Made by a program: the position numbers and the translations under genes. Of a stretch of DNA of 64,000 nucleotides, positions 1 to 64,000 are shown piece by piece. Position 1 is the first letter of the stretch; each line of letters opens with the position of its first letter. The notes under the pieces were generated by a model. The model saw only the letters and a list, made by a program, of their open reading frames with translations, searched no databases and was not told where the DNA came from. This stretch comes from Linum tenue (taxonomy: Eukaryota > Streptophyta > Magnoliopsida > Malpighiales > Linaceae), in contig CAMGYJ010000008.1 of assembly GCA_946122785.1 (NCBI GenBank), forward strand, positions 18,749,475-18,813,474, in the 5' to 3' direction.

Positions 1-253
1 AGCCCAAACTAATAGTAGATAAAGATGGATAACACTTTGAATCAGAAATGGAAACAAACTCAACACAATACAAATTGATGACAAGAAATACTAATTCATT
101 TCTTCACGGTCTCCTCGGTGTTATCTTCATCATACGACTCTGAAAAAGCGGGGAACATTACTTCGTCCCAATCCATGTGAAAACCACACCCGTTATCATT
201 GTCGTACTCGTACATCCAACATCAGAAATACTTATTCGGTGGGTTGACTCCAT
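1..253. repeat. Direct repeat, copy 1 of 253 bp
   Basis: Positions 1-253 recur at 719-971 with no difference that I can see by eye. The copies are 718 bp apart and in the same orientation, so the window start may cut a longer tandem array. The flank after 253 differs from the flank after 971. Confidence 0.9.
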
Positions 254-355
254 GGTTTGTAGCAGGATGAAGGATATTTTGCCAGATGTTGGATATAATT
301 ACTAATATAAGTTCTGATTGAAAAATATATTGTAACCTCCTAGGTAAATATCTGT

Positions 356-716
356 CTTTTTGTAGACTAATATCCTTAAAGAACAGACAAATACCTTCTT
401 TATTTAAACAAATATCAGCAAATAACAAACACATATCCGAAAGACCCAGACAGATATCCTAAAGACCTAAACAAATATCCGAAAGACCTAGACTAATATC
501 AATAGAGCCCAGACTAATGTCTTTGTAGACTAATATCCTTAAAGAACAGACAAATACCTTCTTTATTTAAACAAATATCAACAAATCATAGAAAAATATC
601 CGAAAGACCCAGAGAGATATCCGAAAGACCTAAACAAATATCCGAAAGACCCAGACTAATATCAATAGAGCCCAGACTAATGTCCTTATACCCTTCTTTT
701 GTAGACTAATATCCTT
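356..716. repeat. Tandem repeat, unit about 163-176 bp
   Basis: The phrase GTAGACTAATATCCTT starts at 362, 525 and 701. It is followed each time by AAAGAACAGACAAATACC (first two units) and then by several short copies of ATATCCGAAAGACC. This gives two full units and the start of a third. Within each unit the shorter motif of about 21 bp repeats three to four times. The block lies between the two 253-bp direct repeats. Confidence 0.85.
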
Positions 717-718
717 GG

Positions 719-971
719 AGCCCAAACTAATAGTAGATAAAGATGGATAACACTTTGAATCAGAAATGGAAACAAACTCAACACAATACAAATTGATGAC
801 AAGAAATACTAATTCATTTCTTCACGGTCTCCTCGGTGTTATCTTCATCATACGACTCTGAAAAAGCGGGGAACATTACTTCGTCCCAATCCATGTGAAA
901 ACCACACCCGTTATCATTGTCGTACTCGTACATCCAACATCAGAAATACTTATTCGGTGGGTTGACTCCAT
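719..971. repeat. Direct repeat, copy 2 of 253 bp
   Basis: Second copy of positions 1-253, apparently identical. It overlaps the minus-strand pseudo-coding stretch at 814-1,139. Confidence 0.9.
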
Positions 972-1139
972 CAACAACAAGTCGTTTAGCGGCTCTCTAA
1001 CCATGGTAACAGAGTATAACACCATCATATTCGAACTCATCCACCAATCCCCGAAGCGATACTATTATTGTTTCATGGGCCTTCGGCCCCTGGGCCCTCG
1101 GCGGGCAGCCCTAACTAAGGTTGCAAGCCTTATGTGTTA
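814..1139 (-). pseudogene. Possible broken coding fragment, unrecognised
   Basis: Read on the minus strand, one frame runs from about 1,139 to a TGA at 814-816 with two in-frame stops between. The last part is acidic and aromatic (GFHMDWDEVMFPAFSESYDE) and ends in TVKK. I do not recognise a domain. The 3' half is duplicated in the repeat at 1-253. It could be a decayed terminal exon or chance. From 1,140 to 1,280 I see nothing identifiable. Confidence 0.25.
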
Positions 1140-1280
1140 GGACTTGCTAGTGTGCCAACACATGTCAACAAATATCTGTAAAGCGCAGACTAGTATCCCT
1201 TAATGACGGACTAATATCCTTCCAATTACAAAAGCATATCATGTCATCACATGTCAATATCAGATCACAACATACCATTT

Positions 1281-3326
1281 TCGAAGAGAGAAAGAGAGTT
1301 GGGTGGTTGGACATTTAATTGCATCCCTCCTTTCTATTTTTTCATTTTCTATTCCTATTTTTAATATAACACGCAGGGGCCCACTTTTTCCTTTCTTCTT
1401 CTCCCGCCCAAACCCCCTAGCGGGCCCACTTTCCCCATTTTCCTTCTCCCGCCCAACCCTCCACGCGGGCCCACCTTTTCTTTTTTGGCTGCTCCCGCCC
1501 AAAACCCCTTCCTTCTCAGCCCATCAGCCCCAATTAATAGGCCCGTGATTCTCGGCCCTTGGATTGCAGTAGTGGGGACGTGGCTCAAATCCGGCCCGTG
1601 TTAGTATCTGCTAACAGAAACACCTGTTAGCAGTTTAACTTCTGCGTGATCGAGGGGAGAAAGGAGACTCCGGCCAGCGAGATTCTCCGATATTTGTGCG
1701 AGAGGGTAAAAGTCGACTGTCGACCTTTTTTGCTGTGAGTATTTTTGTAGTTTTATGTGGGTTTTAAAGGGATTTCGGGTTGTTTCTATTTCTGATTTTG
1801 ATAGTTTGATTTGTAGGTTTCGGAGATGGCTTTGATCTAGGTGAGTTTCTCCTAAATTTGGTTTACTACGGCTGGGGAGGTTAAACTGGAAAAAAGAATT
1901 ATGTTGTTTGTGGATTGGAGTATGGTTCGCAGATCTGGTATCTTGGAAAGATGTTTGTGACGATTTTGAACCTGGGGATTTTGTGTTAATATGACTTTGT
2001 TGAAATGGATGTGCTTTTTTTTTGGGTATTTAGGAAAAATGACGATGCTGTTTTTGGTGATATCAGGCTCTATTCTAGTTCTAGAAAACAAAGGGATTGA
2101 AATAAGACATAAATAAAGGAATTGTAAACTGACGAAAAGTAAATAGCATAATTGGTAGCAATAAGTAGTCTAACTCACAAGTATAAAGTCGGCTATTGAA
2201 GGGATTGTAATTAATGAAGTAACTGTGCTTGAAATAAGTAAATACTGGAACTGAAAGTAAAATAAAGCTGAATGAGATGGACAAGTTAGTAGAGTAAATC
2301 TGGGTTTTGATTAGTTTTCAATCACTCTTATGTAGAAATCGTGACGTTTAGATGATGATGATGATGATTATGATTATGATGGATGATAGTAGCAGTGGTA
2401 ATAACAATAAAATAGAGTTAGTTTGACAAAAAAAAGACGAGTAGGAGAAGAGAATAAAAGAGTAGTAAAGGGATGATGTATCATTAGAACTGGAATATGA
2501 ACCTGGTTCTACTGATTACAGTACAGAGGCTTCTGTTTGCCTTCTACTTCTATTTGACAGAATAAAGAAGGAAAGAAAAAGTGTTTGTGTTTTTTTCCTA
2601 TTTTTCCATCGTTTCCCCTCTTCTCTGAACAGACTAAGAAAAGAAAGAAACTCTCAAATGACTAAGAAGAAGAAACTAAAACTGACAAAGGAAGAAGTGA
2701 AGTCTTTTTCCTCCTCAAAAGCCGTCCCCTTCTTCTTGAGAATTGTGCCTCTTTTATAGAAAAAAAGGCGGTGGTTTCTGGGTTCGGTCGGACCAGTTCT
2801 GGTTCGACCAGTCCGTCTGTTGGTTGGGGTCGCTTCTGAGCTGACCGGTCTGCTCTTGACCATGTGGGCTTGTCTTGGACTTGGACCTTGCATTTGGGCT
2901 TGACCGAGCATTGACTTTGGGCTGGATCTGGCATTGTGGCATGGGCTTGAATTTGGACTTTTGGCCGAAATCTGGGCTTGAACTAGGTTCATGGCTGGCT
3001 GGCTAAAGAAGAGATGGAAGGAACAAGTATTGATTGTAATTTTCATGTAGTATTTCTTATTTGTAATTTTTATTATGTTTGTAATTGTAATTAAGTAATA
3101 ATTTTAATAATAAGTTCTTCTTTATTATTATCATATTTGTGTTGTGCCAAAAGCCGAGATTGGAAGCCAATAGATCTTATTAGATCCACTGGAATGAATT
3201 CAAATAATTGTATAATCGTTAATATTCTAGATTCGCAATGGTCAATTTAATTATCTTACGACATTTCATGATTTAAGTTGGAATTTTTAGTTGGATAATT
3301 TACCCGGACAAAATGAGGTGTCTACA
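1281..3326 (+). mobile_element. Gypsy-like long LTR remnant (Tat/Ogre-like), solo or truncated
   Basis: The right end CCCGGACAAAA...GTGTCTACA at 3,303-3,326 matches the end at 47,267, and this kind of terminus is familiar from Tat/Ogre-type Gypsy LTRs. A TATA-like CTTTTATAGAAA at about 2,751 precedes a GC-richer stretch, as it does at 46,650. The left boundary is not fixed: the 1,300-1,720 pyrimidine-rich part may be LTR or older sequence. I see no primer site or coding region beside it, so it is a solo LTR or fragment. Small reading frames inside it (for example 2,654-3,046) look like chance. Confidence 0.45.
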
Positions 3327-3329
3327 GAC

Positions 3330-3474
3330 ACGAGCACCACCAACTCCCTCTTCCCTTCTTCTCCAATCTCTAGCTCTCTTGGTGAAAAATAGTCGGCCAA
3401 TCTTCCGATCTTTCCCACCAGTCTCTTCAATCCCTCCTATCGACCATCCCCAATTCCTCCATCGTCCCTTCCAA
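3330..3474 (-). repeat. Fragment of the repeat seen at 11,675-11,805, inverted
   Basis: The reverse complement of about 3,340-3,460 matches the plus strand at about 11,675-11,805 (GATGGAGGAATTGGGGATGG and onward). It lies between the LTR end at 3,326 and the outer edge of the palindrome's left arm, while its partner abuts the inner edge of the same arm. The repeat family is unknown to me. Confidence 0.75.
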
Positions 3475-3633
3475 TCTGCCTGTTATTTTTTCTTTTTGGT
3501 TGTGGGTTGTTTTCCCACATTTTAAACCGTTGTCGTTGGACCTGTTGGGTTGGTGGGCTGCACCTCTTGTGTGGCCTTCAGACTCTTCTTTTTACTTTAA
3601 TTTAATGCAGTTATCACCTTCATCAAAAAAATG
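3475..3633 (+). mobile_element. LINE 3' end, truncated by the palindrome edge
   Basis: About 155 bp match the 3' end of the full LINE at 29,397-37,385, ending in a short A run at 3,627-3,633. The flank after the A run (AGCATGCAAACATCAG) is the same integration site as in the right arm (ATCATGCAAACATCAG in mirror). So this is the same insertion, duplicated, rather than a second LINE. The rest of the LINE is missing on this side. Confidence 0.85.
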
Positions 3634-5528
3634 AGCATGCAAACATCAGTGCTTGGAGCCCTCAAATCTCGAGATTTGGACAGCGGACTAGGCTCCAAGC
3701 ACACACATATAAGTTCCAATAAAGACAAAGCACCCCCCCCCCCCACACACACACTTAAGTTCGACATTGCCCTCGATGGAGCAGAGGGAAGGGGAACGAT
3801 GTCACCAGGAAATGATGAGCGGGCACGGTGACTAGAAGGCATACCAGTCAAGAGCAGGGGACTGGAAGGGGACCAGACCAGTCCGAGGCGTTTTTCTCCC
3901 TGATTTCAAAACACGGGCGGACAGGGATCGAAACACGGCCGTGTTTTCAACCCATGGCGCCCATGTTTTTTAGTGCGAGGTTGTGCAGTGTTAATGGCAA
4001 AACACGGGCAGACAGGGGAAGAAACACGGTCGTGTTTTCAACCCCAGGCGCCCGTTTTTTACTGTTGAGCCTGCCTCTGTACAATCTCAAAACCACGATT
4101 TCAAACAGCCAAACCCCATTCGTGCCCCGACTCGAAAAATACATAGCCACAGATGAAAATACATAGCCTACACCACGATTATCTATTATCTCGAGGGACT
4201 CGGTTTAGTGAGAGTGATTGTAAGAAAAAGCAGTAAGAAAGCAGGAAATTGTTCGGTTTTCAAAAGCAAGAGAAGAGTCACTTGGGACTGAGTCCCCCTA
4301 GCTCCTTAGTTAGGTACAAGTTGTAATTTCCTTTGGTTGATTTATTGTTGATTTAGCTGCGGAAGATCCGACAGTAGTTTGGAATCTCTTAAGCTGACCA
4401 AGCCCTCTCAGACAGACTAACTGGCGGGCGACTAGCCCTCACCGTGATAGACTACTAAGGCAATTAACACAGAACTCCACTACTGTAATTCGATTCCAGT
4501 GCAAAGCCGTGAATCGATTAACTCTTGTATAATCAATTCACTACTACCGATTGAAGAAGCTCTAACAACCTATTCAGATTCTATTTATCACAGGTTGATG
4601 CAGGAATCAAGAGAAGTTGATCAGAATTCAATTGACTCAATAAACACACCTCAATCGATTATAATCAAACAGTGTCTCAATCCAAAAGTCATTTCAATCA
4701 AGATCCCTAACACATGGAACTAGGGTTCTTTATACCCAAGTGAGAGAAAGGTCTACTCCATAGAGAGAGAGAGAGAGAGAGAGAGGAAAACAGAATTCAA
4801 AGGAGTCATACTCATAAAGATGGAAATAATCTGCTCTGTGATGTCAATCTTCCCTCCAAGGATGAAATCCAAGCTTGATTGATGAAACCCAGCTCCAAAA
4901 TCAACCCTAGGGTTTGTTCTTGCACTTTCTCTCTCTAGGACTCTGTTTTTGCTCTAAAAAGTCAAATCTCCCCCCTTTGGCTCGAATCTGCCTCTTTTAT
5001 CTCAATTCTGGGCGAAACACGGTCGAGGATATGGCTGTGTTTAACTTTGTCCGCCCGTGTTCTGTCCTCACGTGGGGAAGTACATGCTCGCGTCGAGTAA
5101 AACACGGGGGTGTCCTAGGAGTGACACGACCGTATTTCAGAACAGCTGCGCCCGTGCTTTGGACTCCTCTGCAACAGTCACCAAAGAGCTCTTGGCATAA
5201 ACAACATGGGTTGGGGACACGACCGTGTTTTTTGTCAATGGCGCCCGTGTTTTCTCCTTGCATCGATTAAGCTCGCGCACTAAAAAGCACTGGTGTGCCC
5301 CTCAGTGAACACGGCCGTGTTCTGGAGTAGTCTGCCCGTGTTTTGCCCCAGCTTCACTGAAGACCTCCAAATGCCCCGAAATTCGTGCCTAGCCCTTCCT
5401 TCGACGCCTGAGACCTTAAATGTGAAAAAATAGCACAACCCAGCGTAAAATAGGCCAAAGATATACGACTACGAGCCGCAAACGGATAAGAAATAAGGGT
5501 GTAAACATGTGCAAATACATCGTTATCA
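3634..5528 (-). mobile_element. Gypsy (Athila-like) LTR plus adjoining noncoding internal DNA
   Basis: On the minus strand the LTR starts TGATAACGATGTATTTGCAC at 5,528 and runs to about 4,165. Beyond it lie internal noncoding DNA and a C/CA-rich run (3,729-3,753) that corresponds to a polypurine-type tract. The same LTR start is seen at 27,489 and 38,164. Repeated ACACGG/CCGTGTT and CGGGCG blocks are typical filler of this family. A (GA)n microsatellite lies at about 4,763-4,790. No gag or pol is visible, so short frames here are chance. Confidence 0.75.
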
Positions 5529-6140
5529 ATCTCCATGATGATTTTCCTTCTTTTCTCTTGTGTTTTCCTCTTTCCTGGCATGGAGTAGATCATTTTTCAC
5601 TTGGATGTTTGTAAACTCTAGCTACAATTATGAGAATGTTTGTATGGATTGAATGTTTGATGTGTGGGTGTGTTTTAATACAAGGTTATGAGGTATTTTC
5701 ATAAGATTGAGCATGTTTGTGCATTTCAATGTCTTATGCCATTTTAACCTAGGTAGAGTTAAATCTCCTTTTTGAAGATACATTGGTAGCTTGAATCGGA
5801 TTCCCTTGGCTTATTGACCGAGAGAGTGATGTTTGTTCACTAGTTGCATTTACCACACATGAGCATTCGATCCGACTAATCATGATTGTTAGCTAGGGGG
5901 AGCAACACCTGGGTGAAGCCTTCTCAACTAGAGTCAAACACATTTACTTTCCAAATTGATTTAACCTTAGATCGTAGTTTTCACCAAAAACCAACCGCTA
6001 GATAATGTTTCAAACAATTGAAGTAGGGGTAGATGGAGCGACCCGGGTTGATATTTAAACATACTTTCCCTATATTGCATCCAATTAAGGTTTATACTTG
6101 GGCCTTAATTGGAATTTTTAGTGTGATATTTGGGACGAGT
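5529..6140. mobile_element. Gypsy-derived noncoding DNA, left-arm copy
   Basis: Mirror match to 26,711-27,488. The left copy lacks about 170 bp found at roughly 27,070-27,240 in the right arm. Parts resemble 47,268-47,535 and 53,734-53,860, so it belongs to the same broad LTR family. No coding potential. Confidence 0.6.
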
Positions 6141-6826
6141 CACTTCTCATGTCATTTTTGGTGTTTCTTTGTTGGCCAGTGTTGAATTCGTGGTGTTGGG
6201 CAGTGCATAAACGCATTCAATACCACGGTCCTGCTCTTCTTAGCCAATTCAGAGCTCAAGTGGCAGAATGGGAATCGGCTACTTCCCCCTTGACATTGCA
6301 GCAAGGAACGGCGAGACAAGATGCTCTTGTGGCATCCGACGAACAATCCAACACTTAACCTTGGTGTTGAGATACATGCCCGGATGAAGGTATTCTGGTA
6401 TGTTTTGATGGGGCTTGGAAGGAAGGCCAGGGTGGGGATATTGGCTTTGTGGTTTTCACAACATCTGGGGAGTTGCATTTTGCAGTTGGTAAACATTATC
6501 CAGATATCACAGATGCTTTCACAATGGAATTATTGGCCTTAAGAGATGCTGTTAATTGGTGTCTAGTGCATGATTTTTTTATTGTGAACTTCTGTGGTGA
6601 TTGCCAAACACTGATCCGGTGAGTTCGAGAGCAAGATTCTTCTCACAACATCAGCAAACACATCTTGGAGGAGATTCAGTTAGCGGCCCATGGCTTCATT
6701 TCTTTTTCTTGTTCTTTTACTCCTAGATTGTATAAGAGGGCTGCCCACTTAGTGGCTTCTAATTCCCTTTCATCGACAACTCGAATTTTTGTTTACTGTC
6801 GCGTCTGGTTACTAAGTGTCTTTTAA
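6141..6826 (+). pseudogene. Decayed LINE-type RNase H domain (left-arm copy)
   Basis: In one frame from about 6,403 to 6,826 the translation resembles the plant RNase H-like domain found at the end of many LINE ORF2 proteins. It has FDGAWKEGQGG (first Asp), AFTMELLALRDAVNW (Glu), NFCGDCQTL (Asp position) and KRAAHLVASN (last motif). There is at least one in-frame stop (near REQDSS) and the upstream part (6,150-6,400) shifts frame. It does not belong to the LINE at 29,397-37,385, whose 3' part ends without an RNase H domain. A mirror copy lies at 26,020-26,710. It is not expected to make protein. Confidence 0.7.
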
Positions 6827-7089
6827 TATCTATATTGAACTCTATCTTTGTCGAAGGACACAACAAACTCTATCTATCTAGTCAGTAGGGGGTGTTTAAA
6901 TGAAGTGGTTACCCTGGTAACCGTTTTAACCGGTAATATATGGATAATTTAGTTTGGTTATTTTGGTTAATTGGTTTGGTTAAATTTTTTAGCTTGTTTG
7001 GATTAGGTGGTTTGGTTTCAGACAGTGTGGCTACATCAAATCAAATTAACCAGTTAAGTAATTTACTATATATCTTATATATATTATAT

Positions 7090-7497
7090 GGTGGCTACAT
7101 CGGTGCACTCGCTTTTTTGGGTGCATTCAATGCACCCAACTCTAAAGTTAGCGATAGACATCAAATGTTGAATTTTAACTAGTAACATTAGTATAATATG
7201 ATGATATAATAAAGGATCACAACTAATCAATCAGTTACCTAAACCCCTAAACCTTCAATTTTGAACACCAACCCAAAATCCCAAAATGTGAACTCTAAAC
7301 CTAAATCCCTAAATCCTAAATCATTCAGATCAAAGTACATATTTAATGATTTTTTTGGTAAATTCATGGGTTTCATGTCTATCATATCACAAGTAATGAT
7401 TGGCATTCTTTTGTCATGAATCGCCTACTCAAAATGACGATTATGAGGCGGGTGCACTGAATGCACCCAAAAAAGTGAGTACACCGTAGACACCACC
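7090..7497. mobile_element. Mutator-type MITE, 408 bp, with 9-bp target duplication
   Basis: Imperfect terminal inverted repeats of about 50 bp begin GGTGGCTACATCGGTGCACTC on the left and, read inward, GGTGGTGTCTACGGTGTACTC on the right. The 9-bp direct repeat ATATTATAT flanks it at 7,081-7,089 and 7,498-7,506, as expected for Mutator-like elements. There is no coding region. The partner in the right arm keeps only one end (25,547-25,759) with the same flank, so insertion predates the palindrome. Confidence 0.88.
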
Positions 7498-8906
7498 ATA
7501 TTATATATACATACATAATACTTTGCATAACCACTCAAGAGTCAAACGCTTCCTCCCTTTTAGGCTCATAAAATATAAAGCTCAATATTATTCCTGTAGT
7601 GTACATTTTTATTTGTAGACTGTAGACCACAACATATGGACGCCTAATTTAGATAAAACTCATACATCATGTTGGATGAAAACTTGAAAGGAAGATCTTT
7701 TCAGCCTATGATTATTGCTAAAAGACTAAACCAAATCACATAAACACAATAATTCATTAACCCATACCATTGCATATATTTTGTTTGGTGATAAATCTAT
7801 TGACTATAAGATAATTGTATTAGTTGCATGTACGTATATTAAAGATTAACTATATATGAATGGATTGTTATGTTTTATTCATTATATAAATTGCGAATTG
7901 ATGTATTAACCGAAAATTTTTCTCACTTAATGATAATATGATATTATATTAGTTAATCTGGTTGACCAATCAACCAAACCAATTAAACTTTAGTTTGGTT
8001 AATTTGAATGTTGTATTAGTTTGAAGGGTTTGGTTATGATCAGAGGCGTAGCTAGCACAGAATGAGGGGGTGCCAATGCACACCCTTGCTTTGGGCTTAA
8101 CAAAGGGAAAATAGATGTTTGTTGGAGAGAGCCCATTAAAACTACACGTGAACTTGTCGACTTGGACGTTTAGGAGTTGAGGCATAAAATTATTAAAACA
8201 AATAATTTTATACAAAAAGTAAAAGATAACAAACCAATCAAGAAATCAAATTCCTTCCAGGCTTCCAATACAAAGATAACCTATAGGTAGCATCACCCCA
8301 TCCCAATTGACCAATTTTTCATTATCGCTGCCCCTACCCGTAGGTAGAGATTGTCCTGGTGGTTTCTTATTGTTATTGTCCCCAAACTAATTGAGTTTTT
8401 TCAATTGAATATTTTGTTACTCATTTTTTTTAAATATGTAGCTTTACCATGGTGAAATTTTGATAAAAATGGTCAAAACAACTCCAAATGTTCAATGACA
8501 TGAAATTGGTTCCTCAAATGCACCTACATTTAACTCTAACTTGACTACACTAGTACTGTCATAACAATCTCTCCCGGTAAACCATTTTAAGCTTGGCTTT
8601 AGATCTAGGAAAAGTGAAATTAATAAAGTTATTTTTTTAAATCGACATGATTATAATATTGTATTACATGATTAATAGAATTTAGTAATTACGATAGTAA
8701 CCATTTGAACACCTCTAGTCCATAACATAAAACAAATAGATCCATCCTCGTTCCCTCATAGGGAGGAAGAAGAAAAAAAAGACATCTCTGCCCAGGAGAA
8801 GAAAAAAGAAGACCATTTTTTAGTGTAGGTGCAATAGTATAATTAAGTTTCTCAATCTTAATTGAACATGCACACATAGGTCAAAAGCCAAAAAACCGTG
8901 GAGTCT
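7498..8906. other. AT-rich intergenic DNA downstream of gene A
   Basis: I see no gene. Positions 7,507-8,474 have no right-arm partner. TAGGGGGTGTTTAAATG at about 6,891 and, on the opposite strand, CTAGAGGTGTTCAAATGG at about 8,720 could be ends of an hAT-like element spanning this part, but I find no matching 8-bp duplication. Positions 8,516-8,518 (AAA) are the empty counterpart of the CACTA insertion site in the right arm. Confidence 0.5.
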
Positions 8907-8912
8907 TTTATT
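8907..8912 (-). terminator. Poly(A) signal of neprosin-like gene A
   Basis: AATAAA on the minus strand, 58 bp after the stop codon. Genes B (18,213) and C (63,692) have the same signal in the same context (GAAATAATAAA). Confidence 0.7.
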
Positions 8913-8969
8913 GTTTCAGCAAAGAGAACAATAAGCAGATCGACAACTTATTATGCGTGCGTCAAAAAT

Positions 8970-10888
8970 CTATTCATTATTAGAAGGACTACTATTGCCA
9001 CCGAAGACAATAATCCGCTGGAAAATATCTCCATGATTTCCCTCATCTATCAAAGAATAATTTTTCGGACTACTGTTGTAACGTTTCAATGATGGAGGAT
9101 CGTAATCAACTCTCTCCTGGTCGTTTATGACGGTAACTTGGATGCCATAGCAATCATAATCGAGCCTCTGAGCTACAGGCACATAACCAGCACCCATCTG
9201 CGGAGGAGCAACTCCCGCTGGACTATAAACTTCTCCTCCCCAATCTATGTAATTCGCAAAGCTCGACAGTCCCGTGAATATCTTCTGTGGCCAGGTTCCA
9301 ACGGTTGCATTAATGATTCCTATTTGTAGAAACCAATTTCCGTTTGCGGGATCCTTCAAGAAAACAAAAAAAAAAAACACAACTCTTAAGTTTTGTCTTT
9401 GAGAAAAACTCGATGCTTCACAAATGATTATTCATAGATCATTATATGATAATATCTACCTTGCGTACGAACACCTTCTTTTCGTATGTTGTTTTCCCGG
9501 GTGTAGAGTATGGTTTGAGAAGCAAATCCAGAGGTATGTCTGTCCTCAGGATTATAAATCCGGGGCAGTAGGTGTTATAACAATTCGAATTCTTGGTCTT
9601 GATCACAAGAAGGGGAAAATCAGTTGCATATGAGTGAACTTTCTTTCTCATATATAAATGGGCGAGGAAAAATCATAAGCCTTTGCTGATTTTTTTTTTA
9701 ATAATTCTTCTCATTAAACAAAACTTACAGTTGTGTATATGAAGAGTCGAGTCCCACCATCCGGGTATAAGCTTGGATTAACCTAGGCACACATAAATAC
9801 ATGAGTATTTAAGATTTTAATTGCATCATGACACAAAATAACAGACTAAATTATCGATGGTGTTTGTACGGTTTACAAATTTATTAATGACACCACAAGT
9901 ACTTACCGTCCATCCTACCGCAATACTGTCAGGACCGTTTTGAAATTTGACACGACTGGCACTGTATTGAGTTTTTCCAACTTGAGGATGGTACACACTA
10001 GTTATCATTCCACCTCCATAATATCTTTTTGACTCTTGTGTCCGGAGGATAGCAAACTGTATACAGGAACATTTTCAGGTAACGAATTTAATTAAAAATG
10101 AATTGTGACTAGATCTACTGGCTAGAAAGCAGTCAAATCACTACATATTGAATTATGAACATAGTCATGTTTTGCTGTTTGAAAAAACCTAGGGAAAGTG
10201 TTGATAACTTACTTCACGACCACCTTGATTTGCATCTGTTGAAATATTGTGAGCTAGTTTAGCAGCCATGTTCGTTCTAATAAGCTCCTTTCGTTCCATT
10301 TTCCTTATTGGTACGGTGTTTGATGGGCATCCTTTACCATTTACCCATATATCAAATGGGTCGATGTCAGAAGCATCCATATCAACCTTTTGGCTTGAAG
10401 CCCGAGAAGGGATCATCTGCCAGAAAATTTAGAACATACAACTCGTCTCTTGAGCAATAAGTACTATATATATATATATATGAGATGAAAATTAACTAAG
10501 ATAGAGAAAATAATTGAGCATAAGACGATTTATTACACCATACTTGGAACTCATACTTTCGGTCCTTCAATAAAGGATGATCGAAGGCTGGTTGTTCGTA
10601 GAAATCCACACAGTCATATGTGTCACCGTATTTTGTCTGTTTTGAATCAAAGGAAAAAAAGAAATCAAGAAACTTAATTGTAAGATATGACGATGGAACT
10701 CCAAAAATACTAATGAGAGTTTTCTTGATTACCTGGATCGTAGTAACAGCGGGTTTGCTCAAACGTTTCAACTGCCTTCTCAAGTTTAGTTTCTCCGTTG
10801 CTGACAACTTGTGGCACCAAACTCCATAGTGGTCCAATGCAGTAAACCAAATCAGCGTCAAAACTATCACAGCAGCCCATGGCGCCAT
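8970..10888 (-). CDS. Secreted neprosin-domain protein, copy A (seven exons, 392 aa)
   Basis: Exons on the minus strand: 10,888-10,733, 10,636-10,544, 10,416-10,213, 10,056-9,907, 9,782-9,729, 9,597-9,460 and 9,353-8,970. All introns are phase 0 with GT-AG ends; exon 2 ends in A before GT instead of the usual G. Residues 1-25 form a signal peptide (hydrophobic VIVLTLIWFTAL), so the protein is probably secreted. Residues 45-90 match the neprosin activation peptide (DCVDFYEQPAFDHPLL), followed by GKGCPSNTVPIRK and the neprosin domain with CYNTYCPGF, DPANGNWFLQIG and DWGGEV. Neprosin of Nepenthes is a prolyl endopeptidase with two catalytic Glu residues 109 apart. Here the first position is Ala197 (SIAVGW) and the second is Glu306, so activity is doubtful. 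Sequons NIS, NAT and NSS suit secretion. It differs from copy B at about 17 residues. Confidence 0.9.
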
Positions 10889-10978
10889 ATCTACTGACGA
10901 GAGAGCGCCTTAGAACGAAAGCGAGAATGTGGTTATAATTTTCTCTAGACGAAGTTATTCTAGTACGTACGGACTTGC

Positions 10979-10992
10979 TAATATATATATAC
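10979..10992 (-). promoter_or_regulatory. TATA box region of gene A
   Basis: GTATATATATATTAGCAA on the minus strand, about 100 bp before the start codon. The same element with the same 3' context (TAGCAAATC or TAGCAAGTC) lies upstream of B and C. The mirrored 5' flank shared with B extends to 11,662. Confidence 0.6.
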
Positions 10993-11662
10993 AAAACCTT
11001 GTAGTAGGTAGAGAGACGAATTAAGGATGTCAAGAAAACAAATAATCGTATTAGGTTAACTATTTTGAGAGATGTGAAGATCTATTGGCTGGTTGTGATC
11101 GGAAAGAAAAGATGGTAGTGCAGTTACGTGACAACTGGAAATGAAAATATGGTAATTATATAAATGCATAGTGTAATCGCGTTCCCATTCCCTTATTCTT
11201 CTTACCTTTATTCGGGATTAAATGTCTTCCAATGGTAAGAATTATATTAAGTATAATAAGTAATAACTGATACTTTCTTTGCCGAAAAAATATGTCAGAT
11301 TCTCACAAACTTGCAAACAATATATACGTACTTAATTTTTGTTTCTAATAAGTTGGTGGTTTTCTTTATATATTGATTTGCACATAATTTTTTACTTTTT
11401 TTTTATTTTTTGTTTAAGCAGCTTTGAAGTTTGAATTGGTAATTTATAGGAAAGATGAATTTGGTCATGGACATGTCCGCTCAATGGCGGAGCCGGGAAT
11501 TTTATATAGAGGTTTCCTCTTTCAAAAATTAACTAAATAATTAAATAATTTTAAATTAGAAAATATCTAACTAATACAAGTTACAACAAAAGTCTATGGC
11601 GTGTTACAAAATATACTCAGTGTCTGGATGGCTCAACAAATATCTCCATCTAACTATACAAA

Positions 11663-12245
11663 CAGAGCTAGATGGAGGAATTGGGGATGGTCGATAGGAG
11701 GGATTGAAGAGACTGGTGGGGAAGATTGGAAGATTGGCCGACTATTTTTCACTAAGAGAGCTAGAGACTGGAGAAGAATGGAAGAGGGAGTTGGTGGTGC
11801 TCGTGGCGTTGATGTTTTTGTCGAAGGAAGGAGAAGAGGGGAAACAAGTGGATTGGACAGGTCGGCGGCAATAGCTTCTTCCGGTCGTCTTCTCTGGGCA
11901 AGGGATTTTGAGGATTGGTCAATTTTGAGTTTTAATTTGGGGTAGGTCAGATCATGGATTAATGGGTTCGGTCACATTGGTCAGGTTTTTATGATGTGGC
12001 AAGCTTTTATGACGTGGCAGGATTGAATTTTGTTTTATTTTTGTCAAAAATTAGTGACTAGTTGAGTCTGTTAGCCACGTCAGCAAATAATTGACGGTGT
12101 TAACGGAGACTGACGGAAGGTAACGGAGTGTGACCAAACTTGAACCATTTAACTAATTTGAGTGACCAAGATTGAATTTAAATATTTCTAGTGACCAAAC
12201 ATGAACGCTTTTTGTAATCTCAGTGACCAACCATGCAATTAACCC
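11663..12245 (+). repeat. Unclassified repeat beside the palindrome centre
   Basis: It begins just past the end of arm homology. Its first 130 bp recur inverted at 3,340-3,460. Its right part carries several copies of GTGACCAA(A/C)CATG and ends CAGTGACCAACCATGCAATTAACCC, a style of terminus common in plant DNA transposons. The open frame at 11,601-11,945 is composition-driven and shows no domain. Confidence 0.5.
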
Positions 12246-12495
12246 TTAAAATTAATGTATTGCATTGTAATTAGAAATTGAAATAAATAATGTGTATTTA
12301 ATATTTATATGTTTTTATAGCTTTATAATAAAAAAATTCTTCTAAGGTATGTCAAATACAAATTTACAATTATTAGAGTTGTGTTGGAGATCTTGGATTA
12401 AGTTTTTTTTTACACCGATAAAATATGAGTTTCTTAAAAAAAATTCTTGATAAGAAGTTTGTCTCTTGACACACCTCTCTTGAATTACTATTTCA
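12246..12495 (+). repeat. Segment shared with the upstream region of gene C
   Basis: About 240 bp (AGAAATTGAAATAAATAAT ... CACCTCTCTTGAA) align with 54,710-54,796 plus 57,134-57,252, where the hAT element splits the match. The orientation relative to genes B and C is the same, so this is ancestral upstream sequence of the gene pair. Confidence 0.75.
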
Positions 12496-13685
12496 AAGAC
12501 TACAATTCCGGTAGTAGTTTTTGCGTGGATAAAAAATATAAGTGATAGACTAGGTTATTTAAATTAGGATACTAAGATTATTAGTAAACATGTTTTTCAT
12601 TAGACCACAACTCATTTGTTATTGTATTTCAAACACTAGTCCTAACAATACTATATAGAGTTTCTTTGTAGTAATCCCTTTGAATTCCCTTTTGGTGCTC
12701 TCTGCGCATCTCACAGGAGGAGATTTTGGGTAAAACCAATTTTAACTCACAAGGGCACATGCGCCACCATATGTGAGTTTACTGTGGAGGCTCGTAATTA
12801 CATGGGCCAAATTAATGAAGACACAAATTCCAGCAAGATGTGGGCTCATATTTTTTTACGGGTTGTAATAGTAAATACTACGTTTAATACACGTATATGT
12901 ACCCGTAGGTATTTTATTCGTTTAAAACTTTCATATTCGTATTATTTTCAAGCCGTTTCATTTTTTCCGGTTCATTTGATGACTCACCTACTAAATACAT
13001 ATAAAACATGTATAACAGGTTTGATATCCGTATTTAATGAATTAAATTTACTATTATTTATTTATTTATTTTCAAAATAATTAATTTTATAGATTTATGA
13101 CTATTAACGTAATATTAAACGTAACATTAGTTTAGAGACGAAGTAAAATACATGTACATATTTTCTACATAACTTTCCCCTACCGTATTTTACTAACTAT
13201 ACTTTCGGTAAGGATGTAGGAATATTATTACTGTTATAATATTGTCCGATACTGGGTCTCATGAATTTTATAAATACTGAAACTGAAGAAAAATGGACCG
13301 AGTTTACATTTGGACCGGACCAAAGCGGATCAAACGGACGAATGCACTATTGGTCCAGTCCTTGGTCCTAAGTTATAATTTACTATTGGACCGCGATTCT
13401 CTGAATTTGGTCCGATTCGGTCCGGAACAAACCGATGGCCACCCCGACCCATAACTACAAGACCACAAACGTGATAGTTGTTTTCTTCTTCTCCATCGAC
13501 CGGTTCTTCTAAAGTATAAACATGTACGCTGACTTCCTCGTACTATGTAATAGCTATAATTTTTAACATTAGATTTTCAGTAGTCAACAACACGTGTAAT
13601 CTTCTTTTTTTTTTTGAGAAATTGAAGCACATAAGTTCGAGTTGAAAGATAATTGATCAACCATTGACCAAATTCCATATCCTAA
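12496..13685. other. AT-rich central spacer, nothing recognised
   Basis: I see no gene or defined element. Repeated GGACCG/GGTCC words at 13,295-13,430 suggest the end of a decayed DNA transposon. The left end of the Helitron whose 3' end is at 15,277 should lie here or nearby, but I cannot fix it. Confidence 0.4.
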
Positions 13686-14060
13686 AACAGATCCTGAATG
13701 TTACGAAGTAGTTGCAAACTTTATGTTTCATGGTTCATGTGCCATTCAATGACCTAAAGTCCCATGTACAACTAATGGTGTATCTTCTAAACATTTTCCG
13801 AAGGAATTCTGCAGCCAAACAACTATATATTGATGGCAATGGTTTTGCAAGGTATCGTCGTAACGAGAACAATAGATCATGTACGATAAATGCGGTCTCA
13901 CTAGATAATTGATTTGTTGTTCCTTATAACAAATACCTATTACTGCGATTTTAAGCACACATCAATGTCGAGTTTGTCTCAATATGATATCGACTCAAAG
14001 GTAAACAATCAACAACAAAAATTATCTCTGTGATTCAATGCCTTGACAATTATTGATACG
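13686..14060 (+). pseudogene. Helitron replicase-helicase fragment
   Basis: The conceptual translation, across stops and shifts, follows the Rep part of plant Helitron proteins: a DPECYEVV-like start, then LKSPCTTNGV-like text, KEFCSQT, DGNGFARYRRNENNRS, SLDN-FVVPYNKYLL and AHINVEFVSQYDIDSK. The parent enzyme nicks DNA and unwinds it for rolling-circle transposition. Only a small part remains and it is not functional. It lies upstream of the Helitron 3' end at 15,277. Confidence 0.7.
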
Positions 14061-14900
14061 ACTATTTTTTAACCCATGGTAATGAAATTTTGGTGCAAAT
14101 TCCCAAAGGGCAAATCAATAACTTCCGACCACTGTTTCGGGATCAAAGAGTTTACACTATAAAGAACTTTAAGGTCAATATGACAATGGGAGATTATAGC
14201 CCAATCCCGAACAAATTTGTCATCAAGTTTTAATCCAATATAGAGGGCAAAGCATCCGACGAATTCCAGAGATACCAGCTTACAAATTTTACTTCATCGA
14301 AGAAGATGAGATCGAGAGGAAGTCCGACCAAAGGAAATATCTTTCAGGTATTAAGCACTATTCTCGAATAAAAAATATTATGTTGCATGGACAACCAAAA
14401 ACTTACTTTTATCAATTATTTGTTACAAGATTTTGTCGGCCAACTTATTAAGGATTCAGATTTAATGATATCTACTACACTAACCAGAATGGTTACACAC
14501 AGAGAGCTCCAACTAAAACTTTCCAAGTATGTAACTCTTTTTATTCTTAACTTTAAATATAATGAATTCTCTTAACTCTAATCGCAACTCTAATATACAA
14601 TTTGACTATAGGGAATTGGTCGTCAAGGTAATTCTTTTTGGTAGGATAGTCGCCCAACTAAATTCAATCTTTCAAAATGCGGGCAACCGACCTCTCATCC
14701 TGGTCATTACTTCCTTATGCATCGTTCCATACAATGGTAAGGCGACATCTTAATTACCTTATTTTCATTGATCAAACATTGACACTAACTAACCGAAATT
14801 TAATCAAACGACTGCTAAATTTGTAGGTACAATTAATTTCACCTCTTTAGGAGCGACCTTCTACTCGCGAATCCAAGAATTCCATAAGTAATTAATATTG
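14061..14900 (+). pseudogene. RPA1-like OB-fold fragment of a Helitron
   Basis: The translation shows pieces resembling the replication protein A (OB-fold) accessory gene of plant Helitrons: PKGQINNFRPLFRDQRVYTI near 14,110, DFVGQLIKDSDLM near 14,430 and VAQLNSIFQNAGNRPLILVI near 14,650. Stops, shifts and possible introns interrupt it. The parent protein binds single-stranded DNA. Adjacent to replicase-helicase debris on the same strand, it supports one decayed autonomous Helitron. Confidence 0.6.
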
Positions 14901-15248
14901 GGCCAAGGTGAAGTTCTTAAACATTTACACACCATATTTGCTCGCGTGTTATGACTTTGATGTTGAGCAAACCAAAACGGAGTTAATTATCATTCCATTT
15001 GGTGATAACAGTGACGGCGATGGACATGGGCGCACCTATAATGAAGGATGAGGATGAGCACGACACTGACGATGAGTAAAGATAAGGAATCTTTTACGCT
15101 AGCAAGAAATTTACATTTCGATAATTTCAACGACCTAGATTTTTGTAAACTAACAAAACAGGCGAAACTCATGCTACTCCTATTTACACGATTCACAAAT
15201 GAACCCGACATTGATACCTATTTAGTATTTATACAATTTGGAAATGAA

Positions 15249-15277
15249 TCCGGCCAACCGGCCGGGTCCGTGACTAG
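15249..15277 (+). mobile_element. Helitron 3' terminus
   Basis: A short hairpin (CCGGCC-AA-CCGGCC) lies about 10 bp before CTAG, followed by T. This is the Helitron 3' signature (hairpin then CTRR, insertion before T). Similar ends occur at 34,075, 43,558, 56,773 and 61,021. From 15,278 to 15,458 I see nothing else. Confidence 0.75.
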
Positions 15278-16130
15278 TTTAATAGTAAAAATGATATTCC
15301 TTCTCCCAATTATTTTAAAAATCTAACAATTGAACCTGATTACGGGTTATCCTTATTCCCTCCATTCTATCATATCCATTGGTTTACTTGCTTCTCAAAG
15401 TAATTGATTTTACCGATTGCAACTGCAGGTGTTGAAATAACATATTTAGTTTGTGAATGTTTGTACAGTAAGATGGAGATATTTGTTGAGCCATCCAGAC
15501 ACTGAGTATATTTTATAACACGCCGTAGACTTTTGTTGTAACTTGTATTAGTTAGATATTTTCTAATTTAAAATTATTTAAATATTTATTTAATTTTTGA
15601 AAGAGGAAACCTCTATATAAAATTCCCGGCTCCGCCATTGAGCGGACATGTCCATGACCAAATTCATCTTTCCTATAAATTACCTATTCAAACTTCAAAG
15701 CTGCTTAAACAAAAAAAAAATAAAAAAGTAAACAATTATTTGCAAATCAATATATAAAGAAAACGACCAACTTATTAGAAACAAAAATTAAGTACGTATA
15801 TATTGTTTGCAAGTTTGTGAGAATCTGACATATTTTTTCGGCAAAGAAAGTATCAGTTATTACTTATTATACTTAATATAATTCTTACCATTGGAAGACA
15901 TTTAATCCCGAATAAAGGTAAGAAGAATAAGGGAATGGGAACGCGATTACACTATGCATTTATATAATTACCATATTTTCATTTCCATTTGTCACGTAAC
16001 TGCACTATCATCTTTTCTTTCCGATCACAACCAGCCAATAGATCTTCACATCTCTCAAAATAGTTAACTTAATACGATGATTTGTTTTCTTGACATCCTT
16101 AATTCGTCTCTCTACTTACTACAAGGTTTT

Positions 16131-16142
16131 GTATATATATTA
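16131..16142 (+). promoter_or_regulatory. TATA box region of gene B
   Basis: GTATATATATTAGCAAATCC, 104 bp before the start codon, matching A and C. The 776 bp from 15,459 to the ATG mirror the upstream region of A, so the two genes probably began with the same promoter. Confidence 0.6.
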
Positions 16143-16234
16143 GCAAATCCGTAAGTACTAGAATTACTTCGTCTAGAGAAAATTATAACCACATTCTCAC
16201 TTTCGTTCTATAAGGCGCTCTCTCGTCAGTAGAT

Positions 16235-18155
16235 ATGGCGCCATGGACCGCTATGGTAGTTCTGACACTGATGTGGTTTACTGCCTTGGACCATTATGGA
16301 GTTTGGTGCCACAAGTTGTCAGCAACGGAGAAACTAAACTTGAGAAGGCAGCTGAAACGTTTGAGCAAACCCGCTGTTACTACGATCCAGGTAATCAAGA
16401 AAACTCTCATTTAGTATTTTTGGAGTTCCATCGTCATATCTTACAATTAAGTTTCTTGATTTCCTTTTTTCCTTTTGATTCAAAACAGACAAAATACGGC
16501 GACACATATGACTGTGTGGATTTCTACGAACAACCAGCCTTCGATCATCCTTTATTGAAGGACCGAAAGTATGAGTTCCAGGTATGGTGTAATAAATCGT
16601 CTTATGCTCAACTATTTTCTCTATCTTAGTTAATTTTCATCTCATATATATATAGTACTTATTGCTCAAGAGACGAGTTGTATGTTCTAAATTTTCTTGT
16701 AGATGAGTCCTTCTCAGGCTTCAACCCAAAAGGTTGATACGGATGCTTCTGGCATCGACCCATTTGATATATGGGTAAATGGTAAAGGATGCCCATCAAA
16801 CACCGTGCCAATAAGGAAAATGGAACGAAAGGAGCTAATTAGGACGAACATGGCTGCTAAACTAGCTCACAATATTTCAACAGATGCAAATCAAGATGGT
16901 CGTGAAGTAAGTTATCAACACTTTCCCTAGGTTTTATCAAAGAGCAAAACATGACTATGTTCATAATTCAATATGTAGTGCTTTGACTGCTTTCTAGCCT
17001 GTAGATCTAGTCACAATTCAATTTTAATTAAATTCGTTACCTGAAAATGTTCCTGTATACAGTTTGCTATCCTCCGGACACAAGAGTCAAAAAGATATTA
17101 TGGAGGTGGAATGATAACTAGTGTGTACCATCCTCAAGTTGGAAAAACTCAATACAGTGCCAGTCGTGTCAAATTTCAAAACGGTCCTGATAGTATTGCG
17201 GTAGGATGGACGGTAAGTACTTGTGGTATCATTAATAAATTTGTAACAATCGTACAAATGCCATTGATAATTTAGTCTGTTATTTTGTGTCATGATGCAA
17301 TTAAAATCTTAAATACTCATGTATTTATGTGTGCCTAGGTTAATCCAAGCTTATACCCGGATGGTGGGACTCGACTCTTCATATACACAACTGTAAGTTT
17401 TGTTTAATGAGTAGAATTATTAAAAAAACAAATCAGCAAAGGCTTATGATTTTTCCTCGCCCATTTGTATATGAGAAAGAAAGTTCACTCATATGCGATT
17501 GATTTTCCCCTTCTTTTGATCAAGACCAAGAATTCGCAATGTTATAACACCTACTGCCCCGGATTTATAATCCTGAGGACAGATATACCTCTGGATTTGC
17601 TTCTCAAACCATACTCTACACCCGGGAAAACAACATACGAAAAGAAGCTGTTCGTACGCAAGGTAGATAATTATCATATAATGATCTATGAATAATCATT
17701 TGTGAAGCATCGAGTTTTTCTCAAAGACAAAACTTAAGAGTTGTGTTTTTTTTTTGTTTTTTTTCTTGAAGGATCCCGCAAACGGAAATTGGTTTCTACA
17801 AATAGGAATCATTAATGCAACCGTTGGAACCTGGCCACAGAAGATATTCACGGGACTGTCGAGCTTTGCGAATTACATAGATTGGGGAGGAGAAGTTTAT
17901 AGTCCAGCGGGAGTTGCTCCTCCGCAGATGGGTGCTGGTTATGTGCCTGTAGCTCAGAGGCTCGATTATGATTGCTATGGCATCCAAGTTACCGTCATAA
18001 ACGACCAGGAGAGAGTTGATTACGATCCTCCATCACTGAAACGTTTCAACAGTAGTCCGAAAAATTATTCTTTGATAGATGAGGGAAATCGTGGAGATGT
18101 TTTACAGCGGATTATTATCTTCGGTGGCAATAGTAGTCCTTCTAATAATGAATAG
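16235..18155 (+). CDS. Secreted neprosin-domain protein, copy B (seven exons, 392 aa)
   Basis: Exons: 16,235-16,390, 16,489-16,581, 16,703-16,906, 17,063-17,212, 17,339-17,392, 17,525-17,662 and 17,772-18,155. All introns are phase 0 and GT-AG. The start ATG is the one that keeps the signal peptide (MAPWTAMVVLTLMWFTALDH) and aligns with A and C. Activation peptide at about 45-90 (CVDFYEQPAFDHPLLKDRKY), then GCPSNTVPIRK and the neprosin beta-sandwich domain (YYGGG, CYNTYCPGF, NWFLQIG, DWGGEV, CYGIQV). Ala197 replaces the expected first catalytic Glu and Glu306 is kept. The gene is head-to-head with A across 5.3 kb and sits in the mirrored arm. Exons 2, 4 and 5 encode the same peptide as in A; changes cluster in exons 1, 3 and 7. 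No frame lesion is seen, so it is probably expressed. Confidence 0.9.
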
Positions 18156-18212
18156 ATTTTTGAAGCACTCATAATAAGTTGTCGATCTGCTTATTGTTCT
18201 CTTTGCTGAAAT

Positions 18213-18218
18213 AATAAA
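18213..18218 (+). terminator. Poly(A) signal of gene B
   Basis: AATAAA 58 bp after the stop codon, in the same context as in A and C. Confidence 0.7.
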
Positions 18219-18825
18219 AGACTCCACGGTTTTTTGGCTTTTGACCTATGTGTGCATGTTCAATTATGATTGAGAAACTTAATTATACTATTGCACCTAC
18301 ACTAAAAAATGGTCTTCTTTTTTCTTCTCCTGGTCAGAGATGTCTTTTTTTTTCTTCTCCCTATGAGGGAAAGGGAACGAGGACGGATCTATTTGTTTTA
18401 TGTTATGGATTAGAGGTGTTCAAATGGTTACTATCGTAATTACCAAATCAAATAAGACTAAATTCTATTAATCATGTAATACAATATTACAATCATGCCG
18501 ATTTAAAAAAAACAATTTTATTAATTTCACTTTTCCTAGATCTAAAGCCAAGCTTAAAATGGTTTACCGGGAGAGATTGTTTTGACAGTACTGGTGTAGT
18601 CAAGTTAGAGTTAAATATAGGTGCATTTCACTACAAAAAAATGGACTTATGCCAAGGGTTTTGTAGCAAGGGTTATGGAACCCTTGCTACTCTTAAATCA
18701 AATTTCACCGAAACGCAAAGCATCCATGTTTTCCCTTTCGCATTTTTCATTTTTTGTAGCAAGGTAAAGGGTGATTTCGACTGAAGGGTGATTCGCGACT
18801 TAAGGCATCTCCGACTGAAGGGGCG

Positions 18826-18995
18826 AGTCGCGATCTCCGTCGCCGCTCACTCCGGCCGTCGCTTCTCCGATCTCCGTCGTCGCTCACTCCAGCCGTCGCT
18901 TCTCGATCTCCCTCGCTCACTCCGACCGTCGCTTCTCAGATCTCCCTCAGCTCACTCCGGCCGTCGCTTCTCCGATCTCCCTCGCTCGATTAGGT
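18826..18995. repeat. GC-rich tandem repeat inside the CACTA 5' end
   Basis: Four to five copies of a 35-38 bp unit built on GCTCACTCCGGCCGTCGCTT followed by CTCCGATCTCC. It is strikingly GC-rich beside AT-rich neighbours. GC-rich repeats downstream of the promoter end are known in En/Spm elements. The frame at 18,788-19,036 is a by-product of the repeat. Confidence 0.8.
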
Positions 18996-20600
18996 TGACA
19001 GGCGATTGTCGGATATTGCTCGCTCGCTCCGGTTGAAAGGTTATTCTTCCTTGTCTCCCTGGCGCTCTTTGCTTTCCTCGCTTGCCTCTCTCGCGCGAGC
19101 GAGCTCATTTGCAGCCTCTTAGGGTTTGTAGTTCTTAGCTCCGTTCAGCTCCAATTTCTTCAGTCTATGTTCTTGTTTGCTTGAGATCAAAGTTTAACAC
19201 AAGATATTAAAGTAGATATATGCACCCAATTTGTTATGACTTCAATGACTTCAATGCACCCAATTTGTTCATGTAGTAGTTTATTGACCTGTTACCATGT
19301 CTTAGTGAGTTTCATTTTGGTAGAATGATCATATGCTATTAGTCTCTGTATTATGTCTTGTCTTGGAGACATCATGAGAAGAACACACAGGCTCCTGGGA
19401 AATGATTAGGTTTTCTTTTTCTGCATATACATTAACCCTCTGGTAATTAAATTTATGGTTGTATTGGTGGAGATGAGTGGCCCTTTGCTTCTGTTTTTAC
19501 CCTCCTCAGTAGAAAGATGAGTCTCCCATTTTGTTTCACAAGAACATTTGAATTGAGATATGACACCTATGTGTACTCCTGTTTTCTGTTCCAAAGTGCA
19601 AAATCATTATCAATGTATAGAGGTCTGTGGAGTTGTGGCATATCGCTCTTTGTTGCTCTTCTTCTTCCACCTTGGAATGATGCCTCGTATGAACTCAAGA
19701 AATGGTCCTCCTCACTCTGTTTTCTCTTGCTATATTATTTTTTATGTCAGCATATGTTTTTGGTAAATTAAATGGGAGAATAAATGAAACTACGAAAGAA
19801 AGAGATTTTCCTAGAACAGGTGATATGTTTTGTAGTTTATACGGGTTTTAAATATAATTTTGATGTGATTTCTGAATTCTATCTTGTTGATTTTCTGATC
19901 ATTTGCAACTTCTGATCTATTCTTTAGACTGTGAAATCACTTATCTATGTACTGTCGATTAGCTTTTGGGCAGTCGTGGAAATTAGCTTCTAGCACTTTC
20001 TGGCTCTGGCCTCTAGAGTCGGATTCATTTGACTATCCATTATGAAGTTCAATATGGACAAAAGTAGAAGTGAAACAGGTAGTTTTAGGGGAAGTTTCTG
20101 AACAATAAGTTACAGATGTGGTGGAATGCAACGAAGAACACTGTTATCCGGGGTGATTATTTTGGAACTCAATGCCTATATGCTTTGAAGACTTCGGATA
20201 AAAGTGCTTGATTGCTATGGGGATTCTGGTTGGTTAGTAGTGAGTTGTGGAGTCTGAGAAAGCTCAATGATCCACTTATATTCTTTCGCAAATTTTCTTG
20301 AATTTCGCATTTTTCATAGCATGCATTGATCTGGTGATAGGCAAAAGTCTAAAGCTTGCACATTATAATCAGAAGACACTTGTATTCTACGGCTTGGTCA
20401 AGAATATTTACATCAAATGCAGCTACCTAGCTAGTGGCCTGTACACCAATGAAACTGTTATTCAACTATCTGTTGTGGGAACTAATTGATCAGTAGCTAG
20501 CTAAGGATCTAATATATCACTTCGTACTTTCATGATGCTGCACTTGGTATTGTTTCCTTGTGTGTAGTCAAAGTTTCGGTATCCTGCCTATCTGGACAGG

Positions 20601-22217
20601 TGGATTTTGCAAGCTGTTAACCGGAAGTGGGCAGAGTTCAAGTGTGATCTAAAGAGCAAGCACTTTGGAGTTGGGAAAACAGTGGAGAGCATTATGGCTG
20701 AGGGACTCCCACAAGGTGTTACCGATGTACATCAATGGTACACCTTGGTAGCTAGCTGGTTTACAGAGAAAAGCAAGGTAAGATTACTAACGGTTTACCA
20801 ACAGTGGAAACCATTATGCGTAATATGTCTTAGTTTAGATGCACATGATGAAAAACTGAATTTCTCTTCCAGAAAATGAGTAAAGTAAACAGCGACAACG
20901 CTAAGAAGAAGAAGCTGCATCACACGGCAGGAAGGAGGAGTATTGCAAGGATAAGAAAGGAATTGGTAAAAATTTAATCTAGTTTAGCTCTAGACAATTG
21001 TTGAACTTGTCTATGTTGTTCTAATTTCGAATATGTTAATGCTTACTACTAGACTTGAAGTTTTTGAAGTTCTCCATAAGAGGAATGACGGAACATACAT
21101 TAATGACTATGCTAAGGATTTCATGGTAAGACCAATACTTTTCTTTGATTCTACTAATTTATTATGCTGCATTCTGATTCCTGTGCATTTTTAAATTGTT
21201 GTTTCATAAAGGATAAAGCAGCCGAAATGGAGGGCCCTAGGCCAACTCCGACCACATATTTTGGAGTGTGCTCAAGAGGGGCTGCATGTGGATCGTGTTC
21301 GGCTGGTCATTCATGTGAAGATGCGACTGCTTTGAAAGAGGAGTTAAGGGAGGTGAAGAAACACATGGATGTCATGGCGAGGTTCATCAGTAGACAGTTT
21401 CCCAGACAAAACTGGATGGAAGATGCTGAAAACAATCAGGTAATGTTCCATCTGTCTTTTTTCCTAGTCAATTACGTCTGACTGTTTTTGGTTCTGAGAT
21501 TTATACTCTGCTCGGGGTTTTTGCTTGCTATGCTGCTCTCCTTGACGGATTTTGTGTAAAAAAGAGGGTGCTAAAGAAACTAGTCTCTTTGATGCATAGT
21601 GAATCTTTAGCTATAGTTCGATATGCCATTTCATAGGGAAGTCAGGTTTCCAAGAGGGACATCTGCTAGTGAGGTATGCTCCTAGTGGCTGGGAAAATCA
21701 CCTCAGCAGATTGCAAGATATTGATAGATAGAATAGGGTGTCCAAAGACTGCAGACGAACAGGTGAAAGTTAGCTTCTTGCTTGTTGGAAAAATGGAAAA
21801 ATGGATGCACAGGTGAAAGTTAATAAAGTGCTGTAATTGAACACTCAGACTCTGTTGAGTTTGTATTCAGTCAGTTTGTACAATGAGAGTATAGGTACTG
21901 GGAGTGGGAGAGCTATAGATGTTCTGTCCAAGAAAAGAAAGAGGGTTTAGGGTTTTAATAAGTTATAGTACAGAGAGAGTTGAAGTTTCAGGGAGGAAGC
22001 AGTAATGTATTAATTCATGACACTGCTAATTAATGTTGACAATTAGCTTCTTGCTTGTTGGAAAAATGGAAAAATGGATGCACAGGTGAAAGTTAATAGC
22101 TTCTTGCTTGTTTTCTTAGGCCAATTAGCTCTTGAATTAGTGTTGACAATTATTTTCTTTTGTTAACAGGGTGCCACTAGTGAAGCTGCTCCGTCAATGG
22201 GTTCTCGAGCTTCGTGA
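20601..22217 (+). CDS. CACTA accessory (Ptta/En-Spm plant transposase-type) gene, partial
   Basis: Likely exons: 20,601-20,777, 20,873-20,965, about 21,053-21,125, 21,212-21,439 and 22,170-22,217. The predicted text resembles the Ptta/En/Spm plant transposase family: WAEFKCDLKSKHF, WYTLVASWFTEKSKKMS, NAKKKKLHHTAGRRSIARIR, LEVFEVLHKRNDGTYINDYA and then a coiled-coil-like LKEELREVKKHMDVMARFI. Family members are DNA-binding helpers of CACTA transposition. The 5' exons and start codon are not found. Exon 3 is out of phase with the best acceptor (the in-frame text starts at 21,051, where no AG precedes it), which suggests a broken splice site. Functional protein is uncertain. Confidence 0.6.
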
Positions 22218-22997
22218 TCAGATGGTGTACATGTCTTGTATGAAGCATTTTGGAAATGATCGACTCATGTAGCTTTTAATCGGTTTCTTTTGAGTACTCA
22301 AAATATCATGAACATAACATTTTCCCTTTGATTATGTTTGAATGTTTATGGTGACTAGTATATAGTCATGTAAAGTTCACCATTTTGGATGATGAATCAT
22401 ATTATGTTGTGATTCAGGATATGAAGTGTAATATGGTATGTTATGAATTTTAGTAACGAATCTGGATTTGTTTTTAATGACCAGGCTATTAGCAACCAAG
22501 CTATAGTTACAAAATCTGTTGCTTAGCTTTAGTAACGACTTTAGCCACCGTTTTGATTTTGACACAAATGTTTGCCAACTTTAGCCACAAGCTGTGCAAG
22601 GGTTTTAACCCTTGTTACTATCCCCTATTATATAAATTTGCATAGGCGTGTAGCAAGGGTTCAAACCCTCGTTAGATGTAGGAACGAATTTTCCAAGGGT
22701 TTTAAACCCATGCTAGAGGGACTGGTACTTGAATTTTACAAAAACAAATACCAAGGGTTTAAACCCTTGTTATACCCGCTGCAAAGAACTTGCACCAAGG
22801 GTCGCCAATAACCCTTGCTACACGTAGCAGGGGCGGCTTTGCCAAGGGTCCAACCAAGGGTTGTATGAACCCTTGCTACATCTTGTAGCAGGGGTTAAAA
22901 CCCTTGCTACGAATAAAAATAACCCTTGCCATAGACCCTATTTTTTGTAGTGTTTGAGGAATCAATTTCATGCCATTGAACATTTCGAGTTGTTTTG

Positions 22998-23950
22998 TGA
23001 TATGATCCCAATTGTATCAATCTACAATTCACAATTACTTGCCAAAGAAGTCATCTCAACTCACTTGAAGAATTCTGATTTTTGGCCAAGTGTTGAAACA
23101 GTTTCAGGTAGCCTACTTTGGAAGCTTGTATATCACAAATGGCTCAATGGAAATTGGAGATCAAGGGTTTGTTTTGCAGATAAAGTTGCCATGTTTCCAA
23201 TGATATGCTTCTAGGATCCAGAAGATGTCATTAAGGTTGTTTTCCAAGGCCTCAAAGTTGCTACCTCAAAACTGGAAAACTGCCAGAAAATATTGGCCAA
23301 GTCTGGAAACTGTTTTGTGAAGCTTACTTTGGAGCTTGATTCAAGGAGTATGGATCTGATTCAAGTCCAAAAGCTTCCACAAAATGAAACTAGGTATGTT
23401 TGTGAACAAAGGGAAGGAATTGGATGAAGAATTGGAGTTCGGGAAGGCCTCGAACTAATGGCACGAAGTTAGTACAAAAGCTGCCTTTTGACGGTTTTGC
23501 TGGCAGCTTACTTGTGCTTGAAGAAAGAGAGTTTAAATCCGAATTTTGTATCCTTTTTAGTGTAGACTTTTACCTTAATTGTTTCCTAGTTCTATTAGGT
23601 TGTATTAGGATTATTTGGCTATAAAAAGCCTTTCTTTTCATTGTAAAATAGAAGACTTTGATTAATCGAAAAACAAACCTTTAGTTTTGTGCAAGTTGCG
23701 ACTTGTTTGCGTTTGGTGGATTCCAAGCTTGTGAGCTTTGTATCGATTGAATATTCTCTTCAATCGTGGTCGAGCATCTACCCTTTTATACCATACGAGC
23801 TTTCCCCAGGTGTGGAATTGTCCGTTGATTCCGTTTTATCCCAAGTTCGTATTAAGAGCGCTTCATTCTTGATTCAAGCTCAATCGATTCTTCGATTGAG
23901 TCGTTTACTGCGTTACTTTGATAAAAATACACCCTCAGGGGCGTATTAAG
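22998..23950 (+). mobile_element. LTR of a truncated Gypsy element
   Basis: Arm homology breaks at 22,997, and the new sequence starts TGATATGATCCCAATTG. It ends just before a primer-binding site at 23,951. TATA-like GGCTATAAAAAGCC at about 23,620. The second LTR is missing. The exact ends are uncertain by a few bases, since no TSD can be checked. Confidence 0.6.
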
Positions 23951-23962
23951 TGGTATCAGAGC
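23951..23962 (+). promoter_or_regulatory. Primer-binding site (initiator Met-tRNA type)
   Basis: TGGTATCAGAGC, the classic complement of the 3' end of plant initiator Met-tRNA, placed just after the LTR end. Confidence 0.85.
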
Positions 23963-24111
23963 CCGATTCTACACGAGGGCAAAGGATAAGAAGCAATCAA
24001 TCGTTTCGGTACAAGCAGAATTTAACTTCAAAATAGGGCAGCCCCTGTTCGTCACTTGCGGGTGCTGTTTGTACGAGAATTTCGAAGGAAAATTTTGTTC
24101 TTCGCAGAGAT

Positions 24112-24725
24112 ATGGTGGAGAGCAGCGTAGAGGCAAATAAGATGAAAATTCGTGTCCAAGAGGAGCAGCCAGCAGTCGTCATCAAACATCGTGAGTCCGA
24201 CGAACAAAGAGATCATCTCTTTCATACACGATGCAATATCAATGGCAAGTTAGCTTCGTTGGTGATCGATGGAGGGGGTTGCGCGTATTTGATCAGTGAG
24301 TATATCGTACGAAAGCTTGCATTGAAAACCCAGAAGCATCCTAACCCGTATCATCTCCCTGGCTCAACGAACATGGAGACGTGAAGGTCAACAAACAAGC
24401 GCAAATCGAATTCCAGATTGGTAAGTATTCGGATTTTGTGCTTTGTGACGTAGTTCCAATGCAAGACGTCCATATCTTGCTGGGTAGACCTTGGCGATTC
24501 GATTGAAGGATGTTACATGATGGCTGGGAGAATTCTTATACGTTCAAACACGAAGACAGGAAGATCAAATTGAAGCCTCTATCACCCGATCAAGTTTTTG
24601 ACGATTTGAAGCAGAAGGAGGAGAATAGGAACGAGGGAAAAAGCGTTCAAGCTCAGTTATGGGTACAGAGAAGCATTGGATTCAATTTCATGAGCTTTCA
24701 GAAGCACCAGAAGGCAGTCCCATAG
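24112..24725 (+). pseudogene. Gypsy retrotransposon protease-region remnant
   Basis: From 24,112 the translation shows HTRCNINGKLASLVIDGGGC (aspartic protease motif in the form DGG) and YIVRKLALKTQKHPNPYHL. A shift near 24,365 then leads to GDVKVNKQAQIEF, VLCDVVPMQDVHILLGRPW and a TGA at 24,504, with HDGWENSYTFKHEDRKIKL beyond it. In intact elements this protease matures the Gag-Pol polyprotein. Gag is missing upstream, and no reverse transcriptase follows. Confidence 0.75.
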
Positions 24726-25546
24726 CTTGAACCAGCAGCCTGCAATGAGCTCTGTTTATCCCCTGAAAAAAAGAGTTACGAGGCCAGCAGTCACGCCGAC
24801 GACGAGGAGGCAAAGCTGGAGCTCGACGCAGCCAACTATGCATTGCTGGAGGTGGAAGAAAGGTCGAAGAAGAGAGGAGAGGGTCGGGATCAATCTGACG
24901 ATGGGCGAATCCTCTCGGTGACGAGAGTAGTTGAGCTTCGCGTCCTTGCCGCGAAATAGAGGAAGAGAGAGGGACAATTGGTCGGGCTGATTGGCGAAGC
25001 GTCGAGCCAATCCAACAACGCCGAACCGTTCTCGATGGCTTCAGGAAGCTCTCCCCTTGAACAGAAGCAAACGAATTCTTCTGTTTTGCAGAGTCAAAGT
25101 CGGGCTTAAACACCCCTGCAAACGCTCAAACATGAGCAAAATGCGAGCGAATGGGTTTGCGTGATCGAGCTCGCTTTGATCAAAATTGACAATGCAGGAT
25201 CACTCAATAATGTCCATGGAACGTGTCGAAGTCTCCAATTGGCTCTGAAGAAGCCCCAATCAAAAACGCCCAAATTGAAAAAAATTGGTCAAAAGTTTGA
25301 AGAAGAAAAGAACGAATCGAATGGAGCTATTGGGAGTGAATCGATGGAAACGAAGGCTTTGGAAAAGTTCGTGGAGGTTCAAGGAAGGTGTAAGAGTCTT
25401 CAATTGGACGAGGAGATGGCGGAATCAGAAATCCCCAATTCGTGTTGTGGCTCACCGGAAACGGGGTATCTCCCGCCGGATTCTGGGTTTCGCTCACCGG
25501 AATCTGGAAAATTCAAATCCTCCGGTGGTTCGCGAATTGAAATTGG
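24726..25546 (+). other. Unidentified insert between Gypsy remnant and MITE
   Basis: Not present in the left arm and not recognised. A frame at 25,161-25,610 has two similar blocks (HGTCRSLQLALKK and QGRCKSLQLDEEM) and a PDSGFRSPESGKF repeat, but I see no known domain. It could be retroelement internal DNA or captured host DNA. Its right end is where the right-arm MITE was cut. Confidence 0.35.
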
Positions 25547-25759
25547 AGGTTTAGGGTTCACATTTTGGGATTTTGTGTTGGTGTTCAAAATTGAAGGTTT
25601 AGGGGTTTAGGTAATTGATTGATTAGTTGTGATCCTTTATTATATCATCATATTATACTAGTGTTACCAGTTAAAATTCAACATTTGATGTCTATCGCTA
25701 ACTTTAGAGTTGGATGCATTGAATGCACCCAAAAAAACGAGTGCACCGATGTAGCCACC
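25547..25759. mobile_element. Truncated right-arm copy of the Mutator-type MITE
   Basis: Mirror of 7,090-7,302, ending GTAGCCACC followed by ATATAATAT, the complement of the left arm's target duplication. The other half of the MITE is missing, lost together with the counterpart of 7,303-8,474. From 25,760 to 26,020 the sequence mirrors 6,840-7,089 and holds no gene. Confidence 0.85.
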
Positions 25760-26019
25760 ATATAATATAGATAAGATATATAGTAAATTACTTAACTAGT
25801 TAATTTGATTTGATTGGTTATGAGTGTCTGAAACCAAACCACCTAAACCAAACAAGCTAAAAATTTTAACCAAACCAATTAACCAAAATAACCAAACTAA
25901 ACTATCCATATATTACCGGTTAAAACGGTTACCAGGGTAACCACTTCGTTTAAACACCCCCTACTGACTAGATAGATAGAGTTTGTTGTGTCCTTGCGAC
26001 AAAGATAGAGTTCAATATA

Positions 26020-26710
26020 GATATTACAAGACACTGAGTAACCAGACGCGACAGTAAACAAAAATTCGAACTGTCGATGAAAGGGAATTAGAAGCCACTA
26101 AGTGGGCAGCCCTCTTATACAATCTAGGAGTAAAAGAACAAGAAAAAGAAATGAAGCCATGGGCCGCTAACTGAATCTCCTCCAAGATGTGTTTGCTGGC
26201 GCTGTGAGAAGAATCTTGCTCTCGAACTCACCGGATCAGTGTTTGGCAATCACCACATAAGTTCACAATAAAAAAAATCATGCATTAGACACCAATTAAC
26301 AGCATCTCTTAAGGCCAATAATTCCATTGTGAAAGCATCTGTGATACCTGGATAATGTACCAACTGCAAAATTCAACTCCCCAGATGTTGTGAAAACCAC
26401 AAAGCCAATATCCCCACCCTGGCCTTTCTTCCAAGCCCCATCAAAACATACAAGAATACCTTCATCCGGGCATGTATCTCCACACCAAGGTTAAGTGTTG
26501 GATTGTTCGTCGGATGCCACAAGAGCATCTTGTCTCACCGTCCCTTGCTGCAATGTCCAGGGGGAAGTAGCCGATTCCCATTCTGCCACTTGAGCTCTGA
26601 ATTGCCTAAGAAGAGCAGGACCGCGATATTGAATGCGTTTATGCACCGCCCAACACTAGGACTTCAACACTGGCCAACAAAGAAACACAAAAAATGACAG
26701 GAGAAGTGAC
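26020..26710 (-). pseudogene. Decayed LINE-type RNase H domain (right-arm copy)
   Basis: Mirror copy of 6,141-6,826 with the same RNase H-like motifs and its own small differences (for example in the stretch before ILEEIQLAA, at about 26,200). Non-functional. Confidence 0.7.
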
Positions 26711-29384
26711 TCGTCCCAAATATGACACTAAAAATCCCAATTAAGGCCCAAGTATAAACCTTAATTGGATGCAATATAAGGCAAGTATGTTTAAATGTCA
26801 ACCCGGGCCGGTCCATCTACCCCTACTTCAATTGTTTGAAACATTATCTAGCGGTTGGTTTTTGGTGAAAACTACGATCTAAGGTTAAATTGATTAGGAA
26901 AGTAAATGGGTTTGACTCTAGTTGAGAAGGCTTCACCCAGGTGTTGCTCCCCCTAGCTAACAATCATGATTTGTCGGATCGAATGCTCATCTGTGGTAAA
27001 TGCAACTAGTGAACAAACATCACTCTCTCGGTCGATAAGCCAAGGGAATCCGATTCAAGCTACCAAGGTAGCTCTATTGGCCTATCGACTAAGGATTACC
27101 TACTTCACCCTCGAATTGGAGTTCGGACGGCCAAATTACAACTAACCCAAGGTGCTAGTACGAAATAAGAGGTTTTCCCTAATTCAACCTAATTAGGTTA
27201 CATGAATTGCCCAAGGAAATCTAGCTTTTACCAACCTCTTCAAAAAGGAGATTTAACTCTACCTAGGTTAAAATGGCATAAGACATTGAAATGCACAAAC
27301 ATGCTCAATCATCATGAAAATACCTCATAACCTTGTATTAAAACACACCCACACATCAAACATTCAATCCAGACAACATTCTCATAATTGTAGCTAGAGT
27401 TTACAAACACCTAAGTGAAAAAATGATCTAATCCATGCTAGGAAAAGGGGAAAACACAAGAGAAAAGAAGGAAAACCATCTTGGAGATTGATAACGATGT
27501 ATTTGCACATGTTTACACCCTTATTTCTTATCCGTTTGTGGCTCGTAGTCGTGTATCTTTGGCCTATTTTACACTGGGTTGTGCTATTTTTTCACATTTA
27601 AGGTCTCAAGCGTTGAAGGAAGGGCTAGGCACGAATTTCAGGGCGTTTGGAGGTCTTCAGTGAAGCTGGGGCAAAACACGGGCAGACTACTCCAGAACAC
27701 GGCCGTGTTCACTAAGGGGCACACCAGTACTTTTTAGTGCGCGAGCTGAATCGATGCAAGGAGAAAACATGGGCGCCATTGACAAAAAACACGGTCGTGT
27801 CCCCTGCCCGTGTTATTTATGCCAAGAGCTCTTTGGTGACTGTTGCTGAGGAATCCAAAGCACGGGCGCAGCTGTTCTGAAACACAGTCCTGTCACTCCT
27901 AGGACATGCCCATGTTTTACTCGACGCGAGCATGTACTTCCCCACATGAGGACAGAACACGGGCGGACAAAGTTAAACACGGCCGTGTCCTTGACCGTGT
28001 TTCTCCCAGAATCGAGATAAATGAGGTAGATTCGAGCCAAAGGTGGGAGATTTGACTTTTTAGAGCAAAAACAGAGTCCTAGAGAGAGAAAGTGCGAACA
28101 ACAAACCCTAGGGTTGATTTTGGAGCTGGGTTTCATCAATCAAGCTTGGATTTCATACTTGGAGGGAAGATTGACACCCCAGAGCTGATCATTTCCATCT
28201 TTATGAGTATGAATGCTTTGAATTCTGTTTTCCTCTCTCTCTCTCTCTCTTTCTCTCTCTCTATGGAGTAGACCTTTCTCTCACTTGGGTATGAAGAACC
28301 CTAGTTCCATGTGTTAGGGATCTTGATTGAAATGACTTTTGGATTGAGACATTGTTTGATTATAATCGATTGAGGTGTGTTTATTGAGTCAATTGAATCC
28401 TGATCAACTTCTCTTGATTCCTGCATCAACCTTTGATAGATAGAATCTGAATAGGTTGTTAGAGCTTCTTCAATCGGTAGTAGTGAATTGATTATACAAG
28501 AGTTAATCGATTCACTGCTTTGCACTGGAATCCAATTCTAGTAGTGGAGTTCTGTGTTAATTGCCTCAGTAGACTATCACGGTGACGGCTAGTCGCCTGC
28601 CGGTTAGTCTGTCTGAGAGGGCTTGGTCAGCTTAAGAGATTCCAAGCTACTGTCGGATCTTCCGCAGCTTAATCAACAATAAATCAACCAAAGGAAATTA
28701 CAACTTCGACCTAACTAAGGAGCTAGGGGATTCAGTCCCGAGTGACTCTTCTCTTGCTTTTGAAAACCGAACAATTTCCTGCTTTCTTACTGCTTTTTCT
28801 TCCAATCACTCTCACTAAACCGAGTCCCTCTAGATAATAGCTACTCGCGGAATAGGCTATGTATTTTCATATGTGGTTATGTATTTTTCGAGTCGGGGCA
28901 CGAATGTGGTTTGGTTGTTTGAAATCGTGATTTTGAGATTGTACAGAGGCAGCCTCAACAGTAAAAACACGGGCGCCTGGGGTTGAAAACACGGCCGTGT
29001 TTCTTCCCCTGTCCGCCCGTGTTTTGCCATTAACACTGCACAACCTCGCACTAAAAAACACGGGCGCCATGGGTTGAAAACAAGGTCGTGTTTTGATCCC
29101 TGTCCACCCGTGTTTTGAAATAAGGGAGAAAAACGCCTCGGACTGGTCTGGTCCCCTTCCAGTCTCCTGCTCTTGACTGGTCTGCCTTCCAGTCACCATT
29201 CCCGCTCATCATTTCCTGGTAACATCGTTCCCCTTCCCTCTGCTCCATTGAGGGCAATGTCGAACTTAAGTGTGTGTGCGTGTTGGGGGGGGGGTGCTTT
29301 GTCTTTATTGGAACGTATATGTGTATGCTTGGAGCCTAGTCCGGTGTCCAAATCTCGAGATTTGAGGGCTCCAAGCACTGATGT
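26711..29384 (+). mobile_element. Gypsy (Athila-like) LTR and noncoding internal DNA, right arm
   Basis: 26,711-27,488 mirrors 5,529-6,140. The LTR begins TGATAACGATGTATTTGCAC at 27,489 and runs to about 28,857. 28,858-29,384 is internal-type DNA with a (GT)n/(G)11 run at 29,268-29,295. The LINE at 29,397 is inserted here, and the same element resumes at 37,398. There is no gag or pol, so it is a deletion derivative. Confidence 0.7.
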
Positions 29385-29680
29385 TTGCATGATCATTTTT
29401 TTATGAAGGTGATAACTGCATTAAATTAAAGTAAAAAGAAGAGTCTGAAGGCCACACAAGAGGTGCAGCCCACCAACCCAACAGGTCCAACGACAACGGT
29501 TTAAAATGTGGGAAAACAACCCACAACCAAAAAGAAAAAACAACAGGCAGAAAGAAAGAAACAGACTAAGTCGGCATGGCGACCCTAGACCATCCCCTGA
29601 AACAATCCCAAAACCATCCGAGAGCACACCAAAAAATGGCAGAACGAAAAACAAGTCACAAAGCATAAGGAGACCACAGG

Positions 29681-32422
29681 TCATCGAGATCTTAAGCTCG
29701 CCATCCACTCCCATCCTTGCTCCCTACAAATCTTGCCATGAGCAACCAACCTATCCAAAATTAAGGCAATGGACTTCTGGAAAACGGAATCAGGGTCGAG
29801 ACATTGATCTCTAAATATGCGCTGGTTTCTTTCATTCCAAACCTGCCAACAAATCACATGGAGATCACCATAAATAACCCAATCCTTCAAATTATCCGGA
29901 TTTTGGCTATTCCATCTCCTAATGGTTGTTAAGATGTCGCCACCGGGAGGGGTGAGATTGCTGCAGCTGCTACCAACCGCGCTCCAAATTTGCTTGGTGT
30001 AGGCACAGTCAATGAACAAGTGATTGACGGTTTCCTCCGCTCTATGGCACAAGGAGCATCTATTGGCCAGGGACCATCCTCTCCTCTAAAGATTGTCCAA
30101 GGTATGAATTTTCTTGTGCGCCACCAGCCACATGAAAGCTCGAATCTTGGGAGGGACATCACTACGCCAAACAGAATCATCCGGGAAATCAAGCATGCCA
30201 GGGCAGCTTCTGCTAATGAAATGCCTGTACAAAAGATGGACACAGAGCACACAGTCTGGATTTGCATACCAGACCAACTTACTTGGCCCGAAGGGGACCA
30301 GATTAGGAACAACAGAATTAATAAGATTATAAAAGTTGGATCTCTCACTCTCGGCTCCCCCTCTCAAAGGAATATTAAGTTCAATGTTCCAATCTGTATG
30401 CGTACTTGTGGTGTTAGCGAGGTCTGAAACCCAGGCATCAGGCATGGCAGCAGCGGCAGCGACTCTTGGGAAAGTTTCAGCTAAAATCGGGTTTGGAACC
30501 CAACAGTCCCTCCAAAACGACACCCAAGCACCACTCCCCGGATCGATATGACAGACCTTCCAAAAAGACTCATATTCTTTCGTAATATTGGCCCAAACCG
30601 ACCCTACATATCCACTCCTGCATCTTTTGCTCTGCCAATCAGATTCATACGGGTATTTCTTGGAGATTAACTCTCGCCACCAACTTCCTCTATCGTTAGC
30701 ATATTTCCACAACCATTTAGATAGGAGTGCCTTATTAAAGCAGCTTAAATCTTTGACTCCGAGCCCCCAATCTCCTTCAGAGCCTTGCAAAGTTCCCATT
30801 TAACAAGCGGTATCTTACGCTCTTCCCTCGCCCCACACCAAATAAACCTTCTCTGAATTATTTCCATTTTCTGCACTGCTCCTCTAGGAGCATGAAACAA
30901 TGAGAAGTAATAGACCGGTTGACTCGACAAGACTTCATTGTTCAGAACCAAACGAACCCCAAGCGAGAGATAATGTCCTTTCCATTCTGCAAGGCGCTTT
31001 TTGAATTTCTCTATAATTGGATCCCATATAGCACTCAAGTTGACCTTAGCCCCGAGAGGGAACCCTAGGTATTTCGTGGCATCTCTTGTCCAATCACACC
31101 CAAAAACAGCAGCGAAATATTCTGGATTTGGGACATCACCAACAGCAATCATAACCGATTTCTCAAGATTAATCTTGAGGCCTGTGATAGCTTGGAAACA
31201 GACAAGATTAGCAAGGATATTCAGAACTTGTTCCATGGATGCATCGCAAAGGATCAAAGTGTCATCAGCGAACAACATATGAGTGACCTCCCCAAACCCA
31301 CTTAACTCATCCATACAGAATCCCCTCAATTTTCCCTCCTCATTAAGCTTGGACAGCATAAACGAGAGAACCTCCATAATTAGCACGAACAATCCCGGCG
31401 ATAGCGGGTCCCCCTAACGAAGACCCTTCTCCGTTTTAAAGAACCCTTTGGCTTCTCCGTTAATAATTGTTGAGATAACCAGCAAGCACATTGTCCCACG
31501 AATCCACTCACACCATTTCCTTGGGAGACCCAAAGCCGAGAGGACTTTAAATAGACAACTCCAACTCACACTGTCGAATGCCCGCTCGATATCAAGCTTG
31601 AACATTAATCTTGGTTACTGTCTTTTCTTTCTTCTGTCCAGGAGCTCAAAGGCTATGAGGTCGGCCTCCGAGATCTGCCTACCATGAACCGAAGCTTGCT
31701 GGGATGGAGAAACCAGTTTCGGGAGCACCAAACGGAGCCTTCGAGCCAATATCTTACTGATAAGTTTGTTCAGACTCCCCATCAAGCTTATGGGCCTAAG
31801 GTTCTTGATGTCCTCAACCGCATCTCTCTTAGGGACTAGGCACAAGAAAGAATGTGTGGCGCACAGCGGTAAAGTGCCCGAATTGTGGAACTCAAGCAAA
31901 GCATTCTGGATCTCGATACGAATAGAGGGCCAGCACTTCTTATAGAAGTCCCCCAAAAAGCCGTCAGGACCCGGTGCTTCCCACCCATCATTATCTCTAA
32001 GACTCACCCAAGCTTCAGTTTATGAGAAAATCATAACAAGAGTATTAGCTTCAGCATTACTCAACATGTTCTCCCCAAAATCCCCCGGGAAAGGACGCTT
32101 AGCAACAGCTTCTTTGAAGAAAGATATATAAAAATCAACCACCCCTTTAGCCAAGTCCTCCCTGCCTTTAAACCTCACACCTTGAATGTTTATGCATTCA
32201 ACCATATTAAACTTCTTCTTAAAATTAGCCATCACGTGGAAAAACCAGGTATTATCATCCCCAAACTTCAGCCAGTGTTCCTTCGCTTTCTGCCTCCAAA
32301 AGATTTCCTGAAGAAAAAGAAGTCTGCTCAACTCCATCTTTACCCCTGTCGATCCATTACCTCATTATTATTCAAGATTCTAGATTCCTCAGTCGAGTCC
32401 AAATCCTTAATCCTAGACAACA
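29681..32422 (-). pseudogene. LINE ORF2, reverse transcriptase to zinc-finger part
   Basis: In order on the minus strand: linker (SRLLFLQEIFWRQKAKEHWL), the start of RT (GPDGFLGDFYKKCWPSI; LVPKRDAVEDIKNLRPISLM), FKLDIERAFDSVSW, HMLFADDTLIL (catalytic FADD), KYLGFPLGAKV, and the zf-RVT region (SLCHRAEETVNHLFIDCAYT). The reading frame changes several times, for example near 32,015, 31,610, 31,400, 30,750 and 30,085, with stops. The parent enzyme primes reverse transcription at a nicked target. Confidence 0.85.
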
Positions 32423-34075
32423 TCTACACATAATATAATACACCGAAGGGAAAAACCGGAGCCCCATTTCAAATTTCCTGCAACGAGAGTGAAAGTAGGG
32501 AGGACATTTTGGTCTTCACAATTACTTTTTTAATTCATTAAAAAGACACGTATTGGGATTCGAACCATGACCATTTTAAAGAAAAGCAAGGATCATAACC
32601 AATCACATTAAGTACATTTGTTGTATCTTTTTAAATTAAAAATATATAATAGCAGGGAGGAAAAAACCCTTCCCCCATTTCAAATTTCCTGCTCCAGGAG
32701 CGTTTGTAGGAAAGTTAGAATAGGGAGTGTCAACTTTTTTCTCTTTCCTCTGTGGAACGGGCCAACTTACCGTACACATGCTGATTTAAACGGGTCCAGG
32801 AGTGTCAATTTTTTTCTTTAAGCCCTTTTATTTCTCCGTGGTGATAAAATATATATGAAAAGACAAAAACAATACTCCTTTTTATTGCTAAAAATAAAGA
32901 ATTTAACAATAAACTAATGCATGATATCTAATGGGCTAACCGCTATCCATAAAATAAAATAGTTGAATGGGTCTGACCTACACGGGATTTGGCCATCAAG
33001 TAAAACAAATGAACATCATTGGCTTGCCATTCTAAAACAAGCTATTTTCTCTGGCATAATATATATTATGCTATTATTATATCTTAGTGGCTAAAATATA
33101 ATGTATTTTAAAGTTATTCAATGGTTCAACCTCGACCAACCTAATTAGTCCAATTTTTATCATTTCAAATATATATTATGTAATTATTTGATATCATAAT
33201 GATCAAATTATATTGTATTTTATAGGCAATCGTTTAGTATTTATTAGTAAAAAACTAAATAAAACGATCTATTTGGTTATTTTAAACATTAAAACGATCC
33301 TAAATATTTTCAGTTCCTTTTGAATTTTTATGGTTTTATTCCCGAATAAGTGATGTGTAAATGGCGAATTGCAGTCATCTCTTTTCTTTCACTATTTTTT
33401 ATTTTCAAATAGAAAGTTTAAAAGTAAAGAATAATTAGAATTTGGCATGGGTCGGTCAAACAGGCTGAATTTCAAGTTTTGGCCCATTTTGATCAAGTCT
33501 AATTTATAATCACATGGTTCCCTGATACCCGATAAAAATCTCAATCCAAACCAGTTTGGCAGGTGAGTCCGTGTTTACCACCATTTTCTAGGGATACGAC
33601 AACGGCGGTTCCTATCCCAAATCGTGTTGTTCGTTATTGATTTCCTTAGATTTTATCATGGCCTAACAAAAACCAAAAAGCACAATGACGACAAGATGAA
33701 AGTTTTATAAAGCAAATTAATCGACCAACGGGCCGAGTAAAAGCTAGCAACGATTGTGAGATGCTCATTTCCCGAAAACCGACGGGATAGGCGATTTTTT
33801 ATTCAATTTTCTGGAATTCGGTTTCTATAAAACTTACTCCACCTCATCATATTACCAGAAACAATATTGTTTCACAAGGTAACATGTACTTGATTTTGGT
33901 TCATAAGGCCAATTTTAGATTTATTGCATCATTCATGTCTCTTTCCTGCTAAAATTCACTATTTTTATCACGTGTTTCCCAAAAAAAACTATACAACAAT
34001 AAGCTATACACCCCATTACATTATCAAATTTCATACCTCACCTTCCTCTAGCCAACTGGCCGGGGCCCACACTAG
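32423..34075 (+). mobile_element. Helitron, 1,653 bp, inserted in LINE ORF2
   Basis: It starts TCTACACATAATATAATACA at 32,423 and ends GGCCGGGGCCCACACTAG at 34,075, flanked by A on the left and T on the right. Removing it joins the LINE ORF2 frame smoothly (INTHIEA then MLSRIKDL), so both ends are supported by the host sequence. No target duplication, as expected. A second Helitron-like end (GGGCCGAGTAAAAGCTAG, 33,747) lies inside. The element is non-autonomous with no protein; AT-rich throughout. Confidence 0.92.
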
Positions 34076-35002
34076 TTGCCTCAATATGGGTGTTAATATT
34101 ACCGAAGACAATTATATTCCAATCCTTGAGGAGGCCATTAAGGTTCTGCAATCTCTTGCACCACCGAAATGCTGCCCCTCTACCAGTAATATCAATCCTC
34201 ATCCACGTTTCCATTTCCACAAAGAACCTCTCGTCATGTAGCCACATGTTTTCAAATTTTTGTGGTCTTTTGACTCTCCATGAATCCCCCCCCCCCCCCA
34301 TCTAATAAGAAGTGAGTTATGGTCCGATTCAACACGCTCAAGAGCCATCAGAGAGCAATTAGGGAACAAATTGTCGAAACCCGAGGAAATAAAGACTCCA
34401 TCGATACGAGAAAGTGAATTAGACACATCACCCCTACACCAAGTAAACAAACTCCCACGGAGAGGAAGTTCGATAAGAGCATTACTATCAATACAATGGT
34501 TGAATTCCCCCATCAGATTAACATTCCGGCGAGCCCCTTTGTAGTCCTCATGATTACGCACAAGGTTGAAATCTCCAGCAATACACAGTGGAGCCTCAGT
34601 GGACAAACAAAGGTCATGAATTTCTCAGATGAAGCCCAGTTTATCCTCTCTATCTTGCGAACCATAAACCACAGCAAGAGACCAGATTTTCAATGTGCTC
34701 AGATCTTGAAGATTGATAATAAGATAAAAGGTCCTAATTCTAGTGGATAGGGCTTGAAAGTAGTTTTTATCCCAATGGATAGCGATTCCCCCTGCACTGT
34801 TAGCAGCATTCTTGATTGCCCATCCCATGTCCCTGCTTCCACTAACATCCGAAATAAGCTCGTCATTGCACTGATTCCACTTGGTTTCAACAAGACCCAC
34901 AATACTTGCCTTCCTTCTAGCAAGTATTCTTTTAACCCTTCCCCTCTTACCAAGACCCCTTAGACCTCTAACATTCCACACAATAATAGACTGATTCATC
35001 AT
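34076..35002 (-). pseudogene. LINE ORF2, endonuclease part
   Basis: Starts MNQSIIVWNVRGL at 34,999-35,002. It continues with VGLVETKWNQ and, after a frameshift near 34,615, with LCIAGDFNLVRNHEDYKG and SRIDGVFISSGFDN and LERVESDHNSLL: the apurinic endonuclease-like domain (N, E, D...N, SDH motifs). The parent domain nicks target DNA. It ends at the Helitron and continues past it at 32,422. Confidence 0.85.
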
Positions 35003-35719
35003 ACCTTAGGGGTAGAACCTTCCTCTGCCCTCCTCTTGCTTCTTCTGGACCCGGTCATTGGGGCTTCTACAAGCCCTAACCTGCGCTTTTCCATTTCTAA
35101 TTTCGACTTGGGTGGTCGCACTCTCGATAATCCTCTAAACTTCTGCCTGACCATCCCTCATGCTCCAGGTTGAACATGGAACCCAATTCACGACTTCTAA
35201 CAATTAGAGTGTGTCCACGTCGAACGGGAGCTCTTCCAACCGCCATTTCATTCCTTGACTATCCGGGACGCAAGATGGAGATGGTAGTTCGGAGTCCGTC
35301 TCGGCAAGCAGGGTGATGAATACGGTTGGTGGTGGGGAGTTGGGAGGGCTGGCAACCAATTGGGATTGGGTTGAAATTATAAGGGGGGCGGCTCACAGGG
35401 GGTTTGGGAATGGTTTACAGGGGAAGAGGCAGAGAGAATGATGCAAGGGGTTGAAAGTAGGGAATCAGAATCAAAGTTGGGTGCAGGAAAGGGGTGGGCG
35501 TCATTCCAGAAAGGGCTTAAGGCTTGGGATGAGGCATGGATTGAAATGGGTTTAGCTATTAAGGGTGGGAAGGAAAAGGAGAGGGCTCTACGGGAATTTG
35601 AGGAGAGGGTGATCATGGGGAAAAGGGGAATAGAAGACATCTGCGTCAGATTGACCGAGGATAGCCAGCTAAAGAGTTGGTGGTTAGGTATTGGGTATGG
35701 GATTGGGTTTAGGATGAAT

Positions 35720-37100
35720 CAGATAAGTTTAGAAGGGCTAGGAACTCTAGAGAAAGAGGTGAGTTTAACCAGAGCATAAATAATGGGCCTCGGCCTTGGT
35801 CCATCAAGCATGAAGGAGGCGTCCGCTTTTGTCGACACACCCAATCCTGGCGGATCAGGAGGCTTAGCCCAGATTGGTACAAACTTCCTGACCCAAATTT
35901 TTTTCATCTGGCCTCTTTGCGCTGACCCAGATGGATTCATTAGAGATCCTGATCTGTAATTTGAATCTTCAGAAGACATATCGCCACTCCCTACACCAGC
36001 TGCCATGCAAACACGCGAGCGATCGTTCCCGTGCAGCGATTCATCATCCGCAATCAATCTCTCTGACACTCTTCTCGTTTGTGGGAACAGAGGTGTTGGC
36101 GCTGCGGCCAGGTCCGCCTGCACAACTGTCAGTCTGTGCAACTTCTGGCAAAGAAAATTGGTATATTCTGTCAAGAAATTTCCAACCCTAATCCGAATTC
36201 TAACAAAATCGGCCGACCAATGATTCTAATCAATCTCGACCAAGGACCCGCAGAATTTCCCAATCTCTTTGATGAGGTCAACGCTTTTCAGGTGACAACG
36301 GATGCCAGTCACCAGAACCCACCGGGTATCAGAAGAGGCTCCCCTATTCTCTTATTTCCAGTGCAAGACCTTAATTAAAAGATTCTGAAAACTGCATTGA
36401 TTGAAGTATTTGATGCGCATTGCCTGATGCCAACTGGGGCAGATAAGGATCCATTCTCCGATCCCCTTGTCGACCTAGCCAAAGTTTGTGTCAATGGCCC
36501 ATTTTTTGCTCGCCCATCTCTTGAACTCTCCAGCAACAGATTGTGAGCAAACATTGTTTGAGCTGGAAAAGAGTTTGATCTCCAGGCACTTTCCCAACAG
36601 TTCCTGTCTATTTTGGACTCCTTCATCACCAACTTCTATGAATCTGTCCCTCTCAGAGCCTTTGATACAACACTTCCCTGCCCCATAGAAGCCCCCACCC
36701 TTAACAACCTCAGCAAACGTCCTGGCTTGATGGCTCGCCAGAGGTGGGAGCACCAAGGAGTCGACTGAACTCTCTAGGGAGCTTCCCTTAGCCCTTCGTT
36801 CAAGTCTATAGAAATCCTGTAGTAAGGCAATGAGGGAAGCCCACCCCAGCTTGCCATCCGATTCCGGTATCAAAACCTTATACACTCTTCCGCAGGCAAC
36901 CATTTCAGAAATCTGAAGAACAACCTTACTCTTAAGTGAGGTTCTGCCGACATGAATCACGTGTTCCCCTTCTTCTCTTAACATAACCCTTGCCAAATTT
37001 CCAGTCTCGCATTGCAGCTGTTTGAAGGATGCCTTGAAACCAATCTAGCAGATCATCACTCAGAAGGATGAACCACCCTTTCGAATATTTTGTCACATGT
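35720..37100 (-). pseudogene. LINE ORF1 remnant
   Basis: 36,996-36,475 is an open stretch (MARVMLREEGEHVIHVGR ... ARTFAEVVKGGG), and 36,174-35,719 another, in shifted frames. Upstream text near 37,060 (GWFILLSDDLLDWFQGIL) suggests ORF1 began farther 5'. It is positioned before ORF2 as in plant L1 elements, where ORF1 makes an RNA-binding protein. I see no clear zinc knuckle. 37,100-37,385 is the CT-rich 5' UTR. Confidence 0.6.
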
Positions 37101-37397
37101 AGCCGTTACCAAACAGCACTGCCGTCTTCTTCCCTTTCAACCTAGACCAGCTTGGTTCCAAACCTTGCTTTCAGTGAACACTCTTCCAATCTCCTACCAT
37201 CGCCGCCGCCAGTACCTTGACCTGTGACCTGCGAAAAAACCAGGAAAGCAACAGAAGGTGAAAAGGATTAGCCCCGACCCTTGTTCTCACCCACTCTAGA
37301 TCTCTCCCACGCCGGCTTCTCCGAGAACTAGCACGCCGGCCTCTCGCTTTCGCTCTCTCTCTCCCGTTAGAAAATTCTCTCCCGCTTGCATGATCAT

Positions 37398-38163
37398 ATT
37401 GGCATTGTGGTTTAATTGGTGAATCAATGTGTTGTTAGAATTGATGCATGATAACTGGATTGTGACTATGACGACCTATAATGATGACTGAGACGTGCAG
37501 TAGAGTTGTGTAGGGGTTCAGTTTTTCAACTGTTTGCTTACCAACTGTGACTTGGACTGATCACTTATTTTCAACAGTCGTTCATGCATCTTGTTCAGGG
37601 GATGAGAAGATAGAGCATATAGGTAGCCATGTGAGATTTGGGCATGCTCGTTTCTTTCTTGTGTGATCGATCCCTCTTCCATGATGTGTAGCATTCACGC
37701 CGTCATGGTGAATAGACATTAGGAATTGAGAGAATAAGCATTCTCAATTTTTGCATCAAATTGTCCTGACCCCACTGTTCGAGAGTGAGCAATACATTTC
37801 CTTATATTCTCTACACTCTTTATCCCGGTGAGGACCTAGATTGCTCGGTCTTGATTCTGATGTCTTGAGTTTTATGCATGAGGCTACTGTCTTGAATAAG
37901 TGGTTGAGTCAAGTCTATTTTGGTTGGTGCACAGAAGGGAGACTCCTCCTTTGCTCGACTTTGCTGCATTCGAATGTCATCTGTGGTGGTTGTCTAGGTT
38001 GCCGTTGAAATTGTTCATGTATTGATGACTAAAAGCTAGTATGATTCACGTCTTTTGTGCCGATATGATATGTCCTAAAGCTTGCATGGTTAAAATGTTT
38101 TGAGCACCTTGTGTCTGACTTGGTTTGCTTGGGGACAAGCAAACAGTTAAGTGTGGGGGAATT
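37398..38163 (+). mobile_element. Gypsy internal noncoding DNA and polypurine tract
   Basis: Continues the element interrupted by the LINE. It ends with a GGGGACAAGCAAACAG stretch and AAGTGTGGGGGAATT, a typical polypurine tract, directly before the LTR at 38,164. No coding region. Confidence 0.75.
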
Positions 38164-39146
38164 TGATAACGATGTATTTGCACTTGTTTACACCCTTATT
38201 TCTTATTCATTTGCGGCTGGTAGTCGGGTATATTTGGCCTATTTTATGCTGGATTGTGCTACTTTATCACATTTCAGGTCCCAGACGTCGAAGGAAGGGT
38301 TAGGCACGAATTTTGGGGCGTTTGGAGGTCATTCGGTGAAGCTGGGGCAAAACACGGGCAGACTACTCTAGAACACGGTCGTGTTCACTAAGGGGCACGC
38401 CGGTGCTTTTTAGTGCACGAGCTGAATCGATGCGAGGAGAAAACATGGGCGCCATTGACCATAAACACGGCCATGTCCCCAGCCCGTGTTATTTATGCCG
38501 AGAGCTCGTTGGTGACTGTTGCTGAGTATGACTACTTTGAATTCTGTTTTCCTCTCTCTCTCTATGGAGTCGACCTTTTTCTCAGTTGGGTATGAAGAAC
38601 CCTAGTTCCATGTGTTAGGGATCTTGATAGTAATGACTTTTGGATTGAGACACTGTTTGATTATAATCAAATGAGGTGTGTTTATTGAGTCAATTGAATC
38701 TTGATCAACTTCTCTTGATTCCTCCTTCAACCTGTGATAAATAGAATCTGAATAGGTTGTTAGAGCTTCTTCAATCGGTAGTAGTGAATTGATTATACGA
38801 GAGTTAATCGATTCACTTCTTTGCACTAGAATCCAATTCCAGTAGTGGAATTCTGTGTTAATTGCCTCAGCAGTCTATCCGGTGAAGCTAGTCGCCTGCC
38901 GGTTAGTCTGTCTGAGAGGGCTTGGTCAGCTTAAGAGATTCCAAGCTACTGTCGGATCTTCCGCAGTTTAATCGACTAAAGGAAATTACAAATTAGACCT
39001 TAATAAGGAGCTAGGGGGACTCATTCCCGAGTGACTCTTCTCTTGCTTTTGAAAACCGAACAATTTCCTGCTTTCTTACTGCTTTTGCTTACAATCACTC
39101 TCACTAAACTGATACCCGCTAGATAATAGATAATCACAGAGTAGGC
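38164..39146 (+). mobile_element. Gypsy (Athila-like) 3' LTR with internal deletion
   Basis: Begins TGATAACGATGTATTTGCAC and parallels 27,489-28,857. It lacks about 360 bp found at 27,852-28,205 in the other copy; the deletion joins at a TGAG microhomology near 38,525. The right end is approximate. Confidence 0.75.
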
Positions 39147-40680
39147 AGTAGATCTAGACCCCCGGTTTGATAAATTGAACTTGTCTGTCTGAGAGGTCTT
39201 AGCAACCGTGAACTGTGATAGGCCCGCGAAGCGTAAAGCCCTCTTTGAAAATCCTTCATTTCACGTTCTCGGGCTGATTATCACGGTCGTGGCGACTGTG
39301 AACTCCAATAGGCCCGCGAGACGTTTTTTCTCCTCTAGAATCCTTGCGCTTCATAGTCTGGGAGGAATCTTCACGGTCATGTGAACCATGGACTCCAAGC
39401 TTGCATCGTGATCTCCTGCTGACTGGACCTTTTGGCCCGTTTTCGCTCCTTTTCGTCCATCTTTTGATCCGAGATCGATTTTACATTCTAGAATTTGAAC
39501 ATAAAAAAACCATGCACAACCTAACGTAAAACCAAACCCCATTGTGTGAAATCGCCTCAAACATCCAAGGAAAAAGGGGGTAAAATGTGTGCATTTTTGC
39601 CCGAATCACTCCCACGCACTTAGACTTTTGCTTGTCCACAAGCAAAACCAATTTCAAACAAGGTAATATCTCAACCTAACAAGATAACTCGAGGACAAAT
39701 CAAAGGGCTCAAAGTGTTCTAATCTCAATGGCTATCAGGCATCAACACATGGACAAAATTTAAGCAATACCTCCACCCACCACAAACAACATTCGGGTGC
39801 ATTAAGAATGTGCAAACGAAAAGTTCTCAACTTGTTCACAAAACAACACAAGACTCGAAAAGACTACTCCTCAACCAAAATCGAACATGCATAGAGATCA
39901 AGTCCAAGGAACAAACGACTAGGAGAACTAGGTCCTCACTGGGATGAAATATGAACATACGGCACATGAATGAAAAATCACTCACTCTTGACCTGTGGGG
40001 TCGAAACCATTTGATGCAAAAAAATGTGCATATCAACACTTAACCCTGTCGTCTCTTTGCCACGGCGGTAACCTCTAAATGCTAAAGCTCACATGGTGGT
40101 TGTCATCACTAGCTTGTCTGGAGGTTTTAGACACGGGTTCAAATGACTGGCAAGGGTGTTGGACATGGGGAAAAGGCCTTTTTGAGTGGTGGCAAGCAAA
40201 GCATGAGATTCCACATCTTCAACCTAAAACAAAAGGTTCTATGGTTTCTATAAGAACCTTCCCTACAACCAATGGCCACTAGCATCGGCCAAAAACCACA
40301 CTTCCCTTATTTCAAACCACTAGCAATCACAAACTATATTCAAACACACTTCCTCGGTCAATCATGCTATTCAATTTCCAAGCATGGTAGTGAAGGAGGT
40401 CAACAAACAATAGGTGTTTCAATGGCTTGAGTGCCAATAAACCCTTTCTTAGAGCATACACTTTACATTTTTTGTGGCAACTCCTTATCTTTTATTTACC
40501 CCTTTTTATTACCTCATTTTCACTTCTTTTTCTTTCTTTCCATTTTCTTTCTTTACTCTCTTTTGTTCTTTTTGAGGGGGGGGGGGGGGGTTACTAGGAA
40601 GCTAAACACATCACAAAAATCAACTTCAACATTGTTGTTCATCCTTATCTTGTGCCACGAGCTTGGTGGAGAACTCTGCA
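39147..40680 (-). mobile_element. Second Gypsy LTR piece with internal noncoding DNA
   Basis: On the minus strand an LTR begins TGATTCGGGCAAAAATG at about 39,602, preceded by AGTCTAAGTGCGTGGGAG (polypurine-type tract). The LTR text resembles that ending at 54,541. 39,610-40,680 is internal noncoding DNA with a G16 run at about 40,575. No gene. Confidence 0.55.
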
Positions 40681-43529
40681 GATGACTGTCTGCACCTCGT
40701 TGTTAGTCTTTACCGTCATAGGATTGTCACCTCGTACTTGGCAGAGCTGCTAGCTGCTGGAAATGGTATGCTCTTGAGGGGTAGAGTATGATGCAATTGG
40801 AGGGGATTTTATAGTCATCATTCCCCAGCTTCTCAAAGGGATAGAGTCTGATGTAATTGGAGAACTGAGGCTCAGGGACTGCCTGCATATGATAGCTACT
40901 CTAGACATAGGCTTAGAATTTTTTGGGCTCTTAGGACTGCCAATCAAACTGATAGTAGTGTGCAAAGAAAAGGCCTTTCTTTGTCTAGTTTAGAGTTACT
41001 TTCATTTATTTTTGCTACTTAGGTGAGAAGAGATTTCTCGGATATACATTTTGTTTCTTGTATTGTATTATATTGTCATATCTCAAATAAAAATAAATTT
41101 TTAGCTCGCTTATTCTCAGTGTTTCGCGTATGAACTGTAGAGCGTTCCATCTTCATCTTCATTCTTTTTTGTTTTTAACAACGGCTTAGTCGACTCCACT
41201 TTCTCCTTTATTCTTATTTGTCAATGTGGTGGTGCGAAAACTAGAGCAAGAACGAGAATCTAGAGTGATGGACTCGGGATTTTTATCGAGGTGTCTCAGT
41301 CGATAAAATTAAATAATCAATGAAAATAAATTTATTCATAAAGTGCACAACTCCATTGTTATCATAGTGAGAGAAGATGACTTTTTATATTCTTAAATAT
41401 TTATAAAAATAAATTCATAACTTATTTTGTGACTCAAAACCTTTTTAATTTTTTCAATCAAACAATCAATGATAAATTGCTCGCTCATCCAGCTTTAATA
41501 TTGTTCTTGATTAATGTTTAGCTGAAAAAAACAAGTTCACAGTTTTGCAGTTGAACAAAAAAAGTCAGCACTAACTTTATAAACAAGTAAACCAAAGAAT
41601 AATAGTTATGCTTTCCAGCATGTACATTTTATTACAAATCTATTCAAGTCCCCTATAATTTGACATGTAAGATTCTAAAAAAGTGGGGGAAACAAAAAAC
41701 CTGAAAATTGGGATTTAGAGCTCTAAACTTCAAATTACTTATTATTTGAAGGAAAGATTAGCGAATGACTCATTCCGAATATCACACTTAAATTCTACCT
41801 AAAGTCCAAGTATAAATCTTAAATAGGTGCAATACCTTTCTTTCTTTTTTAACAAATTGTGTAATAGTGCTATGAAACAGACCACCCATGAACGCTACGC
41901 TTATTATGGTCTGTTCTTACTTCCGGTGGTGAGAAATTGTGAATTGAGAATCATATTCGCCTACCGCACTGTGTCTGGCTGGTGGCTGCTTACTGTGCTC
42001 TCTAGAGTTATGAAACAGACTACCCATGAACGTTACCCTTAAGAGTCCATAACTTTGCGAAAAACCAAATTTAGGCAATCAAAGGTGGTGGATGTGTGAT
42101 GATTTTTTATGGCTTAATTGTTTGTGAATTGGATATCTGATCTTTGTATGATTAGAGGGGATGTTTGCTTAATAGAATAATCCATTTTAATTCATGTTTA
42201 TTTTTAACATGAAGTTTAGTAACTCAAAACCTTCGAGACACATATCACCTACTGCATTGTATCATTTTGCCTTGGTGCTTGCTGTGTTGTCAAACTTCTT
42301 TGCTGCTGTTGCATTTACACTAACAGGGGAGTTAAGAACCCATGAATGTTTCCGTTTGACATAAACAACAGGACTTACTTCTAAATCGTGCATTAAAGAT
42401 GATTGGAGGAAACATCTTTGTTGCAGTTGATATACTGGAGACCATAACAAAAGCAACGTATAACATCAAAACCAACCATCTGAACTATTAGCATTGTTGC
42501 TTTACTCTTTTTTCGTGGTTGAGTCTCCTTCAAAAAATTTAGTTTGATTTTAGAAAATTTTGCTTCTGCAGTCCTGTCTTGCCACCAACGCGTTCAGTAG
42601 ATGGCGAAGGCTATTTTTGTGTTGTTGTTGCTGGTTTAGGGATCGGTTTGTGAAGAAGAGGGGAAAGAGAGGTGGATAACTCTTTTCTACGACAAAAATG
42701 GAGTGAAGAAAGGAATTATGATCAGTAAGGATATGGTTATCTTACATAACAGTCTCTATTCTGTTTGAATTGAGCTTGGGAGGCAGTGATAAGGACGAGT
42801 TGCATCCAATTCATAGTGATAAGAGTGCTATGAACTGTGATCATGTCTTATTTCAAGTTAGAAGGTAGTTTCAGTATAAGGATTATTTAATTTGACAAGT
42901 TGTTTCGTCCATGATTCTTGGTAGTTTCAGTGCCATTCTAGCCATTGTTTAGTCTGCAATTTTTGAGAATTGATGTGCGAGTAATGACTTTCACTTAGCT
43001 TCAACTATTATGTGTGTATTTATTGGCATGTGATAGAATTCTCTTTTCCTTTTCTTTGAATTCAGTTTCATACTCTAATTGTATCATTTGTACATAGGCA
43101 AATCATGCTCGAGATGACAACTCGCTGATATGGGTGGTGCAAGGAATGAAGCCATCATTAGAATTCAGACCGACAACGGGGAGGGATGCCCAGGACTAAT
43201 TCAATGATGATTGATGATGGTATAATAAAAACTGCAGTCTGCATCAGCACCAATTTCTAGGCCTAAGTAAAGTTATTCAACCCAGAACTCTGCTTAGCGC
43301 TAAAAATTGCCCTCACCCAACCTTGATCCTGTTTGACCCACTTCTGAAGAGTCAAGATATATGACTAATCCTCTCCGTTCATATTTTCTTATTAACTCTT
43401 TCTGACCCTTTAGGTTGGGGCGGGTCGGGAAGAATTGGATTAGTGGGTCGGTCCTAATCAAGTGGAATCTCAATCCCTTCATTCTCACTTGCTTTCTCTC
43501 CCATTCCACAAGTGGGTAACATAGAGTAA
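40681..43529. other. AT-rich DNA, no gene recognised
   Basis: No supported coding region. 41,755-41,830 resembles Gypsy text at 26,705-26,780. ATGAAACAGAC(C/T)ACCCATGAACG occurs twice (about 41,872 and 42,010). GATAGAGTCTGATGTAATTGG at 40,840 repeats the phrase at 40,780 in altered form. The part before 43,558 probably belongs to a Helitron. Confidence 0.4.
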
Positions 43530-43558
43530 TCCGGCCAACGGGCCGGGTAATAAGCTAG
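43530..43558 (+). mobile_element. Helitron 3' terminus
   Basis: CCGGCC-AACG-GGCCGG hairpin, 8-9 bp, then CTAG followed by T. The 5' end is not located; a TCTATTCAAG preceded by A at about 41,640 is only a guess. Confidence 0.75.
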
Positions 43559-43679
43559 TATTTATAGGTAATCATAACTTGATCAAACCAAAGATCTCAA
43601 GACAATTAGTTGATATTATTTTTGCGTATTAAGTTTTATGGTAATTTTTGTTTCTGAAAAAGGCGGTGGCAGGTCGTAG

Positions 43680-46600
43680 TTGTTAAGAAATCTCGAGGGT
43701 AATTTGGTCAATCGACTAAAACGATCTAAAGAGGTTAAGAAAATCGGCCGCCTCTCTCAGCCTCTCTCTCTCCTGATCTCTCGATCTTCCTCTCTGAAAA
43801 AACGGAGGAAAAATCAAACCCTCTGCTCCTTCCATCTTCTCCCCCTCTCATTCGATCTCTCTATCGCCATCTGCTTCTCCTCGCGGCTTCTACTCCATTT
43901 CTCGATCTGTCCTTCTCACCTCGTTTTTTTTGGGAACGACTAGGGGAAAGGAAGAAGCGGACGGCGGCAGCGGCGGCGGCTAGAGCCGATGATGGTTCGA
44001 ACGACGGCGACAAGAAAATCGACGCCGACGATAGTACTGGCAACGGCGACGGCGGAGGAGGTAAGATTTGCTACTTGTTCATTTTGCATGTCGGATTTAG
44101 GGGTTCGATTTGGTTGGTTAGGGTTGTTTGGAGACTCGGATCTTTTCAGGTTCAGGATTCTGACTGTGTTTGGTTATTTTTGCGGTTTTTTGTTCTCGCG
44201 AGGGAAGAAAAGGGAAGCCTACTTGGTTCTTGACAGCGATGAGCTCGGCAGTGCTAGTATCGGGGAAAAGAGCTGAGGGAGAAGAAGAAGAGAAGTCGGC
44301 GAGCTCCGGTGAAACTGCCGACGACTGACACGATGGGTAGGTGAGTTAAATTTAGTTTTTGTTTCGATTCTGGATTTTTTTTGGGCCTGATCGAGGCGGG
44401 AATGGGAAGTAGCTCTCGGCAGAGAGGGGCGATGGAGGAGCAAGGGAAACAAGGCCGGACGGCGACTTACGGTGATTGATCAGCGAGGACGGCCGGTGCC
44501 ATCTTCGGCGACGACGGGAACGACGGCGTCAACGACGATCAGGGGTAAGTGATGGTTTTAGATTGCATGTCTGGTTTTTGAGGTTTTTGTTGTTTTGGGA
44601 TTGATTGTTGTTTAGTTTTGATTTCAGGGTTGTCTTTCGGTCAAGGGAAGGGAAAACGAGGATCCCCGCCGGTCAGAGACTTACCGGCGATGGACGCGGC
44701 GGTGAGGGTAAGACGGGTTTTTTCTTGCATGTCGTATTTGGGGGTTCTTTTGGCGAATTCGATTTATTTGGTGATTCGATCTTTTCGGGTTTGGGGTTCT
44801 CTGACTATGTTTTATTGTCTCTGGGGTTTTGGTTCTGGTTTTGGTCGAAGGAAATGGAAGAAAGGGACTCGCCGGATCCATTATAGGATCTCGCCGGCGA
44901 CGAAGATGACGACGGCAGGGTGGTGTCCCTGTGGTAAGTTTTTTTAGGTTCTACTGAATCTTGTTTTGCTTTAGATTTCTGGGTTTGGATTTCTGATTTG
45001 CTTCTTTTTGGGTTTTGATTTTATGGCCTCGGAAGCTATAGGAAAAGGCGAGTACCGAGACTGCACCGCCGCCGAGGACAGTAGCGCCGGTGACAGGATG
45101 AGGTGAGGGCTCGTTTTATGCCTTTGATTTTGACTCTACTTGAAGGGGTCTGACTTCTATCCTAAGTTGATGTGGGTAGGAGTTCTCAAGGTTGGAAATG
45201 AATGCTATTGTGCATTAGAAAATGATGTTTGGTATGTTCTTTAGCTATTATTTTGGTATGCTGAGTTTTAATGTTTGATTGTTTTAGGTTTATGATTTGG
45301 AAACCCAGATTTGTGTTAAAATGACAATAGTTCATAAACCTGATAGCTACCTGAAGTCACTACTATTGCGTGAGATCCTTTAGGAGCTTTGTGTCATTTC
45401 TTTCGATTCTTACAATGTTGGGCTGATGTAGGTATAAACTTTGGGATTGATTAAGTTGTCAAATTAGTGGTTTTTATGATGTATGTAAATCTGCAATCTT
45501 TGTGCTCGTGGTGCTTGAACCTGGGAGTCTGTTTTGTGGTGTTCATAGTAATTTTTGGATTTTGAAGTTTATGGCTTGAAAAATCATATGGAAATTTTGT
45601 GTTTATAACTGGAATTTTGTGCGAATATGGTATCTTTCAAATCTGAGATTTCTATAAGCTTATTGTAGCTTATGTGTTTTGATGTTAGTTTAGTTGTATA
45701 TGTGGTGGAAAGCTAAGTAAAACTACTAAAACGAAACACAAATAGGAAACGTGTAGCTTCTAACATGTGATATGATTGATCAATGGAAATACTGATAAGT
45801 GGAAACAATGAAGTAGATGACATAAGCTAATATATAGGTATAGAAAGAACTATAATGAACTTGTAAAGAAAGCAAGCAAAAATCTGATTTGTTTGTTTAT
45901 TTTGTTATCATGGTGGTGAGATTAACCATCTTATAATTTGGTTGGAGTTAATTTTAGCTGGATTGCTTTTAGAGATCTAAATCGACTTGTACAGCTTGGA
46001 TTAATCATTATATGGATACTGGATGATGATTTATGATTTTTAGTGACTACCAACCTTTTTGACCTTTTTTGTTGTTTGGGTGATGATTCTCCCCCTCCTT
46101 GATTCTCTGAGCTTCTTTGTCCGCTACCTCCTTTGTGCTTTTGCTGATGTTGGCGGCAGGGGAGGATGTTTGTGGTGAGGTTTTTTGTTGTCCTTTTTGG
46201 ATTTGTTTTTGGCTTCTGTTTGTGTGTGTGGTGTATCGGCTAAGAGTAGAAGGAAGTAGAATGAGATTGTCTTATTGCTATCTCTTTTCCTCGTGTATGT
46301 TTTGTGTGTTGCTAAAAGAAAGAAGAAGAAATGAGTGGAAGTGGGATTTTGCAGAGTTTTGTTCTCTCTGTTCTGCTCTGTTTCTGTTGGGGTTAAGAGG
46401 GTGTCCCTGTTTCTGCAGAGTTTCGTTAAGAAGAAGTTGTCTCTTTATGGTGGGCTTGTGGCTGAAAAAGAAGGCGAAAGAAGTGGAAGAGGGTTTCAGG
46501 CTGTGGCTGTGTGTTTTGGAAGGGAAGGAGTTTGGGAATGACCAAGAGATGAAGAAGAAGAAGAAGAAGAGAGGAAGTCTGCTGGGGGTGGTTTTTTGCA

Positions 46601-47267
46601 GAGTTTGGTTTCAGAGAAGCCTCCTCGTTGTAAGTGCCCAAAGGCCTCTTTTTATAGAAAGAGGCTGCTTAGGCAGCAAGCAAGCTACAATACCCAATTT
46701 GGTCTGACCGGGTTTCGGTCATTGGTTGGACCAGGTTTGGGTTTTCGGTTAGATTGGTCATGGGTTAGGTCAGAACAGGTCAACGGATCAGTTTGGCCAG
46801 CTTTGACTTCTTTTGACAGTTGACTCCTTGGTTGGGCTTTGACTTGAGCCCAATCTCTTTTATTTATACAATTTTAAAGGTCATTTATGTAACAACTTTG
46901 TAGTAATGTATTTGTACATGTAAATGGAACTTATTTTAATAAGATTGTTATTTTATTTCTTTATCTTTAATGTTCCAAAGTTGAGTCCAATCCTCACTAG
47001 ACCCACCGTCTTAAGAAAACGATCAAACTCATACGATAGCAAAATGAAGTCTCATGTCTCGCTCGTCTAATCAAAGCAAAAGAAGTCAACTCTCATCGCT
47101 ATTGCTTAATCTTGTCAAGTTATGGCGATCACGACCAATCTTGAGCACTATCAATATGTTTTTTATTTTGAAGATCAATTAAGATTTGCTATTGCAAACT
47201 TTAGACAAAACACTAAAATTATTTAATTAAATATATGTTCTAGCCCGGACAAAAAGTGGTGTCTACA
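43680..47267 (+). mobile_element. Gypsy-like long LTR (Tat/Ogre-like), solo or truncated
   Basis: It ends AGCCCGGACAAAAAGTGG...GTCTACA, like the LTR ending at 3,326. TATA-like CTTTTTATAGAAAGAGG at about 46,650 sits in the same relative place. The 5' third is GC-rich and contains two related blocks (44,060-44,220 and 44,705-44,850) with GCATGTCG and GATCTTTTC/CGATCTTTTCGG phrases. Reading frames such as 46,117-46,707 have no domain. The left boundary is not defined. Confidence 0.45.
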
Positions 47268-47535
47268 AACCGTTAGGCCAAGGAATGCATTATAGGCTAC
47301 GATGTAGCCCTCTTGGCCCAAGCACTTGAGGGTTGACTAACCTTCTCCGTCAAATTGAGGTTTGGATGGCTTAATCACAATTAACCTAGGTGTCTAATTT
47401 CAGTTTAGAGGTTTGCCCTATCTTAACCTAGTTAGGAGGCATGGAATTCCTAAGAAGACCTAGCTCAATTTGAGCCTCTTAAGATAAGGGGGTTTCTCTC
47501 TAAGCTAGGTTAAAGTAGCACAATAGATTACCAAG
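47268..47535 (-). mobile_element. Outer Gypsy LTR, first part
   Basis: Continues at 53,734 across the nested element, judged by the CCAAG duplication. Text such as GGCCAAGGAATGC ... TTGGCC ... AGGTTTGCCCTATCTTAACC parallels 27,060-27,260. Noncoding. Confidence 0.6.
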
Positions 47536-48000
47536 TGATGAACTGTAACCCACGATTCAAGGGTTTTGCTTGTAACTCACAAGCGAGAGAACGACGTAGG
47601 TGTCAAAATACCTTTTAGTTTATTGATTGGATACCAGGAACTAATGCCGAACTTACATATTTATATAATAAATAAACCTAATATGTAAACCTAATACTAC
47701 CCGAACTCCTATTCTTACTCGGCTACCCCTCTCCTTGCTAACCACGAAACCCAAACCCACAAGAAACCCAACACGACCACTCTACCCCTAAAGCCCAACC
47801 CGAAAATATACTCATCAATCCTTCCCCCTCAAAGAACCTTGTCCGCAAGGTTCTCTTGTCGACCAGTCGCAGAGGACGACGATGAACGCAGTTGCTGCTC
47901 TTGCGACGAAAAAACTTGCGTCGCTTCCGGAACTTCCAGTTCGCAAATCGTCCTATGTTTGCCTTCCTTCCGATGACTGGGGCATGGATTGCTAGCTGAA

Positions 48001-48280
48001 TTATTGGGACTCCAAACTCGGCAGCTTGAGCTGCAACATAAATACAAAATCCTTTGGCAAAATGGCTAGCGCTTGGGCCAAATAAAAGTAGGCTTGATCG
48101 GCCTCCATAATCATCATCTTGGTCCCATGAAAATTTCCTTCTTGTGTGTTTAATTTGAGGGATAAGTAGTGGGCTACGCAAACCCAAGCCACCAAAATCC
48201 AAACGTCCATCCGGTGCACGCGGTATCGAAGACGGATCTCGTTGACGGCCTCGCATAAGTTATAATCACCCTTGCGCACT
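48001..48280 (-). pseudogene. Small LTR element reading frame, second half
   Basis: Continues the frame of 53,404-53,142 once the Copia and one ATTTC copy are removed. The combined length is 543 nt, a multiple of three, ending in TAA at 48,001-48,003. It begins VRKGDYNLCEAVNEIRLRYR and ends LPSLESQ. No known domain; a hydrophobic stretch (VWILVAWVCVAHYL) could be a membrane segment. Confidence 0.55.
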
Positions 48281-48285
48281 ATTTC

Positions 48286-51200
48286 TGTTAGACAGTATCA
48301 AAACACTCAATAGCTTTATACGAAAACGAAGAAGAAAACTCGACACACGATTTACGTGGTTTCCCCGATATCGGGACTAGTCCACGGGAGAGCTAGAACT
48401 CTCCGAGCTGATCGTCTTATTAGTTTTCTTAGTTTGATTACAAGACCCTTGCTGTACATAAATACTACCACCTAACCCTAGCTCACTCAAGTTCTCGCTA
48501 GGGCTAGTTTCTGCGGCTACACCCAATTACACTCGACATACTATACAACAATGGGCTAGAAGCCCAAATCCACTAACAGCCTCCCCCAAATTGATGCTGG
48601 TCCCGAAGCATCAATTTGTCAGACAGTAACATATGACGAGAACGAGGAAAAGGCTTTGTGAATAAATCGGCGAGCTGATCAGCGGAAGTGACATGACGAA
48701 CTATAAGAAACCCCTCCTGCACAAGATCACGTACATAATGAACATGAACTTCAATGTGTTTGGTCCGATCATGGAGAACGGGATTAACGGCGATCTGGAT
48801 AGCACTAGTGTTATCGACGTGCAGAGTAATCGGAGACGGACACGAGACTCCCAAGTCAAGAAGAAGACGTTGCATCCAAACCAACTCTGAAGCAACATCA
48901 GACATAGCTCTATGCTCCGCTTCAGTAGAAGACTTGGAAACTTTATCTTGTTTCCTACACCGCCAGTTGACAAAGGTCCCACCAAACTGAACGCACCAAC
49001 CCGTAGTAGATCGACGGGTATCTACACAACCAGCATAATCGGAATCCGAATAAGCCTGTAAACGTAAATCACCGGTAGCAGGAAGAAACAAACCAACCTC
49101 CCGAGTGCCCTGTAAGTAGCGTAGTATCCGATGAACTGCAGACAAGTGATCCACCCTGGGATCAGCCATAAACTGACTTACTACATGAACAGCAAAGGAA
49201 ATGTCCGGTCGAGTGTGGGTCAAGTAAATCAAACTGCCAACTATGTGTCGATACTGAGAAGGATTAACCACAGTGACCCCTGACTCACGTCCAAGATGCA
49301 AATTAGCCTCCATTGGGGTGGTGACGGGAAGACAATCACCAAATTGTGTCGAAGAGAGCAAATCCATAATGTATTTTCGTTGGCTTAAGAGAATACCGCG
49401 CGGTGAGCGAGTGATCTCTAAACCTAGAAAATATGATAGCTTGCCCAGCTCCTTGAGTGTAAACGAAGCATGGAGGCCGGCCTTGAGTTGAGTAATACCA
49501 TTAGCATCATCACCTGTGATAATCATATCGTCCACGTACAGGAGGAGAGCAATAATTCCCGCAACCGATGTCTTCAAGAACAAAGAAGGATCATTGCGAC
49601 TTTGCTGAAATCCAAGAGCCAAGACTGTAGACTGAAATTTCTCAAACCAAGCCCGAGGTGCTTGTTTGAGACCATAAAGTGACCGCTGAAGACGACATAC
49701 CTGATCCTCCCTGCCAACTGTGTATCCCGGCGGGCGTCTCATGTATACTACCTCCTTCAAATCGTCGTGGAGGAAAGCATTTTTGACGTCGAGTTGAAAC
49801 AAAGGCCATCCACGAATAGCTGCAACAGCTAAGAGGGTCCGTACCGTCTGCATTTTAGCAACGGGTGCAAATGTCTCGTCGTAATCGAGACCATATTCCT
49901 GGCCAAATCCTTGTACCACCAGCCTGGCACGAAACCTCTCCAAACTGCCATCCGCCCTTACTTTCACTGCATAAACCCATCGGTTGCCCAAAATTGTAAC
50001 TGGTTCGGGAGGGCGATCCACTACCACCCACGTACCCGTAGCATGCAATGCGTCAAATTCAGTTTGCATGGCCTTATTCCAGTTGGGATCTAGCATAGCC
50101 TGCTTATATGACGTGGGAATAGTAAATGCTTCAACATGGTAGGAAACAAAGTCATTATAGCGAATTGGTGGCTGGCCTTTTGTTGTGCGAAGTGACCGTC
50201 TAGGAGCTGGTGGCGATGACGGTGGGGAGGGAGAGCCTGGTGAGTCCGAACTGCTGGATGCCGAGCTGCTGGAGGATGAAGCTGGAGAATTATCACCCGG
50301 CGAAGATGGGGCAGGCGAGTCGGGGGGAGTGTGAGGTCATCGGCCACCTCATCATCGTCGTCAAACACGGGCAGTCGGGTCACCTCAGACACGAAGGAAG
50401 ATTCTTCCGAAGGGCTCGAGAAAAACATGAGACGCTCAAAGAATACCACATCACAGGAAATACGAAGACGTTGGAGAGACGGATAATAACACAGGTATCC
50501 CTTATGGATGTCACTATAACCGAGAAACACACATCGGGACGTTTTCGAGGACAACTTAGACCTTTCTATTCGAGGAAGAAGAACAAAACAAGTACACCCA
50601 AACACCTTTAACCGAGAGTAATCAGGATGCTTTTTGAATAGAACATAGTGGGGACTAAGCTGACCAAGAACGGGGGTAATTTGATAGTTGATCAGACGAA
50701 CGGCAGTAGCCACAGCTTCTAGCCAAAAACGAGCTGGAACATGGGAAGCTAACAACATGGCTCTAGTGAGTTCAACTACATGACGATTCTTTCTTTCGAC
50801 AAGATCATTTTGCTGAGATACACCGGGACACGATTTCTGAGTTAAAATTCCCTGAGATCGAAACAGACTAGCTAAAGGATGAGAGCTGAATTCCCCGCCC
50901 GGATCTGAACGAACTACACGAACTGTCTGACCAAACTGAGTGTGAATCATTTTCAAAAAATCTGTGGCAACAGAGAGAAGATCAGATTTAAGACGAAGGA
51001 AATAGACCCAAGTAAAACGAGTGGCATGATCCACGAATAATGCAAAGTATTTGTAACCATGACGGGAGTCGGTAGGCGACGGGCCCCAGAGATCCGTGTG
51101 AACAATTTGGAATGGATCAATAATTACCGTAGTGCTAGAGGGAAAAGAACTACGAGTGGCTTTAGCTTCAACACAGCTCGTACACTGAAAATTGCCCGAA

Positions 51201-53141
51201 GAAATATCAACCTTTTTATTGCCGAAAAGTTGTTGTTTAAACATGGTCACAAGCCGACTCGAATGAGGGTGACCTAAACGAGAATGCCACAAATCAAACT
51301 CACTAGTGTTTAAACTCGAAAAAACAGGAGGGACTGTAGATGCCCGAGACTCGACTATGGAAGATGACCGAGATGGAGGTTGACCCGACAATTCTTCAAG
51401 CTGGAACACACGCCCATGTTTACTCCCCCTTCCGATCTGCCTCCCCATCGTCAGATCCTAAACCACACACCCCGAGGGGTCGAACACCACACGACAATTT
51501 TGCTCAGTCAGTTGACGAACAGAAACAAGATTAGGCACAAGATTCGGAACACATAAAGTACGAGATAATGTCAAGCGAGGTTCAAAAACATCACCAACAC
51601 CCTTAATAGACAAACGTTGGCCATTTGCAACTTGAATAGAACCAGACTCCGTCGAATTCAAATTCTTAAACGTTTTAGAGTTACCCGTCATATGGTTAAA
51701 GCATGCAGAATCTAACAACCACGGAGGGGAGATACCTGCATTGTGAAGAGTTGCGAATGCGCTGGTGATGGCAGTAGGTAGCGAGCGTTGCAATGCTGAG
51801 TGGACGAGCTGTTCCACTGCCTCCGCAGTCATGTACTGCCCTGGAGAAGGTGCGGCAGCAGCAGCTGCAGCAACCGCTGGCTGGGCAGCATAAGCACCAC
51901 CAGTGGGAGGGGCTGCATGGGTCGACGATCCGCTAGACGAACGTGGCTGAATTAATCGGCCGTCCGTGATAATGTGGCCCTTCTTTTTACAATACACGCA
52001 AAAATTTCGTTGCTTACAGAACTTTTGTAAATGACCCGGCTGACGACAGTGATGACATATAACCTCGGACATGCGACGTTGAAAAGGAGGGCGACCCACA
52101 GCAAAAGCTTCATCGCTGTCTATCTGAACAGGTCCGTTCCTGGGAGCCGAACCACCAGCAGCCTTGTGACCCAATACCGCGAACACTGCTTTGCCAGCTC
52201 CGGGACGTAGATCCAGCTGAGCTTGCGTTCGGAGACGGGTTTCTTCCCGGACAAGAGTAGCAAGGACACCATCAATTTTCAGACCATCTCGTTGCAGTAA
52301 ACTAGCACGCACAGATTCAAAGTCGGGCTTAAGCCGACTAAGAAATTGCATCAGACGAGTACGCTGTCGATCTTGAAGTACATCCGCAGAAGCTTGAGCG
52401 GAACTCAATTGTGCTGTTAATAAATCTTCTTCGATCCACAATAATTGCGCCTCATTGTAATACGAGGTCACATCCAGATCGCCTTGTTCAAGACGTGCCA
52501 ACTTAAATTGAATTTCAAATTGCCGAGCAGGATCGGCCGTAGTATAGGTACGCGCGAGATGTATCCATATATCTCTCGTCGTCTGTAGCATACGGAGACC
52601 AAGACAAATCGTGGGATCAATGGTGTTGAGGAGATAAAATTTCACCTTGGCATCCGTTTGATTCCACTTAGCCAATTCTTCAGGAGACGAAGGCGGCACC
52701 GTAGGCCGCTGTGACGTACCGTCCAGAAAAGAAAGAAAGCCTTTTCCTTCGATGAAAATCCGAAACTGGAACTCCCATAATGCATAGTTCTTGGAGTTCA
52801 AACGAACCGCAACCCTGTCCGAATCCAAAGACGAAAGCTCTGATACCATGTTAGACAGTATCAAAACACTCAATAGCTTTATACGAAAACGAAGAAGAAA
52901 ACTCGACACACGATTTACGTGGTTTCCCTGATATCGGGACTAGTCCACGGGAGAGCTAGAACTCTCCGAGCTGATCGTCTTATTAGTTTTCTTAGTTTGA
53001 TTACAAGACCCTTGTTGTACATAAATACTACCACCTAACCCTAGCTCACTCAAGTTCTCGCTAGGGCTAGTTTCTGCGGCTACACCCAATTACACTCGAC
53101 ATACTATACAACAATGGGCTAGAAGCCCAAATCCACTAACA
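48286..53141 (-). mobile_element. Copia (Ty1) retrotransposon, complete but mutated, 4,856 bp
   Basis: LTRs at 48,286-48,578 and 52,849-53,141 (293 bp each, TGTTAG...CTAACA) differ at only two positions that I can see. TSD ATTTC at 48,281-48,285 and 53,142-53,146. Primer site TGGTATCAGAGC follows the 5' LTR, and TTTGGGGGAGGC (polypurine tract) precedes the 3' LTR. The Gag-Pol order protease, integrase, reverse transcriptase, RNase H is Copia-type. It lies inside the small LTR element at 47,536-53,728. Confidence 0.97.
48573..52849 (-). pseudogene. Copia Gag-Pol polyprotein, with one stop and one frameshift
   Basis: The start ATG spans the LTR end and primer site at 52,849 (MVSELSSLDSDRVAV). 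Gag: UBN2-type region, zinc knuckle CHHCRQPGHLQKFC, and a second knuckle-like CVYCKKKGHIITDG that lacks its last Cys. Protease: WLLDSACFNHMTG, where DSGA is usual. A TAG stop at 51,458-51,460 follows DPSGCVV. Integrase: LWHSRLGHPHSSRL, HTDLWGPSP, VRSDPGGEF, ERKNRHVVE. A frameshift sits at a C6 run (50,322-50,327). Reverse transcriptase: FAPVAKMQTVRTLLA, QLDVKNAFLHDDL, LLLYVDDMIITG. RNase H: QAYSDSDYAGC, SSTEAEHRAM, TKHIEVHVHYVRD. It cannot make full Pol without readthrough and frameshifting, but could be mobilised in trans. Confidence 0.93.
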
Positions 53142-53404
53142 ATTTCTTTCCCGCCGATCTCGTTGATGGAGATCTTGATATCCTCCGTCGCCCTGATTTC
53201 ATTGGCGTCGATGCGGCCAACATCATCGTCGCTCTGCTCGTCCTTGGTAGAGGATTCGCAGTTATGGTTGGGTTGCAACCTCTTCAAGAATTGTTCAAAC
53301 CTGTCGCAGGCTGCCTGGAAGCGTTTGCCCGCCTCCTTCGACGTTACTTGCATCTCGAGGGCGCGTCGAAGAAGATTGTCGGTTGTTGCCAGGTCACGGA
53401 CCAT
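53142..53404 (-). pseudogene. Small LTR element reading frame, first half
   Basis: Starts MVRDLATTDNLLRRALEMQV at 53,404, 44 bp inside the 5' LTR. It is rich in charged, helix-forming residues (EAGKRFQAACDRFEQFLKRL, then an acidic DEQSDDD). It is cut at codon 88 by the Copia insertion. I recognise no Gag, protease or polymerase motif. Confidence 0.55.
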
Positions 53405-53733
53405 GGCACCCTCCCTGTATGAAGCGTAACCTGGCTCTGATACCAAATGATGAATCGTAACCCACGATTCAAGGGTTTTGCTTGTAACTCACAAGCGAGA
53501 GAACGACGTAGGTGTCGAAAAACCTTTTAGTTTATTGATTGGATACACGGAACTAATGTCGAACTTACATATTTATATAAGAAATAAACCGAATACGTAA
53601 ACCTAATACTATCCAAACTCCTATTCCTACTCGGCTACCCCTCTCCTTGCTAACCACGAAACCCAAACCCACAAGAAATCCAACACGATCCTCTACCCCT
53701 AAAGCCCAACCCGAAAATATACTCATCACCAAG

Positions 53734-54541
53734 CACACACAATGCACAATCATCATGAACAATACCTCAAATCTTAAATTAAACATCAGCCACACACAAA
53801 CATTTAATCCACACAATCAACTACATGGTAGAAGTTAGAGTTCTACAACACCAAATTGAATAGGAGACTACTCCATGCTAGAAGAAGGAAGAACACAAAG
53901 GGAATGGGAAACAACCATAATTGTGATGCATCAATCCTTCTTTGTGCTTGTAGCGATCCTCTCTTGAAGAGGAACTTCTCAAATCTTGACTTGGAGCAAA
54001 CCCTAGCCTCTTCTCCCTCTTGGTTTGTGGCTTTCTCTCTCTAGGGTTTCAAGAAAAAGAAGGTTTCTGTCACTTTGGGCTCCCTTTCTTCCTCCTTTCA
54101 GCTCTCTTTTTATACACGGACCGAGCCCAGTTCGCGGTCCTAGTAGATGGCCGTGAACATCTGGCCTTGACCGTGAACATAACCAAAATGCACTGCTTCA
54201 TTTGTTGAGTTCGCGGTCCATGGCTTCAGTTCACGGTTGTCAGTAACCTCTGAAACCTCTCTGGACACCCTTTAGTTCGCCGTTTGTGGCTCCATTTCAC
54301 GATTCTGGGGACCGTGAACTCAGCGCTTGGACCGTGAACAAAGGTTGCTTCCTCCTCTTTGCCCGATCCTCGTGCATTTTTTTCAACTTTACTTTCGACT
54401 CCAAGGTTGGTTCCACCTGTTAGACTCTGAAACATATTGAACCACAAGAAACCTAGTGTAAAACCACCCTTTTTGGAGCTCAAATGCCACAAACGCCAAA
54501 GAGAAAACGGGGATAAAAAGTGTACATCTAGGCCCGAATTA
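53734..54541 (-). mobile_element. Outer Gypsy LTR, second part
   Basis: Continues 47,268-47,535. It contains repeated TTCGCGGTCC, CCGTGAAC and similar blocks and ends near 54,541, where the minus strand reads TAATTCGGGCCTAGATG, like TGATTCGGGC at about 39,602. From 54,542 to 54,705 there is noncoding sequence that I cannot assign. Confidence 0.55.
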
Positions 54542-54705
54542 GCGAGAACCGAAAGCAAAGATCGCACACGACACGACAACGGGGACGAAGGGCGACTCCG
54601 AACAGGGCTCCAAAGACCGAAAATCAATGGAGGAGCCTGGGCCTAGCATCAGCCGACGGGACAATGACAAGCGTCTCAGATGGAGGTGTGCAAATTATAA
54701 TTAAT

Positions 54706-54796
54706 TTATTATCTTTAATTAGAAATTGAAATAAATAATTTGTATTCATAAGTTTTAATCGCTTTATAATAACAAATTTCTTATAAGGCATATCAA
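54706..54796 (+). repeat. Ancestral gene-C upstream segment, left of hAT
   Basis: Matches 12,250-12,345 in the palindrome centre. It ends in CATATCAA (54,789-54,796), the hAT target duplication. The match resumes at 57,134. Confidence 0.75.
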
Positions 54797-57125
54797 TAGG
54801 GATGGTAATGGATCGGGTTGGGTCGGGTTTTGCCAAACCGAAATCCAAACCCATGGGTTTATCAGTGAAAAAACGCTGGGAAAAACCCACTGGGTTTGGA
54901 AAACTCAAACCCAACCCAACCCGCTGGGTATCCGTGGGTTCATGGGTACCCATGAGTTTTTGTCGTAAAAAATTTACAATAACAAGTTCCTATCAAAATA
55001 AAAGTCAAATATCAATCTCTCAATACAAATTATCCATATATAAAACATAATTCTGGAAAATTCAAGCAAATCACAAAATAACCATACAAATTGTTCAACA
55101 CCAATCTAGAAACCTCAAAAAAATTAAGCAAATCACAAATCTAGAGATTAATTAATGCTGGAGTTTTACAGCCTTTTCTCCATTAAAAAAATGCAGCTCT
55201 CTCCTTAATTTTCGCCAGGGGTAATTTAGTCCTTTTATTCCATAATTTTTCCCATTTCCCGCCCAAAAACATCAATCCGCTGTTGACAGTTTCTGCCATC
55301 TTGCTTTAGCCTTCTGTTAAGCCCATTACAAAAGCCCATCTGACCTATTACAATAATTATTCGGACCGCATTGATTTTAGCCCATTGTGGCATCAGAGGA
55401 ATCATCAAAAAAACTTACGGCTGGTTTCTACCTGTTGTGCATCAGCGGATCGGCCAACCTAGAGAAGCCGCCACCGAGTTACCAAAACTGGAGAATTTCA
55501 GACTGGGCGAAGGTGGAAAACACCCGAACATCATCTGGTCATCCGAGCGGCGATGGCGACAACTACAAACAGTGGGCACCACCCAGCGGCGATAGTGACA
55601 TCGGCACATAAATATCGGCGGCGGCGATATTGCCTTCCCACCTGTAATAGCACAAGCGCAGCTGAACTCAAAACTCATATCTAGCTTGGTCTCTGATTAG
55701 CGGACCGAGTCAATTTTTTTTGTCCTTTCAGCTATTTTGCTTACCTGTGTTCCTCTATACAATCGTTCCTTGTCCTCTGCCTGAGTTCAAAATTTTTTTA
55801 TGTCTCCTTGCATTTCAATCACCAACCCCAGGTATGTAATTGTATTCTTCTTTTTGCCTTTTGTTCATTTGGATTGATGTAGATTTTCCTCTACCAAACA
55901 AATGAGAGCCTTCTCTGTCCAAAACCATAAAGCTAGCTTTTTTGCAGCCTCAATTTTTCAATTTAACCACCAGCGCCTAATGTTGTTGTCTTCTCCATTT
56001 CCCTTTTGTCCATTTCCATGGTTATGGTTTGCGGTGTACCCTACTAATTAGGACCTGCTCACATGATGTTCTTCCAAGCAGCTCATGACAACTGGGATGT
56101 CGCCAGGGGAATCATCATCTTCAACAACTCAGCCCACTATGGCAGTGCCCTGTAATTATCATAGCAGAAACTTGAGATGAATTCCTTGTCCTCAGAAAAC
56201 TACTTTATTTCTATTATTGGATTTTATTCCTGGGAAATGCTACAACCTACTTCGGTAGCTTTCTTAGTTTACATCTCTACCATTACCTTTGTTTTTGGGA
56301 TTGTTATTTTCCCACTTTGCTGCGTCCTAAATTACTTTAGGGAAATACAAGTGATTGTGTTTGACATTTGTAAAAATTGTACCTAGATTCAAACGTAGCT
56401 ACTGAGAGGGTTTTATTTGGATGAGCAATCCATGCATGAGCTTGAGTATGTTAAGAGTGACTGATCGGTATTAAATAAATTTTTATTTATTTATGAGTAT
56501 TGGACAAGTTCAATGTATTTGTAATACTTTCTTAACATATCAGCTTTTTACCACTTATCACCACATATGAAAGTTCTCGAAGAAGCAATTTCTACTATCT
56601 TGGTCAATATTAACCTTCATTATAACCATGTACGTAAGACTATGCATCTTCTTAGTTACAATCATGTAAGCAAGACTATAAATTTTCTAAGTTTTGGTAA
56701 CGTGCATTTGATTTAGATTGAAAATATTTGTACAATAATGAATTTTCCAGCCAACGAGCCGGGCCCAAGCTAGTTATCCATAAACAACATGAGTAAAATT
56801 GAAAGCTTTTTCCTCCTTGTCAATTAAGCTTCTTCACTCTCCACTCGATAATATCAACTTTATTCTACACAATTAGAAAGAAAAAATTAGACATGTCTCC
56901 ACAAATATAAATAAAATTAGTTGCCTAAAATATTAAATATACCGGGAAAATTAATTATATGGGTGTGGACGGGTATCCATGAGACGGGTATACCTAAATC
57001 CAAACCCAACCCAGTAAATAGTGAACGGATTTAAACTCGAACCCGGCCCAAAACCCGTCAACGCGAGTTTTACCCGCGTTGATCGGATCAAATACCCGTG
57101 GGTTCGAATTTTGTTTACATCCCTA
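54797..57125. mobile_element. hAT-type transposon, non-autonomous, with 8-bp target duplication
   Basis: Ends TAGGGATGGTAATGG (left) and, read inward from the right, TAGGGATGTAAACAAAATTCG-like. The exact 8-bp duplication CATATCAA is at 54,789-54,796 and 57,126-57,133. Subterminal GGTTGGGTCGGG / CCCAACCC repeats lie near both ends. No transposase. The middle (about 55,140-56,773) looks like a Helitron. It splits a segment that is continuous at 12,250-12,490. Confidence 0.92.
55140..56773 (+). mobile_element. Helitron inside the hAT element (5' end tentative)
   Basis: The 3' end CCAACGAGCCGGGCCCAAGCTAG, then T, is at 56,773. A plausible 5' end is TCTAGAGATTAATTAATGCTGG at 55,140, preceded by A; two other Helitrons in the window also start TCTA plus AT-rich text. 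I see no protein. Confidence 0.6.
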
Positions 57126-57133
57126 CATATCAA

Positions 57134-57474
57134 TTACAATAATTAAAGTTCTATAGGAGATTCCAGATTAAAAAACAATTTATACGGATAAAAGAGTTTC
57201 TCAAAAAATTCTTGATCAGATGTGTGTCACTTGACGCACCTCTCTTGAACCCAGGACTGTCTCTGAGAATCTGGCAATGCTAAATAAATTCCATTAACCA
57301 GAGATGATTATGATCAAGTTGATGAGGTTGAACGAAGGGATATGTCCATGACTAAATTCATCTTTCATGTAAATTACCTATTCAAAGCTTCTTAACAAAA
57401 AAAAAAGGTAAACATTTATGTGCAAATCAATATATGAAGAAAACCACCAACTTAGAATCAAAAATTAAGTACGG
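57134..57474 (+). repeat. Ancestral gene-C upstream segment, right of hAT
   Basis: 57,134-57,252 matches 12,350-12,490. 57,341-57,474 (GATATGTCCATGACTAAATT ... AAAATTAAGTAC) matches 15,645-15,795 upstream of gene B. In B these two blocks are about 3.2 kb apart, while here they are within about 100 bp. Confidence 0.75.
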
Positions 57475-57994
57475 TGCACCCAAATGTCCTAAGGCATCCA
57501 AAAAAAATGGGTTATAGGTATAATATGCCCCTCTACTATGACGTTTTATCAAACATGTCCCTCTACTATTTTTTACATCAAACATGCCCATGTACTTTGT
57601 AAAAATGATCAAACATGCCCTTTTGTTAAAATTTTCATCTAAAAACCGTTAACCAAGGCCGAACTTTAGTTTGGCCGACACAAATTACTAAAATATCCCT
57701 AATAAATTCACTTTAGAATTTTTTTGGTTATTTTGTATAATCAAATCATTCAAATAATTTCACTTTGAAAAGACCCAGAGAAATAAAATAGGGGACAAAA
57801 CTGACATTTTCCCTCCCATTTGTCGATGTCGGGTCGTCTAAATATCAATTCAACCATGATTGACGACTTTTTCAATCGAAATTTTAACAAAAGGGCATGT
57901 TTGATAATTTTTTCAAAGTACATGGACATAGGGCATAATTGATGTAAAAAATAGTAGAAGGGCATGTTTGATAAAACGTCATAGTATAGGAGCA

Positions 57995-60900
57995 TCTAAA
58001 CACTACTATATGGAGGTTCTCCTCCTGCACCCTCCTCATTCTCTTTTTCTTTATTCCTGCGCAGAGTACGGAAGGCCTTTATGGTCAATTTAGTAGCAGG
58101 TCTTGGGTTTATTTTTGTGTGTATATTTGATATGCAGGGACGGCTGTAATGTATATGTATGGGCCTGAATTCTCAATATTTTCTTTAGTGGGTTGCTTTC
58201 AAGGAACGGCTGTATGTATATGCAATTTTTTGGCAGCAAAAAAAGATAAAATAATACTTGCTTTAGTTTCAAATAAAAACAGGGTCATATGTTGAGTCAT
58301 ATATCGGAACAAAATTTTTGAACGATATCAATTGTAAAGAGCATTGTGAGTAATTATATTAATGTAGATACAATGAAATCAATTTGAATTGAATTACATA
58401 AATTGTCAGATGACAATAGAGACAACATATGCAAGTGATTTTGTAATTCATTGGCGGTATTCTCCAACCTTTTAATCGAATATGAAATAAAAATTAAAAT
58501 CAAGGATTGAAAAAATGTACCATACCGGCAGCTAGACCAGAAAAATCTCTTACTGGAAGCGAAACTGGTAGACGATATTTAGCGGTATGAAACGATTGAA
58601 CCCCGATTTCAACATCAAACACAGTATACACTATCGCTGACTTTCCATTACAACCTCCTATATGGTTTTATAATCCTTGATAAAAACAACATACAGTTAG
58701 AAATGGTTGGTTATGAAAGGCTACGATATAATTCATCCAGATAACAGATGGGCCTAAAATTCTCTTCATTCCAGGGTTTCTCTTACATTTTAATCGACTA
58801 CGAAATAAAATTAAAACAACACTTAGGAATGGTAGGTTAATCAAAGATAAAGTTTGTTTCATGGCTCTCTAACATGTTAATCGGCCCAAACGATAGAGAC
58901 TCGCTTCTTCTTTCTCTGCCAAAATACTACGAAATTGAATTATTTTCCCTTTGATTTTTTTTTCTTGAAATTAGTTCCATTATTGCTTCTCTTTGGAGGT
59001 ACCAGTAGCAGTGCTTCTAGGTAAAAGTCTCTAGGACGTATTCCTTGGATTTGGAGCTCTGTATAAGCTTGGGAAGGTCCATCTTGGGGTATGAATGATT
59101 ATTATTGCATTTATATTATAAAGCCTAAACCAGATTTAAGTAATTAGTTAAGGATTTCATGCTCATGTTAGAACCCCTCTAACGTCAACTATTTTGCTAT
59201 ATATTATTTAGACTAAAGTTAATTTACATGCTTATATAGTGCTTCAATTCGATTGTCAAAAATTGAATGTAAGTACATATAGTTTTATTAGCATAATTAA
59301 ATACGTCTTGCAAAACTACTACTCCATATTATATATTTTAGAAATTAGCTAAAAGAAAATACGCTTTTTATATAAAGAAAAAGTGTATATATGGAAAAAT
59401 TGTCAACATTCCTACTGGTAGTCCGTTTACTTCATGTTTGGTTTTTATTTATATGTCATCAAATTTTGTGTTGATGATAAGATTGCTTACTTTACTAATT
59501 CCGATAAGGACTTCAAAATGAGAGCGAATAAATTACAAACTAAGAGGAATAGATTGTTAAGGTCCATCAAACTTACTGAATATTGTTATAATCATCTTCA
59601 AGTGATGCGTTTTGGAGACTTTCAATGTTTATTTTTATTTACCCGATTTGAAATTTCTTCATTTATTTTGATGTTAGAATTTTATCAAATGTATTTCTTA
59701 AATAGGAATTTTAATTTTATTGCAATTGTTGGAGTGTTTGATAATGGAAACTATTCGTATAAATATTGTTGATATTGTGGATCGATGAGGTGAAAAGGTG
59801 AGAGTACCAAAAGTCCAAAACCACGAGGAATTTCAATAACCAAAGTTTTCATTGTATAACAGACAAGGCAAAGTGAACCTCCCTCCACGAAAGTAGCCTC
59901 CAGAAATTTTGAATATGCTACTGCAAGCAAATACTTCAATGGCACGTCATTTTTGGAACCGGTCTAAGGCTATAATGAGGTATTTGCATTAACTTTTGTT
60001 TTAAATAAATTGGACAATCTATAAATGATGGACGGGAAGTATACGTTTATTCGATTGGAGGTGAAGTATATCATCGAGTTAGTAGCCTAAAACCTATTGA
60101 AGAGAAGATACCAAATTTTTCTCAACTCTACATATATGAAAATACATTAAACTCTAAAACCGGTTAGATTATTCTTTCATAGATCCAATTTCAAATCCTT
60201 TTGCATGATTCAACTATTCAACAATTGCAGGAGATGTTAGCTTCAAGTAATATCTTAGTAAAAACATTTTGATCTACAATGGATAGATAAAATGACATTA
60301 TTGTTCAGCTTGTTGAAACTAGGTTGCTTGCTAAAATAGAAGGGGAAGGTAGAAAATATGATTTGTCATATGCAAATGAGATTGTTGCTTTAATTGTTGA
60401 CGATAATAGGGAACAAACATTTTGTCCTGATATCGTTGTCCACTATCAAATTCATGAACTGGAACAAATTAGTATATACTATATATCACCTAATTTTAAT
60501 GGCTTTGGAATATCTCATATTCCCACATGATGAGAATGGTTTACACTCAAATATTCCATGTTTTGACATTGGGGATGCAAATGGACTCAACAATAAGATT
60601 GTGAGTCAATGTGAATTTTACAATTATATACTTCAAACAAGACTCAAAATATCATACTCATTGTTGTTGTGTGGAAGGTTGTAACAACATTGCTACCAAG
60701 GTTTTTTTGGATTCTTACTTGAGAGGTGAGTCGGATACCAATATGTGATTTAACTTTATCAAATACATGTAGTCCTCTATATAACTATGTAAACTTTGAC
60801 AGTGAGAAATAAATTGAAATGTGATTTGATTATGCTTTCTGTGTGTTGGTTCTTTTGAATGAGTTTGATTTCTTACTTTCAATTACAAATTTTAATTTTT

Positions 60901-61021
60901 CAGTAATTGAATATTTAAGCCTATTTTATATTATCAAAGGAGAATAATATTTTTTATAATGATTACTGTTATTTATTCCATTTACCAAATTAATCCGGCC
61001 AACGGACAGGCCCAAATCTAG
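57995..61021 (+). mobile_element. Helitron, 3,027 bp, in the upstream region of gene C
   Basis: Starts TCTAAACACTACTATATGG at 57,995 after A and ends CCGGCCAACGGACAGGCCCAAATCTAG at 61,021 before T. Removing it restores the MITE's right inverted repeat (GAGCA joined to TATTATACC). It contains a decayed replicase-helicase (60,010-60,700). 58,000-59,990 is AT-rich with no supported gene; the frame at 59,434-59,772 is unassigned. Confidence 0.9.
60010..60700 (+). pseudogene. Helitron replicase-helicase N-terminal fragment
   Basis: The translation, with stops, follows the N-terminal part of plant Helitron proteins: GGEVYHRVSSLKPIEE, IPNFSQLYIYEN, ANEIVALIVDDN, DIVVHYQIHELEQIS, DENGLHSNIPCFDI and CEFYNYILQTRLK. 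The later Rep and helicase motifs are missing. It sits inside the Helitron ending at 61,021. Confidence 0.75.
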
Positions 61022-61380
61022 TATTATACCTATACCAAAAAAAATCTAAGTACCGTATACATTGTTTTCATGCTTGTGAGGATTTGACATATTTTTTCGA
61101 CAAAGAAAGTATCAGTTATTATAATTAATATTGAACTTTAATCCCAAATAAAGGTAAGAAAAATAAGGGATCGGAATTCGGAACACGATTACAGTAAGTA
61201 TCTGTATAATTACCATATTTTCATTTCCAGCTGTCACGTAACTGCACTATCATCTTTTCTTTCCTTTCACAACCAGCCAATAGATCTTCACATCTCTCAA
61301 AATAGTTAATTTAATTACTACGATGATTTTTTATATATCTTGACATCCTTCGTCTCGTCTCTGTACCTACTACGAGGTGT

Positions 61381-61392
61381 GTATATATATTA
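61381..61392 (+). promoter_or_regulatory. TATA box region of gene C
   Basis: GTATATATATTAGCAAATC, 123 bp before the start codon, as in A and B. Proximal homology with B runs from 61,046 to the gene. Everything farther upstream is separated by the MITE plus Helitron. Confidence 0.6.
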
Positions 61393-61503
61393 GCAAATCT
61401 ATACATAATACAATTATTTCGTCTAGAGAAAATTATAATCACATTCTCGTTTTCGTTCTAAGACGCTCTCTCGAACCAATACGATCGAGTTCTGCAGGTA
61501 GAT

Positions 61504-63649
61504 ATGACATCACGGACCGCTATGATCATAGTTCTGACGCTGATGTGGTTTGCTGCATTGGACCATTGTGGAGTTTGGTGCCACAAGTTGTCAGGAACCG
61601 AGAAACTAAACTTGAGAAGGCAGTTGAAACGTTTGAGCAAACCCGCTGTCACTACGATCCAGGTAATAAAAAAAAACCCTATTTTCATGAATAAGTATAA
61701 AGAAAACTCTCATTAGTACTTTTAAGTTTTTTTTCCTGATATTTATGGATTCTGGGGATGATTTAAAGTCAATCACGAGGTTAATTGCTGGAATTTTCCA
61801 AGTTAAAATTAACGATAGTATCGATGGACCAAACTTTGAGAGGGTAGAGAAGCGTATTCTGGAGTTTGAAATGTGTGATTAAGTTTACTGATTTCTTTTT
61901 TCTTTGATTCAAAACAGACAAAATACGGTGACACATATGACTGTGTGGATTTCTACGAACAACCAGCCTTCGATCATCCTTTATTGAAGGATCGAAAGTA
62001 TGAGTTCCAGGTACGCGGTGCATTAAGTTTATGCTCAACTAAATTCTCTATCTTAGTTAATTTTTCATCGCATATATAGAGTACCTATTGCTAAGAACCA
62101 ACACGAGTTGTATGTATGTTCTAAATATTCTTGCAGATGAGCTCTTCTCGAGCTTCAAACCAAAAGGTTAATATTGATGGTTCTGGCATCGACCCATTTG
62201 ATATATGGGTAAACGGTAAAGGATGTCCATCAAACACCGTACCAATAAGGAAAATGAAACCAAAGGAGCTTATTAAAGCCAACATGGCTGCTAAGCTAGC
62301 ATATAATATTTCAGCAGATTCAAGCCAAGGTATCCATGAGGTAATTAAGTTACCAAAAATTTTCCTTTGAAAACAACACTCTATGTAATCTACTTTGTGA
62401 TTGATAATTTAGCTCTTGTCATCAACATGATCTGGTTTTATCAAGCAGCGGAATATAGCTATGTGATCAGTTTGATATGTTCTAATTTCTAGCTTGTACT
62501 CCGTCACAATTAGTATTACTTAACTCATACGTAAACATGTTTATGTGTACAGTTTGCAATCCTCCAGACAACAGGGCAAAACAGATACTATGGAGGTGGA
62601 ATGATAGCTAGCGTATACAATCCTCAAGTTGAAAAAACTCAATACAGTTCTAGTCGTGTCAAGTTTCAAAATGGTCCGGACAGTATTGCGGTAGGATGGA
62701 CGGTAAGTACTTGTACTATCATCCTTAGTTGTCATTATAACTAAGATTTGTGGGTAATAACAATCCTACCAACTGTCGTTGATGTATTATTTTGTGTCAT
62801 GATGTGATTTCTTTCTTATGTATTCATCTAGGTTAATCCAAGCTTATACTCAGATGGTGAAACTCGACTCTTCATATACACAATTGTAAGTTTTATTTAA
62901 TGAGCAGAATGAAATAAAGCCAATGACTTATGATTTTTTTTTTATTACCCATTTATAAGAAAGGAGAATAGGCACTAATATGTGATTGGTTCCTCCTTCA
63001 TATGGTTATAAGACCAAGGATTCACAATGTTACAACACCTACTGTCCCGGATTTATACTCCTGACGGAAGATATACCTTTAGATTTGCTTCTTAAACCTT
63101 ATTCTACAGTCGGAGGTGCATCATTCGAAAAGAAGTTGTTCGTATACAAGGTAGATCATCCCATAATTTATGAAGTCATTTTTCATCAAGTGTCGAATTA
63201 TTCCTCGAAGATGAACGGATGGATTGTGTATTTTTTTTCTTCGTGTTTTCTTGAAGGATCCCGCAAACGGAAATTGGTTTCTACAAATTGGAAAGGACAA
63301 TATGACCGTTGGAACTTGGCCACAGAAGATATTCACGGGGTTATCGGACTCTGCAAACTATGTAGAATGGGGAGGTGAAGTTTATGGTCCAGTGGGAACT
63401 ACTCTTCCACCAATGGGTGCTAGTGCTCTGCCTACAAAGCATAGGCTCGATAGTGATTGCTATGGCATCCAGGTTACCGTCATAAACGACCAACAGGAAG
63501 TCGATTACGATCCTCCATCATTGAAACCTTACAACAGTAGTCCGAGAAACTACTATTTGTTAGATGAGGGAAATCATGGAGATGTTTTCCAGCGAATTAT
63601 TCTCTTTGGTGGCGTTAATGATTATCCTGTTAATGAAAATATATTGTGA
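61504..63649 (+). CDS. Secreted neprosin-domain protein, copy C (seven exons, 396 aa)
   Basis: Exons: 61,504-61,662, 61,918-62,010, 62,137-62,340, 62,553-62,702, 62,832-62,885, 63,013-63,150 and 63,257-63,649. All are phase 0 with GT-AG ends; exon lengths equal those of A and B except the first (+1 codon) and last (+3 residues). Signal peptide MTSRTAMIIVLTLMWFAALD. The activation peptide is identical in exon 2 to A and B, then GCPSNTVPIRK, CYNTYCPGF, NWFLQIG and EWGGEV. Ala198 (SIAVGW) stands at the expected first catalytic Glu and Glu307 is kept. Sequons NIS, NMT and NSS. It is more diverged from A and B than they are from each other, so the C split is older. Intron 1 (255 bp) is longer than in A and B. 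The distal promoter carries MITE and Helitron insertions. Confidence 0.9.
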
Positions 63650-63691
63650 GGACTCATAAGTTGCCTATCTTTTTATCCTCATTGCTGAAAT

Positions 63692-63697
63692 AATAAA
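63692..63697 (+). terminator. Poly(A) signal of gene C
   Basis: AATAAA 43 bp after the stop codon, in the GAAATAATAAA context shared by A and B. Confidence 0.7.
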
Positions 63698-63699
63698 GA

Positions 63700-64000
63700 T
63701 TCCCCTGTGTTTTTGGCCTATATGTATGCCCAATCCTTCCATGTTCACCATTAACTTCGGTAGTCATTTTCACTAGCCATTACTTACCAACCACTGAATC
63801 CACACCATTAACTTCGGTGGCATTAATAGCTAACAGCTGAGCACTAACTCAAGCTCCTACCTCTGTACTGTTAATTATATATTATAAAGTACCAATTTGT
63901 AAATTGCCTGTTTCGGCATAGGTTTAGGGTTCTAAACCTATATATATTACCTGTGTAACTTGTAGAAATAACAAAGTAATAAGAAGCAAAAACCTGTGAG
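63700..64000 (+). other. 3' flank of gene C, possibly start of an LTR
   Basis: CACCATTAACTTCGGT occurs twice (about 63,748 and 63,806). The last 130 bp (TATATATTACCTGTGTAACT, AATAACAAAGTAATAAGAAG) have the look of a retroelement LTR end, but the window stops before this can be tested. Confidence 0.25.

Follow-up and report, generated by a model that had tools for sequence, protein, structure and literature searches.

Three neprosin-like genes, here called A, B and C, lie in a 64,000-nucleotide stretch of the Linum tenue genome (the window) and very probably encode secreted pseudo-peptidases of the neprosin family, members of a eudicot clade whose active site was dismantled stepwise, which probably act by binding and keep their pro-domain. 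Judged by its residues, the loss of neprosin-type catalysis in A–C is the firm part of this explanation; what they bind is a guess. Plants have a large neprosin (DUF239) family, many of whose members are annotated as proteases.

Gene models, domains and fold

The translation of C is identical, letter for letter, to the deposited L. tenue protein P0002. Genes A and B sit within the arms of an inverted duplication that are 95.9% identical over 3182 aligned columns (Table 1). Retrotransposons also lie near the neprosin-like copies.

Table 1. Neprosin-like genes, active-site codons and duplication arms in the window
Feature	Position	Strand	Details
Gene A, neprosin-like	8970..10888	minus	392 aa, 7 exons; GT/AG phase-0 splicing, open frame
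Gene A exons	10733-10888, 10544-10636, 10213-10416, 9907-10056, 9729-9782, 9460-9597, 8970-9353	minus	
A Ala197 codon GCG	9919..9921	minus	neprosin catalytic Glu188 position
A Glu306 codon GAA	9231..9233	minus	neprosin Glu297 equivalent, retained
Gene B, neprosin-like	16235..18155	plus	392 aa, 7 exons; GT/AG phase-0 splicing
Gene B exons	16235-16390, 16489-16581, 16703-16906, 17063-17212, 17339-17392, 17525-17662, 17772-18155	plus	
B Ala197 codon	17198..17200	plus	Glu188 position; derived from exon coordinates
B Glu306 codon	17892..17894	plus	Glu297 position, retained; derived from exon coordinates
Gene C, neprosin-like	61504..63649	plus	396 aa, 7 exons; GT/AG phase-0 splicing
Gene C exons	61504-61662, 61918-62010, 62137-62340, 62553-62702, 62832-62885, 63013-63150, 63257-63649	plus	
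C Ala198 codon	62688..62690	plus	Glu188 position; derived from exon coordinates
C Glu307 codon	63377..63379	plus	Glu297 position, retained; derived from exon coordinates
Inverted duplication, left arm	8516..11664	minus	gene A inside; partner 15458-18628
Inverted duplication, right arm	15458..18628	plus	gene B inside; partner of 8516..11664

The Pfam scan took in A and C, protein B being 95.7% identical to A. Protein A matched Neprosin_AP (3e-23) and Neprosin (2.4e-52), with PF03080 and PF14365 both above their curated cut-offs (177.8 bits for a cut-off of 22 and 83 bits for a cut-off of 39.2); C likewise carries both domains, at 177.9 and 81 bits. A high-confidence predicted model matches the neprosin zymogen fold, the N-terminal start is hydrophobic and, judged by eye, signal-peptide-like, and the Cys, Gly and Trp positions that the neprosin family conserves are unchanged in A–C. 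The signal-like start, both Pfam domains and the predicted fold, together with dN/dS below 1, support the original prediction of secreted pseudo-proteases with an intact fold and leader. In their residues, predicted fold and bootstrapped dN/dS (<1), the copies show what marks a pseudo-enzyme: a catalytic motif that is lost, with fold and constraint kept.

Loss of the active site

Neprosin of Nepenthes (PDB 7zu8, 7zva, 7zvb, 7zvc) is a glutamate-class prolyl endopeptidase and a digestive protease of pitcher plants, and the sections of PMC9343461 drawn on here name Glu188 and Glu297 as its catalytic pair. The motifs SIAVGW and WGGE are present in all three spliced proteins, and the first catalytic Glu is absent, as had been predicted: the spliced translations of A, B and C have Ala197, Ala197 and Ala198, and retain the second as Glu306, Glu306 and Glu307. 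Since a phmmer search of A against the PDB pairs DSIAVGW with NTIEAGW of neprosin 7zu8, Ala occupies the Glu188 position, and every copy has Ala at 188 and Glu at 297 in place of the glutamate-class pair. The spacing of 109 residues from Ala to Glu, noted earlier as matching that of neprosin, is numerically correct in A, B and C, but the equality is fortuitous because the intervening alignment gaps (-3, +1 and +2) sum to zero.

To say that the first Glu is lacking is true but understates the loss. In the alignment to neprosin, Gln173 is replaced by Arg and Trp175 by Lys in all three copies (Arg186 and Lys188 in A), leaving none with the indispensable oxyanion-hole residues Gln173 and Trp175, and the neprosin Tyr214 loop is deleted in A, B and C. 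The same sections of PMC9343461 report that the neprosin single mutants Q173A and W175A lost activity totally and that E188Q is also inactive, that mature E188A was never obtained, so that Ala at 188 has no assay, and that Glu297 is the proposed general base. A substitute for Glu188 was sought among the neprosin-aligned cleft positions of A (R150, F152, Y182, A184, R186, K188, S195, A197, T201, N203, F215, Y217, Y226, D302 and E306) and was not found; no second Glu replaces it there, because D302 (neprosin Glu293) and E306 are the sole acids. The His134 position is occupied by His151 in C (as read from the profile alignment and from its GIHEF surroundings, which are free of gaps) and by Arg150 in A and B.

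Active-site residues in relatives and order of loss

Two sets of relatives were compared, the best 120 listed for the A–C proteins and the best 120 listed for neprosin. Gln173, Trp175, Glu188 and Glu297 are all kept in none of the 120 best listed relatives of the copies, as opposed to 113 of the 120 for neprosin. Glu188 itself is present in 118/120 of the neprosin set and 16/120 of the A–C set, so the earlier statement that the family segment carries Glu holds near neprosin and fails among the copies' own relatives. Among the 48 Linum proteins within the best 120 listed for A–C, position 188 is Ala in 37, Ser in 8 and Val in 2, which accounts for all 47 with a residue there (one has a gap). 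Arg stands at 173 in 45 of the 47 with a residue, position 175 is Lys (24), Val (10), Ile (8) or Ser (5), and Glu297 is retained in all 48. On these alignments, Ala at the Glu188 position is no isolated error, and recurs as Ala, Ser or Val across the listed Linum proteins.

Outside Linum, Gln is the commonest residue at 188 in the same set, and the Gln188 and Glu297 pair occurs in 21/120. Solanaceae have Val or Ser at 297 in 27/27 proteins with a residue there and retain Arg173 in 26/27. The glutamate pair has been broken differently by group: Glu188 is gone in Linum, Glu297 in Dovyalis and Tripterygium, and both in Solanaceae. The idea of covariation, with Arg173 present to pair with Glu297, is unsupported because the Solanaceae retain the Arg without the Glu.

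Loss at the active site had been described as a feature of A, B and C. It is real in all three, but by sequence comparison it is not special to them and is a property of a clade spread over many eudicot families, whose members were seen in eudicots only among the relatives sampled. Since loss of Trp175 and Tyr214 is common to the whole clade in both of our trees, from which we infer the order of loss, the Ala at 188 in Linum seems to have arisen late, when the site had already been taken apart. Both trees are quick searches with SH-aLRT support only, and Kalanchoe P0120 sits on a very long branch. In the first, eight active-site columns were dropped by column number, as confirmed from the count of columns kept only; in the second no columns were dropped, and the chosen outgroup is not one side of any branch (1/3 rows on the wrong side).

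Proposed mechanism and alternatives

Because most of the residues needed for cutting are lost, also in the closest listed relatives, A–C probably function as secreted, non-cutting proteins. Loss of Trp175 and of the Tyr214 loop would have preceded the spread of the sampled clade, with Gln173 changing to Arg in many lineages and Glu188 to Gln in most, and to Ala, Ser or Val in Linum. The active site no longer has the residue expected to bind the carbonyl of the scissile bond, the oxyanion hole or an ancillary tyrosine, so that A–C should be unable to carry out the neprosin reaction in this cleft or to remove their own pro-domain. The protein may then be exported to the cell wall with its pro-domain retained, by analogy with Arabidopsis LOTR1, and could bind along the old cleft, where one strand now appears to bear Arg and Lys beside the retained Glu306; our guess at the partner is wall proteins or peptides in an extended form, perhaps rich in proline. 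For the clade as a whole, we consider the chances evenly balanced that zymogen proteases have turned into secreted non-catalytic wall proteins with a permanent pro-domain, the glutamate pair being dismantled differently in each plant group and the cleft freed as a binding groove.

The retention of Glu297 in 48/48 listed Linum relatives is more than an idle site suggests and counts against a pseudo-peptidase, but the residue lies within the conserved WGG turn. The same retention, with Arg173 in 45/47 and only Ala, Ser or Val at 188, would suit an enzyme with changed chemistry, in which Glu306 serves as nucleophile or general base and the new Arg186 and Lys188 act with it, making a different hydrolase or a lyase and not a peptidase. 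The jelly-roll fold is also found in sugar hydrolases among the lower-ranked structural matches, a likeness that counts for little with so widespread a fold. Given the loss at 297 in Solanaceae, although these keep Arg173, and the variable position 175 within Linum, no fixed new catalytic set is seen across the clade; changed chemistry, which the original prediction had offered, has no positive support, and we regard it as improbable. By alignment, the cleft positions hold no second Glu. A weakened but real peptidase, cleaving slowly with Glu306 alone, water and other groups, would have its proposed general base, but the Q173A, W175A and E188Q mutants of neprosin are each inactive (PMC9343461, same sections) and all three positions are changed here, which makes such an enzyme very improbable indeed.

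The copies had been called conserved, and dN/dS among them is indeed below 1, but the constraint is modest (0.33-0.46 by NG86 and 0.43-0.70 by ML). These modest values, the A/B inverted duplication and the nearby retrotransposons would fit decaying genes in a duplication-expanded family, copies that are becoming pseudogenes, a reading compatible with the loss of catalysis that denies any function. Against this stand seven open exons with intact splice sites in all three copies, bootstrap upper bounds on dN/dS of 0.60, 0.68 and 0.56, and the retained family-conserved Cys, Gly and Trp, and we think decay quite unlikely.

Relation to known systems

LOTR1, an Arabidopsis Casparian-strip protein of the HOLO family, resembles the Linum copies: it too is a secreted member of the neprosin family with two domains and paired cysteines, and functional lines showed no form of it but the full-length one (sections of PMC8794472 used here). 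It differs in that its authors favour a protease: to them, their cysteine mutant speaks for this class acting as proteases in Arabidopsis, where they count 42 two-domain neprosin-family members besides LOTR1 (same sections of PMC8794472). The role of LOTR1 would carry over to the Linum proteins by analogy alone. Among the eqolysins (G1), scytalidoglutamic peptidase SCP-B uses a Gln and Glu dyad, which the clade members with Gln188 and Glu297 mimic; yet E188Q inactivates neprosin (both from the sections of PMC9343461 cited above). An eqolysin-like enzyme fits those relatives, 21/120 of the best listed, and not A, B and C, which have Ala and Glu.

No catalytically dead neprosins were recognised by title or abstract start among the listed papers of the open-licence PMC literature, and the sections used here of PMC4969619, PMC6430479 and PMC13269764 contain nothing on such members. 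Gln173, Trp175, Glu188, Tyr214 and Glu297 suggest a five-residue sequence test that would separate likely enzymes from a clade very probably unable to cut, and that could be useful for annotation, for the choice of glutenase candidates and for the cell-wall roles of such proteins. In the clade without Trp175 and Tyr214, the pair losses of Linum, Dovyalis/Tripterygium and Solanaceae offer a natural series from protease to non-enzyme.

Divergence of the two domains

Between A and B, dN/dS in the catalytic domain is 0.77-0.82, with few changes there, and NG86 dN among A–C is 0.158 in the former catalytic domain versus 0.068 in the pro-domain. A faster-evolving former catalytic domain is not general, as it fails over 12 Linum sequences (mean pairwise identity 0.598 versus 0.602 in the pro-domain). 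The corresponding identities are 0.470 and 0.594 in the 57 full-length clade members from outside Linum, and 0.528 and 0.556 in 105 canonical members.

Organization of the neprosin-like genes

Copies A and B encode proteins that are 95.7% identical and lie within an inverted duplication of approximately 3.2 kb with 95.9% DNA identity, while C shares 79–80% identity with each of them. The protein of C matches the deposited L. tenue protein P0002 with identity over 396 residues. A Pfam scan of A and C matched both family domains, a Neprosin_AP pro-domain at approximately full length and the Neprosin domain. Another L. tenue protein on deposit, P0003, is the same as C except that it lacks the 46 residues encoded by exon 6; it represents either exon skipping as annotated or an error of annotation. 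The nested inverted repeats suggest one large inverted duplication with arms at approximately 3.5–11.7 kb and 15.5–29.6 kb; the DNA around 18.6–25.5 kb has no match in these pairs.

Features of the window
Feature	Position	Strand	Description
Gene A	8970-10888	minus	7 exons, GT/AG borders, all phase 0, open frame 392 codons
Gene B	16235-18155	plus	7 exons, GT/AG borders, all phase 0, open frame 392 codons
Gene C	61504-63649	plus	7 exons, GT/AG borders, all phase 0, open frame 396 codons
Exon 6 of C	63013-63150		encodes the CYNxxC cysteines; absent from P0003
Inverted repeat	3475-7302 with 25547-29551		nested, ~95–96% identical
Inverted repeat	8516-11664 with 15458-18628		nested, ~95–96% identical
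Partial repeat	38163-39146		third occurrence of parts of the inverted repeats
LINE-like remains	30086-34624	minus	RVT_1; sub-threshold zf-RVT and endonuclease matches
Ty1/copia-type retrotransposon	48573-52939	minus	gag, integrase, reverse transcriptase; three overlapping or abutting open frames
Direct repeats	48286-48578 and 52849-53141		99.3% identical, with the Ty1/copia-type element

The active site is dismantled beyond the first glutamate

The original prediction that the first catalytic glutamate is missing stands, Glu188 of neprosin mapping to Ala197 of A, but it understated the loss. Gln173, Trp175 and Tyr136 correspond to Arg186, Lys188 and Phe152, and Tyr214 is deleted with its surrounding loop; Glu297 is retained as Glu306. 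The same mapping holds for B and, with numbering one higher, for C. In neprosin, Q173A and W175A have no activity at all and H134A, Y136A and Y214A reduce it by ~80%; zymogens carrying E188Q or E188A fail to autoactivate, mature E188Q is inactive, and mature E188A was never obtained (PMC9343461). Given these mutant data and the mapped losses, the site in A–C would not be expected to function even were Glu188 present. The rest of the fold was also predicted to be intact. The two-domain precursor, which includes the pro-domain, has a hydrophobic start, and its zymogen fold is intact in spite of the dismantled catalytic site.

Active-site loss among relatives

The best 120 of 165 matches to A and the best 120 of 3960 matches to neprosin were selected by similarity to opposite queries, which exaggerates the contrast between them: Gln173, Trp175, Glu188 and Glu297 are all kept in 0/120 best-listed relatives of A versus 113/120 of neprosin, Trp175 in 0/117 versus 115/119 with a residue, Tyr214 in 0/120 versus 119/120, Glu188 in 16/117 versus 118/119, and both glutamates in 11/120 versus 117/120. 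Judged from these sequences, active-site loss is a property of the clade formed by A–C and their closest listed eudicot relatives.

A mixed profile was used for a third search (best 120 of 3779 matches), which added 103 proteins, many of them with fused tandem domains; 80 of their 176 domain fragments, many of which are partial, retain Gln-Trp-Glu together with Glu297. Broken sites also occur among the listed matches in several other lineages, e.g. Aristolochia, Dioscorea, Carya and some Brassicaceae, so the neprosin family has probably lost its active site more than once.

Tandem fusions of two or three neprosin domains were seen in several plants (database proteins P0241, P0251, P0252, P0257, P0264, P0265 and P0275), some of which may be gene-model fusions. 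One domain each of P0251 (Aristolochia), P0252 (Lithocarpus) and P0264 (Impatiens) carries the canonical site, and in the other domain Glu297 is replaced by Gln or Lys. The Linum perenne protein P0047, annotated Expansin-like B1, combines expansin and neprosin Pfam domains, which may reflect a fusion or a faulty gene model.

In a tree built from 81 proteins (80 different) without the active-site columns, the relatives of A separated from those of neprosin (SH-aLRT 100); on this tree position 188 must have switched between Glu and another residue at least six times, and position 297 at least four times. In a second tree of 87 domains, odd sequences included, the window's clade stayed together (38 rows, SH-aLRT 99), and Trp175 and Tyr214 are absent from every row of it. 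Within the clade, Castanea, Quercus, Tripterygium, Dovyalis, some Ericaceae and one of the two Melastoma rows retain Glu188. Gln stands in most other rows; Lys, Thr and His occur once each, Jatropha has Ile, and the Linum rows have Ala, Ser or Val. Position 297 is Gln in Dovyalis and Eucalyptus and Lys in Tripterygium. Among the Solanaceae relatives listed, it is Val or Ser in all 27 with a residue, and position 188 is Gln in 25 of 27. The simplest reading is an initial loss of the oxyanion-hole Trp and the Tyr214 loop, after which the glutamates were free to change; as a parsimony argument from quick trees that include at least one very long branch, it falls short of a proof.

Constraint and a possible mode of action

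Purifying selection among the copies, raised in the original prediction, is borne out modestly: dN/dS is below 1 for all three pairs by NG86 (A-B 0.33, bootstrap 0.16–0.60; A-C 0.46, 0.34–0.68; B-C 0.40, 0.27–0.56) and by maximum likelihood, which gives higher values (0.43, 0.70 and 0.55, respectively). The A-B catalytic domain alone gives 0.77–0.82, on few changes. The proteins are under constraint, but it is not strong. Residues conserved family-wide are retained, among them the two cysteines of CYNxxC (Cys225 and Cys230 in A).

The Linum proteins would be secreted and lack neprosin-type proteolysis; as they would not self-activate, the pro-domain would be retained. They may act by binding in the cell wall, and an obvious candidate binding region is the groove in which neprosin accommodates extended proline-rich peptides. 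The Arabidopsis family member LOTR1 is reported at full length only, in functional lines (PMC8794472), which shows that a neprosin-family protein of this kind can act uncleaved. LOTR1 is also reported to require C255 and C260, which we take to be the CYNxxC pair; its authors, however, consider the cysteine result to support a protease function (PMC8794472).

Pseudo-enzymes occur in many enzyme families (PMC10211241). Among the listed titles and abstract openings of open-licence papers on neprosin, on DUF239, and on neprosin together with pseudo-enzymes, none describes a catalytically dead neprosin clade.

Mobile elements

The window also carries a Ty1/copia-type retrotransposon and the remains of a LINE-like element. 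The direct repeats found with the former may be parts of its LTRs.
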